Shown: in pieces, positions 1-64,000 of the stretch
Layout of the letters: each line of letters opens with the position of its first letter
Position numbering within the stretch: the stretch's first letter is position 1
Source of the DNA: Cherax quadricarinatus
Lineage: Eukaryota > Arthropoda > Malacostraca > Decapoda > Parastacidae
Reading direction: 5' to 3'
Assembly: GCF_038502225.1 (NCBI RefSeq)
Contig: NC_091390.1
Span: 10,142,687 to 10,206,686 of the forward strand
DNA: 64,000 nt
The notes under the pieces: generated by a model
The model's input: only the letters and a program-made list of their open reading frames with translations
Databases searched by the model: none
Told to the model about the DNA's origin: nothing
Program-made: the position numbers and the translations under genes

Positions 1-3000
1 GTGCATCAGTCAGCTTGGTTACTGTGCATCAGTCAGCCTGGCTAATGTGCATCATTCAGCCTGGCTACTGTGCATCAGTCAGCCTGGCTACTGTGCATAA
101 GTCAGCCTGGCTACTGTGCATCATTCATCGTGGCTACTTTGCATCAGTCAGCCTGGCTGCTGTGCATCAGTCAGCCTGGCTACCGTACATCAGTCAGCCT
201 GGCTACTGTGCATCAGTCAGCCTGGCTACTGTGCATCAGTCTGCCTGGCTACTGTGCATCATTCAACCTGGCTACTGTGCATCAGTCAGCCTGGCTACTG
301 TGCATCAGTCAGCCTGGCTACTGTGCATCATTCATCCTGGCAACTGTGCATCAGTCAGCCTGGCTACTGTGCATCAGCCAGCCTGGCTACTGTGCATCAG
401 TCAACCTGGCTACTGTGCATCAGTCAGCCTGGCTACTGTGCATCAGCCAGCCTGGCTACTGTGCATCAGTCAGCCTGGCTACTGTGCATCAATCAGCCTG
501 GCTACTGTGCATCAGTCAGCCTTGCTACTGTGCATCATTCAGCCTGGCTACTGTGCATCAGTCAACCTGGCTACGGTTCATCAGTCAGCCTGGCTACTGT
601 GCATCAGTCAGCCTGGCTGCTGTGCATCAGTCAGCCTGGCTACCGTACATCAGTCAGCCTGGCTACTGTGCATCAGTCAGCCTGGCTACTGTGCATCAGT
701 CAGCCTGGCTACTGTGCATCTGTCTGCCTGGCTTCTGTGCATCAGTCAGCCTGGCTACTGTGCATCAGTCTGCCTGGCTACTGTGCATCAGTCAGCCTGG
801 CAACTGTGCATGAGTCAGCCTGGCTACTGTGCATCAGCCAGCCTGGCTACTGTGCACCAGTCAACCTGGCTACTCTGCATCAGTCAGCCTGGCTACTGTG
901 CATCAGCCAGCCTGGCTACTGTGCATCAGCCAGCCTGGCTACTGTGCATCAGTCAGCCTGGCTACTGTGCATCAGCCAGCCTGGCTACTGTGCATCAGTC
1001 ACCCTGGCTATTGTGCATCATTCATCCTGGCTACTGTGCATCAGTCAGAATGGCTACTGTGCATCAGTCAGCCTGGCTACTGTGCATCAGTCAGCCTTGC
1101 TACTGTGCATCATTCAGCCTGGCTACGGTTCATCAGTCAGTCTGGCTACTGTGCATCAGTCAGCCTGGCTGCTGTGCATCAGCCAGCCTGGCTACTGTGC
1201 ATCAGTCAACCAGGCTACTGTGCATCAGTCAGCCTGGCTACTGTGCATCAGTCAGTCTGGCTACTGTGCATCAGTCAGCCTGGCTACTGTGCATCAGTCA
1301 ACCTGGCTACTGTGCATCAGTCAGCCTGGCTACTGTGCATCATTCATCCTGGCTACTGTGCATCAGTCAGCCTTGCTACTGTGCATCAGCCAACCTGGCT
1401 ACTGTGCATCAGTCAACCTGGCTACTGTGCATCAGTCAGCCTGGCTACTGTGCATCAGTCAGCCTGGCTACTGTGCATCAGTCAGCCTGGCTACTGTGCA
1501 TCATTCATCCTGGCTACTGTGCATCAGTCAGCCTATCTACTGTGCATCAGTCAGCCTGGCTACTGTGCATCAGTCAGCCTGGCTACTGTGCATCATTCAG
1601 CCTGGCTACTGTGCATCAGTCAACCTGGCTACTGTGCATCAGCCAGCCTGGCTACTGTGCATCAGTCCGCCTGGCTACTGTGCATCAGCCAGCCTGGCTA
1701 TTGTGCATCAGTCAACCTGGCTACTGTGCATCAGTCAGCCTGGCTACTGTGCATCAGTCAGTCTGGCTACTGTGCATCAGTCAGCCTGGCTACTGTGCAT
1801 CAGTCAACCTGGCTACTGTCCATCAGTCAGCCTGGCTACTGTGCATCAGTCAGCCTGTCTACTGTGCATCAGCAAGCCTGGCTACTGTGCATCATTCTGC
1901 CTGGCTGCTGTGCATCAGTCACCCTGGCTACTGTGCATCAGTCAGCCTGGCTACTGTGCATCAGCCCGCCTGGCTATTGTGCATCAGTCAGCCTGGCTAC
2001 TGTGCATCAGCCCGCCTGGCTACTGTGCATCAGTCAGCCTGGCTACTGTGCATCAGTCAACCTGGCTACTGTGCATCAGTCAGCCTGGCTTCTGTGCATC
2101 AGCCAGCCTGGCTACTGTGCATCAGTCAGCCTGGCTACTGTGCATCAGTCAGCCTGGCTACTGAGCATCAGTCAGCCTGGCTACTGTGCATCAGTCAACC
2201 TGGCTACTGTGCATCAGTCAGCCTGGCTACTGTGCATCAGCCAGGCTGGCTACTGTGCATCAGTCAGCCTGGCTACTGTGCATCAGTCAGCCTGGCTACT
2301 GTGCATCAGTCAGCCTGGCTACTGTGCATCAGTCAGCCTGACTACTGTGCATCAGTCAGCCTGGCTACTGTGCATCAGTCAGCCTGGCTACTGTGCATCA
2401 GTCAGCCTGGCTACTGTGCATTTTCGGCCTGGCTACTGTCCATCAGTCAGCCTGGCTACTGTGCACCAGTCAGCCTGGCTGCTGTACATCAGTCAGTCTG
2501 GCTACTGTGCCTTCGTCAGCCTGACTACTGTGCATCAATCAGCCTGGGTACTGTGCATCAGTCAGCCTGGCTACTGTGCATCAGTCAGCCTGACTACTGT
2601 GCATCAGTCAGCCTGGCTACGGTGCATCAGTCAGCCTGGCTACTGTGCATCAGTCAGCCTTGCTAATGTGCATTGTCGGCCTGGCTACTGTGCATCAGTC
2701 AGCCTGGCTACTGTGCATCAGTCAGCCTGGCTACTCTGCATCAATCAGCCTGGCTACTGTGCATCAGTCAGCCTGGCTACTGTGCATCAGTCAGACTGGC
2801 TACTGTGCATCAGTCAGCCTGGCTACTGTGCATCAGTCAGCCTGGCTACTGTGCATCATTCATCCTGGCTACTGTGCATCAGTCAGCCTGGCTACTGTGC
2901 ATCAGTCAACCTGGCTACTGTGCATCAGTCAGCCTGGCTACTGTGCAGCAGCCAGCCTGGCTACTGTGCATCAGTCAGCCTGGCTACTGTGCAGCAGCTA

Positions 3001-6000
3001 GCCTGGCTACTGTGCATCAGTCAGCCTGGCTACTGTGCATCAGTCAGCCTGGCTACTGTGCATCAGTCAGCCTGACTACTGTGCATCAGTCATCCTGGCT
3101 ACTGTGCATCAGTCATCCTGGCTACTCTGCATCAGTCAGCCTGACTACTGTGCATCCGCCAGCCTGGCTACTGTGCATCAGTCAGTCTGGCTATTGTGCA
3201 TTATTCAACCTGGCTACTCTGCATCAGTCAGCCTGGCTACTGTGCATCATTCAGCCTGGCTACGGTGCATCAGTCAGCCTGTCTACGGTGCGCCAGTCAG
3301 CCTGGCTACTTTGCGTCAGTCAGCCTGGCTACTGTGCGTCAGTCAGCCTGGCTACTGTGCATGACTCAGCCTGGCTATTGTGCATCAGTCAGCTTGGCTA
3401 CTCTGCATCTGTCAGCCTGGCTACTGTGCATCAATCAGCCTGGCTACTGTGCATCAGTCAGCCTGGCTACTGTGCATCAGTCAGCCTGGCTACTGTGCAT
3501 CAGTCAGCCTGGCTACTGTGCATCAGTCAGCCTGGCTACTGTGCATCAGTCAGCCTGGCTACTGTGTATCAGTCAGCCTAGCTACTGTGCATCAGTCAGC
3601 CTGACTACTGTGCATCAGTCAGCTTGGTTACTGTGCATCAGTCAGCCTGGCTAATGTGCATCATTCAGCCTGGCTACTGTGCATCAGTCAGCCTGGCTAC
3701 TGTGCATAAGTCAGCCTGGCTACTGTGCATCATTCATCGTGGCTACTTTGCATCAGTCAGCCTAGCTACTGTGCATCAGTCAGCCTGACTACTGTGCATC
3801 AGTCAGCTTGGTTACTGTGCATCAGTCAGCCTGGCTACTGTGCATCAGTCAGCCTGGCTACTGTGCATCAGTCAACCTGGCTACTGTCCATCAGTCAGCC
3901 TGGCTACTGTGCATCAGTCAGCCTGTCTACTGTGCATCAGCAAGCCTGGCTACTGTGCATCATTCTGCCTGGCTGCTGTGCATCAGTCACCCTGGCTACT
4001 GTGCATCAGTCAGCCTGGCTACTGTGCATCAGCCCGCCTGGCTATTGTGCATCAGTCAGCCTGGCTACTGTGCATCAGCCCGCCTGGCTACTGTGCATCA
4101 GTCAGCCTGGCTACTGTGCATCAGTCAACCTGGCTACTGTGCATCAGTCAGCCTGGCTTCTGTGCATCAGCCAGCCTGGCTACTGTGCATCAGTCAGCCT
4201 GGCTACTGTGCATCAGTCAGCCTGGCTACTGAGCATCAGTCAGCCTGGCTACTGTGCATCAGTCAACCTGGCTACTGTGCATCAGTCAGCCTGGCTACTG
4301 TGCATCAGCCAGGCTGGCTACTGTGCATCAGTCAGCCTGGCTACTGTGCATCAGTCAGCCTGGCTACTGTGCATCAGTCAGCCTGGCTACTGTGCATCAG
4401 TCAGCCTGACTACTGTGCATCAGTCAGCCTGGCTACTGTGCATCAGTCAGCCTGGCTACTGTGCATCAGTCAGCCTGGCTACTGTGCATTTTCGGCCTGG
4501 CTACTGTCCATCAGTCAGCCTGGCTACTGTGCACCAGTCAGCCTGGCTGCTGTACATCAGTCAGTCTGGCTACTGTGCCTTCGTCAGCCTGACTACTGTG
4601 CATCAATCAGCCTGGGTACTGTGCATCAGTCAGCCTGGCTACTGTGCATCAGTCAGCCTGACTACTGTGCATCAGTCAGCCTGGCTACGGTGCATCAGTC
4701 AGCCTGGCTACTGTGCATCAGTCAGCCTTGCTAATGTGCATTGTCGGCCTGGCTACTGTGCATCAGTCAGCCTGGCTACTGTGCATCAGTCAGCCTGGCT
4801 ACTCTGCATCAATCAGCCTGGCTACTGTGCATCAGTCAGCCTGGCTACTGTGCATCAGTCAGACTGGCTACTGTGCATCAGTCAGCCTGGCTACTGTGCA
4901 TCAGTCAGCCTGGCTACTGTGCATCATTCATCCTGGCTACTGTGCATCAGTCAGCCTGGCTACTGTGCATCAGTCAACCTGGCTACTGTGCATCAGTCAG
5001 CCTGGCTACTGTGCAGCAGCCAGCCTGGCTACTGTGCATCAGTCAGCCTGGCTACTGTGCAGCAGCTAGCCTGGCTACTGTGCATCAGTCAGCCTGGCTA
5101 CTGTGCATCAGTCAGCCTGGCTACTGTGCATCAGTCAGCCTGACTACTGTGCATCAGTCATCCTGGCTACTGTGCATCAGTCATCCTGGCTACTCTGCAT
5201 CAGTCAGCCTGACTACTGTGCATCCGCCAGCCTGGCTACTGTGCATCAGTCATCCTGGCTACTCTGCATCAGTCAGCCTGACTACTGTGCATCCGCCAGC
5301 CTGGCTACTCTGCATCAGTCAGCCTGGCTACTGTGCATCATTCAGCCTGGCTACGGTGCATCAGTCAGCCTGTCTACGGTGCGCCAGTCAGCCTGGCTAC
5401 TTTGCGTCAGTCAGCCTGGCTACTGTGCGTCAGTCAGCCTGGCTACTGTGCATGACTCAGCCTGGCTATTGTGCATCAGTCAGCTTGGCTACTCTGCATC
5501 TGTCAGCCTGGCTACTGTGCATCAATCAGCCTGGCTACTGTGCATCAGTCAGCCTGGCTACTGTGCATCAGTCAGCCTGGCTACTGTGCATCAGTCAGCC
5601 TGGCTACTGTGCATCAGTCAGCCTGGCTACTGTGCATCAGTCAGCCTGGCTACTGTGTATCAGTCAGCCTAGCTACTGTGCATCAGTCAGCCTGACTACT
5701 GTGCATCAGTCAGCTTGGTTACTGTGCATCAGTCAGCCTGGCTAATGTGCATCATTCAGCCTGGCTACTGTGCATCAGTCAGCCTGGCTACTGTGCATAA
5801 GTCAGCCTGGCTACTGTGCATCATTCATCGTGGCTACTTTGCATCAGTCAGCCTGGCTGCTGTGCATCAGTCAGCCTGGCTACCGTACATCAGTCAGCCT
5901 GGCTACTGTGCATCAGTCAGCCTGGCTACTGTGCATCAGTCTGCCTGGCTACTGTGCATCATTCAACCTGGCTACTGTGCATCAGTCAGCCTGGCTACTG

Positions 6001-7012
6001 TGCATCAGTCAGCCTGGCTACTGTGCATCATTCATCCTGGCAACTGTGCATCAGTCAGCCTGGCTACTGTGCATCAGCCAGCCTGGCTACTGTGCATCAG
6101 TCAACCTGGCTACTGTGCATCAGTCAGCCTGGCTACTGTGCATCAGCCAGCCTGGCTACTGTGCCTCAGCCAGCCTGGCTACTGTGCATCAGTCAGCCTG
6201 GCTACTGTGCATCATTCATCCTGGCTACTGTGCATCAGGCAGCCTGGCTACTGTGCATCAATCAGCCTGGCTACTGTGCATCAGTCAGCCTTGCTACTGT
6301 GCATCATTCAGCCTGGCTACTGTGCATCAGTCAACCTGGCTACGGTTCATCAGTCAGCCTGGCTACTGTGCATCAGTCAGCCTGGCTGCTGTGCATCAGC
6401 CAGCCTGGCTACTGTGCATCAGTCAACCAGGCTACTGTGCATCAGTCAGCCTGGCTACTGTGCATCAGTCAGTCTGGCTACTGTGCATCAGTCAGCCTGG
6501 CTACTGTGCATCAGTCAACCTGGCTACTGTGCATCAGTCAGCCTGGCTACTGTGCATCATTCATCCTGGCTACTGTGCATCAGTCAGCCTGGCTACTGTG
6601 CATCAGCCAACCTGGCTACTGTGCATCAGTCAACCTGGCTACTGTGCATCAGTCAGCCTGGCTACCGTGCATCAGTCAGCCTGGCTACTGTGCATCAGCC
6701 AGCCTGGCTATTGTGCATCAGTCAGCCTGGCTACTGTGCATCAGTCAGCCTGGCTACTGTGCATCAGTCAGCCTGACTACTGTGCATCAGTCAGCCTGGC
6801 TACTGTGCATCAGTCAGCCTGGCTACTGTGCATCAGTTATCCTGGCTACTGTGCATTGTCAGCCTGGCTACTGTGCATCAGTCAGCCTGGCTACTGTGCA
6901 TCAATCAGCCTGGCTACTGTGCATCAGTCAGCCTGGCTACTGTGCGTCAGTCAGCCTGGCTACTGTGCAACAGTCAGCCTGGCTACTGTGCATCATTCAT
7001 CCTGGCTACTGT
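1..7012. repeat. 23-bp satellite array with higher-order repeats
   Basis: About 300 head-to-tail copies of a 23-bp unit (consensus around TGCATCAGTCAGCCTGGC) with scattered substitutions. Because 23 is not a multiple of 3 and the plus-strand unit contains no stop in any phase, all three plus frames stay open for hundreds of codons; these are not genes. A higher-order structure is visible: variant units at about 1800-3600 recur at about 3870-5690 (offset 2068, later 2091), and 1 to about 490 recurs at 5701-6190 (offset 5700); the starting variants also recur at 3610. The array stops abruptly at 7012 where a LINE 3' end begins. Confidence 0.97.
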
Positions 7013-8825
7013 GCCAGGACTTAACCCAGCAGCGAAGGCGGTCGTGGGACAGACACTGAGAACAGACATAGCAGGCTCTTCTGTTGGGACTCCGGTGGGG
7101 TGAGCGGGGACGACGGGACAGGCGAAGATTAGCGCTAGAGCGGAGTGTAGAATTGAGCCATGTCTTGACCCAAAAGCTAAGGCGAACGTGGGTGAGAGAA
7201 TGAACAGCGCAAGGTACCTGTCAGAGAATGGTACCTGTCATAGAAGGTATCTGTCAGCGAATCCAAGGTTATTTGTAAATAGGGTTAGGAGCAGGATCAT
7301 GCAAGGAGTAGAAAAGGTTGTGCTGGTTTGTGGGTCTGCGAATGTCTTCGTCAAGGAGAGAGGTCCAGTAGTCATGTCGTGTCTCAAGTTTGTCTATCTG
7401 TCTGTCACTGAGCGTCTTCCAGTACAGATTCAGCGCAGGGATGTCTAATTAGGCATGGAGAGACTCGCTTGTGGCGAAGTCCTCCCATCTGACATCAAGC
7501 ACCCAGCGCAGCGCCTTGTTCTGGACACGCTGCAGTTTAATTAAGTTTGTTTTTGCTGTAAGAGAGAGGGCTAGAGGAGAGTAAGTTATCAGAGGACGTA
7601 TTAGGGATTTGTAGAGGTGTAGTTTGGTGCGTTGAGAGGCATGTTTCAGTTTGTAGAGGCCCGCAAGGGCCTTACTAGCTATTGCATGTCTTGAGTGAAT
7701 GTGTCCGTGTAAACGAAGAAGGTAGTCAAGATTAACGCCAAGGACAGTGACAGATTGTGTGATGGGGATGTAAGTGCGGGTGTCAGCTGTTCTGAGTTCG
7801 ACAGGTAATGGAGGATCACGTTTCCTGTAGTTAAAACATGTAATGCTGGATTTAACTGCATTGGTTTTGATCCTCCATTTCTGTTCCCAGATGGCTATCT
7901 TGTCGACCTCATTTTGTGTTTTGTGTGAGTGTATCTATACTGGCGTGAGTGATGAGTTGTGTAATGTCGTCTACATAGGCTAGTGTGATAGAGTTGTGGT
8001 ATACAGGTGTTGGAATGTCAGTGTATAAAATGTAGAGGGTAGGGGAGAGGACAGATCCCTGGGGTACTCCAGCATTTAGTGTGAAACAGTCAGAGTAACA
8101 GCCTTGGAATTTTATTCTCATGGTACGGCCGTCTAGGAAGTTGCAGAGGAGTTTACGAGTATTGAGAGGCAGGTTGAAGTTAGTGCAGAGTTTGTACTTG
8201 AGCCCTTCGTGCCAGACAGTGTCAAAAGCTTTTTCAACGTCTTTTGCAACCAGGGCTATCCTGTTTCTTTGTTTTGTGTTTATGTGGATGTAGTTGAGAA
8301 TGATGTTAATGGCATCCTGTGTGGATCTGTGTGTTCTGAAGCCAAACTGGCCATCAGAAAGTAGAGAATTTTGTTCCAGGTATCTGCGAAGGCGATGGTT
8401 GATGAGTTTTTCAAAGAGTTTTCCTAAAGTTTCGAGGAGGCTGATAGGGCGATAGTTTCTAGGATCAGAGTGGTCTTTATTGGGTTTAGGAAGGAGGATA
8501 GTAGTAGCAGCTTTGAAGAGGGAAGGGAAGTATTCAGAGGCAAGGGGGGCATTGAGGAAGTTTGTGTAGACAATAATGGTGGAGTCAGGAAGGTGTTTTA
8601 GGATAATATGGTTTAGGCCAGAGGCACCAGGAGCCTTGGGAGGAAGGTGTCTGAGGAGAGTTTTAATGTCTGTGTTGGTGAAAGGAGTGTCGAGTTCTTG
8701 GGAAGAGGTAAGAGAGTCCAGATGGATGTGGTTGTCTGGTGTTGTTTCTTGTGTGTGTGTAGTGTTCCAGTGTTCTATGTTCTGAATGTGTTGGATAGCG
8801 TTAGGGTGAGGTGGGTGTGAAAAGG
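7013..8825 (-). mobile_element. Jockey-like non-LTR retrotransposon, 5'-truncated
   Basis: Reads right to left. The reverse transcriptase (RT) spans about 7280-8825; the 3' UTR at 7013-7270 shares sequence with the 3' end of the plus-strand element at 12170-12300. The right edge is cut: apart from a few codons, the RT palm N-terminus, the endonuclease and ORF1 are absent. The 3' end abuts the satellite directly at 7012/7013 without a clear poly(A). The pairing with the ORF1-only copy 1.5 kb away suggests one family present in two complementary fragments. Confidence 0.85.
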
Positions 8826-8871
8826 AGAAATGGAGGGAATATATATAGGCCAGCAGACAGGGACGGGACAA
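7280..8871 (-). pseudogene. Jockey-type reverse transcriptase fragment
   Basis: The main frame (7909-8871) shows the non-LTR RT signature in order: NYRPISLL, then DVEKAFDTVWHEGL, then GVPQGSVLSPTLY and the catalytic YVDD. The first few codons come from the flanking PLE end. Near 7905 the frame shifts; the thumb continues to about 7480 (WRIKTNAVKSS, then LHLYKSLIRPLITYS, then LQRVQNKALRWVL) and, past an in-frame stop, the C-terminal tail (IPALNLYWKTLSDRQ) to about 7280. The shift and the stop mean it is no longer functional. Clade assignment rests on motif style and the IKTNAVK thumb motif typical of Jockey; a close sister clade is possible. Confidence 0.85.
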
Positions 8872-10125
8872 AAGAGGAAGTAGTGGAGTGAGTCAAATAC
8901 TAAGAAAGAGGAGCACTACAAGGGAGCTAGTGGCCCACAGAGGGTAGGAGTAAGAACACAGACGGGGGGGGGATAATAAAGGACAAATGCCCAAGGCAGG
9001 AGAAAGAAAATCCAATGGAGAAAGAGGAAAGGGGAAGAGGGAGAAGAGAAAAAAAGAATCAGGTTAAGTCACGAGTGTTGTGAAGTTTGGAGCATTTTAC
9101 AATGTAGTGGGAGAGGAAGACATCTACAGAGACGAAGCCACGACTAAGTTTCATACAAGGAAAGTTGTGTATTAGGGAGGATTCAACCAGACGGCGACTG
9201 TTAAAGTTGGAAGTAGGGAAGACAGTTTTAGCAGAAGACCAGTCAATACGATGACTCTGATCTCTGACGTGACAGAAAAGAGCATTGTTAGTGTTGGCAA
9301 GCCTAACACAATTTTTGTACTCCCTGAGTCTGTCAGAAAGAGATCGACCAGTTTCTCCAAAGTATTGAAGATGACAGGAGGAGCAAGAAATAGACTAGAC
9401 ACCAGGAACATCTATAGAGGGAGGAGAGGTATGAACGAGGTTAGTGAGAGGAGTGTTAGTCTGGCGGAAAGTAAGTTTGATGTCTAAGGGACGGAGAGAG
9501 TTGTTGAGATTAGAAAGACTGGAAATATAGGGAAGGCAGAGGACAGAAGAGTTCCCAGGAGTAGAGAGTTTGAGAGAGAAGAAAATCCGTTTAACACGTG
9601 AGAAGACAGAGTGTATGAAGTGGGAAGGGAAGCCAAGACGGTAAAATGAATTATGAAGGGTAGAAATTTCTGACCCAAGGAACTGAGGATAACAAATGTG
9701 GAGAGCACGGAGAAAGAGGGAGATAACACTTTTCTTGACAGAGGAAGCATGATAAGAAAAGTAGTGAATGTACATGTCACTGTGCATAGGACTGTGGTAC
9801 ACGGAAAGAGCAAAACCTGTATCAGAGCGGTGGGCGTGAACATCAAGGAAAGTAAGCAAGGAATTAGATTCCCATTCAGTTTTAAACTTAATGGAAGGAG
9901 CAAGATTATTAAGAGCTTCAAGAAATGGTTGAAGGAGACTCGAGTCATGAGGTCAAAGAGCCAAGATGTCATCTACATAGCGGAGCCAGAGTGAAGGTCG
10001 CACATAAGAAGTAGGAAGAAGAACGGTCTCGAAGTATTCCATATTAAGATTAGCAAGAGCAGGAGATAGCGATACCGAAGGTTTGAGAATAATATTTATC
10101 TTGGAAGGAAAGGCGGATAAGAACC
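8826..10125 (-). pseudogene. Penelope-like element RT plus GIY-YIG, decayed
   Basis: Reading right to left: YSQTFGIAI at about 10090 (the following GSPL block is lost with a frameshift), ALANLNMEYFE, catalytic YVDD at about 9970 followed three codons later by an in-frame stop, then LTFLDVHAH and the RT C-terminus to 9395. After another frameshift the GIY-YIG nuclease follows at 9070-9410: CSSCHLQYFGETGRSLSDR and the tail NSRRLVESSLIHNFPCM, ending about 9065. The same C-terminal tail recurs at 48780 and 50020. 8826-9060 is purine-rich 3' UTR (on this strand) ending in a TATATATA stretch. The N-terminal third is missing. Confidence 0.85.
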
Positions 10126-10300
10126 ACTACTACTACCACCAATACTACTACTACTACTACTACCTCTGCTACTACTACTACCTCTGCTACTGCTACTACC
10201 TCCACTACTACTACTACCTCCACTACTACCTCTCTTGTCCCACCTCTGCCTGCTGGTCTATACATGTATATACTCCCTCCTCTCCTTTTCATTCCACTCC
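10126..10300 (+). repeat. (TAC)n tract and inverted PLE 3' arm
   Basis: An imperfect TAC/TGC/TCC trinucleotide tract (10126-10235) followed by a TATA-containing stretch that resembles the reverse complement of 8826-8865. This is the 3' arm of the neighbouring PLE in the opposite orientation, so the PLE is another fold-back insertion. No hammerhead-like core remains here. Confidence 0.6.
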
Positions 10301-10399
10301 TGGTCCGTCGTGCTCTGTCCGCTCTACACTCAAGAATCCTCTCTTCGACCCCGTCGGGGTGGGGAATTTATATTCTACAAACGTCACATCCTTTTCACA

Positions 10400-12073
10400 A
10401 TGCTGTCACATCGTGTGAAAATCAAGCCTGTGAATGGAGCAATAAGTGAATCCTCGAAGTTAGCTTTAGCTACCGTCGTTAAGACCCGCCTGCAGGTCAA
10501 ATTTACGGCAGTCCACTCTCTGAAGGACTCCTTCATTGTCGTCTGCACAGACGACACGGCAGCATCAAAACTAATGGACGACTCTTCAGTCAGGACCCTA
10601 CAAACACAACAATTCACTCTATCCCCTTCTCCATTCTTGAAGTCGAAACGTTCGGTCTTTGTGAAAAGACTGGACAATATCGTCACCTCTCTCTCTACTG
10701 AAGCACTGAAGACATCTATTGAGGAACAAAACACCTGGGCCTCGGTAGACAGCATCTCCAAGATCCCCAACGCCTCATCTATGCTAAAGATTACATTCTC
10801 AGACATCTCCATGGCTGTCCAAGCTCTCTCTGACGGTCTGGCCATCTCATATTACCACATTCACCCTAGTCATATAGAACAAAAACGTTTCACATACATC
10901 TCCCACTGATGGACCTGCTACTGCTGGACCTGCTACTGCTAGACCTGCTACTGCTGGACCTGCTACTGCTAGACCTGCTACTGCTGGACCTGCTACTGCT
11001 AGACCTGCTACTGCTGGACCTGCTACTGCTAGACCTGCTACTGCTGGACCTGCTACTCCTATAGACACAACACCAAGGACTGTCCCGTCAAGGATAAGAA
11101 GCTTTGTTCAAAATGTGGGAATGATGGACACGATTTCAGATCCTGCACCATTACTACAGCACCAACATGTCTTAACTGCAAGGGTAATCATCATACCCTT
11201 GCAGCTAAGTGCCCACTCAGGAAAGAAATCATAGTGAAGAAAACTAAAGTTCTGAAGAACACCTCCAATTCACCGACATTCGCTGCAATAACCAAACCAC
11301 AAACCAACACCACCAAGACTCTACATGCTAATCTACAGGCACCATCGCCCAGCAACTCCCTCTCTCCACTCCCCGACTGTGCTGCCTCCAAGGTGCTGTA
11401 CTGCATGGTGTATGCACACCTTGCAAACGCAGCAAACCCCGGCACTTTCAACACCACTATTAACCAACTATTCCGTCGGAACAACATGCCTGCCTTCGAT
11501 TTTCCGGACTCCACACCTTAAGCAGACATCCTCAAGATTCTTCCCAACGCCCTGAACTTTACTGCTCCTGCAGACCTGTCTCCTGCCCAAGCAACTGCTC
11601 CTGTAACTGCTATAACCACTTCCACCGCTGAAAACGTTTATCATGCTGCCTCAACCACCGTCTCCCACCTCTCCCAGCCTGCTGTTACACAACCATTACA
11701 CCTCACAGCTGCTCCTGTCGACCCTCAGTCACCTGCTACCACCACTGTAGATTCGCCCAATGAATCCACTCCAGAAGAGGAAGATAACGACGACTCCAGT
11801 AAACCCTCATGGGAAAACCTTACCTTCTACACTTCTCCTTCAAATACTGACACCATGACCTGCACTGAACTCTACAAAAGCCTCGGTGCTGGAACAGTCA
11901 AGTATGCATGTGAATCACCGCTTCACTTCACACTCACCCAAGTTCTTGAGTTCATCAAGCCTCTACGTTTCACCTTCAGTAACAAGGCTAAACTATACCA
12001 CCTATCTAGGAGCAGCTTCAAAAAGTTCGAAAATGGCTCCATTGCTAACCTGCCTCCTCAGTTAGTCCTATAA
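10400..12073 (+). pseudogene. LINE ORF1 (gag-like, CCHC zinc knuckles)
   Basis: ATG at 10400 (MLSHRVKIK) opens a frame to 10909. After a tandem repeat (10911-11060) the protein resumes in another frame with zinc knuckles at about 11055-11210: [11 protein letters not shown], then [14 protein letters not shown], then [15 protein letters not shown]. It runs to a stop at 11519, and the same frame continues after it to 12073 with an acidic, Pro/Thr-rich region and the ending LPPQLVL. Nucleic-acid-binding ORF1 proteins of Jockey and I LINEs have this layout. The frameshift and the internal TAA make it non-functional. Confidence 0.8.
10911..11060. repeat. 30-bp tandem repeat inside LINE ORF1
   Basis: About five copies of a 30-bp unit made of two 15-bp halves (GACCTGCTACTGCTG and GACCTGCTACTGCTA), just upstream of the zinc knuckles. 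It coincides with the place where the reading frame is lost, so expansion slippage is the likely cause. Confidence 0.9.
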
Positions 12074-12330
12074 CTCCCATATGTGTTCTACCCTCTGATG
12101 TGACCTAGCCTGCTGCCAGCTGCTGAAGATTCAAGACTTCAACTACCACAAGTTCGATGCAACAGTCCCTGCTATTCCTGTTCTCAAGTCTGCCCCACGA
12201 TCGCCTTAGCTGCTGGGTTAAGCCCTGGCTCTATTTCTCTGACTAAGAACACTCCTCTCCAGCACTATTCATCTGTCCCGTCTTCCCCGCTCATCCCATT
12301 GGGATCTTACCTAAACGTGTTTGCTTGCTT

Positions 12331-12420
12331 GCTTTTCATTAGTGTCACTTCGTAAATGGTCTAAATCGGACCGAAACGTCTTCGTAAGCTCCTCTCTTTT
12401 ATGTGCGGGTTATTTGTGTA
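12331..12420 (+). repeat. F6-type PLE terminus
   Basis: GGTCT-loop-GGACC hairpin followed by GAAACGTC (12373-12380) and the tail GTAAGCTCCTCTC...TGTGCGGGTTATTTGTG. The same ~80-bp terminus recurs at 12941-13020, 13601-13685, 50681-50770 and 54181-54262. In its best copies a TATATA box lies 30-60 bp upstream. The hairpin plus GAAAC resembles hammerhead stem II and core, but the strand upstream of the hairpin is not canonical, so I do not call a ribozyme. Confidence 0.7.
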
Positions 12421-12940
12421 CCCTTGGAAGTCATTTGACTCCAAAATTCCAGTCAAGGATTTCCAGTCAATTTGACCAAAGTTAAAGTTTCCAGGAACTA
12501 TTACGTTATGGTGTCTTGTAGTCTTAGCAATTTCTTCATAAAATAGTTTTCCCTTGGTATCTAATCCAAGTTTGGAGGATCGTGCATCATACCCCTTCGA
12601 AAATTCAACCAAGACAGTGTGCCCTTTCAGTCTTTATACCAGTTTTATAGATCAGTTCAAGTATTCTCTGACATAGTGCCATCCCACCTTGATTCCCGTT
12701 ACTTCTGTCAACGTTCAACGACTGATAAAATGTGACATTTAACAGGCATCTTCTGATTCTTCATATTAAACCACGTCTTAGTTATGGCAACTACGTCAAT
12801 GGTATTTTCACTTCCAACTAATCGTGACTAGTCCATTTTGTTTCAAGAACTACAACCATATATATTTAGAAACCCCTATTATGTTCCTCCAATATCTCTC
12901 TTGCTCTCCTTGTCACCTAGTACAACTGGCTTTCCAGAGC
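12421..12940 (-). pseudogene. CR1-like LINE endonuclease fragment
   Basis: The minus strand reads SENTIDVVAITKTWFN near 12810, then, after stops and frame changes, LFYEEIAKTTRHHNVIV and NFNFGQIDWKSL near 12450-12540. These match the apurinic endonuclease of CR1 LINEs, where the usual forms are AITETWLN and GDFNY-IDW. The catalytic aspartate of GDFN is changed (GNFN). It is flanked on both sides by F6 termini, so it looks like a CR1 piece split by PLE debris. Confidence 0.7.
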
Positions 12941-13022
12941 GTGTTTTTGTAAATGGTCCAAATCGGACCGAAACGTCGTTATAAGCTCCTCTCTTCTATG
13001 TGCGGGTTATTCGTGTATTGTT
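12941..13022 (+). repeat. F6-type PLE terminus
   Basis: Second copy: GGTCC-loop-GGACC, GAAACGTC at 12970-12977, then the TGTGCGGGTTAT tail. Confidence 0.7.
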
Positions 13023-13147
13023 CCAGTCACGGTATTGTAACTTTTTTGTTTATTTTCTAGTATTCACCAATAGTAATAAAGTTGGTAGAATTACCGACAA
13101 TATGTAAAGTAAAAGGACACAAGTGCAACTAATGTGACACTTATTGT

Positions 13148-13182
13148 GGCAACGTTTCGCTCTCCAGGAGCTTTATCAAGCC
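13148..13182 (-). ncRNA. Hammerhead-like motif, F3 (U3/A8)
   Basis: On the minus strand: GGC, TTGATAA, extra A, stem II GCTC-loop-GAGC, GAAACGTT, GCC. Stem I is GGC/GCC. Core positions 3 and 8 are U and A. Confidence 0.6.
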
Positions 13183-13198
13183 ATGTATTGTTTGTAAT

Positions 13199-13233
13199 GG
13201 CTTGATAAAGCTCCTGGAGAGCGAAACGTTGCC
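13199..13233 (+). ncRNA. Hammerhead-like motif, F3 (U3/A8)
   Basis: Plus-strand partner of the motif at 13148-13182 with the same core, stem II and GGC/GCC stem I; AATAAA follows at once. Confidence 0.6.
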
Positions 13234-13290
13234 ACAATAAATGTCACATTAGTTGCACTTGTGTCCTTTTACTTTACATATTCACCAATA

Positions 13291-13600
13291 ACTAACTCAT
13301 TTTGCCTGTAACTCGCAATACAGCTATCGTGATGGTCTATTCTGCTTAATTTTATTGTAAACCATACCACGGGTGGGGTTAGAACTCGCGATCAGAGAGT
13401 CTCAAAACTTCAGACCGTCGCGATAGCCACGGTCCTTGTTTCACTGTTCTCTCACAGAAACTCATACCACTATTTCTAGTTTAAAGCCCTAACATCCCTA
13501 GCATATGTCATTTCTACCATAGAAGAGGTCCTAGTTTTCTCATTGTCTTCTCTCTTTTGCCCATCTCTATCCTTCTCACTTATAGTAGCTCCCTTTTCTT
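13291..13600. other. SINE-like scrap and unassigned sequence
   Basis: 13371-13440 reads, on the minus strand, as the same tRNA-like head seen at 22800-23023 (CTCTGATCGCGAGTTCTAACC). The rest up to 13600 shows no reading frame or repeat I recognise. Confidence 0.5.
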
Positions 13601-13685
13601 AGTGTGTGATTAGTTAATGGCTTCAGTTCGACCGAAACGTCGTCTAAGTTTCATTCTCCTATGTACGGGTTATTTGTGTATTGTT
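13601..13685 (+). repeat. F6-type PLE terminus, diverged
   Basis: Carries GAAACGTC at 13634-13641 and the TACGGGTTATTTGTG tail; the stem II hairpin is partly broken. Confidence 0.6.
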
Positions 13686-13754
13686 CAATCACGGTATTGT
13701 GCCATTTTATTCCATAGGTCCCAGTTGTTTATAAATGTTACTGCAATGTCCTCA

Positions 13755-13986
13755 CATGCCCCGTAGCTCAGTTACCAGACCACTCAGCTCATACATTAAG
13801 GTCCATTAGACACCTACTGTCCCTGTTGACCTAGCAATAAATAGGTACCCGGGTGTTAGCCAACTGATGTGGGTTGCATCCTGGGCACAAAACCTAGTTT
13901 GCCTGAAATGGTCTGCATGACAAGCGGCTGCCTATATAGTGTGACTGATGTCAATTATGATCTGTATACGTTGTGCATGTACTTGT
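13755..13986 (+). mobile_element. tRNA-derived SINE, left part (interrupted)
   Basis: Begins CCCCGTAGCTCAGTTACC (tRNA-like head) and contains the shared decapod-type SINE middle GGTACCCGGGTGTTAG...GTGGGTTGCATCCTGGG. It is interrupted after TGTACTTGT (13978-13986); that 9-mer recurs at 18889-18897, followed by AGACATAAACATTTA and an (ATT)n tail, which is the expected SINE 3' end. It is the outermost shell of the nested stack 13987-18888. Confidence 0.75.
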
Positions 13987-14059
13987 GGTATAAACCTTGG
14001 TAATAAATACCGACAAGTTGGTTAAGAAAGACACGTAAGCAAACACTAAGACATATTTA

Positions 14060-14099
14060 TTAGAAAACGTTTCGGTCCTGGGACCTTGATCACTTCTAA
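14060..14099 (-). ncRNA. Hammerhead-like motif, F4 (G3/C8)
   Basis: On the minus strand: TTAGAA, GTGATCA, extra A, stem II GGTCC-CA(G)-GGACC-like hairpin, GAAACGTT, TTCTAA. Stem I is six perfect pairs (TTAGAA/TTCTAA). Positions 3 and 8 are G and C instead of the canonical C and G, a base-pair swap. Confidence 0.65.
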
Positions 14100-14406
14100 C
14101 ATACAGAGGTAGAAAGACATTATATATATAGGCGGAGAGTGAGGTGTGACGCACGTGACCTGAGGAATGTCATAAGAACATAGGAATGGAGGAACACTGT
14201 AGAAGGCCTACTGGCCCATGCGAGGCAGGTCCTTATCAAAACAAACACATGATTTCATCGTCTACCCGTCCTCATCATAGGTAGAGGTTGTTTTGTGATG
14301 AATGGTTTGAAAAACCGACAAGTTGAAGATTGTAATAAAGTTGTTAGAATTACCGACAATATGTAAAGTAAAAGGACACAAGTGCAACTAATGTGACATT
14401 TATTGT

Positions 14407-14441
14407 GGCAACGTTTCGCTCTCCAGGAGCTTTATCAAGCC
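14407..14441 (-). ncRNA. Hammerhead-like motif, F3, in PLE inverted arm
   Basis: Same F3 core and stems as 18290-18324, on the opposite strand in the inverted copy of the PLE 3' end. Confidence 0.6.
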
Positions 14442-15259
14442 ATTACAAACAATACATGGACACAGAGGGTATATAAAGGCTCAGAGTGAGGTGAATACTA
14501 GTGAGGTACCATTTCGATGTTCACTAGTGGTAGTAGTAGTAGTAGTAGTAGTGGTAGTGACAAAAGTAATACAATATGGTAGAGCAATTAATTCGTACAT
14601 GAGTAAAAGGATATAAAAGCTATTACTTGGGTAACATAAAAATAGGTTGGACAAATATAAACTGGAATGAGGCAGCTTGTTTCAGTGTTCACTCTCTGTG
14701 CTTTGTGTAGTATAACAGGAGAGACTATGTGATGGCAGGGTTTACTGTTTTCAGGAGGATTCTTGCTAAGACTTCGGAGATGGTGAAGCTGCCGTTGTTT
14801 TGTTTAATTGTATTCGAAACAGCGATCAGTGCTGATTCAAGGCACTTGCGTGTGCGGAAATTAGTTTCTTTTATCACTAATTGGGCGTCTCTGAATTTCA
14901 TAAGATGATTGGTGGAATTTCGGTGTTGTACACAGGCGTTGTTTAAGTTGTCGTTCCTACATGCGTATATGTGTTCATTGAGGCGGGTGTCGAGGTTTCT
15001 TGCTGTTTCACCTACGTAGATCTTGTCACAGCCTCCACAGGGTATAGTGTAAACTCCTGCATTGACTGGTTCGTGGTGCTTGGGTTTTGTCCTGGTTAGA
15101 TCCTTTATTGAAGTGGTAGAAGCGATGGCGACTCTGGTGTTAGCTTGTGAAAGTACTTTTGAGACGTTTAGTGCAACCTGGCTGTTGGGAAGAATTATAA
15201 CTTTGTTGGGAGCGGTGTTGATGCGTGGAGAATTGATGATCTGAAGAGCTCTTTTCTTG

Positions 15260-15780
15260 CAGTCTCTCCAACTCCAAGCACCCCTTCTCTCCAGCTACCC
15301 AAGCTTACTTAACTGAATGTGCCGAAGAACTTTCTAACATCGCTAAGGAAACCTTTGAAACTGCAAGGAATATGAGGGCCAATCTTCAGATTGACCAACA
15401 CACTGCTGAGCATATTCTCAGCAGTCACCACAGCTAACCTCCAACAGAAGATCAAACTCAATCGCAAACTTCAATACCTCTGCACTAACAGTCGATGGAA
15501 GGAAATGGGACGCGAATCCCTGATAAACAACTTATCGTCACGCACCTTAACCGACTACGAGAAACAAGCACTGAGTCTGGGACTCAAATTTACCACCAAC
15601 ATACGCAAACCTAACTATCAACTCAATCTTGTTACCAGGAACCATAGACACAGTGACAGCAACTTCCAGGAGGGTTATATACAGGGCCTTCTCACTGCAG
15701 CTTTATGTGAACCTTCTTCTTCTAATCTTCCTAGAAGATACATCACTGCCCTTAAGGACCTCGCCAACGACCCCAACATC
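15260..15780 (+). pseudogene. PLE N-terminal domain (upstream half of split ORF)
   Basis: The reading starts as AYLTECAEELSNIAKETFE, shifts frame near 15415, and continues (KIKLNRKLQYLC, then LSSRTLTDYEKQALSLGLKF) to DLANDPNI at 15780. The LS...LT..E...L..GLKF block is the conserved segment upstream of the RT in Penelope-like proteins. At 15781 an F2 insert interrupts; the downstream half resumes at 16375 as IIVTTADKGGGVVIL, which joins naturally. One frameshift plus the insertion inactivate it. Confidence 0.85.
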
Positions 15781-15880
15781 TCCACGACTATGGTGCTGTT
15801 CGCACCTACTCCTAGGTTGAGGGACTGATTACCTCATCTTCTGTACATAGTTCTACTGTCTTCAAGTTATGTCCTGGAAT

Positions 15881-15919
15881 TTGTATTGATAAAGCCACTG
15901 GATGGCGAAACGTCTACAA
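15881..15919 (+). ncRNA. Hammerhead-like motif, F2 (U3/A8), unit 1
   Basis: TTGTA (15881-15885), TTGATAA core, extra A, stem II GCCA-loop-TGGC, GAAACGTC (15907-15914), TACAA (15915-15919). Stem I is five pairs, TTGTA/TACAA. Predicted cleavage follows C15914 of the GUC triplet. Stem III would form only between two copies through the self-complementary ACGU. Confidence 0.65.
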
Positions 15920-16157
15920 TAAAGATACCCAGATGTTGCACATGTGTCTTACTCTCATCTTGTCGGTATTATATACCTTTCGTACACAACTTGTCAGACA
16001 CTGCAACATCATGGAATCTTAATTCTAAGGACATGTACATAACCTTCACAACTACGACTACTACTACAACTAACCCATCTCTTTGGGAAGGACCTACTTC
16101 CACTGGGGAATCCCGCCCACCAGTGAATTTGCCCTCGTCTGTTTCACCTGACGTTAC

Positions 16158-16164
16158 TATATAA
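16158..16164 (+). promoter_or_regulatory. TATA-like box of the F2 unit
   Basis: TATATAA. The same box lies at the same relative place in the F2 copy at 62265-62271, and other families keep a TATATA element 30-260 bp from their ribozyme motif. Consistent with an internal RNA polymerase II promoter. Confidence 0.45.
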
Positions 16165-16295
16165 GCGCCAGGATTCTTTCTTCTGCTTCAGAATCTCCAC
16201 GACTATGGTGCTGTTCGCACCTACTCCTAGGTTGAGGGACTGATTACCTCATCTTCTGTACATAGTTCTACTGTCTTCAAGTTATGTCCTGGAAT

Positions 16296-16334
16296 TTGTA
16301 TTGATAAAGCCACTGGATGGCGAAACGTCTACAA
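16296..16334 (+). ncRNA. Hammerhead-like motif, F2 (U3/A8), unit 2
   Basis: Identical to the motif at 15881-15919; GAAACGTC at 16322-16329, predicted cleavage after C16329, exactly 415 nt from the first site. Confidence 0.65.
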
Positions 16335-16374
16335 TAAAGATACCCAGATGTTGCACATGTGTCTTACTCTCATC

Positions 16375-18021
16375 ATCATTATCGTCACCACCGCCGACAA
16401 AGGAGGTGGAGTCGTCATACTCAACACCAGTGACTACAACACTAAAATGATGGACCTTTTGAATGATCAATCTACATACGAACCCATCAGCACTCAACAG
16501 TGGGAGACGCTCACCAAAGACTTTCTATACAAAACCAGACAAATACTCAAACGCACTAGAGAAGGGAAGAAACTTCTGTACTTGTTACCAAGCAACCCTA
16601 AACCAGCACACATGTATGGTTTACCCAAGACCCATAAACACAATATTCCTCTCAGACCAATCACGTCAGGAATAGGCAGTGCTCCACACAAACTAGCCGG
16701 AGTTCTTGCCAAACATCTTTCCTGCCTTCTGGGGACCATCAGCCCCGCTCATCTTAAACACTCAGGCGACCTTCTCAACCGCATCCGTAACCTCTCCATC
16801 CGTAACAAGAAACTAAGCAGTTTGGATGTGACTTCCCTCTTCACAAAAGTACCTACCAAAAAAGCCATCGAGGTTCTACGACGTAAAGTCAACCAGGACC
16901 TTAATCTTCCTTTACCTCCCGGAGATTTTGTTGACTTGATTGAACTCTGTGTTAACTTCAACTGTTTTTCCTTCAATAACAAGCTCTACAAACAAACCTA
17001 CGGCATGGGAATGGGGTCCCCAATAAGTGCCGTCCTAGCCTACTTATACATGGAACACCTAGAGTCCGAACACTTCGCCAACATCATCCCTTCAAGCGTC
17101 ACTTGGTTACGTTACGTGGACGATGTCCTCGTAATAACTCCAAAACGTTTTGATGTACGGGATCTTCAGGCAAGGCTCAACGCAGTTGAACCAGCGATTC
17201 AGTTTACACTAGAAGAAGAGTCCAATGACAAGCTACCTTTCCTCGACGTCCTCATTCACAAAGTAGACAACAACCTAAGATTTCAAGTTTATCGGAAACC
17301 CACCAATAAAAATGATCTCACACACTTCTATTCCAGTCAAGATACCAAGACCAAAAGAGGCATCATCATCGGGTTTTTCCTAAGAGCATACCGAATTTGT
17401 AGTCCTGAGTTTCTTGACGAGGAATGTACTTACATTCACCAAACATTCACTGAGTTACAATTTCCTTCTTTTTTCATCAAAGACTGCAAGAAAAGAGCTC
17501 TTCAGATCATCAATTCTCCACGCATCAACACCGCTCCCAACAAAGTTATAATTCTTCCCAACAGCCAGGTTGCACTAAACGTCTCAAAAGTACTTTCACA
17601 AGCTAACACCAGAGTCGCCATCGCTTCTACCACTTCAATAAAGGATCTAACCAGGACAAAACCCAAGCACCACGAACCAGTCAATGCAGGAGTTTACACT
17701 ATACCCTGTGGAGGCTGTGACAAGATCTACGTAGGTGAAACAGCAAGAAACCTCGACACCCGCCTCAATGAACACATATACGCATGTAGGAACGACAACT
17801 TAAACAACGCCTGTGTACAACACCGAAATTCCACCAATCATCTTATGAAATTCAGAGACGCCCAATTAGTGATAAAAGAAACTAATTTCCGCACACGCAA
17901 GTGCCTTGAATCAGCACTGATCGCTGTTTCGAATACAATTAAACAAAACAACGGCAGCTTCACCATCTCCGAAGTCTTAGCAAGAATCCTCCTGAAAACA
18001 GTAAACCCTGCCATCACATAG
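16375..18021 (+). CDS. Penelope-like RT with GIY-YIG endonuclease (downstream half)
   Basis: About 549 codons, open throughout. In order: TADKGGGVVIL near 16390 (the PADKG block of PLE RTs), GLPKTHKHNIPLRPI, the fingers-palm segment LDVTSLFTKVP at about 16824, GMGMGSPISAVLAYLYMEHL at about 17000, catalytic WLRYVDDVLVI at about 17104, LPFLDVLIH at about 17235, then the nuclease: YTIPCGGCDKIYVGETAR with the paired cysteines and GIY-YIG core at 17695-17750 and RLNEH. Ends KTVNPAIT, stop at 18019. PLEs use this fusion for target-primed integration. The upstream Met and about 20 codons come from the F2 insert, so this is only the 3' part of the gene. Confidence 0.93.
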   Translation: MIIVTTADKGGGVVILNTSDYNTKMMDLLNDQSTYEPISTQQWETLTKDFLYKTRQILKRTREGKKLLYLLPSNPKPAHMYGLPKTHKHNIPLRPITSGIGSAPHKLAGVLAKHLSCLLGTISPAHLKHSGDLLNRIRNLSIRNKKLSSLDVTSLFTKVPTKKAIEVLRRKVNQDLNLPLPPGDFVDLIELCVNFNCFSFNNKLYKQTYGMGMGSPISAVLAYLYMEHLESEHFANIIPSSVTWLRYVDDVLVITPKRFDVRDLQARLNAVEPAIQFTLEEESNDKLPFLDVLIHKVDNNLRFQVYRKPTNKNDLTHFYSSQDTKTKRGIIIGFFLRAYRICSPEFLDEECTYIHQTFTELQFPSFFIKDCKKRALQIINSPRINTAPNKVIILPNSQVALNVSKVLSQANTRVAIASTTSIKDLTRTKPKHHEPVNAGVYTIPCGGCDKIYVGETARNLDTRLNEHIYACRNDNLNNACVQHRNSTNHLMKFRDAQLVIKETNFRTRKCLESALIAVSNTIKQNNGSFTISEVLARILLKTVNPAIT

Positions 18022-18167
18022 TCTCTCCTGTTATACTACACAAAGCACAGAGAGTGAACACTGAAACAACCTGCCTCATTCCAGTTTATATTTGTCCAAC
18101 CTATTTTTACGTTACCTTTTACTCATGTACGAATTAATTGCTCTACCATATTGTATTACTTTTGTCA

Positions 18168-18201
<34 letters not shown>

Positions 18202-18289
18202 CACTAGTGAACATCGAAATGGTACCTCACTAGTATTCACCTCACTCTGAGCCTTTATATACCCTCTGTGTCCATGTATTGTTTGTAAT

Positions 18290-18324
18290 GGCTTGATAAA
18301 GCTCCTGGAGAGCGAAACGTTGCC
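18290..18324 (+). ncRNA. Hammerhead-like motif, F3, PLE 3' end
   Basis: GGC, TTGATAA, A, GCTC-loop-GAGC, GAAACGTT, GCC, then ACAATAAA. It sits about 35 nt after a TATATA box in the 3' terminal region of the PLE, tying this ribozyme family to a coding element. Confidence 0.65.
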
Positions 18325-18415
18325 ACAATAAATGTCACATTAGTTGCACTTGTGTCCTTTTACTTTACAAGTTGAAGATTGAGACACTTATGCAGCATAT
18401 GGGAATCTTTATTCA

Positions 18416-18450
18416 GGAAACGTTTCGCCACACAGTGGCTTCATCAGTCC
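18416..18450 (-). ncRNA. Hammerhead-like motif, F1 (canonical core)
   Basis: On the minus strand: GGA, CTGATGA, A, GCCAC-TGT-GTGGC, GAAACGTT, TCC. The core matches the hammerhead consensus exactly apart from one extra A before stem II. Confidence 0.68.
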
Positions 18451-18804
18451 AATACAAAGAGGAAGGCGTAAGGAGAGGAGGAGAATGAGGTAATTAGTCC
18501 CTCAACCTGGAGTCGATGTGTTCAGTCCATCAATCTTGTAGAATGTACAGCATAGGGCCGTAGACGTGGCTTATATACTGTAGTGAGGTGACGTGAAGCA
18601 GATGGAGGCGGGGTCATAGTGGTACCATCCACTAGTCGAAGTAGGTCTTCGTCCAAAGGTTGTTTTGATAAGGACCTGCCTCGCATGGGCCTGTAGGCCT
18701 TCTACAGTGTTCCTCCATTCTTATGTACTTATGACATTCCTCAGGTCACGTGCGTCACATCTCACTCTCCGCCTATATATATAATGTCTTTCTACCTCTG
18801 TATG

Positions 18805-18844
18805 TTAGAAGTGATCAAGGTCCCAGGACCGAAACGTTTTCTAA
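18805..18844 (+). ncRNA. Hammerhead-like motif, F4 (G3/C8)
   Basis: TTAGAA, GTGATCA, A, GGTCC-CA-GGACC type hairpin, GAAACGTT, TTCTAA, then ATAAAT. Plus-strand partner of 14060-14099. Confidence 0.65.
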
Positions 18845-18907
18845 TAAATATGTCCTAGTGTTTGCTTACGTGTCTTTCTAAACCAACTTGTACTTGTAGA
18901 CATAAAC

Positions 18908-18951
<44 letters not shown>
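18908..18951. repeat. (ATT)n microsatellite, SINE tail
   Basis: About 15 ATT repeats following AGACATAAACATTTA, the 3' tail of the SINE that begins at 13755. Confidence 0.85.
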
Positions 18952-19322
18952 GTGTTTGTCCAGCTAGCAATTAATACCATTTGCCCTGCACAACCATTCA
19001 TTTCTAACTCCTCTCAGCAAAATGCTATATATGACAGTATGCCCTCCCTTCTTCCTAATTATTGCTGTTGCTGACATATACCTGCTAATTAGGTCCTCAT
19101 CACTACGTCTATCAACAATATCCTGACGGCTAACAATATCCTGCATCTCATCCACAGGAAAACATAACTTCTGCATCCTCTTCCTATCTCTAAATAAAGT
19201 CCTATCCTTATACTTAACCTGACTGTACCTGACTATAGCAATATTCTTTGTAGATGAATGGTTCAGAGAACCGACATGTTGATAAATTAGACACATGTGC
19301 AACTCTTGGGTATCTTTAATGA

Positions 19323-19357
19323 GGAAACGTTTCGCCATACAGTGGCTTCATCAGTCC
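19323..19357 (-). ncRNA. Hammerhead-like motif, F1
   Basis: Canonical CTGATGA and GAAAC; stem I GGA/TCC; stem II has one mismatch (GCCAC-TGT-ATGGC). Confidence 0.6.
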
Positions 19358-19435
19358 ATACATAGGAGAAACTTGAAGAACAGGAGGGACTGATTACCTC
19401 ATTCTCCTCCTGTTCTTCAAGTTTCTCCTATGTAT

Positions 19436-19470
19436 GGACTGATGAAGCCACTGTGTGGCGAAACGTTTCC
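19436..19470 (+). ncRNA. Hammerhead-like motif, F1
   Basis: GGA, CTGATGA, A, GCCAC-TGT-GTGGC, GAAACGTT, TCC; ATTAAAG follows. Confidence 0.68.
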
Positions 19471-20062
19471 TCATTAAAGATACCCAAGAGTTGCACATGT
19501 GTCTAATTTATCAACAATATTCTTACTGTCTTTGGCGGTGTTCGTCGTGACGTTCTCGATCATCCTCGTTGGGATGTCCCGGATATTCGATTTACATTTC
19601 CTTGATTACACAGAACAAAGAATTACTGGGGTCACAGGAATCTCCTGGACCTTATCTTCAACTTCATCTCATCCAGGTAGCATCCAATCGTATGTCCGAT
19701 CACTGACGCGGCTGTTCTCGACGACGTTGTTCCGAGGATAATCCTTGTACATACTTTTCATCCACTGAATCTCTCTTTTAACTTCCATTAACTCAGCTTT
19801 AAGCTGGAAATGGTCGAGGGAAGCCATCATCACAGTCTCAGTAAGCTATGAACTAAGATTATTACTATAATAAAAAAGCGCTAAACCTACAAGGGTCATA
19901 CAACGCTGCAGGGCAGGGAAAGGTGCAGGGGTATTGGGTAACAAGAGGGAGAGGAATTATCATTGGGTCATGGTGTGCAGTGGGGCAGGGGATAGTGCAG
20001 GGGTAGAGGGTAGCAAGAGATTGAGGTAGAAAGGACTGAGGGGAGTGCTAGAGGCATCATTA

Positions 20063-20930
20063 TCAAAGTTTGTGTAGTAAATCAGTTGCTGTCAAAAAGT
20101 CAATGAGAGAGTCTGGATTAAAGGAGGGTCCATCAGCATGAAGGGAAGGTAAAGAAAGAGAAGCAGAGCAGAGAGGAAGTTGGAGGTAAATTCTGCGTGC
20201 TCGTTGATAGTGGACAGTCCAACAGAATGTGGCTAACAGAAACTGGAACCTGACAATTCTCAGAGGAACAGGGCGCCTCTCCATGAGATACCCGTGAGTA
20301 AGACGAGTATGGCCATTGCGAAAACAGGAGACAGTAGTCTCCCAACCTCGACACTGAAGACAAGAAGACGGCCAGTAATCTATACTCGGTTTAATAGAAT
20401 GAAGTTTGTTATGGGGCAGATCAGACCAACGTTGTTGCCAACGGGTGCAAAGGTGGGTAGCAATTACAGCAAAATAGTTCGTGAATGGAACACCTCTATA
20501 TGAAACTGGGAGGTCATGTGCTGCTGACCGCGCAACAGTGTCTGCCTGTTCATTGCCCTGTACGTCACCATGACCAGGGATCCAACAAAAAACAATATCT
20601 TCGTGTTTCTAGAGATACAGCATAACCAAAGATGGATACGGAGAACCAGGGGATGAGGTGTATATTTTCTTGTAGCCTGTAAAACACTAAAGAAGTCTGA
20701 AACTACCACACATGGTGACACAGACATAGATGCAATATGTATAAGTGCTACGAGAATGGCATACAATTCAGTCATAAAAATGCAAGCAGAGATAGTAAAT
20801 GCCCTCGCATGATGCTGTTCGGAAATACTGCTGCGAATCCGACGCCATCAGTTGGAACCATCAGTTTACACTGTGATGGCATGAGAATGAGATTGAAAGT
20901 GGTTAAGAAAAAGAGAGTAAGAAGCCACCG
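20063..20930 (-). pseudogene. I-LINE RNase H domain and C-terminus
   Basis: VGFAAVFPN at about 20840, TELYAILVALIHIASMS at 20720-20775, VVSDFFSVLQATRKYTPHP, then in another frame GHGDVQGNEQADTVARSAA at about 20525-20585 (the GH.G..GNE.AD motif of LINE RNase H), and the tail SCFRNGHTRLTHGYLMERR near 20280-20340. Ends ATDLLHKL at 20063. The second catalytic aspartate region is VVSD. Several frameshifts. Confidence 0.8.
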
Positions 20931-21541
20931 TAAGCAGTTGGGCTTTTGCGCATGGCAGTGGAAAGAACAGTCATAAACTGTTGGAACTTCCCAGGGGGGT
21001 AGGGAAAAGTGAGATGCTACATGAACATAGAAAGGTGATAACTGAAGAGAAGACACGAGCGAATGTAGGTAAAGAGAAAAGGGACGGAGTAAACAGAGGC
21101 GACGAACAAATAAAGAACGTCTACTAACATCAGTGACTCTCCTATATATGGAAGGATTGCGGAGGTCATGAGAGCAAACAAAATAGTGAAGGCAATGAGC
21201 ATCACGGTGATCAGTCAAGGATGGAATACTAGCCTCTGCATAGAGGCTCTCAACCAGTGAAGAGCAAGAGCACCAAGGCATAAACATAATCTCAGGTGAT
21301 GGATGGGATTAAGGCTAGAGAGAGTTGCAGGAGAGGCCGCTGAATACATCTGGTCGCCATAATCGAGTTTCGATAAAATTTGGGCTGAATATAGTCGAAG
21401 GAGAGTTCTACGATCAGCCCCCCATGAAAGATGAGCGAGGGTTTTAAAGAGGTTCAGCCGGCTAAGACAAGCTACCTTCAGAGAGGTGATGTGAGGTTTC
21501 CAGGATAACCTACAGTCAAACAAAAGGCCGAAAAAACTGAC

Positions 21542-22442
21542 TGTGAAGGCTTACTCAGCCCTGTAATAACTTCAGACAGTATTACTCAGGCTGGCTCCTC
21601 CTCAGGAAAATTAATGAATAGAAAAAGAAATAATAACAGACAAACATAAACACTTTATTATATAGAAAATATAAAATATAAAACACTTAAATATGAAGTG
21701 TTAATCCTACATTAAAGAAAATGAAAAATGAAAAATGTAAATAACTGAATTCAACGCTAATATATATAGGGGTGTCTGGTGTTGGTGACACTGTTGTTGA
21801 AATCGTAGCCGTTGCTGATGATGGGGGGGGGATCGCAGGTGTTGGTGACCACCCACCGGTTCGTTCTTCACAGCATAGCCTTGAGTATTATATCCCGATG
21901 ACAGGAAAGCAGGTTCTTTACCACTGCAATGATGACGGGTTACGTCCTGCAATTTCATACAGGTGCACAGGTAATTAAATCCAAAAAGGGGACGTCTCAG
22001 GACGTTAGTCCATCTCCATTAGTTCTTCTCGTTGATTGACAGGTGACCCTCTCTGTCATCCAAGCTGGAAAGATAGACAGGTTACCCACTGCTTAAGAAA
22101 TCACTCTCCATAAGTACAATACCTAAAAGATGGTGATTATTACAACAGTCAACTTAGAGCAAGGCTGAAAAGACTAAGTTTATTATTGGTCAAAAGTGAA
22201 GCTTTTAACCAATAAATCCACTAGAATACAAGGCAGGCATGTACTTACAGTAGTGTTGGGAGCTGTGAGTCTAGTGATTACTGTTTGGACTGGAGCCCCA
22301 CACGTCACCTTTCGGGGGGGGGAGAGGGAGGGGAAGGGATAGCGGGAGCTGGACTTGCCCTACCTTAACAAGTAGCCGGCAATGAAACTATTGTTACTAT
22401 ATACTCCCTCGCTACTCCTATCTATTGAACTTTTCCCTCACA
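21542..22442. mobile_element. Solo LTR, 901 bp, with 5-bp TSD
   Basis: Starts TGTGAAGG and ends CCCTCACA (TG...CA with TGTGA/TCACA inverted tips). Flanked by CTGAC at 21537-21541 and 22443-22447, the 5-bp duplication typical of Gypsy or BEL integrases. It interrupts the I-LINE RT, and no internal region is present, so it is a solo LTR left by recombination. It is unrelated to the Gypsy LTRs at 33615-44577 as far as I can see. Orientation is not determined. Confidence 0.8.
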
Positions 22443-22791
22443 CTGACCGTATCACATTCAGGGATACACGAGCCATATAGATACAATGGATGATCAGAGA
22501 CGACTGAACATCTAGTGAAAGTAATTTGGTGAACTTTAGTACTAGGAGGGAAACTGCGATGAGGTGAAAGTCAGCACCTGCACAAGGTATAGCAAGGTCA
22601 TCAACATAGTGATCACCAAATATTGGACATAAGAATACAAGCCAGATCATTTATAGCAAGGAGAAAAAGTATTGTTCTCAGAACACATCTCTGGGGGACA
22701 CCTTAAGCTTGGACAAAGTCCAGGGAAAGCATATTATTATCCCGAGCACAGAAATGTCTTTCAGTTAAGAAGTTCTCAATGAAAAACGGTA

Positions 22792-23023
22792 TGACTCACG
22801 AAATCGTAATGACACGATTACAAACAAACCATACCACGGACGGGGATAGAACCCGCGATCAGAGAGCCTCAAAGCTCCAGACCTGTGCTAACCTTCCTAT
22901 GGTGTAGAAATATACCTAGTTGGATGAATCTTATTGTGGCTAGCTGGTCCAGTGGCTAACACGATGGTCTGGAGTTTTGAGGCTCTCTGATCGCGGGCTC
23001 TATCCCCGTCCGTGGTATGGTTT
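22792..23023. mobile_element. Inverted pair of tRNA-SINE heads with 11-bp TSD
   Basis: A tRNA-like head on the plus strand (22930-23023: GGTCCAGTGGCTAACACG A-box region, then GGCTCTATCCCC B-box region) faces a minus-strand copy (about 22822-22900). The flanks are GAAAAACGGTA at 22781-22791 and 23024-23034. The insertion splits the I-LINE RT. A diverged head of the same kind lies at 13371-13440. Confidence 0.75.
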
Positions 23024-23952
23024 GAAAAACGGTAGATTGCCTCGGAGGCCAAAATATTATACCTCCAACTTGTGTCATATGCCTTCTCAAGGTCAAAAAC
23101 GATGTGGTTATTGGCAAAGGCATTACGAACATACGTATCCAAACATAGTAAGCGGTCAACGGTAGAATGGCCCTTACGAAAGCCATATTGACTAGTGGAA
23201 AGACTATTGTGTGTCTCTGAATACCACATCAAACGTCTATTTACCTTGCAAACTGCACTGGTAAGAACAATGGTATAATAGTGGGAGGCATCATGTCCCG
23301 TAGTACCCGGTTTGTGGAAAGGGAGAACAATGGCAGATTTCTACAACTGGGGAAGAACTCCTTATGACCAAATAAGATTAAAGAGTCGTAAGAGGACAGC
23401 AAGAGCTGACTGAAGTAAATGCTGTAGCATAGAAATATGAATGCCGTCCGGCCCAGCTGCCTATGATCGGCAAGCGGAGAGTGTTGCCTCCAGTTCCAGA
23501 AGTGTAAAAGGCACATTATAAGATTATTCTCTGATAGAAGAAAAGTTAAAGGGTTCCATCTTTCTGGCATAGATGGCATAGATGGAGCCCCTGAGAGATA
23601 CGGATAAGATGATTGCCAATCTCGGTGGCAACGTCAAGAAGGTTTGCTATAGCAACCTGAGGAACGGGAGCCGGGCCGGGAGAGTATTTAGCACTCAGTT
23701 TCCGTTCTTTTTTTCCGGACTGCATTCAAAAAGGAAGCCGAAGTGATGGTATAAACATAATCCCGCCAGCCACTGCGTTTAGCGTCATGGATGACACTGC
23801 GGGCGGCCGCTCTCTTCTGCTTAAAATCTAGGAGCCTCTCAGTGGTTCTGTTGTACCGGTACCTGCCCAACACAGTGCGTTTCAAACGTACTGTCCAAGC
23901 ACAAGCAGGAAACCATCAAGGCAGTTTGACGGAAGTAAAGATCCCAATTCAC

Positions 23953-24722
23953 TCAGACAAATTGCCAGCGTGGACTGCGAAGTGGTGGTGAATACGAAGA
24001 AGTAAAAATGATTGGAAAATTATCGATGTCATGCAAGTCCGGGAGGACAGACAAGGTGAAGTCTAATACAGTTGAGGAATAGCAAACCGAGAGATCGATG
24101 CAAGAGAGAGAATGAGTACGAGGATCAAAATGGGTGGGAGTACCTGTATTTAAAACATGGAGAGGGAGAGAGGCGAGAAAAGCCTCTAACTGAATGCTAC
24201 AGGAGTCACAGTGAGACCCTCCCTCAGTGGAAATGGTGGGCATTAAAATCGCCAAATAACAGAAGTGTGGCTGTAAGGAAGAACACAGAAATGCAACATC
24301 TGGGATAGATAATGCCAAAGAAGGAGAGATATACAAAGAACAGTTTGTGCATCTCTTATTCAAGAAGATGCAGGCTGGAGTGTAATGTGCAGCAAAGTGT
24401 GAAGAAAGAGCTGATGATATGGAATACCGGTGTGTATAAGAAGTGTACTTTCATTAAAGGTTCCATCGGGAATAGGATCCGATGAATATAATAAATCATA
24501 GCCCGAGATGGGATGGATGACAGCGGAGCATAATTTGGGTTCTTGTAAACAAACACAAACAGGGAAAAACTGGGAGAGCAACACCTGGAGCTCACCCCGG
24601 TTATCCATTGTAAATAAGCCATGATTTGCGAAGTGAAAGATACAAGAAATCTGAAGATAGTGGAATCTACGGACTAGGAGGGTTAGAAAACTCCACATGT
24701 GGAGGCAGCGGTAAATGTTCAT
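23953..24722 (-). pseudogene. I-LINE apurinic endonuclease
   Basis: N-terminal part 24600-24480: NRGELQVLLSQFFPVCVCLQEPKL then ISGYDLLYSSDP; the QEPKL block corresponds to the LQETKL catalytic glutamate motif. C-terminal part: GGSHCDSCSIQLEAFLASLP and THSLSCIDLSVC (catalytic D region of T..IDL), ending ... FPIIFTSS. Frames change at about 24365. Nicks target DNA in intact LINEs; broken here. Confidence 0.8.
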
Positions 24723-24818
24723 GCAGTGAAGGATTGGGATTCTTTGAAAAAAGGAGTTGTGCAGATGGAGAATAGTGAAGAGGAGGAACAGGAGGTGGAT
24801 TTGTGTCCATCAAGTGTT

Positions 24819-26276
24819 TCAGAGGACAAGGACGTTGTATGTGGGACGATATTGGAGATGGAAGGAGGAGGGTGAGTAAAAATCAGGGAGACGATGGACT
24901 GTACCAAAGTAGGGTAGGATGAAAGGGTAGAGGGAACTGGAGAGGAAGCTTGGGAGGGGACATGAGAGGAAGCGATCTGGGAGAGGGCAGAAGAGGAAGA
25001 AACTTAGGAGGGGGCAGGGGAGGAAGGTACTGTACGTGGAGAAGGATGAACCTCCACACTCGTAACAGAGCCAGTTAGAGGTGAAGAACCAGGTACAGAG
25101 ACTGGGAAGGAAAAATGTACAGTTAGAAGAGAGGAAGGAGGGGTTAAAGAAGATATTAACAATGGGGATTTTTGGACTTTGGCAATGGGGTGGTGGTGTT
25201 GTACGAGGTTTTGTAGACACAGAAACTTGTGAGTGAGAAGAGGAAGAGGTGAGAACAGAATGAAGTGTCGAGTTAGGGACCTCCGAGTCCAGGACAGGAA
25301 AAGAATTAGAAACAGGGGTGACTGTGGAAAGGTTGACCACAGAGGAGGCTGTGGAAGTTGGGACCCCAGAGGTGGGGGGACGTATTGTAAGTCGAGAATA
25401 AGAAATACAGGGAAGTCTCCTCTGGAAAAGTAGATGAGAGATTGCCATAGCATATGGGAGGCCTTCTACCTCTTTGAGACAACGGATTTCTCGCTCATTT
25501 AAGTAAACTTGGCACCAGCGAGAGTAAGATGGGTGAGCCTCATGACAATTAAGGCAAGAGGAAGGGAGACTACAAGAAGTATTGATATGGCCGTCGGCAC
25601 CACTGACTAGGCATTCGGCCATGGATCTGCAATATTTCACTGGATGATCAAAACACCAGCAATTTGTGCACAGTTGTGGTGTAGGGAACACCTTTTGAAC
25701 TTGTAAACGGTGATCCACAATATAATTCGAGGATGGAAGCTCACTGCAGTGAGCTTGTGAAGTTAAGCGAGCGGTCTTCGCCTGCAGGCAGGGAAGACAT
25801 AAGTGTCTATGGATTGGGAGGTCCTGGAGCTCAAGCTGTTCCAGAATGTCATCACCACATGTCTAGAAATTCTTTTGGACAATGGTATGAGGTATAATAA
25901 CAATACCAATACAAGAATTGAGAGACTAGTGTTTTTCAATAGTTACAGGAATAACATCTATGATTGTAAGGAAAGAAAATCGCTGCACCATAGAGGAAGA
26001 AGCCAAAAGCATAGTCAAAGAAATGCGAAGGTCAGATGTATCAAAGGAGTGAGGCAGAACCCTCGTACCTGGAGCGAGTGTCGAAAAGGCACCAGCAGGA
26101 GGTACAGGGGCATTAGAAATGTCTGAAGTGTGGTCAAAAAACGAGGTAGGGTCAGAACAAGGTGCAATAGCAGAAAGGAGCCCGGGGGGAGCTGTTTCGT
26201 GGATTTGGAACTCCATCATTATGCTACTTCTATCATTTTGCTTTTTAGAAAAGGAAAAAAAGGGGGAGGGGAACAT
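24819..26276 (-). pseudogene. I-LINE ORF1 (zinc-knuckle gag-like protein)
   Basis: N-terminal region 25926-26276 starts MMEFQIHETAPPG; then a frame change, and 24819-25718 carries the knuckles CTNCWCFDHPVKYC, CLVSGADGHINTSC, CLNCHEAHPSYSRWC followed by VYLNEREIRCLKE, the standard I-element ORF1 signature. The second knuckle has lost its second cysteine (CLVSG for CxxCG). A long Ser/Pro-rich tail follows. Confidence 0.82.
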
Positions 26277-26890
26277 GGAGGGCTAGCTCCTAGGAGGAAT
26301 GAAAGTGCCATAAATCCCTCTCTGCCCCGAAGAGGACCCCAGCACCGCAAGTAGTGCAGATGTGGCATGAAACCCCTGTCATACCTTACCCTTCAAGCCA
26401 GTAAACCAGCAGTCTGGGATAACAACCTCACATCTACCGAGCCACCTCGGTGGACAAAAGAAAGAGCAGCCAGATACCTGCCACAAAGCATACCTCCTTT
26501 GGCCACCCCCCCCCCTCCCCGAAATCCAAAAGGCAGCTTCAGGAAATACACCCGTCATCCAAAAGACACCCAGAGCCACCCTCTGGGAGACTGGAGAGGG
26601 AGTGGGACATCTCCACGTGATATAGATTCCACGGCAAACTACACCACCATCAAGGACCTCAATGGAATGGACTGGTCCATGGTACCCTTCCCCCTACCTA
26701 GGAACTAGAGTGCCTGTGGGAAGAATCCTAAAGACTGAAAATAGGAAGGGAAAGGGAAAGGATAAATGAGGAGGATGGGATAGGGAAGGGGGGATTGTGG
26801 GTAATTAGGTTCTGTTTGAGGAAGGAGACCAAAATGTCTAACTCCTCAGACCAAGAGCCTCTTCACCGCTCCAAGTAAGAACAGAGAGCA

Positions 26891-27050
26891 CACACTAGGC
26901 ACAGCTTCACACGGTACAAATCACCTTAAATCACCTTTACAAGTGATATAAATAAGGGATTATCAGTGATAACCTTCATGGGAGGGACTTACACACACGT
27001 GGTATTATATAATAGCAACTTCCAAAAAAAAGTGAAATGCTTTTATCTGC
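26891..27050. other. Unassigned spacer
   Basis: Sequence between the LINE 5' end and a SINE fragment; no frame or repeat recognised. Confidence 0.5.
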
Positions 27051-27243
27051 AGCCGCGGGGGCGTTGACCCCCGGAACTCTCTCCAGGTAAACTCCAGGTA
27101 AACTCCAGGTAAACTCCAGGTAAACTCCAGGTAAACTCCAGGTAAAACTCCAGGTAAAACTCCAGGTAAACTCCAGGTAAACTCCAGGTAAACTCCAGGT
27201 AAACTCCAGGTAAACTCCAGGTAAACTCCAGGTAAACTCCAGG
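27051..27243. repeat. SINE 3' tail expanded into a 12-bp tandem repeat
   Basis: Starts with the SINE segment GCCGCGGGGGCGTTGACCCC...CTCTCTCCAGGTAAA and continues as about 13 copies of ACTCCAGGTAAA. The intact SINE at 27472-27735 ends with only two such units, so the array grew from the SINE tail. Confidence 0.85.
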
Positions 27244-27471
27244 CAGGTTATAAACGTTAGTATAATTGCTTGTTTTCACAAATAATAAAATTTGTAGTGG
27301 ATGTGTTTGGTTAATTTCTAACATTCTAATATCAAGTTCACTTTTAATCTGAGTATTATCAGTGATACTAGGAACTTTAAGTTCCATCCGCATATTAAAA
27401 TCTTTGGTCGTTTTAGGGCAAATAAGAATAATTCTGAGGGCCTTGTTTTTTTCATTGTATTTTATATGTAT

Positions 27472-27735
27472 TTTCTGGTGGCCTGGTGGTTAACGCTCTG
27501 GCTCCACACGGCGAGGGCCTGGGTTCGATTCCCAGCCAGAGTAGAAACATTGGACGTGTTTCTTTCCACCTGTTGTCTATGTTCCCCATCAGTAAAATGG
27601 GTACCTGGGTGTTAGTGGACTGGTGTGGGTCGCATCCTGGGACACTGACCTAAGGAGGCCTGGTCACAGACCGGGCCGCGGGGGCGTTGACCCCCGGAAC
27701 TCTCTCCAGATAAACTCCAGATAAAGTCTGGAAAG
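27472..27735 (+). mobile_element. tRNA-derived SINE, complete-looking
   Basis: Head with A-box-like TGGCCTGGTGG and a perfect B box GGTTCGATTCC (27522-27532); the anticodon-loop position reads CACACG, compatible with a tRNA-Val origin. Body: GAAACATTGGACGTGTTTC, then GGGTACCTGGGTGTTAG...GGGTCGCATCCTGGG, then CTGGTCACAGACCGGGCC and the GCGTTGACCCCCGGAACTC tail. Its middle segment is the source of the 32-bp satellite at 51213-53530. Confidence 0.88.
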
Positions 27736-27860
27736 AACTTTTCCTAACTAATATTAACATGGGTCAGCATAGTCATTTATAGAACTTATGTAGCTATGTA
27801 CATCATTCTCGTTATTTTTACGTTAGCACTATAGTTAGGGTTGTAGCCAACAACAACTTT

Positions 27861-28184
27861 GAGGATTGAGACACTTATGCAACATATGGGAATCTTTATT
27901 CAGGAAACCTTTCGCCACACAGTGAGTTCATCAGTCCGATACAATGTAGAAAGGCGTAAGGAGAGGAGGAGTTTGAGGTAATCAGTCCCTCAACCTCGAG
28001 TCGATGTGTTCAGCTGAGGGGCTGATTACCTCAAACTCCTCCTCTCCTTACGCCTTTCTACTTTGTATTGGACTGATGAAGCCACTGTGTGGCGAAACGT
28101 TTCCTGAATAAAGATTCCCATATGTTGCATAAGTGTCTCAATCTTCAACTTGTCGGTTTTTCAAACCATTCATCACAACAACTT
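27861..28184. mobile_element. F1 fold-back insertion with 11-bp TSD
   Basis: Inverted arms, 324 bp in total, TSD ACAACAACTTT at 27850-27860 and 28185-28195. The left arm motif (27903-27937) is mutated in GAAAC; the right arm is intact. The right end carries TTGTCGG and the hairpin GGTTT-loop-AAACC. Confidence 0.92.
28070..28104 (+). ncRNA. Hammerhead-like motif, F1
   Basis: GGA, CTGATGA, A, GCCAC-TGT-GTGGC, GAAACGTT, TCC, then TGAATAAAG. Confidence 0.68.
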
Positions 28185-28239
28185 TAAGAACATTTAATGT
28201 ATCACTGCATTTCTTATTTAGTTGAATGATGGATTTACT

Positions 28240-29171
28240 GAAGGGTCTGTCTACACCAAGATAACTTCAGGAGTTAACGTAACTGACGATTTGTCTACAC
28301 CAAGATAACTTCAGGAGTTAACGTAACTGACAGTTTGTCTACACCATGATAACTTCAGGAGTTAACGTAACTGACGGTTTGTCTACACCAAGATAACTTC
28401 AGGAGTTAACGTAGCTGACAGTTTGTCTACACCATGATAACTTCAGGAGTTAACGTAACTGACGGTTTGTCTACACCAAGATAACTTCAGGAGTTAACGT
28501 AGCTGACAGTTTGTCTACACCAAGATAACTTCAGGAGTTAACGTAACTGACGGTTTGTTTACACCAAGATAAATTCAGGAGTTAACGTAACTGACGGTTT
28601 GTCTACACCAAGATAACTTCAGGAGTTAACGTAACTGACGGTCTGTCTACACCAAGATAACTTCAGGAGTTAACGTAACTGACTGTTTGTCTTCACCAAG
28701 ATAACTTCAGGAGTTAACATAACTGACGGTTTGTCTACACCAAGATAACTTCAGGAGTTAACGTAACTGACGGTTTGTCTACACCAAGATAACTTCAGGA
28801 GTTAACGTAACTGACGGTTTGTCTACACCAAGATAACTTCAGGAGTTAACGTAACTGACGGTCTGTCTACACCAAGATAACTTCAGGAGTTAACGTAACT
28901 GACTGTTTGTCTTCACCAAGATAACTTCAGGAGTTAACATAACTGACGGTTTGTCTACACCAAGATAACTTCAGGAGTTAACGTAACTGACGGTTTGTCT
29001 ACACCAAGATAACTTCAGGAGTTAACGTAACTGACGGTTTGTCTACACCAAGATAACTTCAGTAGTTAACGTAACTGACGGTCTGTCTACACCAAGATAA
29101 CTTCAGGAGTTAACGTAACTGACGATTTGTGTACACCAAGATAACTTCAGGAGTTAACGTAACTGACGGTT
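28240..29171. repeat. 44-bp minisatellite, about 21 copies
   Basis: Unit around TTTGTCTACACCAAGATAAC / TTCAGGAGTTAACGTAACTG. Each unit contains the short inverted repeat TAACT-TCAGG-AGTTA. A five-unit (220-bp) block with the variants GTCTTCACC and TTAACATAAC occurs twice (about 28690 and 28910), so there is a small higher-order repeat. No open frame. Confidence 0.95.
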
Positions 29172-29269
29172 TCACCCTGCAAACAGATGTGTTGGGGGGA
29201 AGTTGTTTTCTTGTCACTAGCTTTGTTTCAGATTAAGAAGGTAGAAGAGTACTTAGATCATTAATAAGA

Positions 29270-29410
29270 GTATTAAATGGAATGTGACTGAGAACTCCGT
29301 GGCTAGCACCGGCCAGTTTATATATGAAGGACCTGAAATCCAGACTGATCCTCAATAACATCCATAGATCAGTAACATAGATGCGGTACGTTGATGATAT
29401 TTTAGTTAAT
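29270..29410 (+). pseudogene. PLE RT fragment
   Basis: Reads WLAPASLYMKDLE then MRYVDDILV at 29387-29410, the palm of a PLE RT, with a stop just before MRYVDD. It is cut off by T-rich sequence at 29411. Confidence 0.6.
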
Positions 29411-29796
29411 TTTTTTTTATATTTTATTAAAAAAAACCAGTATACATACAATTTACATACATTGAGAACATACATCAACGATTAACAATCAGGTTATATA
29501 AAGGATAAACACAATCAAAACTTTCACATCAGAAGAGTATTAGATCAATATCCTGGACTAACTTAACCACTCACCGCATATATACAACTCAAAAAACCCA
29601 AAATTAAAACTGAACAAAACACTACAATGTCCAAAACTAGTTATCCAGTGCATTACTGGAAATGCAAATAATAACATAAGTGATAATATAAATGATAAAC
29701 AAATATATGGAAAACCCTGAAAAAAAACGAATGCAAAAGATTTACCTACAACTGTATCATAAGCATCGTATAACAATCAGTTGTATGTATATTATA

Positions 29797-29802
29797 TGTA
29801 TA

Positions 29803-29864
<62 letters not shown>
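29797..29864. repeat. (TA)n tract at RTE 3' end
   Basis: Almost pure TA dinucleotides directly next to the 3' end of the RTE LINE (its AATAAAAAA). Confidence 0.95.
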
Positions 29865-29865
<1 letters not shown>

Positions 29866-29869
<4 letters not shown>

Positions 29870-32800
29870 TTATTATCACACTGGCCGATTCCCACCAAGG
29901 CAGGGTGGCCCGAAAAAGAAAACCTTTCACCATCATTCACTCCATCACTGTCTTGCCAGAAGGGTGCTTTACACTACAGTTTTTAAACTGCAACATTAAC
30001 ACCCCTCCTTCAGAGTGCAGGCACTGTACTTCCCATCTCCAGGACTCAAGTCCGGCCTGCCGGTTTCCCTGAACCCCTTCATAAATGTTACTTTGCTCAC
30101 ACTCCAACAGCACGTCAAGTATTAAAAACCATTTGTCTCCATTCACTCCTATCAAACACGCTCACGCATGCCTGCTGGAAGTCCAAGCCCCTCGCACACA
30201 AAACCTCCTTTACCCCTTCCCTCCAGCCCTTCCTAGGCCGACCCCTACCCCGCCTTCCTTCCACTACAGACTGATACACTCTTGAAGTCATTCTGTTTTG
30301 CTCCATTCTCTCTACATGTCCGAACCACCTCAACAACCCTTCCTCAGCCCTCTGGACAACAGTTTTGGTAATCCCGCACCTCCTCCTAACTTCCAAACTA
30401 CGAATTCTCTGCATTATATTCACACCACACATTGCCCTCAGACATGACATCTCCACTGCCTCCAGTCTTCTCCTCGCTGCAACATTCATCACCCACGCTT
30501 CACACCCATATAAGAGCGTTGGTAAAACTATACTCTCATACATTCCCCTCTTTGCCTCCAAGGACAAAGTTCTTTGTCTCCACAGACTCCTAAGTGCACC
30601 ACTCACTCTTTTTCCCTCATCAATTCTATGATTCACCTCATCTCTCATAGACCCATCCGCTGACACGTCCACTCCCAAATATCTGAATACATTCACCTCC
30701 TCCATACTCTCTCCCTCCAATCTGATATTCAATCTTTCATCACCTAATCTTTTTGTTATCCTCATAACCTTACTCTTTCCTGTATTCACCTTTAATTTTC
30801 TTCTTTTGCACACCCTACCAAATTCATCCACCAATCTCTGCAACTTCTCTTCAGAATCTCCCAAGTGCACAGTGTCATCAGCAAAGAGCAGCTGTGACAA
30901 CTCCCACTTTGTGTGTGATTCTTTATCTTTTAACTCCACGCCTCTTGCCAAGACCCTCGCATTTACTTCTCTTACAACCCCATCTATAAATATATTAAAC
31001 AACCACGGTGACATCACACATCCTTGTCTAAGGCCTACTTTTACTGGGAAAAAATTTCCCTCTTTCCTACATACTCTAACTTGAGCCTCACTATCCTCGT
31101 AAAAACTCTTCACTGCTTTCAGTAACCTACCTCCTACACCATACACTTGCAACATCTGCCACATTGCCCCCCTATTCACCCTGTCATACGCCTTTTCCAA
31201 ATCCATAAATGCCACAAAGACCTCTTTAGCCTTATCTAAATACTGTTCACTTATATGTTTCACTGTAAACACCTGGTCCACACACCCCCTATCTTTCCTA
31301 AAGCCTCCTTGTTCATCTGCTATCCTATTCTCCGTCTTACTCTTAATTCTTTCAATTATAACTCTACCATACACTTTACCAGGTACACTCAACAGACTTA
31401 TCCCCCTATAATTTTTGCACTCTCTTTTATCCCCTTTGCCTTTATACAAAGGAACTATGCATGCTCTCTGCCAATCCCTAGGTACCTTACCCTCTTCCAT
31501 ACATTTATTAAATAATTGCACCAACCACTCCAAAACTATATCCCCACCTGCTTTTAACATTTCTATCTTTATCCCATCAATCCCGGCTGCCTTACCCCCT
31601 TTCATTTTACCTACTGCCTCACGAACTTCCCCCACACTCACAACTGGCTCTTCCTCACTCCTACAAGATGTTATTCCTCCTTGCCCTATACACGAAATCA
31701 CAGCTTCCCTATCTTCATCAACATTTAACAATTCCTCGAAATATTCCCTCCATCTTCCCAATACCTCTAACTCTCCATTTAATAACTCTCCTCTCCTATT
31801 TTTAACTGACAAATCCATTTGTTCTCTAGGCTTTCTTAACTTGTTAATCTCACTCCAAAACTTTTTCTTATTTTCAACAAAATTTGTTGATAACATCTCA
31901 CCCACTCTCTCATTTGCTCTCTTTTTACATTGCTTCACCACTCTCTTAACCTCTCTCTTTTTCTCCATATACTCTTCCCTCCTTGCATCACTTCTACTTT
32001 GTAAAAACTTCTCATATGCTAACTTTTTCTCCCTTTCTACTCTCTTTACATCATCATTCCACCAATCGCTCCTCTTCCCTCCTGCACCCACTTTCCTGTA
32101 ACCACAAACTTCGGCTGAACACTCTAACACTACATTTTTAAACCTACCCCATACCTCTTCGACCCCATTGCCTATGCTCTCATTAGCCCATCTATCCTCC
32201 AATAGCTGTTTATATCTTTCCCTAATTGCCTCCTCTTTTAGCTTATAAACCTTCACCTCTCTCTTCCCTGATGCTTCTATTCTCCTTGTATCCCATCTAC
32301 CTTTTACTCTCAGTGTAGCTACAACTAGAAAGTGATCTGATATATCTGTGGCCCCTCTATAAACATGTACATCCTGAAGTCTACTCAACAGTCTTTTATC
32401 TACCAATACATATTCCAACAAACTACTGTCATTTCGCCCTACATCATATCGTGTATACTTATTTATCCTCTTTTTCTTAAAATATGTATTACCTATAACT
32501 AAACCCCTTTCTATACAAAGTTCAATCAAAGGGCTCCCATTATCATTTACACCTGGCACCCCAAACTTACCTACCACACCCTCTCTAAAAGTTTCTCCTA
32601 CTTTAGCATTCAGGTCCCCTACCACAATTACTCTCTCACTTGGTTCAAAGGCTCCTATACATTCACTTAACATCTCCCAAAATCTCTCTCTCTCCTCTGC
32701 ATTCCTCTCTTCTCCAGGTGCATACACGCTTATTATGACCCACTTCTCGCATCCAACCTTTACTTTAATCCACATAATTCTTGAATTTACACATTCATAT

Positions 32801-33235
32801 TCTCTTTTCTCCTTCCATAACTGATCATTTAACATTACTGCTACCCCTTCCTTTGCTCTAACTCTCTCAGATACTCCAGATTTAATCCCATTTATTTCCC
32901 CCCACTGAAACTCTCCTACCCCCTTCAGCTTTGTTTCGCTTAGAGCCAGGACATCCAACTTCTTTCCATTCATAACATCAGCAATCATCTGTTTCTTGTC
33001 ATCCGCGCTACATCCACGCACATTTAAGCATCCCAGTTTTATAAAGTTTTTCTTCTTCTCTTTTTTAGTAAATGTATACAGGAGAAGGGGTTACTAGCCC
33101 ATTGCTCCCGGCATTTTAGTCGCCTCCTACGACACGCATGGCTTACGGAGGAAAGATTCTTTTCCACTTCCCCATGGACAATAGAAGAAATAAAAAAGAA
33201 CAAGAGCTATTCAGAAAAAGGAGAAAAACCTAGAT
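29866..33235 (-). mobile_element. RTE-type LINE between two (TA)n tracts
   Basis: Reading right to left: a 5' leader (33022-33235) containing ATGCCGGGAGCAATGGGC, one long ORF2 (30115-33021) and a 3' UTR of about 235 bp ending GGCCAGTGTGATAATAAAAA. Both ends touch (TA)n. The ORF is undamaged, so the copy is probably young. A truncated relative is at 58817-60007 and a tail fragment at 55809-56012. Confidence 0.9.
30115..33021 (-). CDS. RTE-type endonuclease-reverse transcriptase
   Basis: 968 codons without a stop; the frame opens further upstream ([18 protein letters not shown]) after a TAA near 33080, and the first codon used here is GTG, so the true start is unknown. Endonuclease: ALSETKLKG at the catalytic Glu, VVGDLNAKVG, and SDHFLVVATL near 32330. 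RT: NYRGISLLSVPGKVY, DEQGGFRKDRGCVDQVF, FMDLEKAYDRVNRGAMW, GLRQGCVMSPWLFNIFIDG and catalytic LLFADDTVHLG. C-terminus: GRGRPRKGWREGVKEVL. A single ORF of about 1000 codons with this order fits the RTE clade. All catalytic motifs look intact. Confidence 0.92.
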   Translation of the reverse strand: MRGCSADDKKQMIADVMNGKKLDVLALSETKLKGVGEFQWGEINGIKSGVSERVRAKEGVAVMLNDQLWKEKREYECVNSRIMWIKVKVGCEKWVIISVYAPGEERNAEERERFWEMLSECIGAFEPSERVIVVGDLNAKVGETFREGVVGKFGVPGVNDNGSPLIELCIERGLVIGNTYFKKKRINKYTRYDVGRNDSSLLEYVLVDKRLLSRLQDVHVYRGATDISDHFLVVATLRVKGRWDTRRIEASGKREVKVYKLKEEAIRERYKQLLEDRWANESIGNGVEEVWGRFKNVVLECSAEVCGYRKVGAGGKRSDWWNDDVKRVEREKKLAYEKFLQSRSDARREEYMEKKREVKRVVKQCKKRANERVGEMLSTNFVENKKKFWSEINKLRKPREQMDLSVKNRRGELLNGELEVLGRWREYFEELLNVDEDREAVISCIGQGGITSCRSEEEPVVSVGEVREAVGKMKGGKAAGIDGIKIEMLKAGGDIVLEWLVQLFNKCMEEGKVPRDWQRACIVPLYKGKGDKRECKNYRGISLLSVPGKVYGRVIIERIKSKTENRIADEQGGFRKDRGCVDQVFTVKHISEQYLDKAKEVFVAFMDLEKAYDRVNRGAMWQMLQVYGVGGRLLKAVKSFYEDSEAQVRVCRKEGNFFPVKVGLRQGCVMSPWLFNIFIDGVVREVNARVLARGVELKDKESHTKWELSQLLFADDTVHLGDSEEKLQRLVDEFGRVCKRRKLKVNTGKSKVMRITKRLGDERLNIRLEGESMEEVNVFRYLGVDVSADGSMRDEVNHRIDEGKRVSGALRSLWRQRTLSLEAKRGMYESIVLPTLLYGCEAWVMNVAARRRLEAVEMSCLRAMCGVNIMQRIRSLEVRRRCGITKTVVQRAEEGLLRWFGHVERMEQNRMTSRVYQSVVEGRRGRGRPRKGWREGVKEVLCARGLDFQQACVSVFDRSEWRQMVFNT

Positions 33236-33237
33236 GT

Positions 33238-33410
<173 letters not shown>

Positions 33411-33449
33411 CAGTCCAAGAGGTAGGTACATATTTATGACGTGGAATCA

Positions 33450-33614
33450 AGTGTAATTATTATAATCAAAAGGAAGCGCTAAACCACAAGGGAATCAGTT
33501 GTAAGTTCCTAACTACCACGTACAATCAGTATTAACGCCGATATGTTTATATGTTTATGGGCCATAGGGTTGAATGTGGGATTACTTCTACTTACCCCCC
33601 CCCTCCTGTCGAAA
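33450..33614. other. I-LINE 3' end scrap and unassigned sequence
   Basis: 33450-33495 contains AAGCGCTAAACCACAAGGG, matching the I-LINE 3' end at 19870; the rest is not recognised. Confidence 0.5.
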
Positions 33615-34740
33615 TGTAGACAGCCTGTGCTGTCTGCACAGACAGCCCATGCTGTCTGCCAGCTTAGTTGATATTTCGCGCCACTAAGGTGCTACCATCT
33701 ATAGGCCTTGCCACTTCAGTATGCCCAGACTTGCCTCGCTCTCACTCACACAGCGGCCTGGCATCAAGACACAAGTACTCCCAGCTCTCTCTCGTGGGCA
33801 TGGCCCTGCCCGGGCCATGGGCACAAACACACAAGCCTGTGTAACCCAACACTAGTTATCAATAAAGTAAGAAGCCTCCGAAGAATTATATCATTAACAC
33901 CGCTCTACAGCTACCAAATAACCCCCATTATAAATGGTGGCAGCGGTGGGATTCCGCCCCTAACCTCTGGGCTGCCATTGATGCGCTAGGACTCGGCCCT
34001 CAGCACGACGTCCTGGGTGCATATGACGCCATCGACTCGCTCAAGCCGCCTTCCGAGCAAGGCAAGGTTTGCCGCTTTGCGGATGATCCCCTACCCATCC
34101 TTCCAGCGCCGTCCACAGTGACCCCGCGGTCGCAGCCGGAAGTCACTTTTGCTGCTGCTGTCAGACAGCCAGCCCACAAAGTTTCTAACCCCAGTCCCAC
34201 TAATACGCGCCTAAGTAAAAATAGCGACCACAGTAACAACAGTCGGTCTTATACAAAAAGGCAGTCATCGACTTCCTGGATCAGGGCGAAACGTCGCCAG
34301 CAGACACCACCCCCAACCTCACCCGCTAAGCGTGTAGTGACTTGTTTCAACTGTGGCAAACGTGGGCACTACCGATCTGAGTGTTACAAACTTAAGTCCC
34401 CGCAAAGTAACCGTCACAGTCCCCACGCTCAGTATCAAGGTAACCGTCACCGTCCCCATGCCCAGTCTCGCGAGGGAATCTGTGTTTACCACAATACTTC
34501 CAGTCATACCTCCCATGAGTGTAACAAGCTGCGAAGTATGCTGACAGCTGAGTGGAGCAAGCAGTCGTCGCGCAATGCACATGCTCGTAGAAGCCCTTCC
34601 ACTAGTTCGGGGGAAGAGGCGCGTCCGCAAAACCAGCGAAAGACGTAGTAACCCTGTCGGAGTCGCTGTATTCCGTCCCTGTCCGCAATGCATTCGCCGC
34701 CCTGGGCAGTGATACACTTGCCGACAGTGACGGAATACAG
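33615..34740 (+). mobile_element. Truncated Gypsy copy, plus strand
   Basis: LTR (33615 to about 33930, starting TGTAGACAGCC), the primer-binding region TGGTGGCAGCGGTGGGA, then a jump straight into gag at codon ~165 (APNLWAAIDALG) and on to the gag end at 34648 and a short pol start. It is a near-identical inverted copy of parts of the minus-strand Gypsy at 39780-41430, with leader and gag N-terminus deleted. Confidence 0.82.
34118..34648 (+). pseudogene. Gypsy gag C-terminal half with CCHC knuckle
   Basis: Carries CFNCGKRGHYRSEC at about 34343-34385 and continues to RPQNQRKT, stop. It matches the C-terminal half of the gag at 39872-41059 over its full length. Confidence 0.85.
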
Positions 34741-34793
34741 CGACTCCGACAGGGTTACTACGTCTTTCGCTGGTTTTGCGGACGCGCTGTTAC

Positions 34794-35117
34794 TGTTATT
34801 GCTGTTCTTGCTGCTGAACAGCGGTTTAGTGCCGATGAAGGTAGCGTAGGTAGCAATGATACGGCCGTGGACTAGATTGGCTTTAATCGGGTAGGAGTGA
34901 GTACACAACGGGCAGTGTGAGGAAGTGACCGCAAGCCAGTCCGTGGAGGGGGAGTACTTGTGTACGTCAAGTCGGTCGAGGCGGGAGTGAGAGAGGGTGG
35001 ACTGTGCGTCCCACCGACCTAGGTAGGCCTACAGAGGGCAGCACTGAATGCCGCGAAATATGAACTAGTCAGAGCAGACGGCTAGGCTGTGTGCTCTGAC
35101 AGTACAGGCTGTCTACA
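34794..35117 (-). repeat. Gypsy LTR, family A, 3' side
   Basis: 324 bp, TGTAGACAGCC...AACA read on the minus strand. It is near-identical to 44254-44577. It follows the pol gene by about 540 bp. Its outer neighbour (34714-34793) is an inverted piece of the gag-pol junction, so no clean TSD survives. Confidence 0.8.
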
Positions 35118-35660
35118 TTTGCTCGGCCACGCACCTCGCGTCGTCCCGACGCGACAATACTGGTGGGCCCATAGGTATAAAGGAATTACACTAGCTACCC
35201 CAGAGAGGGACTGGCTTTCGCTCACTAGTAAATAAAAAATGGACAAAAAAAAATGCAACAGGCAAAAAAAAAAAACTCTCCCATCCAGGAGAAGAGAAAA
35301 CTGGTTTGCCCGCGCTGTTTCATCGAGTAGAGAGCCCGGAGACGTCAGCACTGGAACTAAAATCTTCTATATACAGGTTGTCCGCAGGGCTGAACATCAG
35401 TTGACCACTCGTCTACTAACGTTATTGCACGCTCACATCTGCAAACAATGACTGACAGTAGCATTTCCTAAGGTGTGACATGTAACTCAGAGGGCAGCAC
35501 TGCCCTGACCGTAATACAGGCTTTTTTTTACTTTAGTTATAAAACACTGATGCACATACGTACAATAATACTATATCCATGGAATTCATTACACTCTGGG
35601 TACCCTTCTAAAAGTATTTACATAATTACATGATGTTGTCCACCCTGACTCTATTATCGA
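35118..35660 (-). other. Gypsy pol-to-LTR region
   Basis: Untranslated sequence between pol and the 3' LTR, including a purine or pyrimidine-rich stretch (AAAAAAAAA near 35247-35275) and, beside the LTR, GTCGCGTCGGGACGACGCG, which recurs beside the LTR at 41429-41470. Confidence 0.6.
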
Positions 35661-38600
35661 CTAGCTATACAATGTGTGTGCATTTATACCCATTTCTGCA
35701 AGCAAACAATTAGCATAACTAGCGTAGGAGTCGGACAAGTCAGTAGGTACGTCAATGTCACAGAAATGTACTGTTGTCCTGGGTCGCAGGCCATAAGTAT
35801 GGAGCCTTACTGGGCCGTCTTCCGTACCAGTAGTAGTGGGAGAAGGGATAGACGGTTTGTCCCTAACATTAGTCTGATCGTGGCGTTGCAACGCACGCGC
35901 CTCCAGCTCTACTTCGGCCTGCATATGGTCCACATACTTCATGTGATCAAGGTGGGCTTCCTTGATAATTCCCGTAGCAATCTCCCTCACCTCGAACTTA
36001 TTGCCACGGAGCTGTCGTAGGACACGGTAAGGACCCACAAACTTTGGGACAAGTTTGTGCATACCTGGGGTCTGCACTGGGTTGAGCAACATAACTTTGC
36101 AACCTGGTTCCACTTTGCTTTCCTTGGCGCGGGCATTGCGCTCAGACGTGAACCTATCAGTAGCTTTCATAAGGTTCTCTCGTACCCGCTGGAAGACAAG
36201 CTGCGTTGTCCTCATCTTTACTACACTGGGGTTATCAGTTTCGTAAGTAGGTCTAGGTGGAGTAAACAGAATTTCATATGGTAAGCGCTTGTCATAACCA
36301 TACAAAGCAAAATGAGGTGTCTCACCGATCGAGCTGTTGAGGGAGGAATTTAATGTACACTGAACGTCTGGGATAGCCTCATCCCATGTAGTACAACTTG
36401 GGTTAACGGTTACTCTGAGCACCTCCAGGACTTTGCGATTTGTACGTTCAGCAAGACCATTACTCGCAGGGTGGCGTGGAGCTACTGGCGCTTGATGAAT
36501 GTTGAATCTGGAGCAAAGATCCTGCATTATGCCATTTATAAACTCAGACCCATTGTCTGACAGAAGGACACGTGGGCAAGTATGACGAAGAACAACATGC
36601 TCACGGAAAGCACTAGCGACCGTTTCCGCGGTTTTATCAGGGATGGGTACTAATTCACTGTACCGTGTCAAGTTATCTACCATTACAAGCAGGTGCTTAT
36701 TTCCCTTCTCCGAGGTCGAGAAGTTCGTCAACAGGTCGACAGTTCTCTCCCAGGGCTCCTTTGTAATGGGATACTTTAGAATGGGGTTAGGACCTGTAAT
36801 GGTACCCTTGTGCTGTAGGCAGACAACACACTGGTGTACATGCTTGGCAATGTCCGATGCCATCTTAGGCCAGAAATATTTCATTCGTGCCTGTTTGATA
36901 CTGCGGTCCTTCCCGGGGTGCGCTACACCTGGGACATTGTGGATCAACCTAAGAGTAGCTGGTATCATGGACTCTGGTATCACCAGTTGGTATACGGTTC
37001 TGCCGGGGTCCACCAGCTGTGCAACACGGCACAGTACTCCTTGGTTGACCACCAAATCCTTCAGTGGAACAGGAGACTTGACCTGTAAGTCAACGTCCTC
37101 CTTGGTCAGGAAACGAAGGACTGGAGACCACACAGGGTCCTGTCGTTGGGCTCTCTCGAGATCCTCAACAGAGAACGAATTGCCGACACTCACGAATGCT
37201 ATATGTCTCGACAGGGCATCAGCTACAACATTTTGCTTGCCTGGGACATAGCAAATTTCAGGGTTGTAGTCATTGAACGTGAGCGACCACCGAGCATGCT
37301 TTCCCGAGAGGTTCTTATTCGCAAAAAGGGCCAATAAGGGTAAATGATCTGTATAGATCTTGATAGGATAATGATAGATGATATCCCGAAAATGACTCAG
37401 GGCCCATACAATGGCTAAAGCTTCTAGCTCTGTCACTGAATAATTGACTTCCGCTTTAGTAAGAACACGGCTAGCATAGGCAATAGGCTGTTGCTTACCA
37501 TTAGATTCCTGTGACAAGACTGCACCGATGCCAACTTTGCTGGCATCAGTCGTCAAGGTAAATGCCTTGGTGAAATCAGGGAATCTAAGGGTTGGGGCTG
37601 ATGTTAACTTGTTCTTAAGAATGACAAAAGCTCGTTCCTGATCGCACGTCCACTCAAAAGGGGCATCCTTCTTGAGTAAGCGTGTCAGGGGTGCCGCAAT
37701 GGTGGAGAAACCTGCGATAAAGGTGCGGTAGAAACCCGCCAGGCCTATGAAGGACCGGACTGCATCCGCCGTCATGGGTCTGGGGAATTTCTGCACGGCC
37801 GAGATTTTAGACTCGTCCGTCTTTATGCCATTCTGAGTCACTACGTGACCCAGAAATTTTATTTCCTTCCGGAGGAAATGACATTTGGAGAGCTTTACCT
37901 TAAGATTTGCCTGAGCTAGCCTGTCCAATACCCTGTCAAGTTTCTCAAGATGTGACGGGACATCTTGCGACATGACTATGAGATCATCCACGTAGACCAT
38001 GAGTGTGCCACCTAGGAGGGTACGGAAAATTGTCGTCATCAAACGACTAAACGTGATTGGGCTTCCGCGCAAGCCGAAGGGCATCCTCCTGAACTGGTAA
38101 TGACCAGTTGGAGTAGAGAAAGCTGTCAACTCTCTACTCTCATCATCGAGGGGGATCTGCCAGAACCCTTGAAGAAGATCAAGAGTTGAAAAGACCTTAT
38201 TATCGCCGATGTTCTGCAACAGGTCGTTCAGAACTGGCAATGGAAAACGGTCTGGGATGGTACATGCATTTAGTTTCCTGTAATCGATAACAGGGCGCCA
38301 GGTTCCGTCTTTCTTGGGAACCAGAATAAGGGGAGCATTCCACGGGGAAGTGGACTCCTCAATAACTCCATCACGGAGCATCCGTGTAATGAGTTCTTCG
38401 GCGAAGACTCTTTGCGCATGTGGCAGGCGATACGCAGGTACATAAATGGGTTTAGTACCTTTGTCAAGCGGAATACGGTGAGAGATCAGTGGGGTCAAAC
38501 CCATTGACTCACCATCTAGTGCAACTGCAGGACGTGCACGATTGAGAACCTGGAGAAGTTTTGGGACATCTTCAGGATAGTCTGTCAAAGCTAGATCATC

Positions 38601-39610
38601 TTCCTGCACTGGCCGGGTGTTGGAAGAGTCAGCAGCAGACTCGCCTGGGAGAACTGCACTCACAAGGAAGTCAGCTGGGGCTTCACCCTCCACTCTCACC
38701 GGGAGAGGGAATCTGACAAGGTCGACAAGTGAGGTATTCTTCCGCAGGGGAAATTCTCGACTATGCATGTTGACAACAAGGACTTGCAACTTACCACGTT
38801 GCACTGTGTGCAAGGATGGTTCAAGGGAGAGGCCCTTGACTCGGCATGTGTCGTTGTCAACCAGCACATGGTCTCCTTCAAAAGCTCTGCTCACGTACAC
38901 CATAACAGGAGTGAGCGAGTTAGCTGACAAAGTGACGTCATACTTTGTACAAGCAGTAACTCTGCTCGCTGATGCCATGACACGAGTCAGACAGTCGCCT
39001 GCCGACAGGGATACTGCGGCTTGACAACTGCTGGTCTCTACAACAGCGTCAGAGTTAGAGTGAAGGTTAGACTGGGCGTCCCCAGACTGGGTTTCACTGG
39101 TAACTATGCGCTGATGGCCAGGAGGTGATGGGCAACGAGCTCTACTACGAGGTCGATCAGGACGAGAGACCGACCCCGGGGAGAATGTGCTATGGAAACC
39201 ACCGGTTTCCAACGATTCTAGGCACTGTGCATACTCTGAGACAGAGTAGCACGTAGTGGATCCTAAGCGCACGCCCCAGAAGGGCACATCCACTCCGTTG
39301 AATTCCGCTTTCCACTCAGCTGGATCTAAACGGATCCTAAGATCTGCCATGGTTTTGAACCCTATGAGCAGGTCACCATGGAAAACAATACCATCTACGA
39401 CTAAGAATTTTGCGGACAGCTTGTGACCCTGGACCACAAATTCTAGCGTTGTGCGACCGCGAACCGTCAGCGGTTTACCTGAGACTCCTCTCAAGGTCTG
39501 AATGGCAGATGGCTCTGTCAACATGGCCGCGTGAAGGCCAATGTCTCGGAAAAAGGTGGAGCGGACAATGTTAACCACCGAACCTGTGTCTAGGAAAAGC
39601 TGAACAGGCT
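35661..39610 (-). CDS. Gypsy pol polyprotein: PR-RT-RNase H-integrase
   Basis: 1305 codons from 39578 without a stop. The protease active site LFLDTGS lies just upstream in the same frame (about 39585-39610). RT: LILVPKKDGTWRPVIDYRKL, LLQGFWQIPL, FGLRGSPITFSRLM, catalytic VYVDDLIV near 37990. RNase H: FTLTTDASKVGIGAVLSQ near 37540. Integrase: HPGKDRSIKQARMKYFWP with CVVC zinc finger (about 36820-36920), VMVDNLTRYSELVPI and LLSDNGSEFINGI. The GPYRVLRQLRGNKFEVREI block near 36000 is the C-terminal integrase domain. Ends at 35661. Metaviridae-type element; no env gene is seen. Confidence 0.93.
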
Positions 39611-39871
39611 TATTGTGGACAGTGGACTCGATGAGCGGTCCACATGGGTTGTCATACCGAACATGAAGGCATGACAGGCCGACGAGGTCCCCGGAGTCAC
39701 AGCTGCTCGAGGCTCGACACTTGTTGACGAGGCTCGACCTGGAAGGTACTGTACGAGTCTCAGCAACAACGTCAATTCACTCGGTTTCCTCACTGTCGGC
39801 AAGCGTATCACTGCCCAGGGCGGCGAATGCATTGCGGACAGGGACGGAATACAGCGACTCCGACAGGGTTA
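39611..39871 (-). pseudogene. Gypsy gag-pol junction / protease N-terminus
   Basis: In the pol frame it reads VVTLSESLYSVPVRNAFAAL then ADSEETE, a TGA stop near 39777, then IDVVAETRTVPSRSSLVNK and on to the protease. The frame differs from gag, so expression would need frameshifting; the TGA probably breaks the polyprotein. Confidence 0.6.
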
Positions 39872-41059
39872 CTACGTCTTTCGCTGGTTTTGCGGACGCG
39901 CCTCTTCCCCCGAACTAGTGGAAGGGCTTCTACGAGCATGTGCATTGCGCGACGACTGCTTGCTCCACTCAGCTGTCAGCATACTTCGCAGCTTGTTACA
40001 CTCATGGGAGGTATGACTGGAAGTATTGTGGTAAACACAGATTCCCTCGCGAGACTGGGCATGGGGACGGTGACGGTTACCTTGATACTGAGCGTGGGGA
40101 CTGTGACGGTTACTTTGCGGGGACTTAAGTTTGTAACACTCAGATCGGTAGTGCCCACGTTTGCCACAGTTGAAACAAGTCACTACACGCTTAGCGGGTG
40201 AGGTTGGGGGTGGTGTCTGCTGGCGACGTTTCGCCCTGATCCAGGAAGTCGATGACTGCCTTTTTGTATAAGACCGACTGTTGTTACTGTGGTCGCTATT
40301 TTTACTTAGGCGCGTATTAGTGGGACTGGGGTTAGAAACTTTGTGGGCTGGCTGTCTGACAGCAGCAGCAAAAGTGACTTCCGGCTGCGACCGCGGGGTC
40401 ACTGTGGACGGCGCTGGAAGGATGGGTAGGGGATCATCCGCAAAGCGGCAAACCTTGCCTTGCTCGGAAGGCGGCTTGAGCGAGTCGATGGCGTCATATG
40501 CACCCAGGACGTCGTGCTGAGGGCCGAGTCCTAGCGCATCAATGGCAGCCCAGAGGTTAGGGGCGGAATCCCTCCGCATGATGCCGACAGCCAGCATGGG
40601 GATGATGTCTTTAATAGCAATACGGCCATCACCATCCGCCCACTTAGTGGAGTTGACGGCATCAGTAAAGTCCGTGGCGACTTGCTCTAAACGGCAAACG
40701 CAAGCCAGGGGGCTTTCGTGCCGGTATTGACATTCGGCCAAGACGCTGGTAACGATGTCAATGTAATGGCGTTGGCGACTACGCCGAAAATAACGCCTAA
40801 ATTCCTCCTTAAGTTCACCCCAAGACTGAATCTTACAAACGCGCTTGAGCTGCACAAAGGCACCTATATCACCCTGGGTGAGATCCACTGCTGCAACAGC
40901 AGCACGAATGTACTGTGTATCCGTTGGGCTATCAAATAGAGCCTGAACAGTCGCCTCGACTGACTGCAGCCATGGCTCTAAACTATTTGCACGACCGTCA
41001 AAAATAAGGGTCAGGTATTGACGATGAGCCGGCCCACTGGTGGTCGAGGCTTGAGCCAC
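39872..41059 (-). CDS. Gypsy gag (capsid and nucleocapsid)
   Basis: 395 codons, ATG at 41059 (MAQASTTSGPAHRQYLTLIF). The N-terminal half, with EPWLQSVEATVQALF and WGELKEEFRRYFRR, is a retrotransposon gag capsid-like region. The C-terminal nucleocapsid has CFNCGKRGHYRSEC at about 40140-40180 and a second Cys/His cluster (CVYHNTSSHTSHEC). It ends RKT with two stops; pol lies in another frame. It is intact by eye. Confidence 0.9.
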   Translation of the reverse strand: MAQASTTSGPAHRQYLTLIFDGRANSLEPWLQSVEATVQALFDSPTDTQYIRAAVAAVDLTQGDIGAFVQLKRVCKIQSWGELKEEFRRYFRRSRQRHYIDIVTSVLAECQYRHESPLACVCRLEQVATDFTDAVNSTKWADGDGRIAIKDIIPMLAVGIMRRDSAPNLWAAIDALGLGPQHDVLGAYDAIDSLKPPSEQGKVCRFADDPLPILPAPSTVTPRSQPEVTFAAAVRQPAHKVSNPSPTNTRLSKNSDHSNNSRSYTKRQSSTSWIRAKRRQQTPPPTSPAKRVVTCFNCGKRGHYRSECYKLKSPQSNRHSPHAQYQGNRHRPHAQSREGICVYHNTSSHTSHECNKLRSMLTAEWSKQSSRNAHARRSPSTSSGEEARPQNQRKT

Positions 41060-41106
41060 AAGTTAGAGGAGAGGAAGTGGCTGTTCCTCATCCCACCGCT
41101 GCCACC

Positions 41107-41428
41107 ATTTATAACGAGCTTGTTTGGTAGGCTGTAAGCGGTGGTTAAATGATATAATTCTTCGGAGGCTTCTTACTTTATTGATAACTAGTGTTGGGTT
41201 ACACAGGCTTGTGTGTTTGTGCCCATGGCCCGGGCAGGGCCATGCCCACGAGAGAGAGCTGGGAGTACTTGTGTCTTGATGCCAGGCCGCTGTGTGAGTG
41301 AGAGCGAGGCAAGTCTGGGCATACTGAAGTGGCAAGGCCTATAGATGGCAGCACCTTAGTGGCGCGAAATATCAACTAAGCTGGCAGACAGCATAGGCTG
41401 TCTGTGCAGACAGTACAGGCTGTCTACA
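41107..41428 (-). repeat. Gypsy LTR, family B, 5' side
   Basis: Starts TGTAGACAGCC at 41428 and runs to ATTATAAA before TGGTGGCAGCGGTGGGA (probable primer-binding site). It is related to the plus-strand LTR at 33615 and more distantly to the family A LTRs. AATAAAG lies inside on the minus strand. The left boundary is approximate. Confidence 0.75.
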
Positions 41429-44253
41429 TACGCTCGGCCACCTATCGCGCGTCGTCCCGACGCGACAATACTGGTAGTAAAAGAAACTCGGTCTCTCTCT
41501 CGTAGGAACAGGGCACAGAACACAAAATAAAAACATATATATACATATGGACATGGAAAAAAAAAACTTCCTACAGGGAGGGAAGAAAAAACATGTGGGG
41601 TGTGCTAAACATCGTGGTCAAAGGCATTGAGCGTCGAAGAGCATCACTGCACGCCTTCCTGCGTCTGGACAGATACTGCAACACGGGAGACATCGCTGCG
41701 GCTGAGCTGTGACGTAACAGGGTACGGTCTCCTCTGGAACGGTGAAGCAGACATCGTAGGAGTCGCTGCAGGTTTTCACTCAACCTGGGGCACGACATGC
41801 TGGTGCCCTCGAGTGAGGCGTCGACAAAACTCGGCAACTGGGCAGGACTTCTGGCAAGCGACTCAGGAGGACACTTCTCGGCTGGTACTGTCGCTGGGCT
41901 GTCACTGCCGGCGAGCGTGGAGCGAGTCGTGACTGAGATGACTGGGCGAAACATCTGGGAGTCGTAACATCATACACCAGACTGCAGTGAGAGAGCTAGC
42001 AGTCAAAGTGACATCATCTTTGTGCAGGCTGCTCACTGAAGCTTGTGACACGAGGCTGACACAGTGCCTGCCGACAGGGCTGGCTGCGGCTTGACGAGTA
42101 TCATCTCTCGACAGTTGGAGTTATAGCAGAGGTTAGCCTAAGCGTCCCCAGACTTGTTTCTCTACATATAACTGCACTCTGACGGTCTGGAGGTGAAGTG
42201 AAACAAATCTCGATGGGAATCGTAGCAGGTACGATTCTGCAGAACACACGAGCGACGAGCATAAAAGCTTTCTGTACAAGGGGGCTCATACGCTCAGGGC
42301 TGAGAAATCAGCTGTCAAACACTGGTCAGGCGGGTGACTTAGTGGTGCAACTCAAGGGTCTGACCACAGACCTCACTGGACACACGAAACTTTAAAAACA
42401 CACCGCTGTACATACGGTACAACATGGCTTAACTAGCAAATGATGCTTTTCTGCGCATAAAACTGACACTAAGACATATACTAAAATGCGAGAACACTGA
42501 CTGAGAGGAATTAATTAACACACGACATATATCTTCTCTCAATCTTCTCGATAATACTGAAATAATTACTAGAACACTCGATGTGACATGTGATGTCAGG
42601 CGTGATGTCGCAGGTGATGTCAGCAGCAGTGACGTCAACATCTCGAGGTGACGTCAGGCAGACATTGTGGGTGACGTCAGCAGACATCGTGAGGTGACGT
42701 CAGCAGACATCGTGGTGACGTCAGCAGACATCGTGAGGTGACGTCAGCAGACATCTCGAGGTGACGTCAGGCAGACATCTCGAGGTGACGTCAGGCAGAC
42801 ATCGTGAGGTGACGTCAGCAGACATCGTGAGGTGACGTCAGCAGACATCGTGAGGTGACGTCAGCAGACATCTCGAGGTGACGTCAGGCAGACATCGTGA
42901 GGTGACGTCAGGCAGACATCTCGAGGTGACGTCAGGCAGACATCGTGACGTCATGAAGTCGGGCAGCATCGTGGGTGACGTCAGCAGACATCTCGAGGTG
43001 ACGTCAGGCAGACATCGTGAGGTGACGTCAGCAGACATCTCGAGGTGACGTCAGGCAGACATCGTGAGGTGACGTCAACAGACATCGTGACGTCATGAAG
43101 TCGGGCAGCATCGTGGGTGGCGTCGATGTGATGCGGGCAGCAGACCACAGCATGAGGCCTTGGGACATCTGGTAACTCACGTGGCTTTGTAGGTCTACGT
43201 GACATCGGCCACACCCACGTTACGTCGTAATCCACGTAGCTTCGAGTGGCCTCGGGCACTCGGATACACAGCACTGGCAATGTATTCATACGAAAAACAG
43301 CAGAAAACACAGCAGAGGGAGTGGGCAGTGGTGAGTGGTGTATGGTAGACGGGTGAGCGTGGGTAGGGCGAGCGGCAGGGTGAGGAACAGCCACTTCCTC
43401 TCCTCTCCTCCCCCACCCACAAACACGTGGAGAAGCTCACACTGGACGCAGAAATCACCACAAAACTCACCTCTGGCTTGCTGAAACAGCTGTGCTGAGC
43501 TGAACAACAACAGCAACATACAAGTGACGCTGAACACGTGACTTGAGAAACAGCGTGGGACACTGTAGCGTGGAGTCACTGGGACGCCACTTACAATTCT
43601 CGGAGAATTTCGGCAAATTTCGGCTGGATCCTGCTTGTACCTGTGTCTGGATGCTCAAACGTGCAGACACGACATCAGGATAACTCGTTGAGAGACGGAT
43701 GCTTCTTGTGTAGGGTGATGAAGTGAAGATGACTTCATAACTCTCCCTCTCTCTCCAGGCAAACACAACTGCTGCGAGTACCGCTGTCACCATTTATAAT
43801 GGGCTTGTGTAGTAGGCTGTATAGAGGGCTGGTGTGTTTACACGCTGATTAGGGTATAAACCAACCCCAGAGCTGCCTCGTGGTCACTCGTGGAGCCACA
43901 CGAAGCCAACACCCTAAACGACCTCACCTCTACTTCTTGTAGCTGAGAAGGGCGTAAGGACGCTGTAGGAGGCAGGAGAATGGTGCTGGAGAGTGTTGAA
44001 GGGCTGTAGAGAGGATGATGAGGTGAACACGTGACTGCTAAGGCTGGAGATGACACCGTGACGCCTATGTCCAGATTTTGTGGGAAAAATCCAGGACGAA
44101 GATCTATCTCAGGTCCCGTCAAGACGCTGGGAGTAGCAGATAACTCTTTAGGCTAGCAGGTGCGTTGGATGACGACGGATGATGTTGACTGGTGTCGACC
44201 GATCCCCTCCACCCTGAAGAGGCTCACAATGCCGCTGACTCCGCTGTCACCAC
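41429..44253 (-). mobile_element. Degenerate Gypsy internal region
   Basis: Bounded by LTRs on both sides. 41990-42200 is a diverged relative of the pol region at 38940-39170 (shared CTGCCGACAGGG, TGCGGCTTGACGA and GCGTCCCCAGAC blocks). 41429-41480 repeats the pre-LTR segment at 35118-35165. Gag and most of pol are lost. The region holds the TGACGTCA array. A second primer-site-like TGGTGACAGCGG lies near 43796 and another at 44242-44253. Confidence 0.65.
42640..43110. repeat. 23/24-bp minisatellite of TGACGTCA sites
   Basis: About 21 units such as GGTGACGTCAGCAGACATCG, each with the perfect palindrome TGACGTCA, the consensus CREB/ATF site. Two unit types alternate (GTGA and CTCGA endings, GCAG and GGCAG). 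A larger piece ending GACGTCATGAAGTCGGGCAG occurs twice (about 42945 and 43090). Confidence 0.92.
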
Positions 44254-44577
44254 TGTTATTGCTGTTCTTGCTGCTGAACAGCGGTTTAGTGCCGATGAAG
44301 GTAGCGTAGGTAGCAATGATACGGCCGTGGACTAGATTGGCTTTAATCGGGTAGGAGTGAGTACACAACGGGCAGTGTGAGGAAGTGACCGCAAGCCAGT
44401 CCGTGGAGGGGGAGTACTTGTGTACGTCAAGTCGGTCGAGGCGGGAGTGAGAGAGGGTGGACTGTGCGTCCCACCGACCTAGGTAGGCCTACAGAGGGCA
44501 GCACTGAATGCCGCGAAATATGAACTAGTCAGAGCAGACGGCTAGGCTGTGTGCTCTGACAGTACAGGCTGTCTACA
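44254..44577 (-). repeat. Gypsy LTR, family A, 5' side
   Basis: 324 bp, near-identical to 34794-35117, in the same orientation. The probable primer-binding site TGGTGACAGCGG follows. The outer flank is GAAAT; no matching TSD is found at the distant partner. Confidence 0.8.
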
Positions 44578-45230
44578 GAAATACTGTTCCCCTTCACACC
44601 ATACCCATGTTACCTACCATCAAATCAATTGAAAACTTTAAAAAGGAGTCTAGAGGTAACTACTAAACATGATAAAATCGTAAGTAGTTGAAACAATTGT
44701 GTCATCCTTCAGAAAATTAACGACAAACCTCATGGGGTGGTCGTTTCACAAAGGAGACCCAAAAGACAATATTTCTCTTGCACACCAATTAGGATGCTTA
44801 AATTTAACCCCTAAAAAGACAATTAAAAGCTATACTAATGATGCTGACATCAGCACGACGACTGTGTGCTACATGTCAGAAACAATACCTACAATGACAC
44901 TGGGAAAGACCCACTTAGACTTCGCTAGATCACCAAAAAAATAAAAAATAGCAAAAATATACAAACTCGGCCATGGCCGGGAACTGGTCCAGTTTCACAA
45001 AAGGAAAAAATATTCACCGAACAATGACGTTTTGTCCGTCTTGCTAGACGTAATGTCCAGAAAGTAGAAAAAAGCAAGATCTCAGTCGCACATCACATCA
45101 CATCCAAACACCCACAAGGAACCGTAACTTACCATAACTACAAACACGCAACTCAGTAACTCCCGCTTCCACCCTAAATATCCTAACATACCTTAGGGTG
45201 TTACCAAGGAATGAGTCCAACCCCTCGCTG
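44578..45230. other. Unassigned spacer
   Basis: Between the Gypsy LTR and a LINE. One short plus frame (44699-44944) has no recognisable domain; I see no convincing gene. Confidence 0.5.
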
Positions 45231-45232
45231 CC

Positions 45233-47139
45233 TTACCCCTCTCTCAGTTGCAGTAACCACTGTACTGTAAGACTCTTATAGCTTGCAGGGAAGACAGTAC
45301 CCCACCTCCCACCGTAAAGGAGTCTGTTCCTACAAGATGTTCTATAAATACCCACGGCAATCGCCTTAACCCTAACTGCTCCCTCAGTTTCCCTCATACC
45401 CCATGAGATGTATAGGAAATCAGCCACCACATACAGTATTGCTCTTCTTACCTCCCTTGACACTCCGCTAACTTCCAAGGTTAAGGCACGTAGAGTCGAG
45501 ATACTTCTCCCACTGAGAAACCCTAAAACCCTACCCAACCACGTACGAACTTCTTCCAATGTTTCACAAAAATAAACCGCATGAAACGCAGTTTCTTCCA
45601 GACCACAACTTAAACAATTCGCCTCCCTTACCAAACCCATCCTTCTTAAAGCTGATTTCGAAGCTAAAATACCCATGATGAATCTGTACACTAATTCGCA
45701 AACCCTCGGTGCTAACTTAAGCTTGCAAAAACCGTCCCATATTTCCCCCCAATTATACAGCGGAAAAACAGACACCCCCTGCACAATTTCCCTATGACAA
45801 CATCTCCGCTCCATCTGCCCCGCCCTAATCCTTTGAACATTTTTCAACTTCAACAACAGACACAACGTGTCCTCACACTCTATTAATCCTCTGCCACTCC
45901 ACCAGTTGTGTATATCTACCATTACCAGACCCACCCGGGTTCCTCTCTCCCCGCCCTCCCTCAGGAACCGCTGCTTTACATATAGAGCCTTCGCCCGTGG
46001 CCCCAGTGCCAAGAGACCTAAACCCCCAAGACGTACGTGTGTCATGACAACCTCCCTACTCAACCAAGCTCTCCCATAATCCCAGACATACCGTAAGACT
46101 CTTCTCTGCAGCTCCTGAATATCCACGTCCCGTAATGGGTATACCTCAGCCACTCCCCATACCTTGCTGTAAACAAGAGAGTTAACTACCACTGCCCTTT
46201 GTTGCAAGGAGACATCCCCAGCTCTTAAACCTCTGAGACGGTCTAAAGCCTTTTTTACCACCAATTCAGAATTTACCCTCCGACCCTCCATCTCTTCTGC
46301 CATGTACACGATCCCACATATTTTAAGTTGCTCCACAACTGACCACCCATACCTTTCGCCCCCCCCCCCACCGACGTACCCACCTCCAATAATTTTGATT
46401 TTGCTCTGCTGACACACATACCAGTTGCTGCCCCCAAAAATTCGACAACCCTGCCTATGATCTGCAAGTGTTCCTCCTCTTTTAACAAAATCGTGGTGTC
46501 ATCCACATAACCGACTACGCACGCTGCACGATTATTACCCAGTACCCCACCTCCCAAACCGCCATCCACCAGTTCATAAAATGGATTTTGCACACAGGCA
46601 AAAAGCAGCTGAGAGAGGGGACATCCTTGTCTCAAACCCCGTTCCATACATACAGGCTGCCCTAACTTACCATTCACCTGTACTCTTACCATTGCAGAGG
46701 CATACAAAGTGTCAACCCATCGTACTATAAACTCCGCAAAACCATGCTTCAATAAAATAAGCCTTAATAAATCTCTGTTAACACAGTCGTAAGCATTTTG
46801 CCAGTCAAGCCCTAGGACACCCCCCTCTTGACATTCCCCCCAAAAATCCCTAATACGCCCATGTCCTTCCCTCATACTCCTACCTGGTATGACTAGCTGT
46901 CCCCTATGAATAACCGATTCCATGACTTTTCTCATCCTGTTACCTAGGACCTTTGCGAATATTTTATAGTCTGAACACATTAGAGAGATAGCCCTATATG
47001 CGCTAAGACCCCTCCCCCCTCCCTTTTTGGGCACCAACACCACTACCCCTGTACTCTGTGACGTACCCAACCTCCCCTCCATAAGCATGCAATTCAGTAC
47101 CTCAACCAAGCATTGTTTAATGTTTCCCCAATGCAGCAC
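45233..47139 (-). pseudogene. Tx1-type reverse transcriptase and C-terminus
   Basis: RT: VVVLVPKKGGGRGLSAYRAI, DYKIFAKVLGNRMRKVM, GRSMREGHGRIRDF, LDWQNAYDCVNRDLL, GLRQGCPLSQLLFACVQNP, catalytic VGYVDDTTILL near 46500. The frame changes inside a poly-C run (46361-46372), and the C-terminal part continues: LGGLGLLALGPRAKALYVKQ, LVYRFIMGILASKSALRRMG and a CLSCG...H...C knuckle near 45590. The poly-C shift may be real or a sequencing error. Conserved motifs otherwise look good. Confidence 0.82.
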
Positions 47140-47755
47140 TGGGCAGCCATATGCTCATAAGAGTTGCATAGTCTGCATGTCTTCCGTTGGCCAAGGTAAT
47201 GAACAAATACCTGGGTCCTATATTTCTCCAGACGTACGTAAGAGGGAATCGGCTGGCGTAGCGTCATCTTGATGGTGAAGGAGCCCTCCGGGAGCCCCTC
47301 GTATGGGCCCTCTCTCTCCACACTCCCTTGGTCGCTGCATGCACCGTTCCGTATCTGCCAAAAACATCGCGCAAATCGTACTCCTCAGCCTCGAAAGGCA
47401 CGTTTCTCACCCTGACCCAGGTGACATACGTAGACATGTCATGTAGACAAACCTCCACAGCTGAATTTACCACCATTCTCCTTTCTTGAAAAGTCTGCAC
47501 AATCTTGGTGTAGAAGCCGGCATTCGCGAATTTCACAAATATCCTCGACATCCCATTTAGAGCTACGCCATATAATTCTTCATTGGGGATGCCAAAGACG
47601 TCGCGTATGATGCACGGCATTAATGCATGCATTGTAGAACCACTGAGGGAGCCTCGGGTGAATTCAACACAGACCGTGTTTACTCTCCGACCTTGACGGT
47701 CCGCCATCTTGTGGATTGTAGTACACGGGCCGCCACCAGGTGTAAGCCGGAGCAA
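47136..47755 (-). pseudogene. Tx1-type ORF1 (RRM-like plus zinc knuckle)
   Basis: TWVRVRNVPFEAEEYDLRDV and FGRYGTV give an RRM-like fold; after a frame change near 47320, GPYEGLPEGSFTIKMTLRQ, GQRKTCRLCNSYEHMAAQC is a CCHC knuckle at about 47150-47190. The sequence then runs into the deletion junction. Confidence 0.75.
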
Positions 47756-47784
47756 GCTCAGAGCGCATCCTTCCAGCCCGCAGG

Positions 47785-48555
47785 TTGAGAGACGAATGGC
47801 TTTGGGTTAATGTACCCAAAAGTCAGGATGTACGTGACATCCTCAAAACACTGGCACCTACAATTAAATTTACACTACAGGAGAAGGACAACCAATTTCC
47901 ATACCTCGACGTACTCCTAATTACAGGTGAAAACAGTTTTTTAAAGTCAACCTTAAACCACTCTACAAGAACGATCGTCATTTCATCTCTTACCATGGCA
48001 CCATTGCTCCCTACACCTCATAGGTGGTTGCAGGAAACGTGCAACACACGTTCTTAACCAGACTAACTCAAATCCAGTTAAAGGAATACCTTCAAGTTAC
48101 ATTGCTTTACCGGTCAGCAACGTTGCAACTAACGTTTCTAAAATACTTGACAGAAAGCTTTCTAGAATATCCACCAGCTCTTCTACTATTAAAAGCCTAG
48201 TGCAGAAACCCAGGAACGACTATGTCAATAGTGCAGGAGTACACATCATGTGGGGGTTGTGACAAAATACATGTGGGGAAAACAAACCTCTGAAAATTTG
48301 GATCAGGGAGCACAAGAGCGTCTGCAACTGTGACGACTGTCAAAACGCTTGTGTCCGACACAAAGACGATGTTGAACACCTCATAAGTTGAGTGAGGTTA
48401 GAATAATCGTTGAGGAGGAAGATTTGCGACAATGAATGTGTACAGAGGATGCCCTAATTGCAGTCAATAAGTTTATCCACCAAAAATCCGGAAGTTGAAC
48501 TATCTAAATTACTAACCAAAAAGATTATTACCCATTCTGGAGCCACTGTACCATG
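47785..48555 (+). pseudogene. PLE fragment: RT end and GIY-YIG
   Basis: VPKSQDVRDILKTLAP, IKFTLQEKDNQFPYLDVLL (PLE LPFLDV block), then, with frameshifts, a damaged nuclease (CGGCDKI-like CGGCD at about 48250, RIWIREHKSVCNC) and NPEVELSKLLTKKIITHSGA near 48490-48540. Multiple stops. Confidence 0.72.
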
Positions 48556-48689
48556 ATGTTGACAGATTCTTCTCAAAAGAACAAAAAGGCACAATACCAT
48601 GACTGGAAAAATACACAAGTAACCCACTCACAGGAGATAGGATCTTAAGACGATGCTTCGGTCCGGCTTAGACCATTTATAAAGTTAAG

Positions 48690-48945
48690 CTTGCCAACTA
48701 CAACAAAGTTCTTTAGTCATGTTAGAGATCACAATCATCCTATTGACTGATCTTCTGCTAAAACTGTCTTCCTTACTTCTAACTTTCACAGTCGCCGTCT
48801 GGTTGAAACCTCCCTTATACACAACTTTCCTTGTATGAATCTTAGTATGACTGTCTCTGCAGATGCCTTCCTTTCCCATTACATTGGCAAATGCTCTAAA
48901 CTTCAGCACAAACATGACTTATCTGATTCTTTTTTCCCCTCCTCT
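48690..48945 (+). pseudogene. PLE GIY-YIG C-terminal fragment
   Basis: FFSHVRDHNHPID then FHSRRLVETSLIHNFPCMNL, the same tail as the PLEs at 9065 and 50020. A degraded F6 terminus on the minus strand (48640-48680) precedes it. Confidence 0.7.
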
Positions 48946-49069
48946 CTCTCTACCTTATCTCCTTTCCTATTTTTCTTTTTTTTTTTTTTTGCTTTGAGTA
49001 CAAGTACATGTACGAGGTATACAGGCCATAGCTGATATCAAGTATATACTACCCCACTGAAGATTCATT

Positions 49070-49985
49070 CTGTAGCTCTACGGCTTTGAAGTCAGGGTCC
49101 CAGTCCTAGTACTCTCAGCAGTATCAGTTCCCAGTAGTACCAGTTACCAATAACCAGTTACCAGTAGTATAACTCACTACCAATCGTCTGCATGAATCAC
49201 TGACTGTTATTCATGTTACTGCTGACCACAGCATGTTTTGAATGCCACTCACCCTTAGGACCCAATTCGTGAGTCAGTCTTAAGATAAAAAGCAGAGAGG
49301 CAGGGAGGGCCTGATGCTTCCCATATATTCCGTTATAATTATACTAGAACATCCAACGTGGGTGTTATTACCCAATCCACATTATCGAACCCCCACATGA
49401 CAGTACTACACCATGAGCTCAACTCACTCACATAAGCTGTGAGCGGTAAATTTGGGCCTAGATATGAGAGAATACATCTATGTGGTAAGTGTGCACCTTG
49501 TAAAATATATCCTGCAGTAAGCAGTGCGAAATGAGAAAAAAAAACTGCGACTGTATTTTTGGATTAAAACAGCAACTTTGCGGTGTATTTTCATGTAGTT
49601 TTTACTGTTGTATTCGCAGTTTCTTAATCTCATTTGATATAATGGAAGATATGAGACAGAAACAGAGATTGTTTTGATTGGTGTTAGTACTCAAAATAGC
49701 TTGAAATTGAGCTCAAAGTAGCGAAAATGTTCGATTTTCGCCGATGTTCAAGAGTAAACAAGTCGCATCACGCGTCCAATACACGTCAACTGGTGCGTCT
49801 AATATACGTTCTCAAATGCGTTGATATTATTTATACAATTATTATAATAATGCATAACCGTAAATCTTCTATTTTTTGGTGTGAATAAAATTATTTATGT
49901 GAATGAAAAACTAAAATGGAATTCATCTGTAAAGTCTGGAAATGTAACTAATAAACAGAGAAAATGTTATTTAACAAAGAAAAAA
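49070..49985. other. Unassigned AT-rich stretch
   Basis: No reading frame longer than chance, no repeat unit and no RNA gene that I can recognise. 49260-49330 weakly resembles SINE-like decapod repeats. Confidence 0.5.
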
Positions 49986-49989
49986 AGAA

Positions 49990-50150
49990 AGGCACAATAC
50001 CGTGACTGGAACAGTCGCCGTCTGGTTGAATCCTCCCTAACACACAACTTTCCTTGTATGAATCTTAGTCGTGGCTTCGTCTCTGTAGATGTCTTCCTCT
50101 CCCACTACGTTGTAAAATATTCCAAACTTCACAACACTCGTGACTTAACC
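49990..50150 (+). pseudogene. PLE GIY-YIG C-terminal fragment
   Basis: WNSRRLVESSLTHNFPCMNL then RGFVSVDVFLSHYVV and a stop at about 50150; it is followed by a pyrimidine-rich 3' UTR, a (CTA)n tract and an F6 terminus, so the 3' end of this PLE is 50150-50770. Confidence 0.75.
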
Positions 50151-50389
50151 TGATTCCTCCTTTTTCTTCTTCTCACTCTTCCCGTTTCCTCTTTCCTTTT
50201 TTTCCTCTGGGTTATCTTTCTCTCTTCTGTCTCGTGTTTCTGTTCCTTCTTCATTTATTTCACCACTTCCCCTTTCACGCACCTCTGTGCGCTTGCTCTC
50301 CCTCAGTGGGCATCTAGCTCTCTTGCAGTGCTCCCCTTCCTTTGTATTTGACTGGCTCGTCCTCCTTATTTCCCACTTCTACCACTACC

Positions 50390-50405
50390 ACTACTACTAC
50401 CTCAT

Positions 50406-50466
<61 letters not shown>
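50390..50466. repeat. (CTA)n microsatellite in PLE 3' UTR
   Basis: Nearly pure trinucleotide repeat; the same place in other F6 PLE ends (10126-10235, 53995-54110) also carries one. Confidence 0.92.
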
Positions 50467-50467
<1 letters not shown>

Positions 50468-50632
50468 GATAAATTAAGACACATGTGCGGCGTCTGGTTG
50501 TCTTTGTTGTGGACGTTTCGCCATCCAGTGGCTGGCTGGATGGCGAAACGTCTACGATGGTTATACCCGAGTGTTGCGCATGTGTAGTGATTTCATCTTG
50601 TCGGTATTATATACCATTCTTGTACTACTACT
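50467..50632. mobile_element. F2 fold-back insertion, truncated at its centre
   Basis: The F2 minus arm and plus arm meet within the stem II region (50510-50550), so neither arm has a full core. The right end carries TTGTCGGTATTATATACC. It is inserted in the (CTA)n tract. Confidence 0.75.
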
Positions 50633-50680
50633 ACTACTACCATCACCTCTTCCTGCCTATATATAGCCGTCCTGCTCCAC

Positions 50681-50770
50681 CTCTGGTTAGTGTGACTTTG
50701 TCAATGGTCCAAGTCGGACCGAAACGTCGTCGTAAGCTTCTCTCTTTTATGTGAGGGTTATTTGTGTAAA
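50681..50770 (+). repeat. F6-type PLE terminus with TATA box
   Basis: TATATATA near 50660, then GGTCC-loop-GGACC and GAAACGTC at 50721-50728, then the GTGAGGGTTATTTGTG tail. Confidence 0.7.
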
Positions 50771-51212
50771 ATATTATTCTAGTGCTAGGAATGTCTGCAT
50801 TATTCTGGACCCGATTTTGATATTGGAATATTTTCAACTTTGTATGAAATTGGCCAAATTACATATTTCCGATCACTTTATTGGGTAATTGAAATAGTTG
50901 ATTGGGCAATTTCTTGTGCTCAATAGATACAATGAAACATCCTAGCGAAATAGTTAAGAATTTGGTCTAATGGAACAATGTAATTGGACAGAAATAGGAC
51001 TCAAAATAGGCAAAATTGTTAAAGCGTAATTTCATTTTTTTTTATCAGATTATCTGCTTTTCGTTTATTACATTCAGAAAAAGATTCTCTGCCATTTCAT
51101 AAGAGAAAATTATAAAAAAATAAATTCTTGGACCCTGTGGCGTTCTGGACCCTCAAATAGCTACTATATAGACAACCCCTTATAATGAAGAGTATTTCCT
51201 GTAAATTAGGTT
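50771..51212. other. Unassigned AT-rich stretch
   Basis: No frame or repeat recognised. Confidence 0.5.
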
Positions 51213-53530
51213 AATTTTGTCTCAGGATGCGACCCACACCAGTCCACTAACACCCAGGATGTGACCCACACCAGTCCACTAACACCCAGGATGTGGCACA
51301 CACCAGTCCACTAACACCCAGGATGTGGCCCACACCAGTCCACTAACACCCAGGATGTGACCCACACCAGTCCACTAACACCCAGGATGCGACCCACACC
51401 AGACCACTAGCACCAACGATGTGACCCACACCAGTCCACTAACACCCAAGATGTGACCCACACCAGACCACTAGCACCCAGGATGTGACCCACACCAGTC
51501 CACTAACACCCAGGATGTGACCCACACCAGTCCACTAACACCCAGGATGTGACCCACACCAGTCCACTAACACCCAGGATGTGACCCATACCAGTCCACT
51601 AACACCCAGGATGTGACCCACACCAGTCCACTAACACCCAGGATGTGACCCACACCAGTCCACTAACACCCAGGACGTGACCCACATCAGTCCACTAACA
51701 CCCAGGATGCGACCCACACCAGTCCACTAACACCCAGGATGTGGCCCACACCAGTCCACTAACACCAAGGATGTGACCCATACCAGTCCACTAACACCCA
51801 GGACGTGACCCACACCAGTCCACTACCACCCAGGATGTGACCCACACCAGTCCACTAACACCCAGAATGTGACCCACACCAGTCCACTAACACCCAGGAC
51901 GTGACCCACACCAGTCCACTAACACCCAGGATGTGACCCACACCAGTCCACTAACACCCAGGATGTGACCCATACCAGTCCACTAACACCCAGGACGTGA
52001 CCCACACCAGTCCACTAACACCAAGGATGTGACCCATACCAGTCCACTAACACCCAGGATGTGACCCACGCCAGTCCACTAACACCCAGGATGTGACCCA
52101 TACCAGTCCACTAACACCCAGGACGTGACCCACACCAGTCCACTAACACTCAGGATGTGACCCATACCAGTCCACTAACACCAAGGATGTGACCCATACC
52201 AGTCCACTAACACCCAGGATGTGACCCACACCAGTCCACTAACACCCAGAATGCGACCCACACCAGTCCACTAACACCCAGGATGCGACCCACACCAGTC
52301 CACTAACACCCAGGATGTGACCCACACCAGTCCACTAACTCCCAGGATGTGACCCACACCAGTCCACTAACACCCAGGATGCGACCCACACCAGTCCACT
52401 AACACCCAGGATGTGACCCACACCAGTCCACTAACACCCAGGATGCGACCCACACCAGTCCACTAACACCCAGGATGTGGCCCACACCAGTCTACTAACA
52501 CCCAGGATGTGACCCACACCGGTCCACTAACACCCAGGACGTGACCCACACCAGTCCACTAACACCCAGGATGTGACCCACACCAGTCCACTAACACCCA
52601 GGATGTGACCCATACCAGTCCACTAACACCCAGGACGTGACCCACACCAGTCCACTAACACCAAGGATGTGACCCATACCAGTCCACTAACACCCAGGAT
52701 GTGACCCACGCCAGTCCACTAACACCCAGGATGCGACCCACACCAGTCCACTAACTCCCAGGATGTGACCCACACCAGTCCACTAACACCCAGGATGTGA
52801 CCCACACCAGTCCACTAACTCCCTGGATGTGACCCACACCAGTCCACTAACACCCAGGATGCGACCCACACCAGTCCACTAACACCAAGGATGTGACCCA
52901 TACCAGTCCACTAACACCCAGGATGTGACCCACACCAGTCCACTAACACCCAGGATGTGACCCACACCAGTCCATTAACACCCAGGATGTGACCCACACC
53001 AGTCCACTAACACACAGGATGTGACCCACACCAGTCCACTAACACCCAGGATGTGACCCACACCAGTCCACTAACACCCAGGATGTGACCCACACCAGTC
53101 CACTAACACCAAGGATGTGACCCACACCAGTCCACTAACACCCAGGATGTGACCCACACCAGTCCACTACCACCCAGGATGTGACCCACACCAGTCCACT
53201 ACCACCCAGGATGTGACCCACACCAGTCCACTAACACCCAGGATGTGACCCACACCAGTCCACTAACACCAAGGATGTGACCCACACCAGTCCACTAACA
53301 CTCAGGATGTGACCCACACCAGTCCACTAACACCCAGGATGTGACCCACACCAGTACACTAACACCAAGGATGTGACCCACACCAGTCCACTAACACCCA
53401 GGATGTGACCCACACCAGTCCACTAACACCCAGGATGTGACCCACACCAGTCCACTAACACCCAGGATGTGACCCACATCAGTCCACTAACACCCAGGAT
53501 GTGACCCACACCAGTCCACTAACACCCAGG
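51213..53530. repeat. 32-bp satellite derived from the middle of a SINE
   Basis: About 72 copies of a 32-bp unit (GATGTGACCCACACCAGTCC / ACTAACACCCAG). The unit equals, in reverse, the segment GGGTGTTAG...GGGTCGCATCC of the tRNA-SINE at 27607-27640. The right end passes straight into the rest of that SINE (53531-53650), and the left end starts with a few bases resembling its other side (TTGTCTCAGGATGCGACC). Confidence 0.95.
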
Positions 53531-53650
53531 TATCCATTTTATTAATGGATGAACATGGACAAGTGGTGTAAAGAAACGTGCCAAATGTTTCCACCCTCGC
53601 CGGAAATCGAAGCCGGATGTCTTGGATGTTCTGTCTTTCACTTCTGCCAC
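53531..53650 (-). mobile_element. SINE head-side remnant next to the 32-bp array
   Basis: TATCCATTTTATTAATGGAT...GTAAAGAAACGTGCCAAATG...CGGAAATCGAAGCC corresponds to the minus-strand SINE at 54830-54925; the B box is degraded. Confidence 0.75.
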
Positions 53651-53659
53651 CCCGCACCC

Positions 53660-53840
53660 TCACCTAATTGTACTCACCTAATTGTGGTTGCAGGGGTCGA
53701 GACTCAGCTCCTGGCCCCGCCTCTTCACTGATCGCTACTAGGTCCTCTCCCTCTCTGCTTCCCGAGCTTTGTCATACCTCTTCTTAAAACTATGTACGGT
53801 TCCTGCCTCCACTACTTCACTTGCTAGGCTATTCCCTGTG
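53660..53840. repeat. Interspersed repeat fragment
   Basis: Contains CACCTAATTGTACTCACC twice in shortened form, then a GC-rich body. It has the look of a LINE or SINE piece, but I cannot name the family from the sequence alone. Confidence 0.4.
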
Positions 53841-53849
53841 TTACCCCTT

Positions 53850-53992
53850 GTGGGCTCTTAGCTCTCCTGCGGTGTTCCTCTTGGCGCCACTACTACCACC
53901 GCCACCTTTCCTACTACTTTTGGCCCTTACCTTCACAATTGTCTCCTTTCTCTTCCCTTTCTCTTCTTGTCCCACCTCCCACTCTCTCTGCA

Positions 53993-54035
<43 letters not shown>

Positions 54036-54262
54036 CACTACCAGCCCTACTCCTACTACTACTATTTCTACTACTACTACCACTACTTACCTTACTCCTA
54101 CCACTACTGCTCCTCCTACGTCTCTTCTTCCGTCCCTGTCAGCTGGTATATATATACTGGTTCCTTCTCTCTTTTCTGTTAGTGTCACTTTGTAAATGGT
54201 CAAGTTGGACCGAAACGTCGTCGTAAGCTCCTCTCTTCTATGTGCCGGTTATTTGTGTATAG
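53850..54262 (+). repeat. F6-type PLE 3' end with trinucleotide tract
   Basis: Pyrimidine-rich 3' UTR, (CTA)n tract (53995-54110), TATATATA at about 54150, hairpin and GAAACGTC at 54212-54219, then the TGTGCCGGTTATTTGTG tail. Confidence 0.7.
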
Positions 54263-54359
54263 ATTCTTCTCAAACCCAACCCATCTTCCCACAACTGTGC
54301 TGCTACTACCACCAATCTCTCACATCTTACCGCATTACTATTGCCGCTATATTTATACT

Positions 54360-54715
54360 CCTTCTTAGTTATTAGAACTAAAGAATCACTCGTAGCGAAA
54401 CGTTTTCTCTAATATCCTGAACGTACATCAGTGTCTACCGGTAAGCCAGCGGTAGGCCTCGGTCAGATGACCAAAAGCTCCAACGACGGGTCATCATCTG
54501 ACATAGACCCGCGTCAAGAAACACTTGTCCTGTTTGCTGACGAACCTTACCTAACCTAACTTTGTCGGAATCACTATACCATATTTCTTACCAGTGATGT
54601 ACAGGGCTATAAAATAACTTTTCGACTCCTGTTACTTATGCTTCTTGATATAAATCTGTCAGTCTCATTGCTCAAACCTTGGAATTGTTGTCTTGGCTTC
54701 AGATTTATATTTACC
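54360..54715. other. Diverged ribozyme-family terminus and unassigned sequence
   Basis: 54370-54415 has TTAGAACTAAAGA...GCGAAACGTTTTCTCTAA, which resembles the F4 flanks with a mutated core. The rest is not recognised. Confidence 0.4.
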
Positions 54716-54962
54716 ATCTGGAGAGTTTATCTGGAGAGAGTTCCGGGGGTCAACGCCCCCGCGGCCCGGTCTGTGACCAGGCCTCCTTAGGTCAGTGTCC
54801 CAGGATGCGACCCACACCAGTCGACTAACACCCAGGTACCCATTTTACTGATGGGGAACATAGACAACAGGTGGAAAGAAACACGTCCAATGTTTCTACT
54901 CTGGCTGGGAATCGAACCCAGGCCCTCACCGTGTGAAGCGAGAGCGTTAACCACCAGGCCAC
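54716..54962 (-). mobile_element. tRNA-derived SINE
   Basis: Minus-strand copy of the SINE at 27472; B box GGTTCGATTCC at 54908-54918 (read as its complement), body with GCGACCCACACCAG once only, tail CTCTCTCCAGATAAACTCTC. Confidence 0.88.
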
Positions 54963-55386
54963 TAGTTTATAACTTCGAGGGCTGTTTACATTCCCAAGTA
55001 TTTAGACTTTTCACTTGTCTACATTGAGCTACATCTGCCACATTACAGACCATTTGTCTAAATCCTTCTGAAGTTCAATGGTATCCTCACCCTATTTTTG
55101 TGTCGTCAGCGAATTTACCCGTGTCACTCGTTATTCCTTCATCAAGACCATTGATGTAAATTATGAACAGCAACGGGACTAAAACTGATCCTTGAGAAAT
55201 GCTACTAGTGACTTGTCCCCATTCAAACTTGACCCCACTAATTGTAAACTCTGCTTTCTGTCTGTAAGTCATTCCTCGATCCGTGTTAGAACTTTGCCAA
55301 CTATACCATGAGTTGTGATGAATGGTTCACAGAACCGACACGTTGATAAATTAGACACATGTGCAACTCTTGGGTATCTTTATTAA

Positions 55387-55421
55387 GGAAACGTTTCGCC
55401 ACACAGTGGCTTCATCAGTCC
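55387..55421 (-). ncRNA. Hammerhead-like motif, F1
   Basis: Canonical CTGATGA and GAAAC, stem II GCCAC-TGT-GTGGC, stem I GGA/TCC. Confidence 0.68.
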
Positions 55422-55509
55422 ATACATATGCCGTATTCTATTCAAGATTGATGGACTGACCACATCGACTCAAGGTTGAGGGACTGATTACCTCATTCTC
55501 CTCCTGTAT

Positions 55510-55544
55510 GGACTGATGAAGCCACTATGTGGCGAAACGTTTCC
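55510..55544 (+). ncRNA. Hammerhead-like motif, F1
   Basis: As above; the stem II loop reads TAT instead of TGT. TTAATAAAG follows. Confidence 0.66.
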
Positions 55545-55808
55545 TTAATAAAGATACCCAAGAGTTGCACATGTGTCTAATATACCATGAGTTGCCACTT
55601 AAGAATCTTTTTGTGAGGTACTCTATCGAAGGCTTTACTAAAACCCAAATGATCATCAAATTTTTTATCGTTGTCTGCCTCAAATACTTTATTGATGAAC
55701 GTTAGTAAATTTGCCAGGCAGGAACGACCTGTCGTGAATCAATGCTGAGACTCGTTAATCAAATTACATTTATGCTTAAAGTGGCTTCTAATAATATGAT
55801 ATAATTAT

Positions 55809-56012
55809 TTTTTTTATTATTATCACACTGGCCGATTCCCACCAAGGCAGGGTGGCCCACCAAGGCAGGGTGGCCCACCAAGGCAGGGTGGCCCACCAAG
55901 GCAGGGTGACCACCAAGGCAGGGTGGCCCGAAAAAGAAAAACTTTCACCATCATTCCCTCCATCACTGTCTTGCCAGAAGGGTGCTTTACACTACAGTTT
56001 TTAAACTGCAAC
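55809..56012 (-). mobile_element. RTE 3' tail with an 18-bp internal repeat
   Basis: Matches the 3' UTR of the RTE at 29866-30010 (GTGTAAAGCACCCTTCTGGC and GGGCCACCCTGCC read in reverse). The segment CACCAAGGCAGGGTGGCC is repeated about five times, against once in the RTE at 29866. Confidence 0.85.
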
Positions 56013-56349
56013 ATTTATCTACTATAGATGTCAGGCTTATTGGGCGATAATTTGATGGAGTGGACTTATCCCCTGATTTAAATAGAGAAATTACATTAGC
56101 AGTCTTCCACATCTCTGGCATAACACCAGTTTGGATGCCCATAATAAACACGCTCATTAGCGGCTAAGTTCCAACTTTCACTCTAAGTACCCTTGATAAT
56201 AATTCGTCGGGGCCCGGGCACTTATTTATATCGTTTTGTGTAAAGACTGAGAAGAAATAACCATTAATTAGAGAACACATTTCTTGTTTATTGTCAGGAC
56301 TGGACCCATTGTTTGGGTCCTGCCCTTAGGTCTTTGTAATTTGAGTTAT

Positions 56350-56700
56350 GTAGTGGGATACGCTGGAAAAATGCGAGACACTTGTGTAAAATCTAGGTAT
56401 CTTTATCCTAGAAACGTTCCGCCAGCCTGTGGCTTCTTCAGTCCAATACAGAGAAAGGTGGAAGAGGAGTGTGAGGTAATCAGTCCCTCAGCCTGGAGTC
56501 GATGTGTTCAGTGGACTCCAGTATACAAATTGCAGCGAATTTGCAGCAGTTTCATCAAGACTGATGGTCTGAACACATCGACTCCAGGCTGAGGGACTGA
56601 TCACCTCAAACTCCCACCTTTCTGTGCATTGGACTGAAGAAGCCACTGAACGTTGAAACATTCAAGAATTAAAATACCCAAATGTTACACAAGCGTCTCA
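56350..56700. mobile_element. Old F1-related fold-back insertion
   Basis: Inverted arms with degraded motifs on both sides (56409-56444 minus: GAAACGTTCCGCC...; 56630-56670 plus: CTGAAGAAGCCAC...GTTGAAAC). Neither would be expected to cleave. The arms differ at many places, so this is an old copy. Confidence 0.65.
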
Positions 56701-56904
56701 TTTATCAACTTATTTCTAAAACATTCACACTCCAGACATTATGATGCTGGTGGAGGGCAGAACAGCCTGATGTCTCAATAAGTTGTATTAAGCAAAACAT
56801 TCATCACATTATTCTTTTCCACTAACACATAGATGTGTGAATTATTTCTCAACTGGATCCTGAGGAGAGGCTCATGGTGCCTTGTGCGTCTAGAATGTTT
56901 AGTG

Positions 56905-57325
56905 TAGGAGGCCTGGTTACAGACCGGGCCGCGGGGGCGTTGACCTCCGGAACTCTCTCCAGGTAAACTCTCTCCAGGTAACATTGGCTATTAGTTATGT
57001 GAGATTGCCTACGTCAGTGCTCTAGCCCTTTCAAATGCCTTTTCTTTCTCTTTTAACTGCTAGTAGGTAGCCGCTATTTGCAGTACTTACGGTAATGTGT
57101 TCCTTTATGCTTGTCAACTTCGCCGATGGTGGCAGCACATGCCAGACTTTCATTACACACTAATATCTCACTCGCCCACGGGCTGTGGTTGGTACGTCGA
57201 TTTGCGTGCGGCCAGCAGTAACAGCCTGGTTGATCAGGCCCTGATCCACAGCAAGGCCTGGTCATGAACCGAGCCACGGGGGCGTTGATCCTCGAAACCT
57301 TCTAGAGGTATATTCCAGGTAAGTC
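56905..57325. repeat. SINE tail fragments
   Basis: 56908-56985 (GGAGGCCTGGTTACAGACCG ... CTCTCTCCAGGTAAACTCTC) and 57221-57325 (AAGGCCTGGTCATGAACCGA ... TATATTCCAGGTAAG) are two separate, diverged SINE 3' halves. Confidence 0.7.
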
Positions 57326-57406
57326 AAACGCCGTAGGAAAGGGGGAAGAGAAGCCTCTTTATCCAAGGATACTTACCCACAGGTCAGCCATAAACAAGAA
57401 TCATGC

Positions 57407-57410
<4 letters not shown>

Positions 57411-57484
<74 letters not shown>
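57411..57484. repeat. (AG)n microsatellite
   Basis: About 37 GA dinucleotides. Confidence 0.95.
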
Positions 57485-57487
<3 letters not shown>

Positions 57488-58071
57488 GTTCTGAAGCAGA
57501 GTAGGGAAAGAAGAACAGCAGAGAAAAGTTAACAGTAAGCACAAAGCATAACTAAAATGTTAGTTATCATTAGCACAAACACTATTACAACATACAACTG
57601 ATAATTGACATTATAACCGAGGAAACAATAGAGAATTAAGTGTGCTTTCTGACCCAACTACTTTGAGAAGGAAGAAACTCAGGATATTTAAGAAAGTAGA
57701 TGCACTTAATTAGCATTGATAATCACTAACGCCGTATGACCCTTAGGGGTTTAGCGCCTACTTATATTAATAGTAATACAGGATGATTACTAAACGTAAA
57801 ATTAACCAACTCACAATGTGAGTTGGATAATTTTAAAATACGAATTATAAATACCCACAAGGATAAGACACATCAACAAGGTATAAAAAATGGTAACCCT
57901 TTTGTTATCTGGAGAACAAATAAATACTAACGATAACTCTGAGTAACACACAACAATACCTGAACCATCATGTGTTGTCATGAATAAATAACTGTGTCTG
58001 GAAGCCTCCACTAAGTCACTCTTAAGCACATAAAACAAAAACCCACAAAACATGTGTTGCATATAACTAAT
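57485..58071. other. AT-rich sequence with I-LINE 3' scrap
   Basis: 57730-57780 contains GTATGACCCTTAGGGGTTTAGCGCC, cut into an I-LINE 3' end on the plus strand. The rest shows no gene. Confidence 0.5.
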
Positions 58072-58120
58072 GCAAGAAGTAATGAGAGTAAGACACATGT
58101 GCAACATCTGGGTATCTTTA

Positions 58121-58159
58121 TTGTAGACGTTTCGCCATCCAGTGGCTTTATCAATACAA
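58121..58159 (-). ncRNA. Hammerhead-like motif, F2 (U3/A8)
   Basis: TTGTA, TTGATAA, A, GCCA-loop-TGGC, GAAACGTC, TACAA on the minus strand. Confidence 0.65.
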
Positions 58160-58370
58160 ATTCCAGGACATAACTTGAAGACAGTAGAACTATGTACAGA
58201 AGATGAGGTAATCAGTCCCTCAACCTAGGAGTAGGTGCGAACAGCACCATAGTCGTGGAGATTCTGAATCTCCACGACTATGGTTCTGTTCGCACCTACT
58301 CCTAGGTTGAGGGACTGATTACCTCATCTTCTGTACATAGTTCTACTGTCTTCAAGTTATGTCCTGGAAT

Positions 58371-58409
58371 TTGTATTGATAAAGCCACTGGATGGCGAAA
58401 CGTCTACAA
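58371..58409 (+). ncRNA. Hammerhead-like motif, F2 (U3/A8)
   Basis: Identical elements on the plus strand; AATAAAG follows. Confidence 0.65.
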
Positions 58410-58711
58410 TAAAGATACCCAGATGTTGCACATGTGTCTTACTCTCATCTTGTCGGTATTATGTACCATTCGTACGCAAGAAGTAATATTGACTCTCAAG
58501 TCTGGACTGTAATATACATCACAACAGACTAAAATTTAGTGAAGGTTCACACTTGACTCCACTTAAACCAATATTTAGTAAAGGACAATAACGCTATGCA
58601 AGATAACAATAGTGTTAGGCCAGATAATAATCTTAAGGAAGATAACACGTATCTCAAAGGCAACTACCTGCCCTAACAAATTATCCTTGTCTAATACACA
58701 CAAAATTGATA

Positions 58712-58816
<105 letters not shown>

Positions 58817-60007
58817 AGATGGGGTTGTAAAAGAAGTAAATGCTAGGGTGTTCGGGAGAGGGGTGGGATTAAATTATGGGGAATCAAATACAAAATGGGA
58901 ATTGACACCGTTGCTTTTTGCTGATGATACTGTGCTTATGGGAGATTCTAAAGAAAAATTGCAAAGGTTAGTGGATGAGTTTGAGAATGTGTGTAAAGGT
59001 AGAAAGTTGAAAGTGAACATAGAAAAGAGTAAGGTGATGAGGGTATCAAATGATTTAGATAAAGAAAAATTGGATATCAAATTGGGGAGAAGGAGTATGG
59101 AAGAAGTGAATGTTTTCAGACACTTGGGAGTTGACGTGTCGGCGGATGGATTTATGAAGGATGAGGTTAATCATAGGATTGATGAAGGAAAAAAGGTGAG
59201 TGGTGCCTTGAGGTATATGTGGAGGCAAAAAACGTTATCTATGGAGGCAAAGAAGATAATATATGAAAGTATAGTAGTACCAACACTCTTATATGGGTGT
59301 GAAGCTTGGGTTGTGAATGCTGCAGCGAGGAGGCGGTTGGAAGCAGTGGAGATGTCCTGTTTAAGGGCAATGTGTGGTGTAAATATTATGCAGAAAATTC
59401 GGAGTGTGGAAATTAGTAGAGGGTGTGGAGTTAAAAGCATTAATCAGAGGGCTGAAGAGGGGTTGTTGAGGTGGATTGGTCATTTAGAGAGAATGGATCA
59501 AAGTAGAATGACATGGAGAGCGTATAATTCTGTAGGGGAAGGAAGGCGGCATAGGGGTCGTCCTCGAAAAGGTTGGAGGGAGAGGGTAAAGGAGGTTTTG
59601 TGGGCGAGGGGCTTGAACTTCCAGCAAACGTGTGTGAGCCTGTTAGAAAAGTGAATGGAGACGAATGGTATTTGGGACCTGACGATCTGTTGGAGTGTGA
59701 GCAGGGTAATATTTAGTGAAGGGATTCAGGGAAACCGGTTATTTTTATATAGCCGGACTTGAGTCCTGGAAATGGGAAGTACAATGTCTGCACTCTAAAG
59801 GAGGGGTTTGGGATATTGGCAGTTTGGAGGGATATGTTGTGTATCTTTATACGTACATGCTTCTAAACTGTTGTATTCTGAGCACCTCTGCAAAAACAGC
59901 GATTATGTGTGAGTGAGGTGAAAGTGTTGAATGATGATGAAAGTATTTTCATTTTGGGGATTTTCTTTTTTGGGTCACCCTGCCTCGGTGGGAGACGGCC
60001 GACTTGT
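58817..60007 (+). mobile_element. 5'-truncated RTE LINE between (TA)n tracts
   Basis: Contains the last third of the RT and a 3' UTR, ending GTGGGAGACGGCCGACTTGT followed by (TA)n. It is related to, but clearly diverged from, the element at 29866-33235. Confidence 0.88.
58820..59654 (+). pseudogene. RTE reverse transcriptase, C-terminal part
   Basis: Opens DGVVKEVNARVFGRGVGLNY, then catalytic LLFADDTVLMGDSKEKLQRL at about 58910, VFRHLGVDVSADGFMKDEVN, TLLYGCEAWVVNAAARRRLE, GLLRWIGHLERMDQ and GRPRKGWRERVKEVLWARGL; stop at 59652. The frame is open over about 278 codons, but endonuclease and the first RT motifs are absent. Confidence 0.88.
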
Positions 60008-60118
<111 letters not shown>

Positions 60119-60119
60119 C

Positions 60120-60240
60120 TAGAATTCGCAGACCAGGCGGAATATTCACAAACACTAATGTCAGGCCGAAGGAGACTCGAACCTACGCACCTTGGAGCAA
60201 GGTACGCAGTGCTCTACCACCGTAACACACTTGTCCAATA
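60120..60240 (-). mobile_element. tRNA-derived SINE head
   Basis: On the minus strand: GGTGGTAGAGCACTGCG (A-box region) and GGTTCGAGTCTCC (B box, 60171-60183), spaced as in a tRNA. A different family from the SINE at 27472. Confidence 0.7.
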
Positions 60241-60776
60241 CCTTGGCGCCCAGCTAACGCTAGATGCTTTGGTCCAAGGCAGCCAGCATTCAGGCAGGTG
60301 GCTTTCAGCTTTTCATCTCATTCCCTGCGAATTCTAAACATTGTAAAAAGTTTCTCGTCGGTCGGTGTGGTATGCAATAATTTCTCAAGAAATCATTCTG
60401 AACCTAAGGAAAAAAATATATTTCATAGTGTTTATTATTAAATTATTGTAAACTTATCTAAAATATGTTTAGTTGGATTAGGCTAAATTATATTGCGCTT
60501 GTTATAATAAGGTTAGGTAAGTTTTCTAAGAGTTTTTTGGTACAAAATTATTAATTTTTACATTATTAATTTTTGCACTGCTCAATTCATCCCTCATCCC
60601 TTCAAAAAAAAGGTGCCTAGATGACGGTAAAAGAATTTTGATTCACGGAAATTGTGCTAGCTTCTAATTACCGACTTCTCCTTAGACGCAACATATCCCC
60701 TACTGATTCAGAGGTCTATCATCATAACAGATCACTCATACTGTATCCATTAAGTCGCATCTCTTTTTCCCTACAG
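60241..60776. other. Unassigned AT-rich stretch upstream of a candidate exon
   Basis: No repeat recognised. It ends in TCTCTTTTTCCCTACAG, a good splice-acceptor shape. Confidence 0.45.
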
Positions 60777-60931
60777 GATTTTGCCTCATTGGACCAGGTG
60801 GTCTTCGTTCCAGTGAGCCAGACGGTGGTATATAACCCTTATGAGCCACATGGTAATAGCAGATTATTCACGGATGATGATGTTGATGGGACTCGCTGTC
60901 CTCAGCACTGCCTTGCTGACCCATCCCTCAG
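60777..60931 (+). CDS. Candidate exon with signal peptide
   Basis: Preceded by a pyrimidine tract and ACAG (60773-60776) and followed by GTAAGTAAC (60932), a consensus splice donor. An ATG at 60874 (ATGATGATGTTGATG) opens MMMLMGLAVLSTALLTHPS and one more base, a hydrophobic stretch with the shape of a secretory signal peptide; it ends in phase 1 at the donor. The other open frame through the whole exon (starting DFASLDQVVFVPVSQ) is acidic and less convincing but cannot be excluded. I do not recognise the product. The downstream exon is not identified; TCACAG at 63488-63493 is the next acceptor-like site I noticed. Confidence 0.4.
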
Positions 60932-61005
60932 GTAAGTAACATCTATATTCCAAAACACTAATGAAGAATTGAGACACTTATGCAACGCATGGGAATCTTT
61001 ATTGA

Positions 61006-61040
61006 AGAAACGTTTCGCCACACAGTGGCTTCATCAGTCC
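61006..61040 (-). ncRNA. Hammerhead-like motif, F1
   Basis: Canonical core; stem I weakened (GGA/TCT). Confidence 0.62.
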
Positions 61041-61201
61041 AATACAAAGTAGAAATGGGTAAGGAGAGTAGAAGTATGAGGTAATCAGTCCCTCAACCTG
61101 GATTCGATGTGTTCAGTCCATCACTCTTGTAGTAAGTGCAGGATAAGGCCAGAGAGGTGGCTTATATACTGCGGTGAGATGAGTTGAAGCAGGAGGAGGC
61201 A

Positions 61202-61236
61202 GGACTGATGAAGCCACTGTGTGGCGAAACGTTTCT
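61202..61236 (+). ncRNA. Hammerhead-like motif, F1
   Basis: Canonical core and stem II; stem I GGA/TCT; TCAATAAAG follows. Confidence 0.62.
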
Positions 61237-61320
61237 TCAATAAAGATTCCCATGTGTTGCATAAGTGTCTCAATTCTTCAACTTGTCGGTTTCCAAAACC
61301 ATTCATCACAAAACACTAAT

Positions 61321-61781
61321 CCAGAGTAATGAAATGGATACAGAGTAATAAAAGGCTATTTAAGTGACTTCATCTTACGCTAGACTTCTGTCTCATAAGT
61401 GAGTACAGGTAAGTATCATGTACAGCTATTGAGGCTAAAACGTTGTGTAGTTTTAAAAATAGGTTAGATAAATACGTGAGTGGGCGTGGGCGGGTGTGAG
61501 TTCGACCTGACTAGCTTGTGCTGCTGGGTCTGGTGCCTTGCTCCTTCCTTGAGTGGGGATGACCAGACTGGGAGGGTCATTGGGCTAATCCAGGGGGGAC
61601 ATGAACCTGCTCCGCATGGGTCAGTAGGCCTGTTGCAGTGTTCCTTGTTCTTATGTTCCTATGTTCTTATATTCCAAAACACTAATCCAGAGTAATGAAA
61701 TGGATACAGAGTAATGAAATGGATACTTCATCTTACGCTCGACTTCTGTCTCGTAAGTGAGTACAGGTAAGTATCTAGCAT
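61321..61781. repeat. Direct duplication of intron-like sequence around a repeat
   Basis: 61311-61417 (AAACACTAATCCAGAGTAAT...GTGAGTACAGGTAAGTATC) recurs at about 61677-61775. Between the copies (about 61430-61670) lies an interspersed repeat ending CAGTGTTCCTTGTTCTTATG, also present inside F4 (14165-14230 and 18690-18735). Confidence 0.75.
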
Positions 61782-61852
61782 GTTAGGTAAGACACATATG
61801 CAACAGTTAGGTATGAAAGTTAAGACACATGTGCAACATCTGGATATCTTTA

Positions 61853-61891
61853 TTGTAGACGTTTCGCCATCCAGTGGCTTTATCAATACAG
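61853..61891 (-). ncRNA. Hammerhead-like motif, F2 (U3/A8)
   Basis: Four-pair stem I (TGTA/TACA), F2 core and stem II. Confidence 0.63.
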
Positions 61892-62264
61892 ATTCTAGGA
61901 CATAATAGGAAGACAGTAGAACTATATACAAAAGATGAGGTAATCAGTCCCTCGGCCTTGGAGTTAGTGTTCACAGCATCGTGGTGAAGGAGAATCTGAA
62001 GCAAAGGCAAGAAGACTGGCGTTTATATAGTCGTCAGTGGATAGGGACGGGCAGCAGACGAGGGCAAAGTCGGTATTTTATACGTTTCTTGCACAACTTG
62101 TCAGACACTGCAACATCATGGAATCTTGGTTCAGAGGACATCTACAAGACCTTCTTCACGGCTGCTGCAACTAACCCATCTCTTTGGGAAAGACCTACTT
62201 CCACTGGGGAATCCCGCCTACCAGTGACTGCCCTCGTCTGCTGCCCGTCCCTTCCACTGACGCC

Positions 62265-62271
62265 TATATAA
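62265..62271 (+). promoter_or_regulatory. TATA-like box of F2
   Basis: TATATAA, about 165 nt before the predicted cleavage site at 62436, matching the box at 16158. Confidence 0.45.
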
Positions 62272-62402
62272 CCGCCAGTCTTCTTGCCTTTGCTCCAGAT
62301 TCTCCTTCACCACGATGCTGTGAACACTAACTCCAAGGTCGAGGGACTGATTACCTCATCTTTTGTATATAGTTCTACTGTCTTCCTATTATGTCCTAGA
62401 AT

Positions 62403-62441
62403 CTGTATTGATAAAGCCACTGGATGGCGAAACGTCTACAA
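62403..62441 (+). ncRNA. Hammerhead-like motif, F2 (U3/A8)
   Basis: Four-pair stem I, TTGATAA core, GAAACGTC, followed by AATAAAG. Confidence 0.63.
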
Positions 62442-62531
62442 TAAAGATATCCAGATGTTGCACATGTGTCTTAACTTTCATATTGTCGGTATTTTATACC
62501 TTTCTTGCACAACAGTTAGGTATCTTTATTA

Positions 62532-62568
62532 TGAAACGTTTCGCCTACACAGTAGGCTTCTTCAGTCA
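62532..62568 (-). ncRNA. Hammerhead-like motif, F5 (canonical core)
   Basis: On the minus strand: TGA, CTGAAGA, A, GCCTAC-loop-GTAGGC, GAAACGTT, TCA. Position 7 is A, which the consensus allows; C3/G8 are canonical. Confidence 0.65.
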
Positions 62569-62765
62569 AGTACAGAAAAGTTGATAGAAGCAGAAGATAC
62601 TTGAAGACGATGTAATCAGTCCATCACCCTTAAAGTTTTGAGGTGGTCAGTCCCTCAGTCTGGAGAAGAGCATTGTTCCATAGTCTGAAGCAATAAGTAT
62701 CTAGCATAAAATACTGACAAGTTGAAGATTAAAAAATATATGCAACAGTTGGATATCTATGTTGA

Positions 62766-62802
62766 TGAAACGCTTCGCCTACACAGTAGGCTTCTTCAGT
62801 CA
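62766..62802 (-). ncRNA. Hammerhead-like motif, F5, mutated
   Basis: Same layout as 62532-62568, but the invariant GAAAC reads GAAGC, so it is likely inactive. Confidence 0.5.
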
Positions 62803-63016
62803 AATACAAAGGATGCAATAGTAATGAAATATAAACGTAATCAGTCCATCAACCTTGGAGAAAAAGTATGAGATGGTTAGTCCCTCAGAGTGGAGAAGAG
62901 TTCAGCTTCATTGTCTGCAGGGACTGACCACCTCAAATACTTTTCCTCCAAAGCTGATGTAGAAAAAGTATTTTAAAGTAAAAGGACACAAGTGCAACTA
63001 ATGTGACATTTATTGT

Positions 63017-63051
63017 GGCAACGTTTCGCTCTCCAGGAGCTTTATCAAGCC
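63017..63051 (-). ncRNA. Hammerhead-like motif, F3 (U3/A8)
   Basis: GGC/GCC stem I, TTGATAA core, GCTC/GAGC stem II. Confidence 0.6.
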
Positions 63052-63057
63052 AGTAAT

Positions 63058-63092
63058 GGCTTGATAAAGCTCCTGGAGAGCGAAACGTTGCC
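63058..63092 (+). ncRNA. Hammerhead-like motif, F3 (U3/A8)
   Basis: Plus-strand partner of 63017-63051; AATAAAT follows. Confidence 0.6.
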
Positions 63093-63270
63093 ACAATAAA
63101 TGTCACATTAGTTGCACTTGTGTCCTTTTACTTTACATATTGTCGGTAATTCTACCAACTTTATTACAAAAAGTATTTTACTGAAAAAATCTACTGTGTA
63201 GGCGAAACGTTTGATCAATGAAGATATCCAACTGTTGCACATGTGACTTAATCTTCAACATGTATTTAGT

Positions 63271-63421
63271 GGGAATCTTTGTTGAGGAAACGTTTAGCCA
63301 CACGTTGGCTTCATCAGTCCAATACAAAGCAGATAGGTGTAAGGAGAGGAGGAGTTTGAGGATATCAGTCCCTCAGCCTGGAGTCGATGTCTTCAGTCCA
63401 TCAATCTTGTAGAGAGTACAG
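63271..63421 (-). mobile_element. F1 insertion, single arm, with 12-bp TSD
   Basis: A single minus-strand F1 copy; the direct repeats CATGTATTTAGT (63259-63270) and CATGTATCTAGT (63422-63433) differ at one base. Its motif (63286-63320) has mutated stem II and core. Confidence 0.75.
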
Positions 63422-63639
63422 CATGTATCTAGTGTTTAGCATGTGTGGAGTTTTGAGATCCTCATGACGTATATAAGTGTGTGTCTCACAGGGATTTTAT
63501 TCCTGACAGACATTGCCATCCAACAAGACATATTTATTAATCCCTAAAAGTCCCAAAATGAGAAACATTATATTCATCTCAGGTCACAAAGGACTCAACG
63601 CCATACTCACCAGCGCCCAACCTGATACAGAAAGCCAAC

Positions 63640-64000
63640 ACATCATCAGATATTACATACCACATCAGATCTTTCAATCCAAATTTTTACCTTCACTGCA
63701 GAAGCTGTCGTCTCATCAGATATTACATACCACATCAGATCTTTCAATCCAGATTTTTACCTTCACTGCAGAAGCTGTCGTCTCATCAGATATTACATAC
63801 CACATCAGATCTTTCAATCCAGATTTTTACCTTCACTGCAGAAGCTGTCGTCTCATCAGATATTACATACCACATCAGATCTTTCAATCCAGATTTTTAC
63901 CTTCACTGCAGAAGCTGTCGTCTCATCAGATATTACATACCACATCAGATCTTTCAATCCAGATTTTTACCTTCACTGCAGAAGCTGTCGTCTCATCAGA
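63640..64000. repeat. 70-bp tandem repeat, runs off the window
   Basis: About five copies of a 70-bp unit (CATCAGATATTACATACCAC ... GCAGAAGCTGTCGTCT). Copies 2 to 5 are nearly identical; the first differs slightly. The right edge is the window end. Confidence 0.93.

Follow-up and report, generated by a model that had tools for sequence, protein, structure and literature searches.

Minimal type I hammerheads that lack stem III have been described in the end repeats of Penelope-like elements, with cleavage proposed to occur in dimers (Cervera and De la Pena, 2014; Lunse, Weinberg and Breaker, 2017; both compared here through citing papers). Dimer cleavage has precedent for stem-III-poor hammerheads (PMC7761336, PMC7229834), and what the minimal hammerheads do in Penelope-like elements has been called "still a mystery" (PMC7761336). 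In the Anolis element PAc, which encodes a reverse transcriptase (RT) and a GIY-YIG endonuclease, the hammerhead lies in the pLTR, has C3/G8 and overlaps the start codon; its cleavage in vitro depends on the protein of the element, and RNA-seq gave no ends at the cut (PMC11167929). Metazoan non-LTR retrozymes are non-autonomous, short units in tandem that carry type I hammerheads, canonical ones in invertebrates, and the 126,247 motifs of axolotl do better as dimers (PMC7229834); retrozymes have been described without promoters (PMC7761336). The discontinuous Clec2 hammerhead of mammals lies in the mRNA 3' UTR and has been suggested to play a part in where polyadenylation occurs (PMC6155905).

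We analysed a window of 64,000 nucleotides of Cherax quadricarinatus DNA. Its repeated motifs are hammerheads of a known kind, the minimal type I form without stem III that Penelope-like elements carry. Our preferred reading, which we judge from the sequence to be probable, is that these hammerheads likely belong to crayfish Penelope-like elements and would self-cleave as pairs of RNAs, that they keep the pair between core positions 3 and 8 while its letters vary, and that most cuts would likely remove a poly(A) signal. The features are listed below; except where stated, each hammerhead (families F1 to F5) was matched by both the regular expression and the covariance model described after the list, and the short motifs were read in the sequence, following the pattern, spacing or positions of their family.

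13151..13179, minus: F3 hammerhead, T3/A8 (core to nucleotide 17; model match 13138-13189; divergent pair with 13202)
13202..13230, plus: F3 hammerhead, T3/A8
14066..14093, minus: F4 hammerhead, G3/C8, outer left end
14410..14438, minus: F3 hammerhead, T3/A8, left end of Penelope-like element
14725..15294, minus: GIY-YIG part of the same Penelope-like ORF, as an inverted fragment (same translated sequence; Pfam GIY-YIG E 1e-05)
15376..15828, plus: probable part of the Penelope-like ORF upstream of the nested F2 copies (no Pfam match)
15886..15914, plus: F2 hammerhead, T3/A8, the first in a tandem of two, cut predicted after 15914
15918..15923, plus: AATAAA, 3 nt past the predicted cut, sharing 2 nt with stem I
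15943..15948, plus: GU-rich TGTGTC, 19 nt after AATAAA
16158..16165, plus: TATATAAG, TATA-like box of the second F2 copy
16231..18021, plus: stop-to-stop ORF, Penelope-like reverse transcriptase and GIY-YIG endonuclease (Pfam RVT_1, GIY-YIG)
16301..16329, plus: F2 hammerhead, T3/A8, the second in this tandem, cut predicted after 16329
18256..18261, plus: TATATA upstream of F3 hammerhead
18293..18321, plus: F3 hammerhead, T3/A8, right end of Penelope-like element
18327..18332, plus: AATAAA, 5 nt past the predicted cut of the F3 copy
18419..18447, minus: F1 hammerhead, C3/G8
18811..18838, plus: F4 hammerhead, G3/C8, outer right end
18843..18848, plus: AATAAA, 4 nt past the predicted cut, starting with 4 nt of the 8-bp stem I (F4)
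19326..19354, minus: F1 hammerhead, C3/G8
19439..19467, plus: F1 hammerhead, C3/G8, with ATTAAA instead of AATAAA downstream
28073..28101, plus: F1 hammerhead, C3/G8
55390..55418, minus: F1 hammerhead, C3/G8
55513..55541, plus: F1 hammerhead, C3/G8
58126..58154, minus: F2 hammerhead, T3/A8
58376..58404, plus: F2 hammerhead, T3/A8
61009..61037, minus: F1 hammerhead, C3/G8
61205..61233, plus: F1 hammerhead, C3/G8
61858..61886, minus: F2 hammerhead, T3/A8
62408..62436, plus: F2 hammerhead, T3/A8
62535..62565, minus: F5 hammerhead, C3/G8, nucleotide 7 = A
63020..63048, minus: F3 hammerhead, T3/A8
63061..63089, plus: F3 hammerhead, T3/A8

A regular expression for the pattern NTGANNA...GAAACGTH, open at positions 3 and 8, gave 26 matches in the window, three of which are no intact hammerheads (13606+, 62081- and 63181+, the last with C3/A8). 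When stem I and stem II of at least 3 each were required, 23 strict copies remained, whereas 50 shuffled versions of the window (two-base blocks) gave 0 each; the hammerhead order that the initial annotation had ascribed to families F1 to F5 is thus borne out. A covariance model built in this analysis, some rows of its alignment having been picked for a paired 3/8, gave 28 window matches with E < 1e-4, namely the 23 strict copies, 63181+ and four more decayed copies. A search of Rfam, a check also proposed by the annotation, gave no hammerhead, either at the gathering score (0 matches) or among the 53 listed matches with E <= 10, which we attribute to the missing stem III. The window and fetched loci together provide 104 strict copies, and GAAACGT occurs in 100 of them, the expression having left GAANNNT open and 79 of the 104 coming from loci fetched with GAAACGT. 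Nucleotide 17, at which the cut ends predicted earlier at 15914 and 16329 do fall, is T in 77 copies and C in 27. G12, A13, A14, A15.1, U16.1 and H17 of the canonical hammerhead are matched, whereas the search pattern itself required U4, G5, A6 and A9. The genome holds 140,372 core matches in 3.95 Gb.

The canonical hammerhead has three stems. Here only CG stands between A15.1 and U16.1, so one copy has no stem III, and a palindromic ACGT stands where that stem would be. Type I order, stems I and II, the lack of stem III and a predicted capacity to dimerise place the motifs with the minimal Penelope type. As two nucleotides could not close stem III in a single RNA, two copies would have to pair, through ACGU and each other's stem I, and would be cut after nucleotide 17; the partners could be neighbouring units of a tandem, two separate transcripts or both ends of a single one.

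The tie to a Penelope-like element comes from F3. Hammerheads of this family stand at both ends (14410- and 18293+) of an element in which, as in Penelope-like elements, a reverse transcriptase is followed by a GIY-YIG endonuclease and the ends are repeated, directly or in inverted order. Its ORF 16231..18021 matches Pfam RVT_1 (E 1.2e-08) and GIY-YIG (E 6.6e-05); of 7992 sequences scored, 1886 are relatives at E <= 0.001. Families F1, F2, F4 and F5 have no ORF assigned to them here, and we infer that they belong to Penelope-like elements as well. The arrangement resembles that of Anolis PAc, whose hammerhead overlaps a start codon, while the crayfish copies are followed by AATAAA. Short tandem units of 378 bp (with three hammerheads) and 421 bp, carrying type I hammerheads, recall metazoan retrozymes; unlike the canonical invertebrate retrozyme hammerheads with their loop contacts, these lack stem III, and the units carry TATA-like and AATAAA motifs.

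The initial annotation described the motif correctly and missed what adjoins it. In 92 of the 104 strict copies A[AT]TAAA starts 3-6 nt past the predicted cut. The same count over the 104 copies was 0, 0, 3 and 3 when the window searched was displaced downstream to four places, and 0 and 1 at two places upstream. The offset of A[AT]TAAA takes one value per named family in this set, from 4 to 7 between families; it is not strictly fixed, an F2 tandem array showing 7 against 4 in the other F2 copies. A GU-rich element follows 18-20 nt beyond AATAAA in 70 of these 92 copies and is absent in 18, so that both parts of a cellular poly(A) site are found and the ribozyme would lie just before a predicted poly(A) site. 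Genome-wide, AATAAA stands at the expected place in 110,210 of the 140,372 cores (reversed control, 22), and GAAACGT-AATAAA-GTGTC has 170,250 matches (reversed control, 14). As AATAAA lies just past the predicted cut, cleavage would probably part the RNA from its poly(A) signal, severing or pre-empting the tail. The combination of a predicted cut with AATAAA and a GU-rich element at almost constant distances appears to be new, and sets these copies apart from the minimal hammerheads of Cervera and Lunse as far as the citing papers describe them. The Clec2 hammerhead, which would share with them a place in a 3' UTR, differs in being type III, in host genes and with a very long helix I. Found at more than 100,000 places in one genome, the combination suggests a testable role, control of the RNA's 3' end.

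A TATA-like box lies 30-49 nt upstream in 21 of 28 F4, 9 of 13 F3, 14 of 26 F2 and 2 of 2 F1b copies; at 70-89 nt upstream the control gave 2, 0, 1 and 0, respectively. F1 has such a box in only 8 of 23 copies at the two positions scored, and none of 8 F5 copies has one within 150 nt. Downstream of the hammerhead the families look related, and for this reason AATAAA may persist partly by descent.

The strongest alternative, to which we give a minor but real share of probability, accepts an active hammerhead and takes AATAAA for an inherited AT-rich stretch or a target-site feature and not a poly(A) signal. It agrees with the relatedness of the families downstream and with parts of the module being missing from F1b (2 of 2 without the GU-rich match) and F5 (no TATA-like box in 8 of 8); among 20 copies fetched from minor or older families, 10 also have no A[AT]TAAA. 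Against simple inheritance, the offset from the cut varies by family while the distance from AATAAA to the GU-rich element stays at 18-20 nt in 70 of 92 copies, and in 18 representatives identity over the 16 nt that follow AATAAA is only 33%. The F1 pair 19326-19467 also has ATTAAA, a variant of the poly(A) signal, as a substitute.

On our preferred reading, with AATAAA as a poly(A) signal, the end repeat would work like an LTR, with a TATA-like box, the hammerhead and then the poly(A) site; the cut would either pre-empt polyadenylation or shed the tail, and the ribozyme-made end could be circularised by a host ligase. We tentatively propose an extension, which we regard as rather doubtful, in which the hammerhead acts as a tail-shedding switch between a promoter and a poly(A) site starting in or just after stem I, and pairing of copies would choose between messenger and transposition template. 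Where copies meet, the cut, 3-6 nt before AAUAAA, would leave the RNA tailless and with an end suited to ligation into a circle; where copies stay apart, AAUAAA would be used and an mRNA would result. Stem I, which differs between families, would limit this choice to kin RNA. In each of six families it matches among the members, and between families it mostly does not; cofolding energies are mixed, kin pairs not being cleanly favoured.

The assignment of C3/G8 to F1 and F5, T3/A8 to F2 and F3 and G3/C8 to F4, made earlier, agrees with the window matches. In a set open at 3/8 (window plus L001-L030, fetched without condition on 3 or 8), the two positions are paired in 40 of 41 stem-intact copies (C-G 25, U-A 12, G-C 3; one A-A). 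Genome-wide, 126,657 of 140,372 core matches (90.2%) have a Watson-Crick 3/8 pair; A8 accompanies T3 in 53,562 of 58,334 (91.8%) and C8 accompanies G3 in 9,336 of 11,005 (84.8%). The covariation claimed for 3/8 is real at the sequence level. Whether U3/A8 or G3/C8 forms occur naturally had been left open: C3-G8 to U3-A8 covariation is known from several hammerheads (Perreault 2011, PMC3088659), a report that in the passages covered does not name the G3-C8 found here at 9,336 places, and no report of a natural G3/C8 hammerhead was found in the literature covered, in which Lünse 2017 and Cervera 2014 figure through citing papers. Judged through citing papers, the abundance of U3/A8 and G3/C8 families here differs from the minimal hammerheads of those two studies. 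In the Anolis element a C3G/G8C double mutant partly restores cleavage (PMC11167929). The 2'-OH of nucleotide 8 is the proposed general acid (PMC6155905); acting through it, nucleotide 8 presumably need not be G. The abundant G3/C8 family offers a natural test of the limits of swapping the 3-8 pair.

Copies are not independent events, and it is conceivable, if unlikely, that the hammerheads are fossils, passengers of old families that look conserved through recent shared ancestry, their 3/8 differences being a few historical accidents. Many copies in one family have an identical core, and three main pairs in big families imply only few independent changes. Deviations in F6, an ageing family, are mostly single (among the first 100 listed, 86 U-A, 13 single changes and one A-G double change, with no paired double change), and the Anolis element inserted in vitro with hammerhead cleavage dispensable (PMC11167929). 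Yet 40 of 41 unconditioned copies pair at 3/8, with the 16 nt that follow AATAAA diverging; between families the two sides of stems I and II change together, and three pair types with T4, G5, A6 and A9 kept do not resemble free drift.

In the stem alignment, biased at 3/8 by the choice of rows, 95.3% of cells are paired against 66.0% after shuffling, with 36 two-sided changes against 9.9. The stem I covariation reported earlier thus holds, the same pairs per family recurring in the window matches, and stem II covaries too. That the motif is kept for DNA or protein binding by the element's reverse transcriptase or GIY-YIG endonuclease, the fold being incidental, is very improbable: it does lie in the end repeats, where the element would cut and prime, and the Anolis enzyme has AT-rich, ATT-type targets near the ORF-pLTR junction (PMC11167929), but a bound DNA site would keep its letters, whereas these stems keep pairing while letters change, and the hammerhead consensus is matched position by position, part of it having been asked for by the search patterns. 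The extra A before stem II, also noted previously, occurs in 102 of the 104 strict copies of the window and fetched loci.

All five hammerhead-like families described in the initial annotation (F1 and F5 with C3/G8, F2 and F3 with U3/A8 and F4 with G3/C8 at core positions 3 and 8) are present in the window as stated there. A regular expression for the core gives 26 matches, three of which (13606, plus strand; 62081, minus strand; 63181, plus strand) are not intact. When both stems are required, 23 copies are obtained in the window vs. none in any of the 50 block-shuffled controls. A covariance model based on 16 copies gives 28 matches in the window at E < 1e-4, corresponding to 23 strict copies (stem I and stem II of at least 3 each), the copy at 63181 (plus strand) and four decayed copies beyond the regular expression. 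The Rfam search suggested earlier did not report any hammerhead, neither at the gathering score nor among 53 matches at E ≤ 10; we think that its many miRNA-like matches come from hairpins formed by AT repeats and by hammerhead pairs in divergent, inverted arrangement. A related stretch including stem II and GAAACGT, in which the 5′ half of the core is not intact, is located at 13606–13641 and at positions 73216 and 5026276 of the 104,317,202-base contig C1. It is perhaps a further diverged family, and AATAAA is absent after it at window 13606 and C1:73216.

Covariation of positions 3 and 8, the central claim made from the sequence, was borne out in a sample fetched without any condition on these positions (the window plus genome loci L001–L030; 53 distinct matches, 41 of them stem-intact). 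Three pair types are found in it, and 40 of the 41 stem-intact copies pair (C-G 25, U-A 12, G-C 3, A-A 1). A second, larger sample comprises 104 strict copies, 25 from the window, 16 from L001–L030 and 63 from loci selected by the G3/C8 or U3/A8 pattern; its 3/8 combinations are U-A 40, C-G 33, G-C 28 and one each of A-A, A-U and G-G. GAAACGT is present in 100 of these 104 copies, nucleotide 17, after which cleavage is predicted, is T in 77 and C in 27, and the extra A before stem II that had been pointed out is found in 102. In an alignment of 16 representatives, 95.3% of cells are paired in the named structure vs. 66.0% after shuffling and 34–51% when slid, and two-sided changes occur in 36 cells vs. 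9.9 after shuffling; 11 of the 20 minor copies that had been fetched are excluded from this alignment. As its rows are window copies and copies picked by a paired-3/8 pattern, the 100% pairing of positions 3 and 8 in this alignment is not evidence, and the alignment supports stems I and II only.

We searched the whole genome (3.95 Gb, 7,334 contigs) using the reversed pattern as control. The pattern TGATNAA-N(8-24)-GAAACGT gives 140,372 matches (control 2,963); this and the following counts refer to the core pattern alone with stems unchecked, represent copies and not independent events, and may be lower bounds for large repeat families. C3/G8 accounts for 63,572 matches (control 64), U3/A8 for 53,562 (control 211) and G3/C8 for 9,336 (control 67). 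For A3/U8 there are 187 places vs. 93 in the control. Six of them that looked hammerhead-like were fetched, three with both stems (L557, L559, L561) and three with stem I broken (L556, L558, L560); an A3/U8 family is not claimed. The four Watson-Crick pair types together make up 126,657 of the 140,372 matches (90.2%); free variation at both positions would give about 40%, by rough arithmetic from these shares without column counts. A8 occurs in 91.8% of the 58,334 matches with T3 (control 578) and C8 in 84.8% of the 11,005 with G3 (control 472); the C3 and A3 rows combined amount to 71,033 by subtraction, including the C3/G8 and A3/U8 matches. The large families imply just a few changes at positions 3 and 8. 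In F6, an ageing U3/A8 family with 1,249 genome matches, the first 100 listed include 86 copies with U-A, 13 with a single change (a U-G wobble in one case), one with A-G and none with a paired double change, and these deviations look like decay of dead copies. One F6 copy (L555) has G3/C8 with both stems kept.

A second regularity lies immediately downstream of the core. A[AT]TAAA begins within 20 nt after U16.1 in 92 of the 104 strict copies; displaced windows contain it in 0, 0, 3 and 3 copies downstream and in 0 and 1 upstream. Within the 104-copy set each named family has a single offset (F2, 4; F4 and F5, 5; F1 and F3, 6; F1b, a further family, 7), that is, 3–6 nt beyond the predicted cut; an F2 tandem array outside this set (L563) has an offset of 7. 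A GU-rich element, [TC]GTGT[CT], follows A[AT]TAAA by 18–20 nt in 70 of the 92 copies; 18 of the 92 have no match to it. Among 18 representatives picked for having AATAAA, the 16 nt following it show merely 33% identity, and GTG[TC] is at the expected distance in 13. In the genome, AATAAA occupies the linked position in 110,210 of the 140,372 cores (reversed control 22), and GAAACGT-AATAAA-GTGTC gives 170,250 matches (reversed control 14). AATAAA is absent from 10 of the 20 fetched minor or older copies. Stem I overlaps the first 1–2 nt of AATAAA in F2, and 4 nt of it in 19 of the 24 AATAAA-bearing F4 copies. TATA-like boxes are found 30–49 nt upstream in F4 (21/28), F3 (9/13), F2 (14/26) and F1b (2/2), and 120–149 nt upstream in F1 (7/23) and F2 (10/26); the control interval of 70–89 nt contains 2 in F4, 0 in F3, 1 in F2, 0 in F1b and 1 in F1. 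F5 has no TATA-like box within 150 nt upstream.

The copies of three families are arranged around a Penelope-like element as follows.

Penelope-like element and adjacent hammerheads
14066, minus strand: F4 hammerhead flanking the element
14410, minus strand: F3 hammerhead at the end with the inverted partial ORF
14725–15294, minus strand: inverted partial copy of the 16231–18021 ORF, at the element's other end
15886 and 16301: two F2 hammerheads in tandem, within the element's coding stretch
16231–18021: ORF with reverse transcriptase and GIY-YIG endonuclease
18293, plus strand: F3 hammerhead downstream of this ORF
18811, plus strand: F4 hammerhead flanking the element

From this order of features we interpret the F3-ended unit as an inverted form of a Penelope-like element. 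The tandem F2 copies are likely nested, as they lie inside the coding stretch. Linkage to an ORF covers F3 only; no ORF is tied to F1, F2, F4 or F5. Among the first 100 places listed on C1, 34 neighbours lie no more than 1 kb apart, and 23 of these are divergent (minus-then-plus), whereas strand shuffling gives 8.5 expected and a maximum of 16 in 2000. In the window, divergent pairs are located at 13148–13234, 55390–55541, 58126–58404 and 63020–63089. In such a pair either strand encodes a hammerhead, which a read-through RNA could fold into a hairpin with its own antisense. Tandem non-autonomous units were also found, one of 378 bp (L562; F1, three hammerheads) and one of 421 bp (L563; F2), the array of the latter reversing direction midway; both keep the order TATA-like box, hammerhead, AATAAA seen elsewhere.

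A single copy would be unable to close stem III, since A15.1 and U16.1 are separated by CG alone; two copies could do so, ACGU being self-complementary. In a two-copy ribozyme, stem I would likewise have to be shared between both copies and, as its sequence differs among families, kin pairs would be favoured. A plain count of stem I base pairs does favour kin, F3×F6 (4 bp) and F1×F4 (3 bp) being exceptions. Cofolding energies of six motifs show no clean within-family preference: F1×F3 (-9.5) and F1×F5 (-8.9) are better than F1×F1 (-6.1), and F6×F5 (-7.3) is better than F6×F6 (-5.9). The acid is proposed to be the 2′-OH of nucleotide 8 (PMC6155905), so that a base change at this position with pairing kept appears chemically plausible. 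Predicted cleavage would land immediately before AAUAAA. If it took place ahead of the poly(A) machinery, an RNA without a tail would presumably result; if it followed polyadenylation, the tail would be lost.

Penelope-like elements have been described to carry hammerheads without stem III, their role being termed a mystery (PMC7761336). Penelope elements are reported in Astacidea at a mean of 2.3% (PMC10454600). In axolotl, 126,247 hammerhead motifs and dimer action are reported (PMC7229834). U3-A8 is known from several natural hammerheads (PMC3088659), and hammerheads with deviant cores can still cleave (PMC10085705). For an Anolis element, C3G/G8C is reported to give partial rescue, and its hammerhead to require protein and to be dispensable for insertion in vitro (PMC11167929). 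A role in a polyadenylation site has been suggested for the Clec2 hammerhead (PMC6155905). The hammerheads reported here are real, and a known kind explains them well. A literature search for a hammerhead-AATAAA linkage or a natural G3/C8 family found neither, and earlier publication is possible; as far as the literature seen goes, novelty lies in the natural G3/C8 family and in the ribozyme-poly(A) junction. The junction, predicted from sequence, is the chief novelty, and we put it forward as a testable proposal.

Relatives were sought in viral contigs and prokaryote genomes. With three core patterns, one of at least 361 matches listed in viral contigs passed both stem tests, and it was without AATAAA. 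Prokaryote genomes contain 78 stretches with the core-plus-AATAAA pattern, and viral contigs 13; among the 92 regular-expression matches in these stretches, 10 passed a one-stem test and none had both stems. A Penelope-like protein query gave no match in viral contigs.

Other features were recorded in the genome and in the window. On a contig of 104,317,202 bases, a public gene model from Cherax quadricarinatus that is annotated as an amino-acid transporter (P0093) has a piece of Penelope-like reverse transcriptase after the transporter domain; this fusion is probably an annotation artefact. The window further includes the following elements.

Other repeats in the window
33866–41062: Gypsy-type element, with two copies of a gag-like part in inverted order
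35661–39776, minus strand: intact 1371-aa pol ORF of the Gypsy-type element
1–7014: satellite array, 23-bp unit
28244–29172: satellite array, 44-bp unit
51223–53530: satellite array, 32-bp unit
63643–64000: satellite array, 70-bp unit
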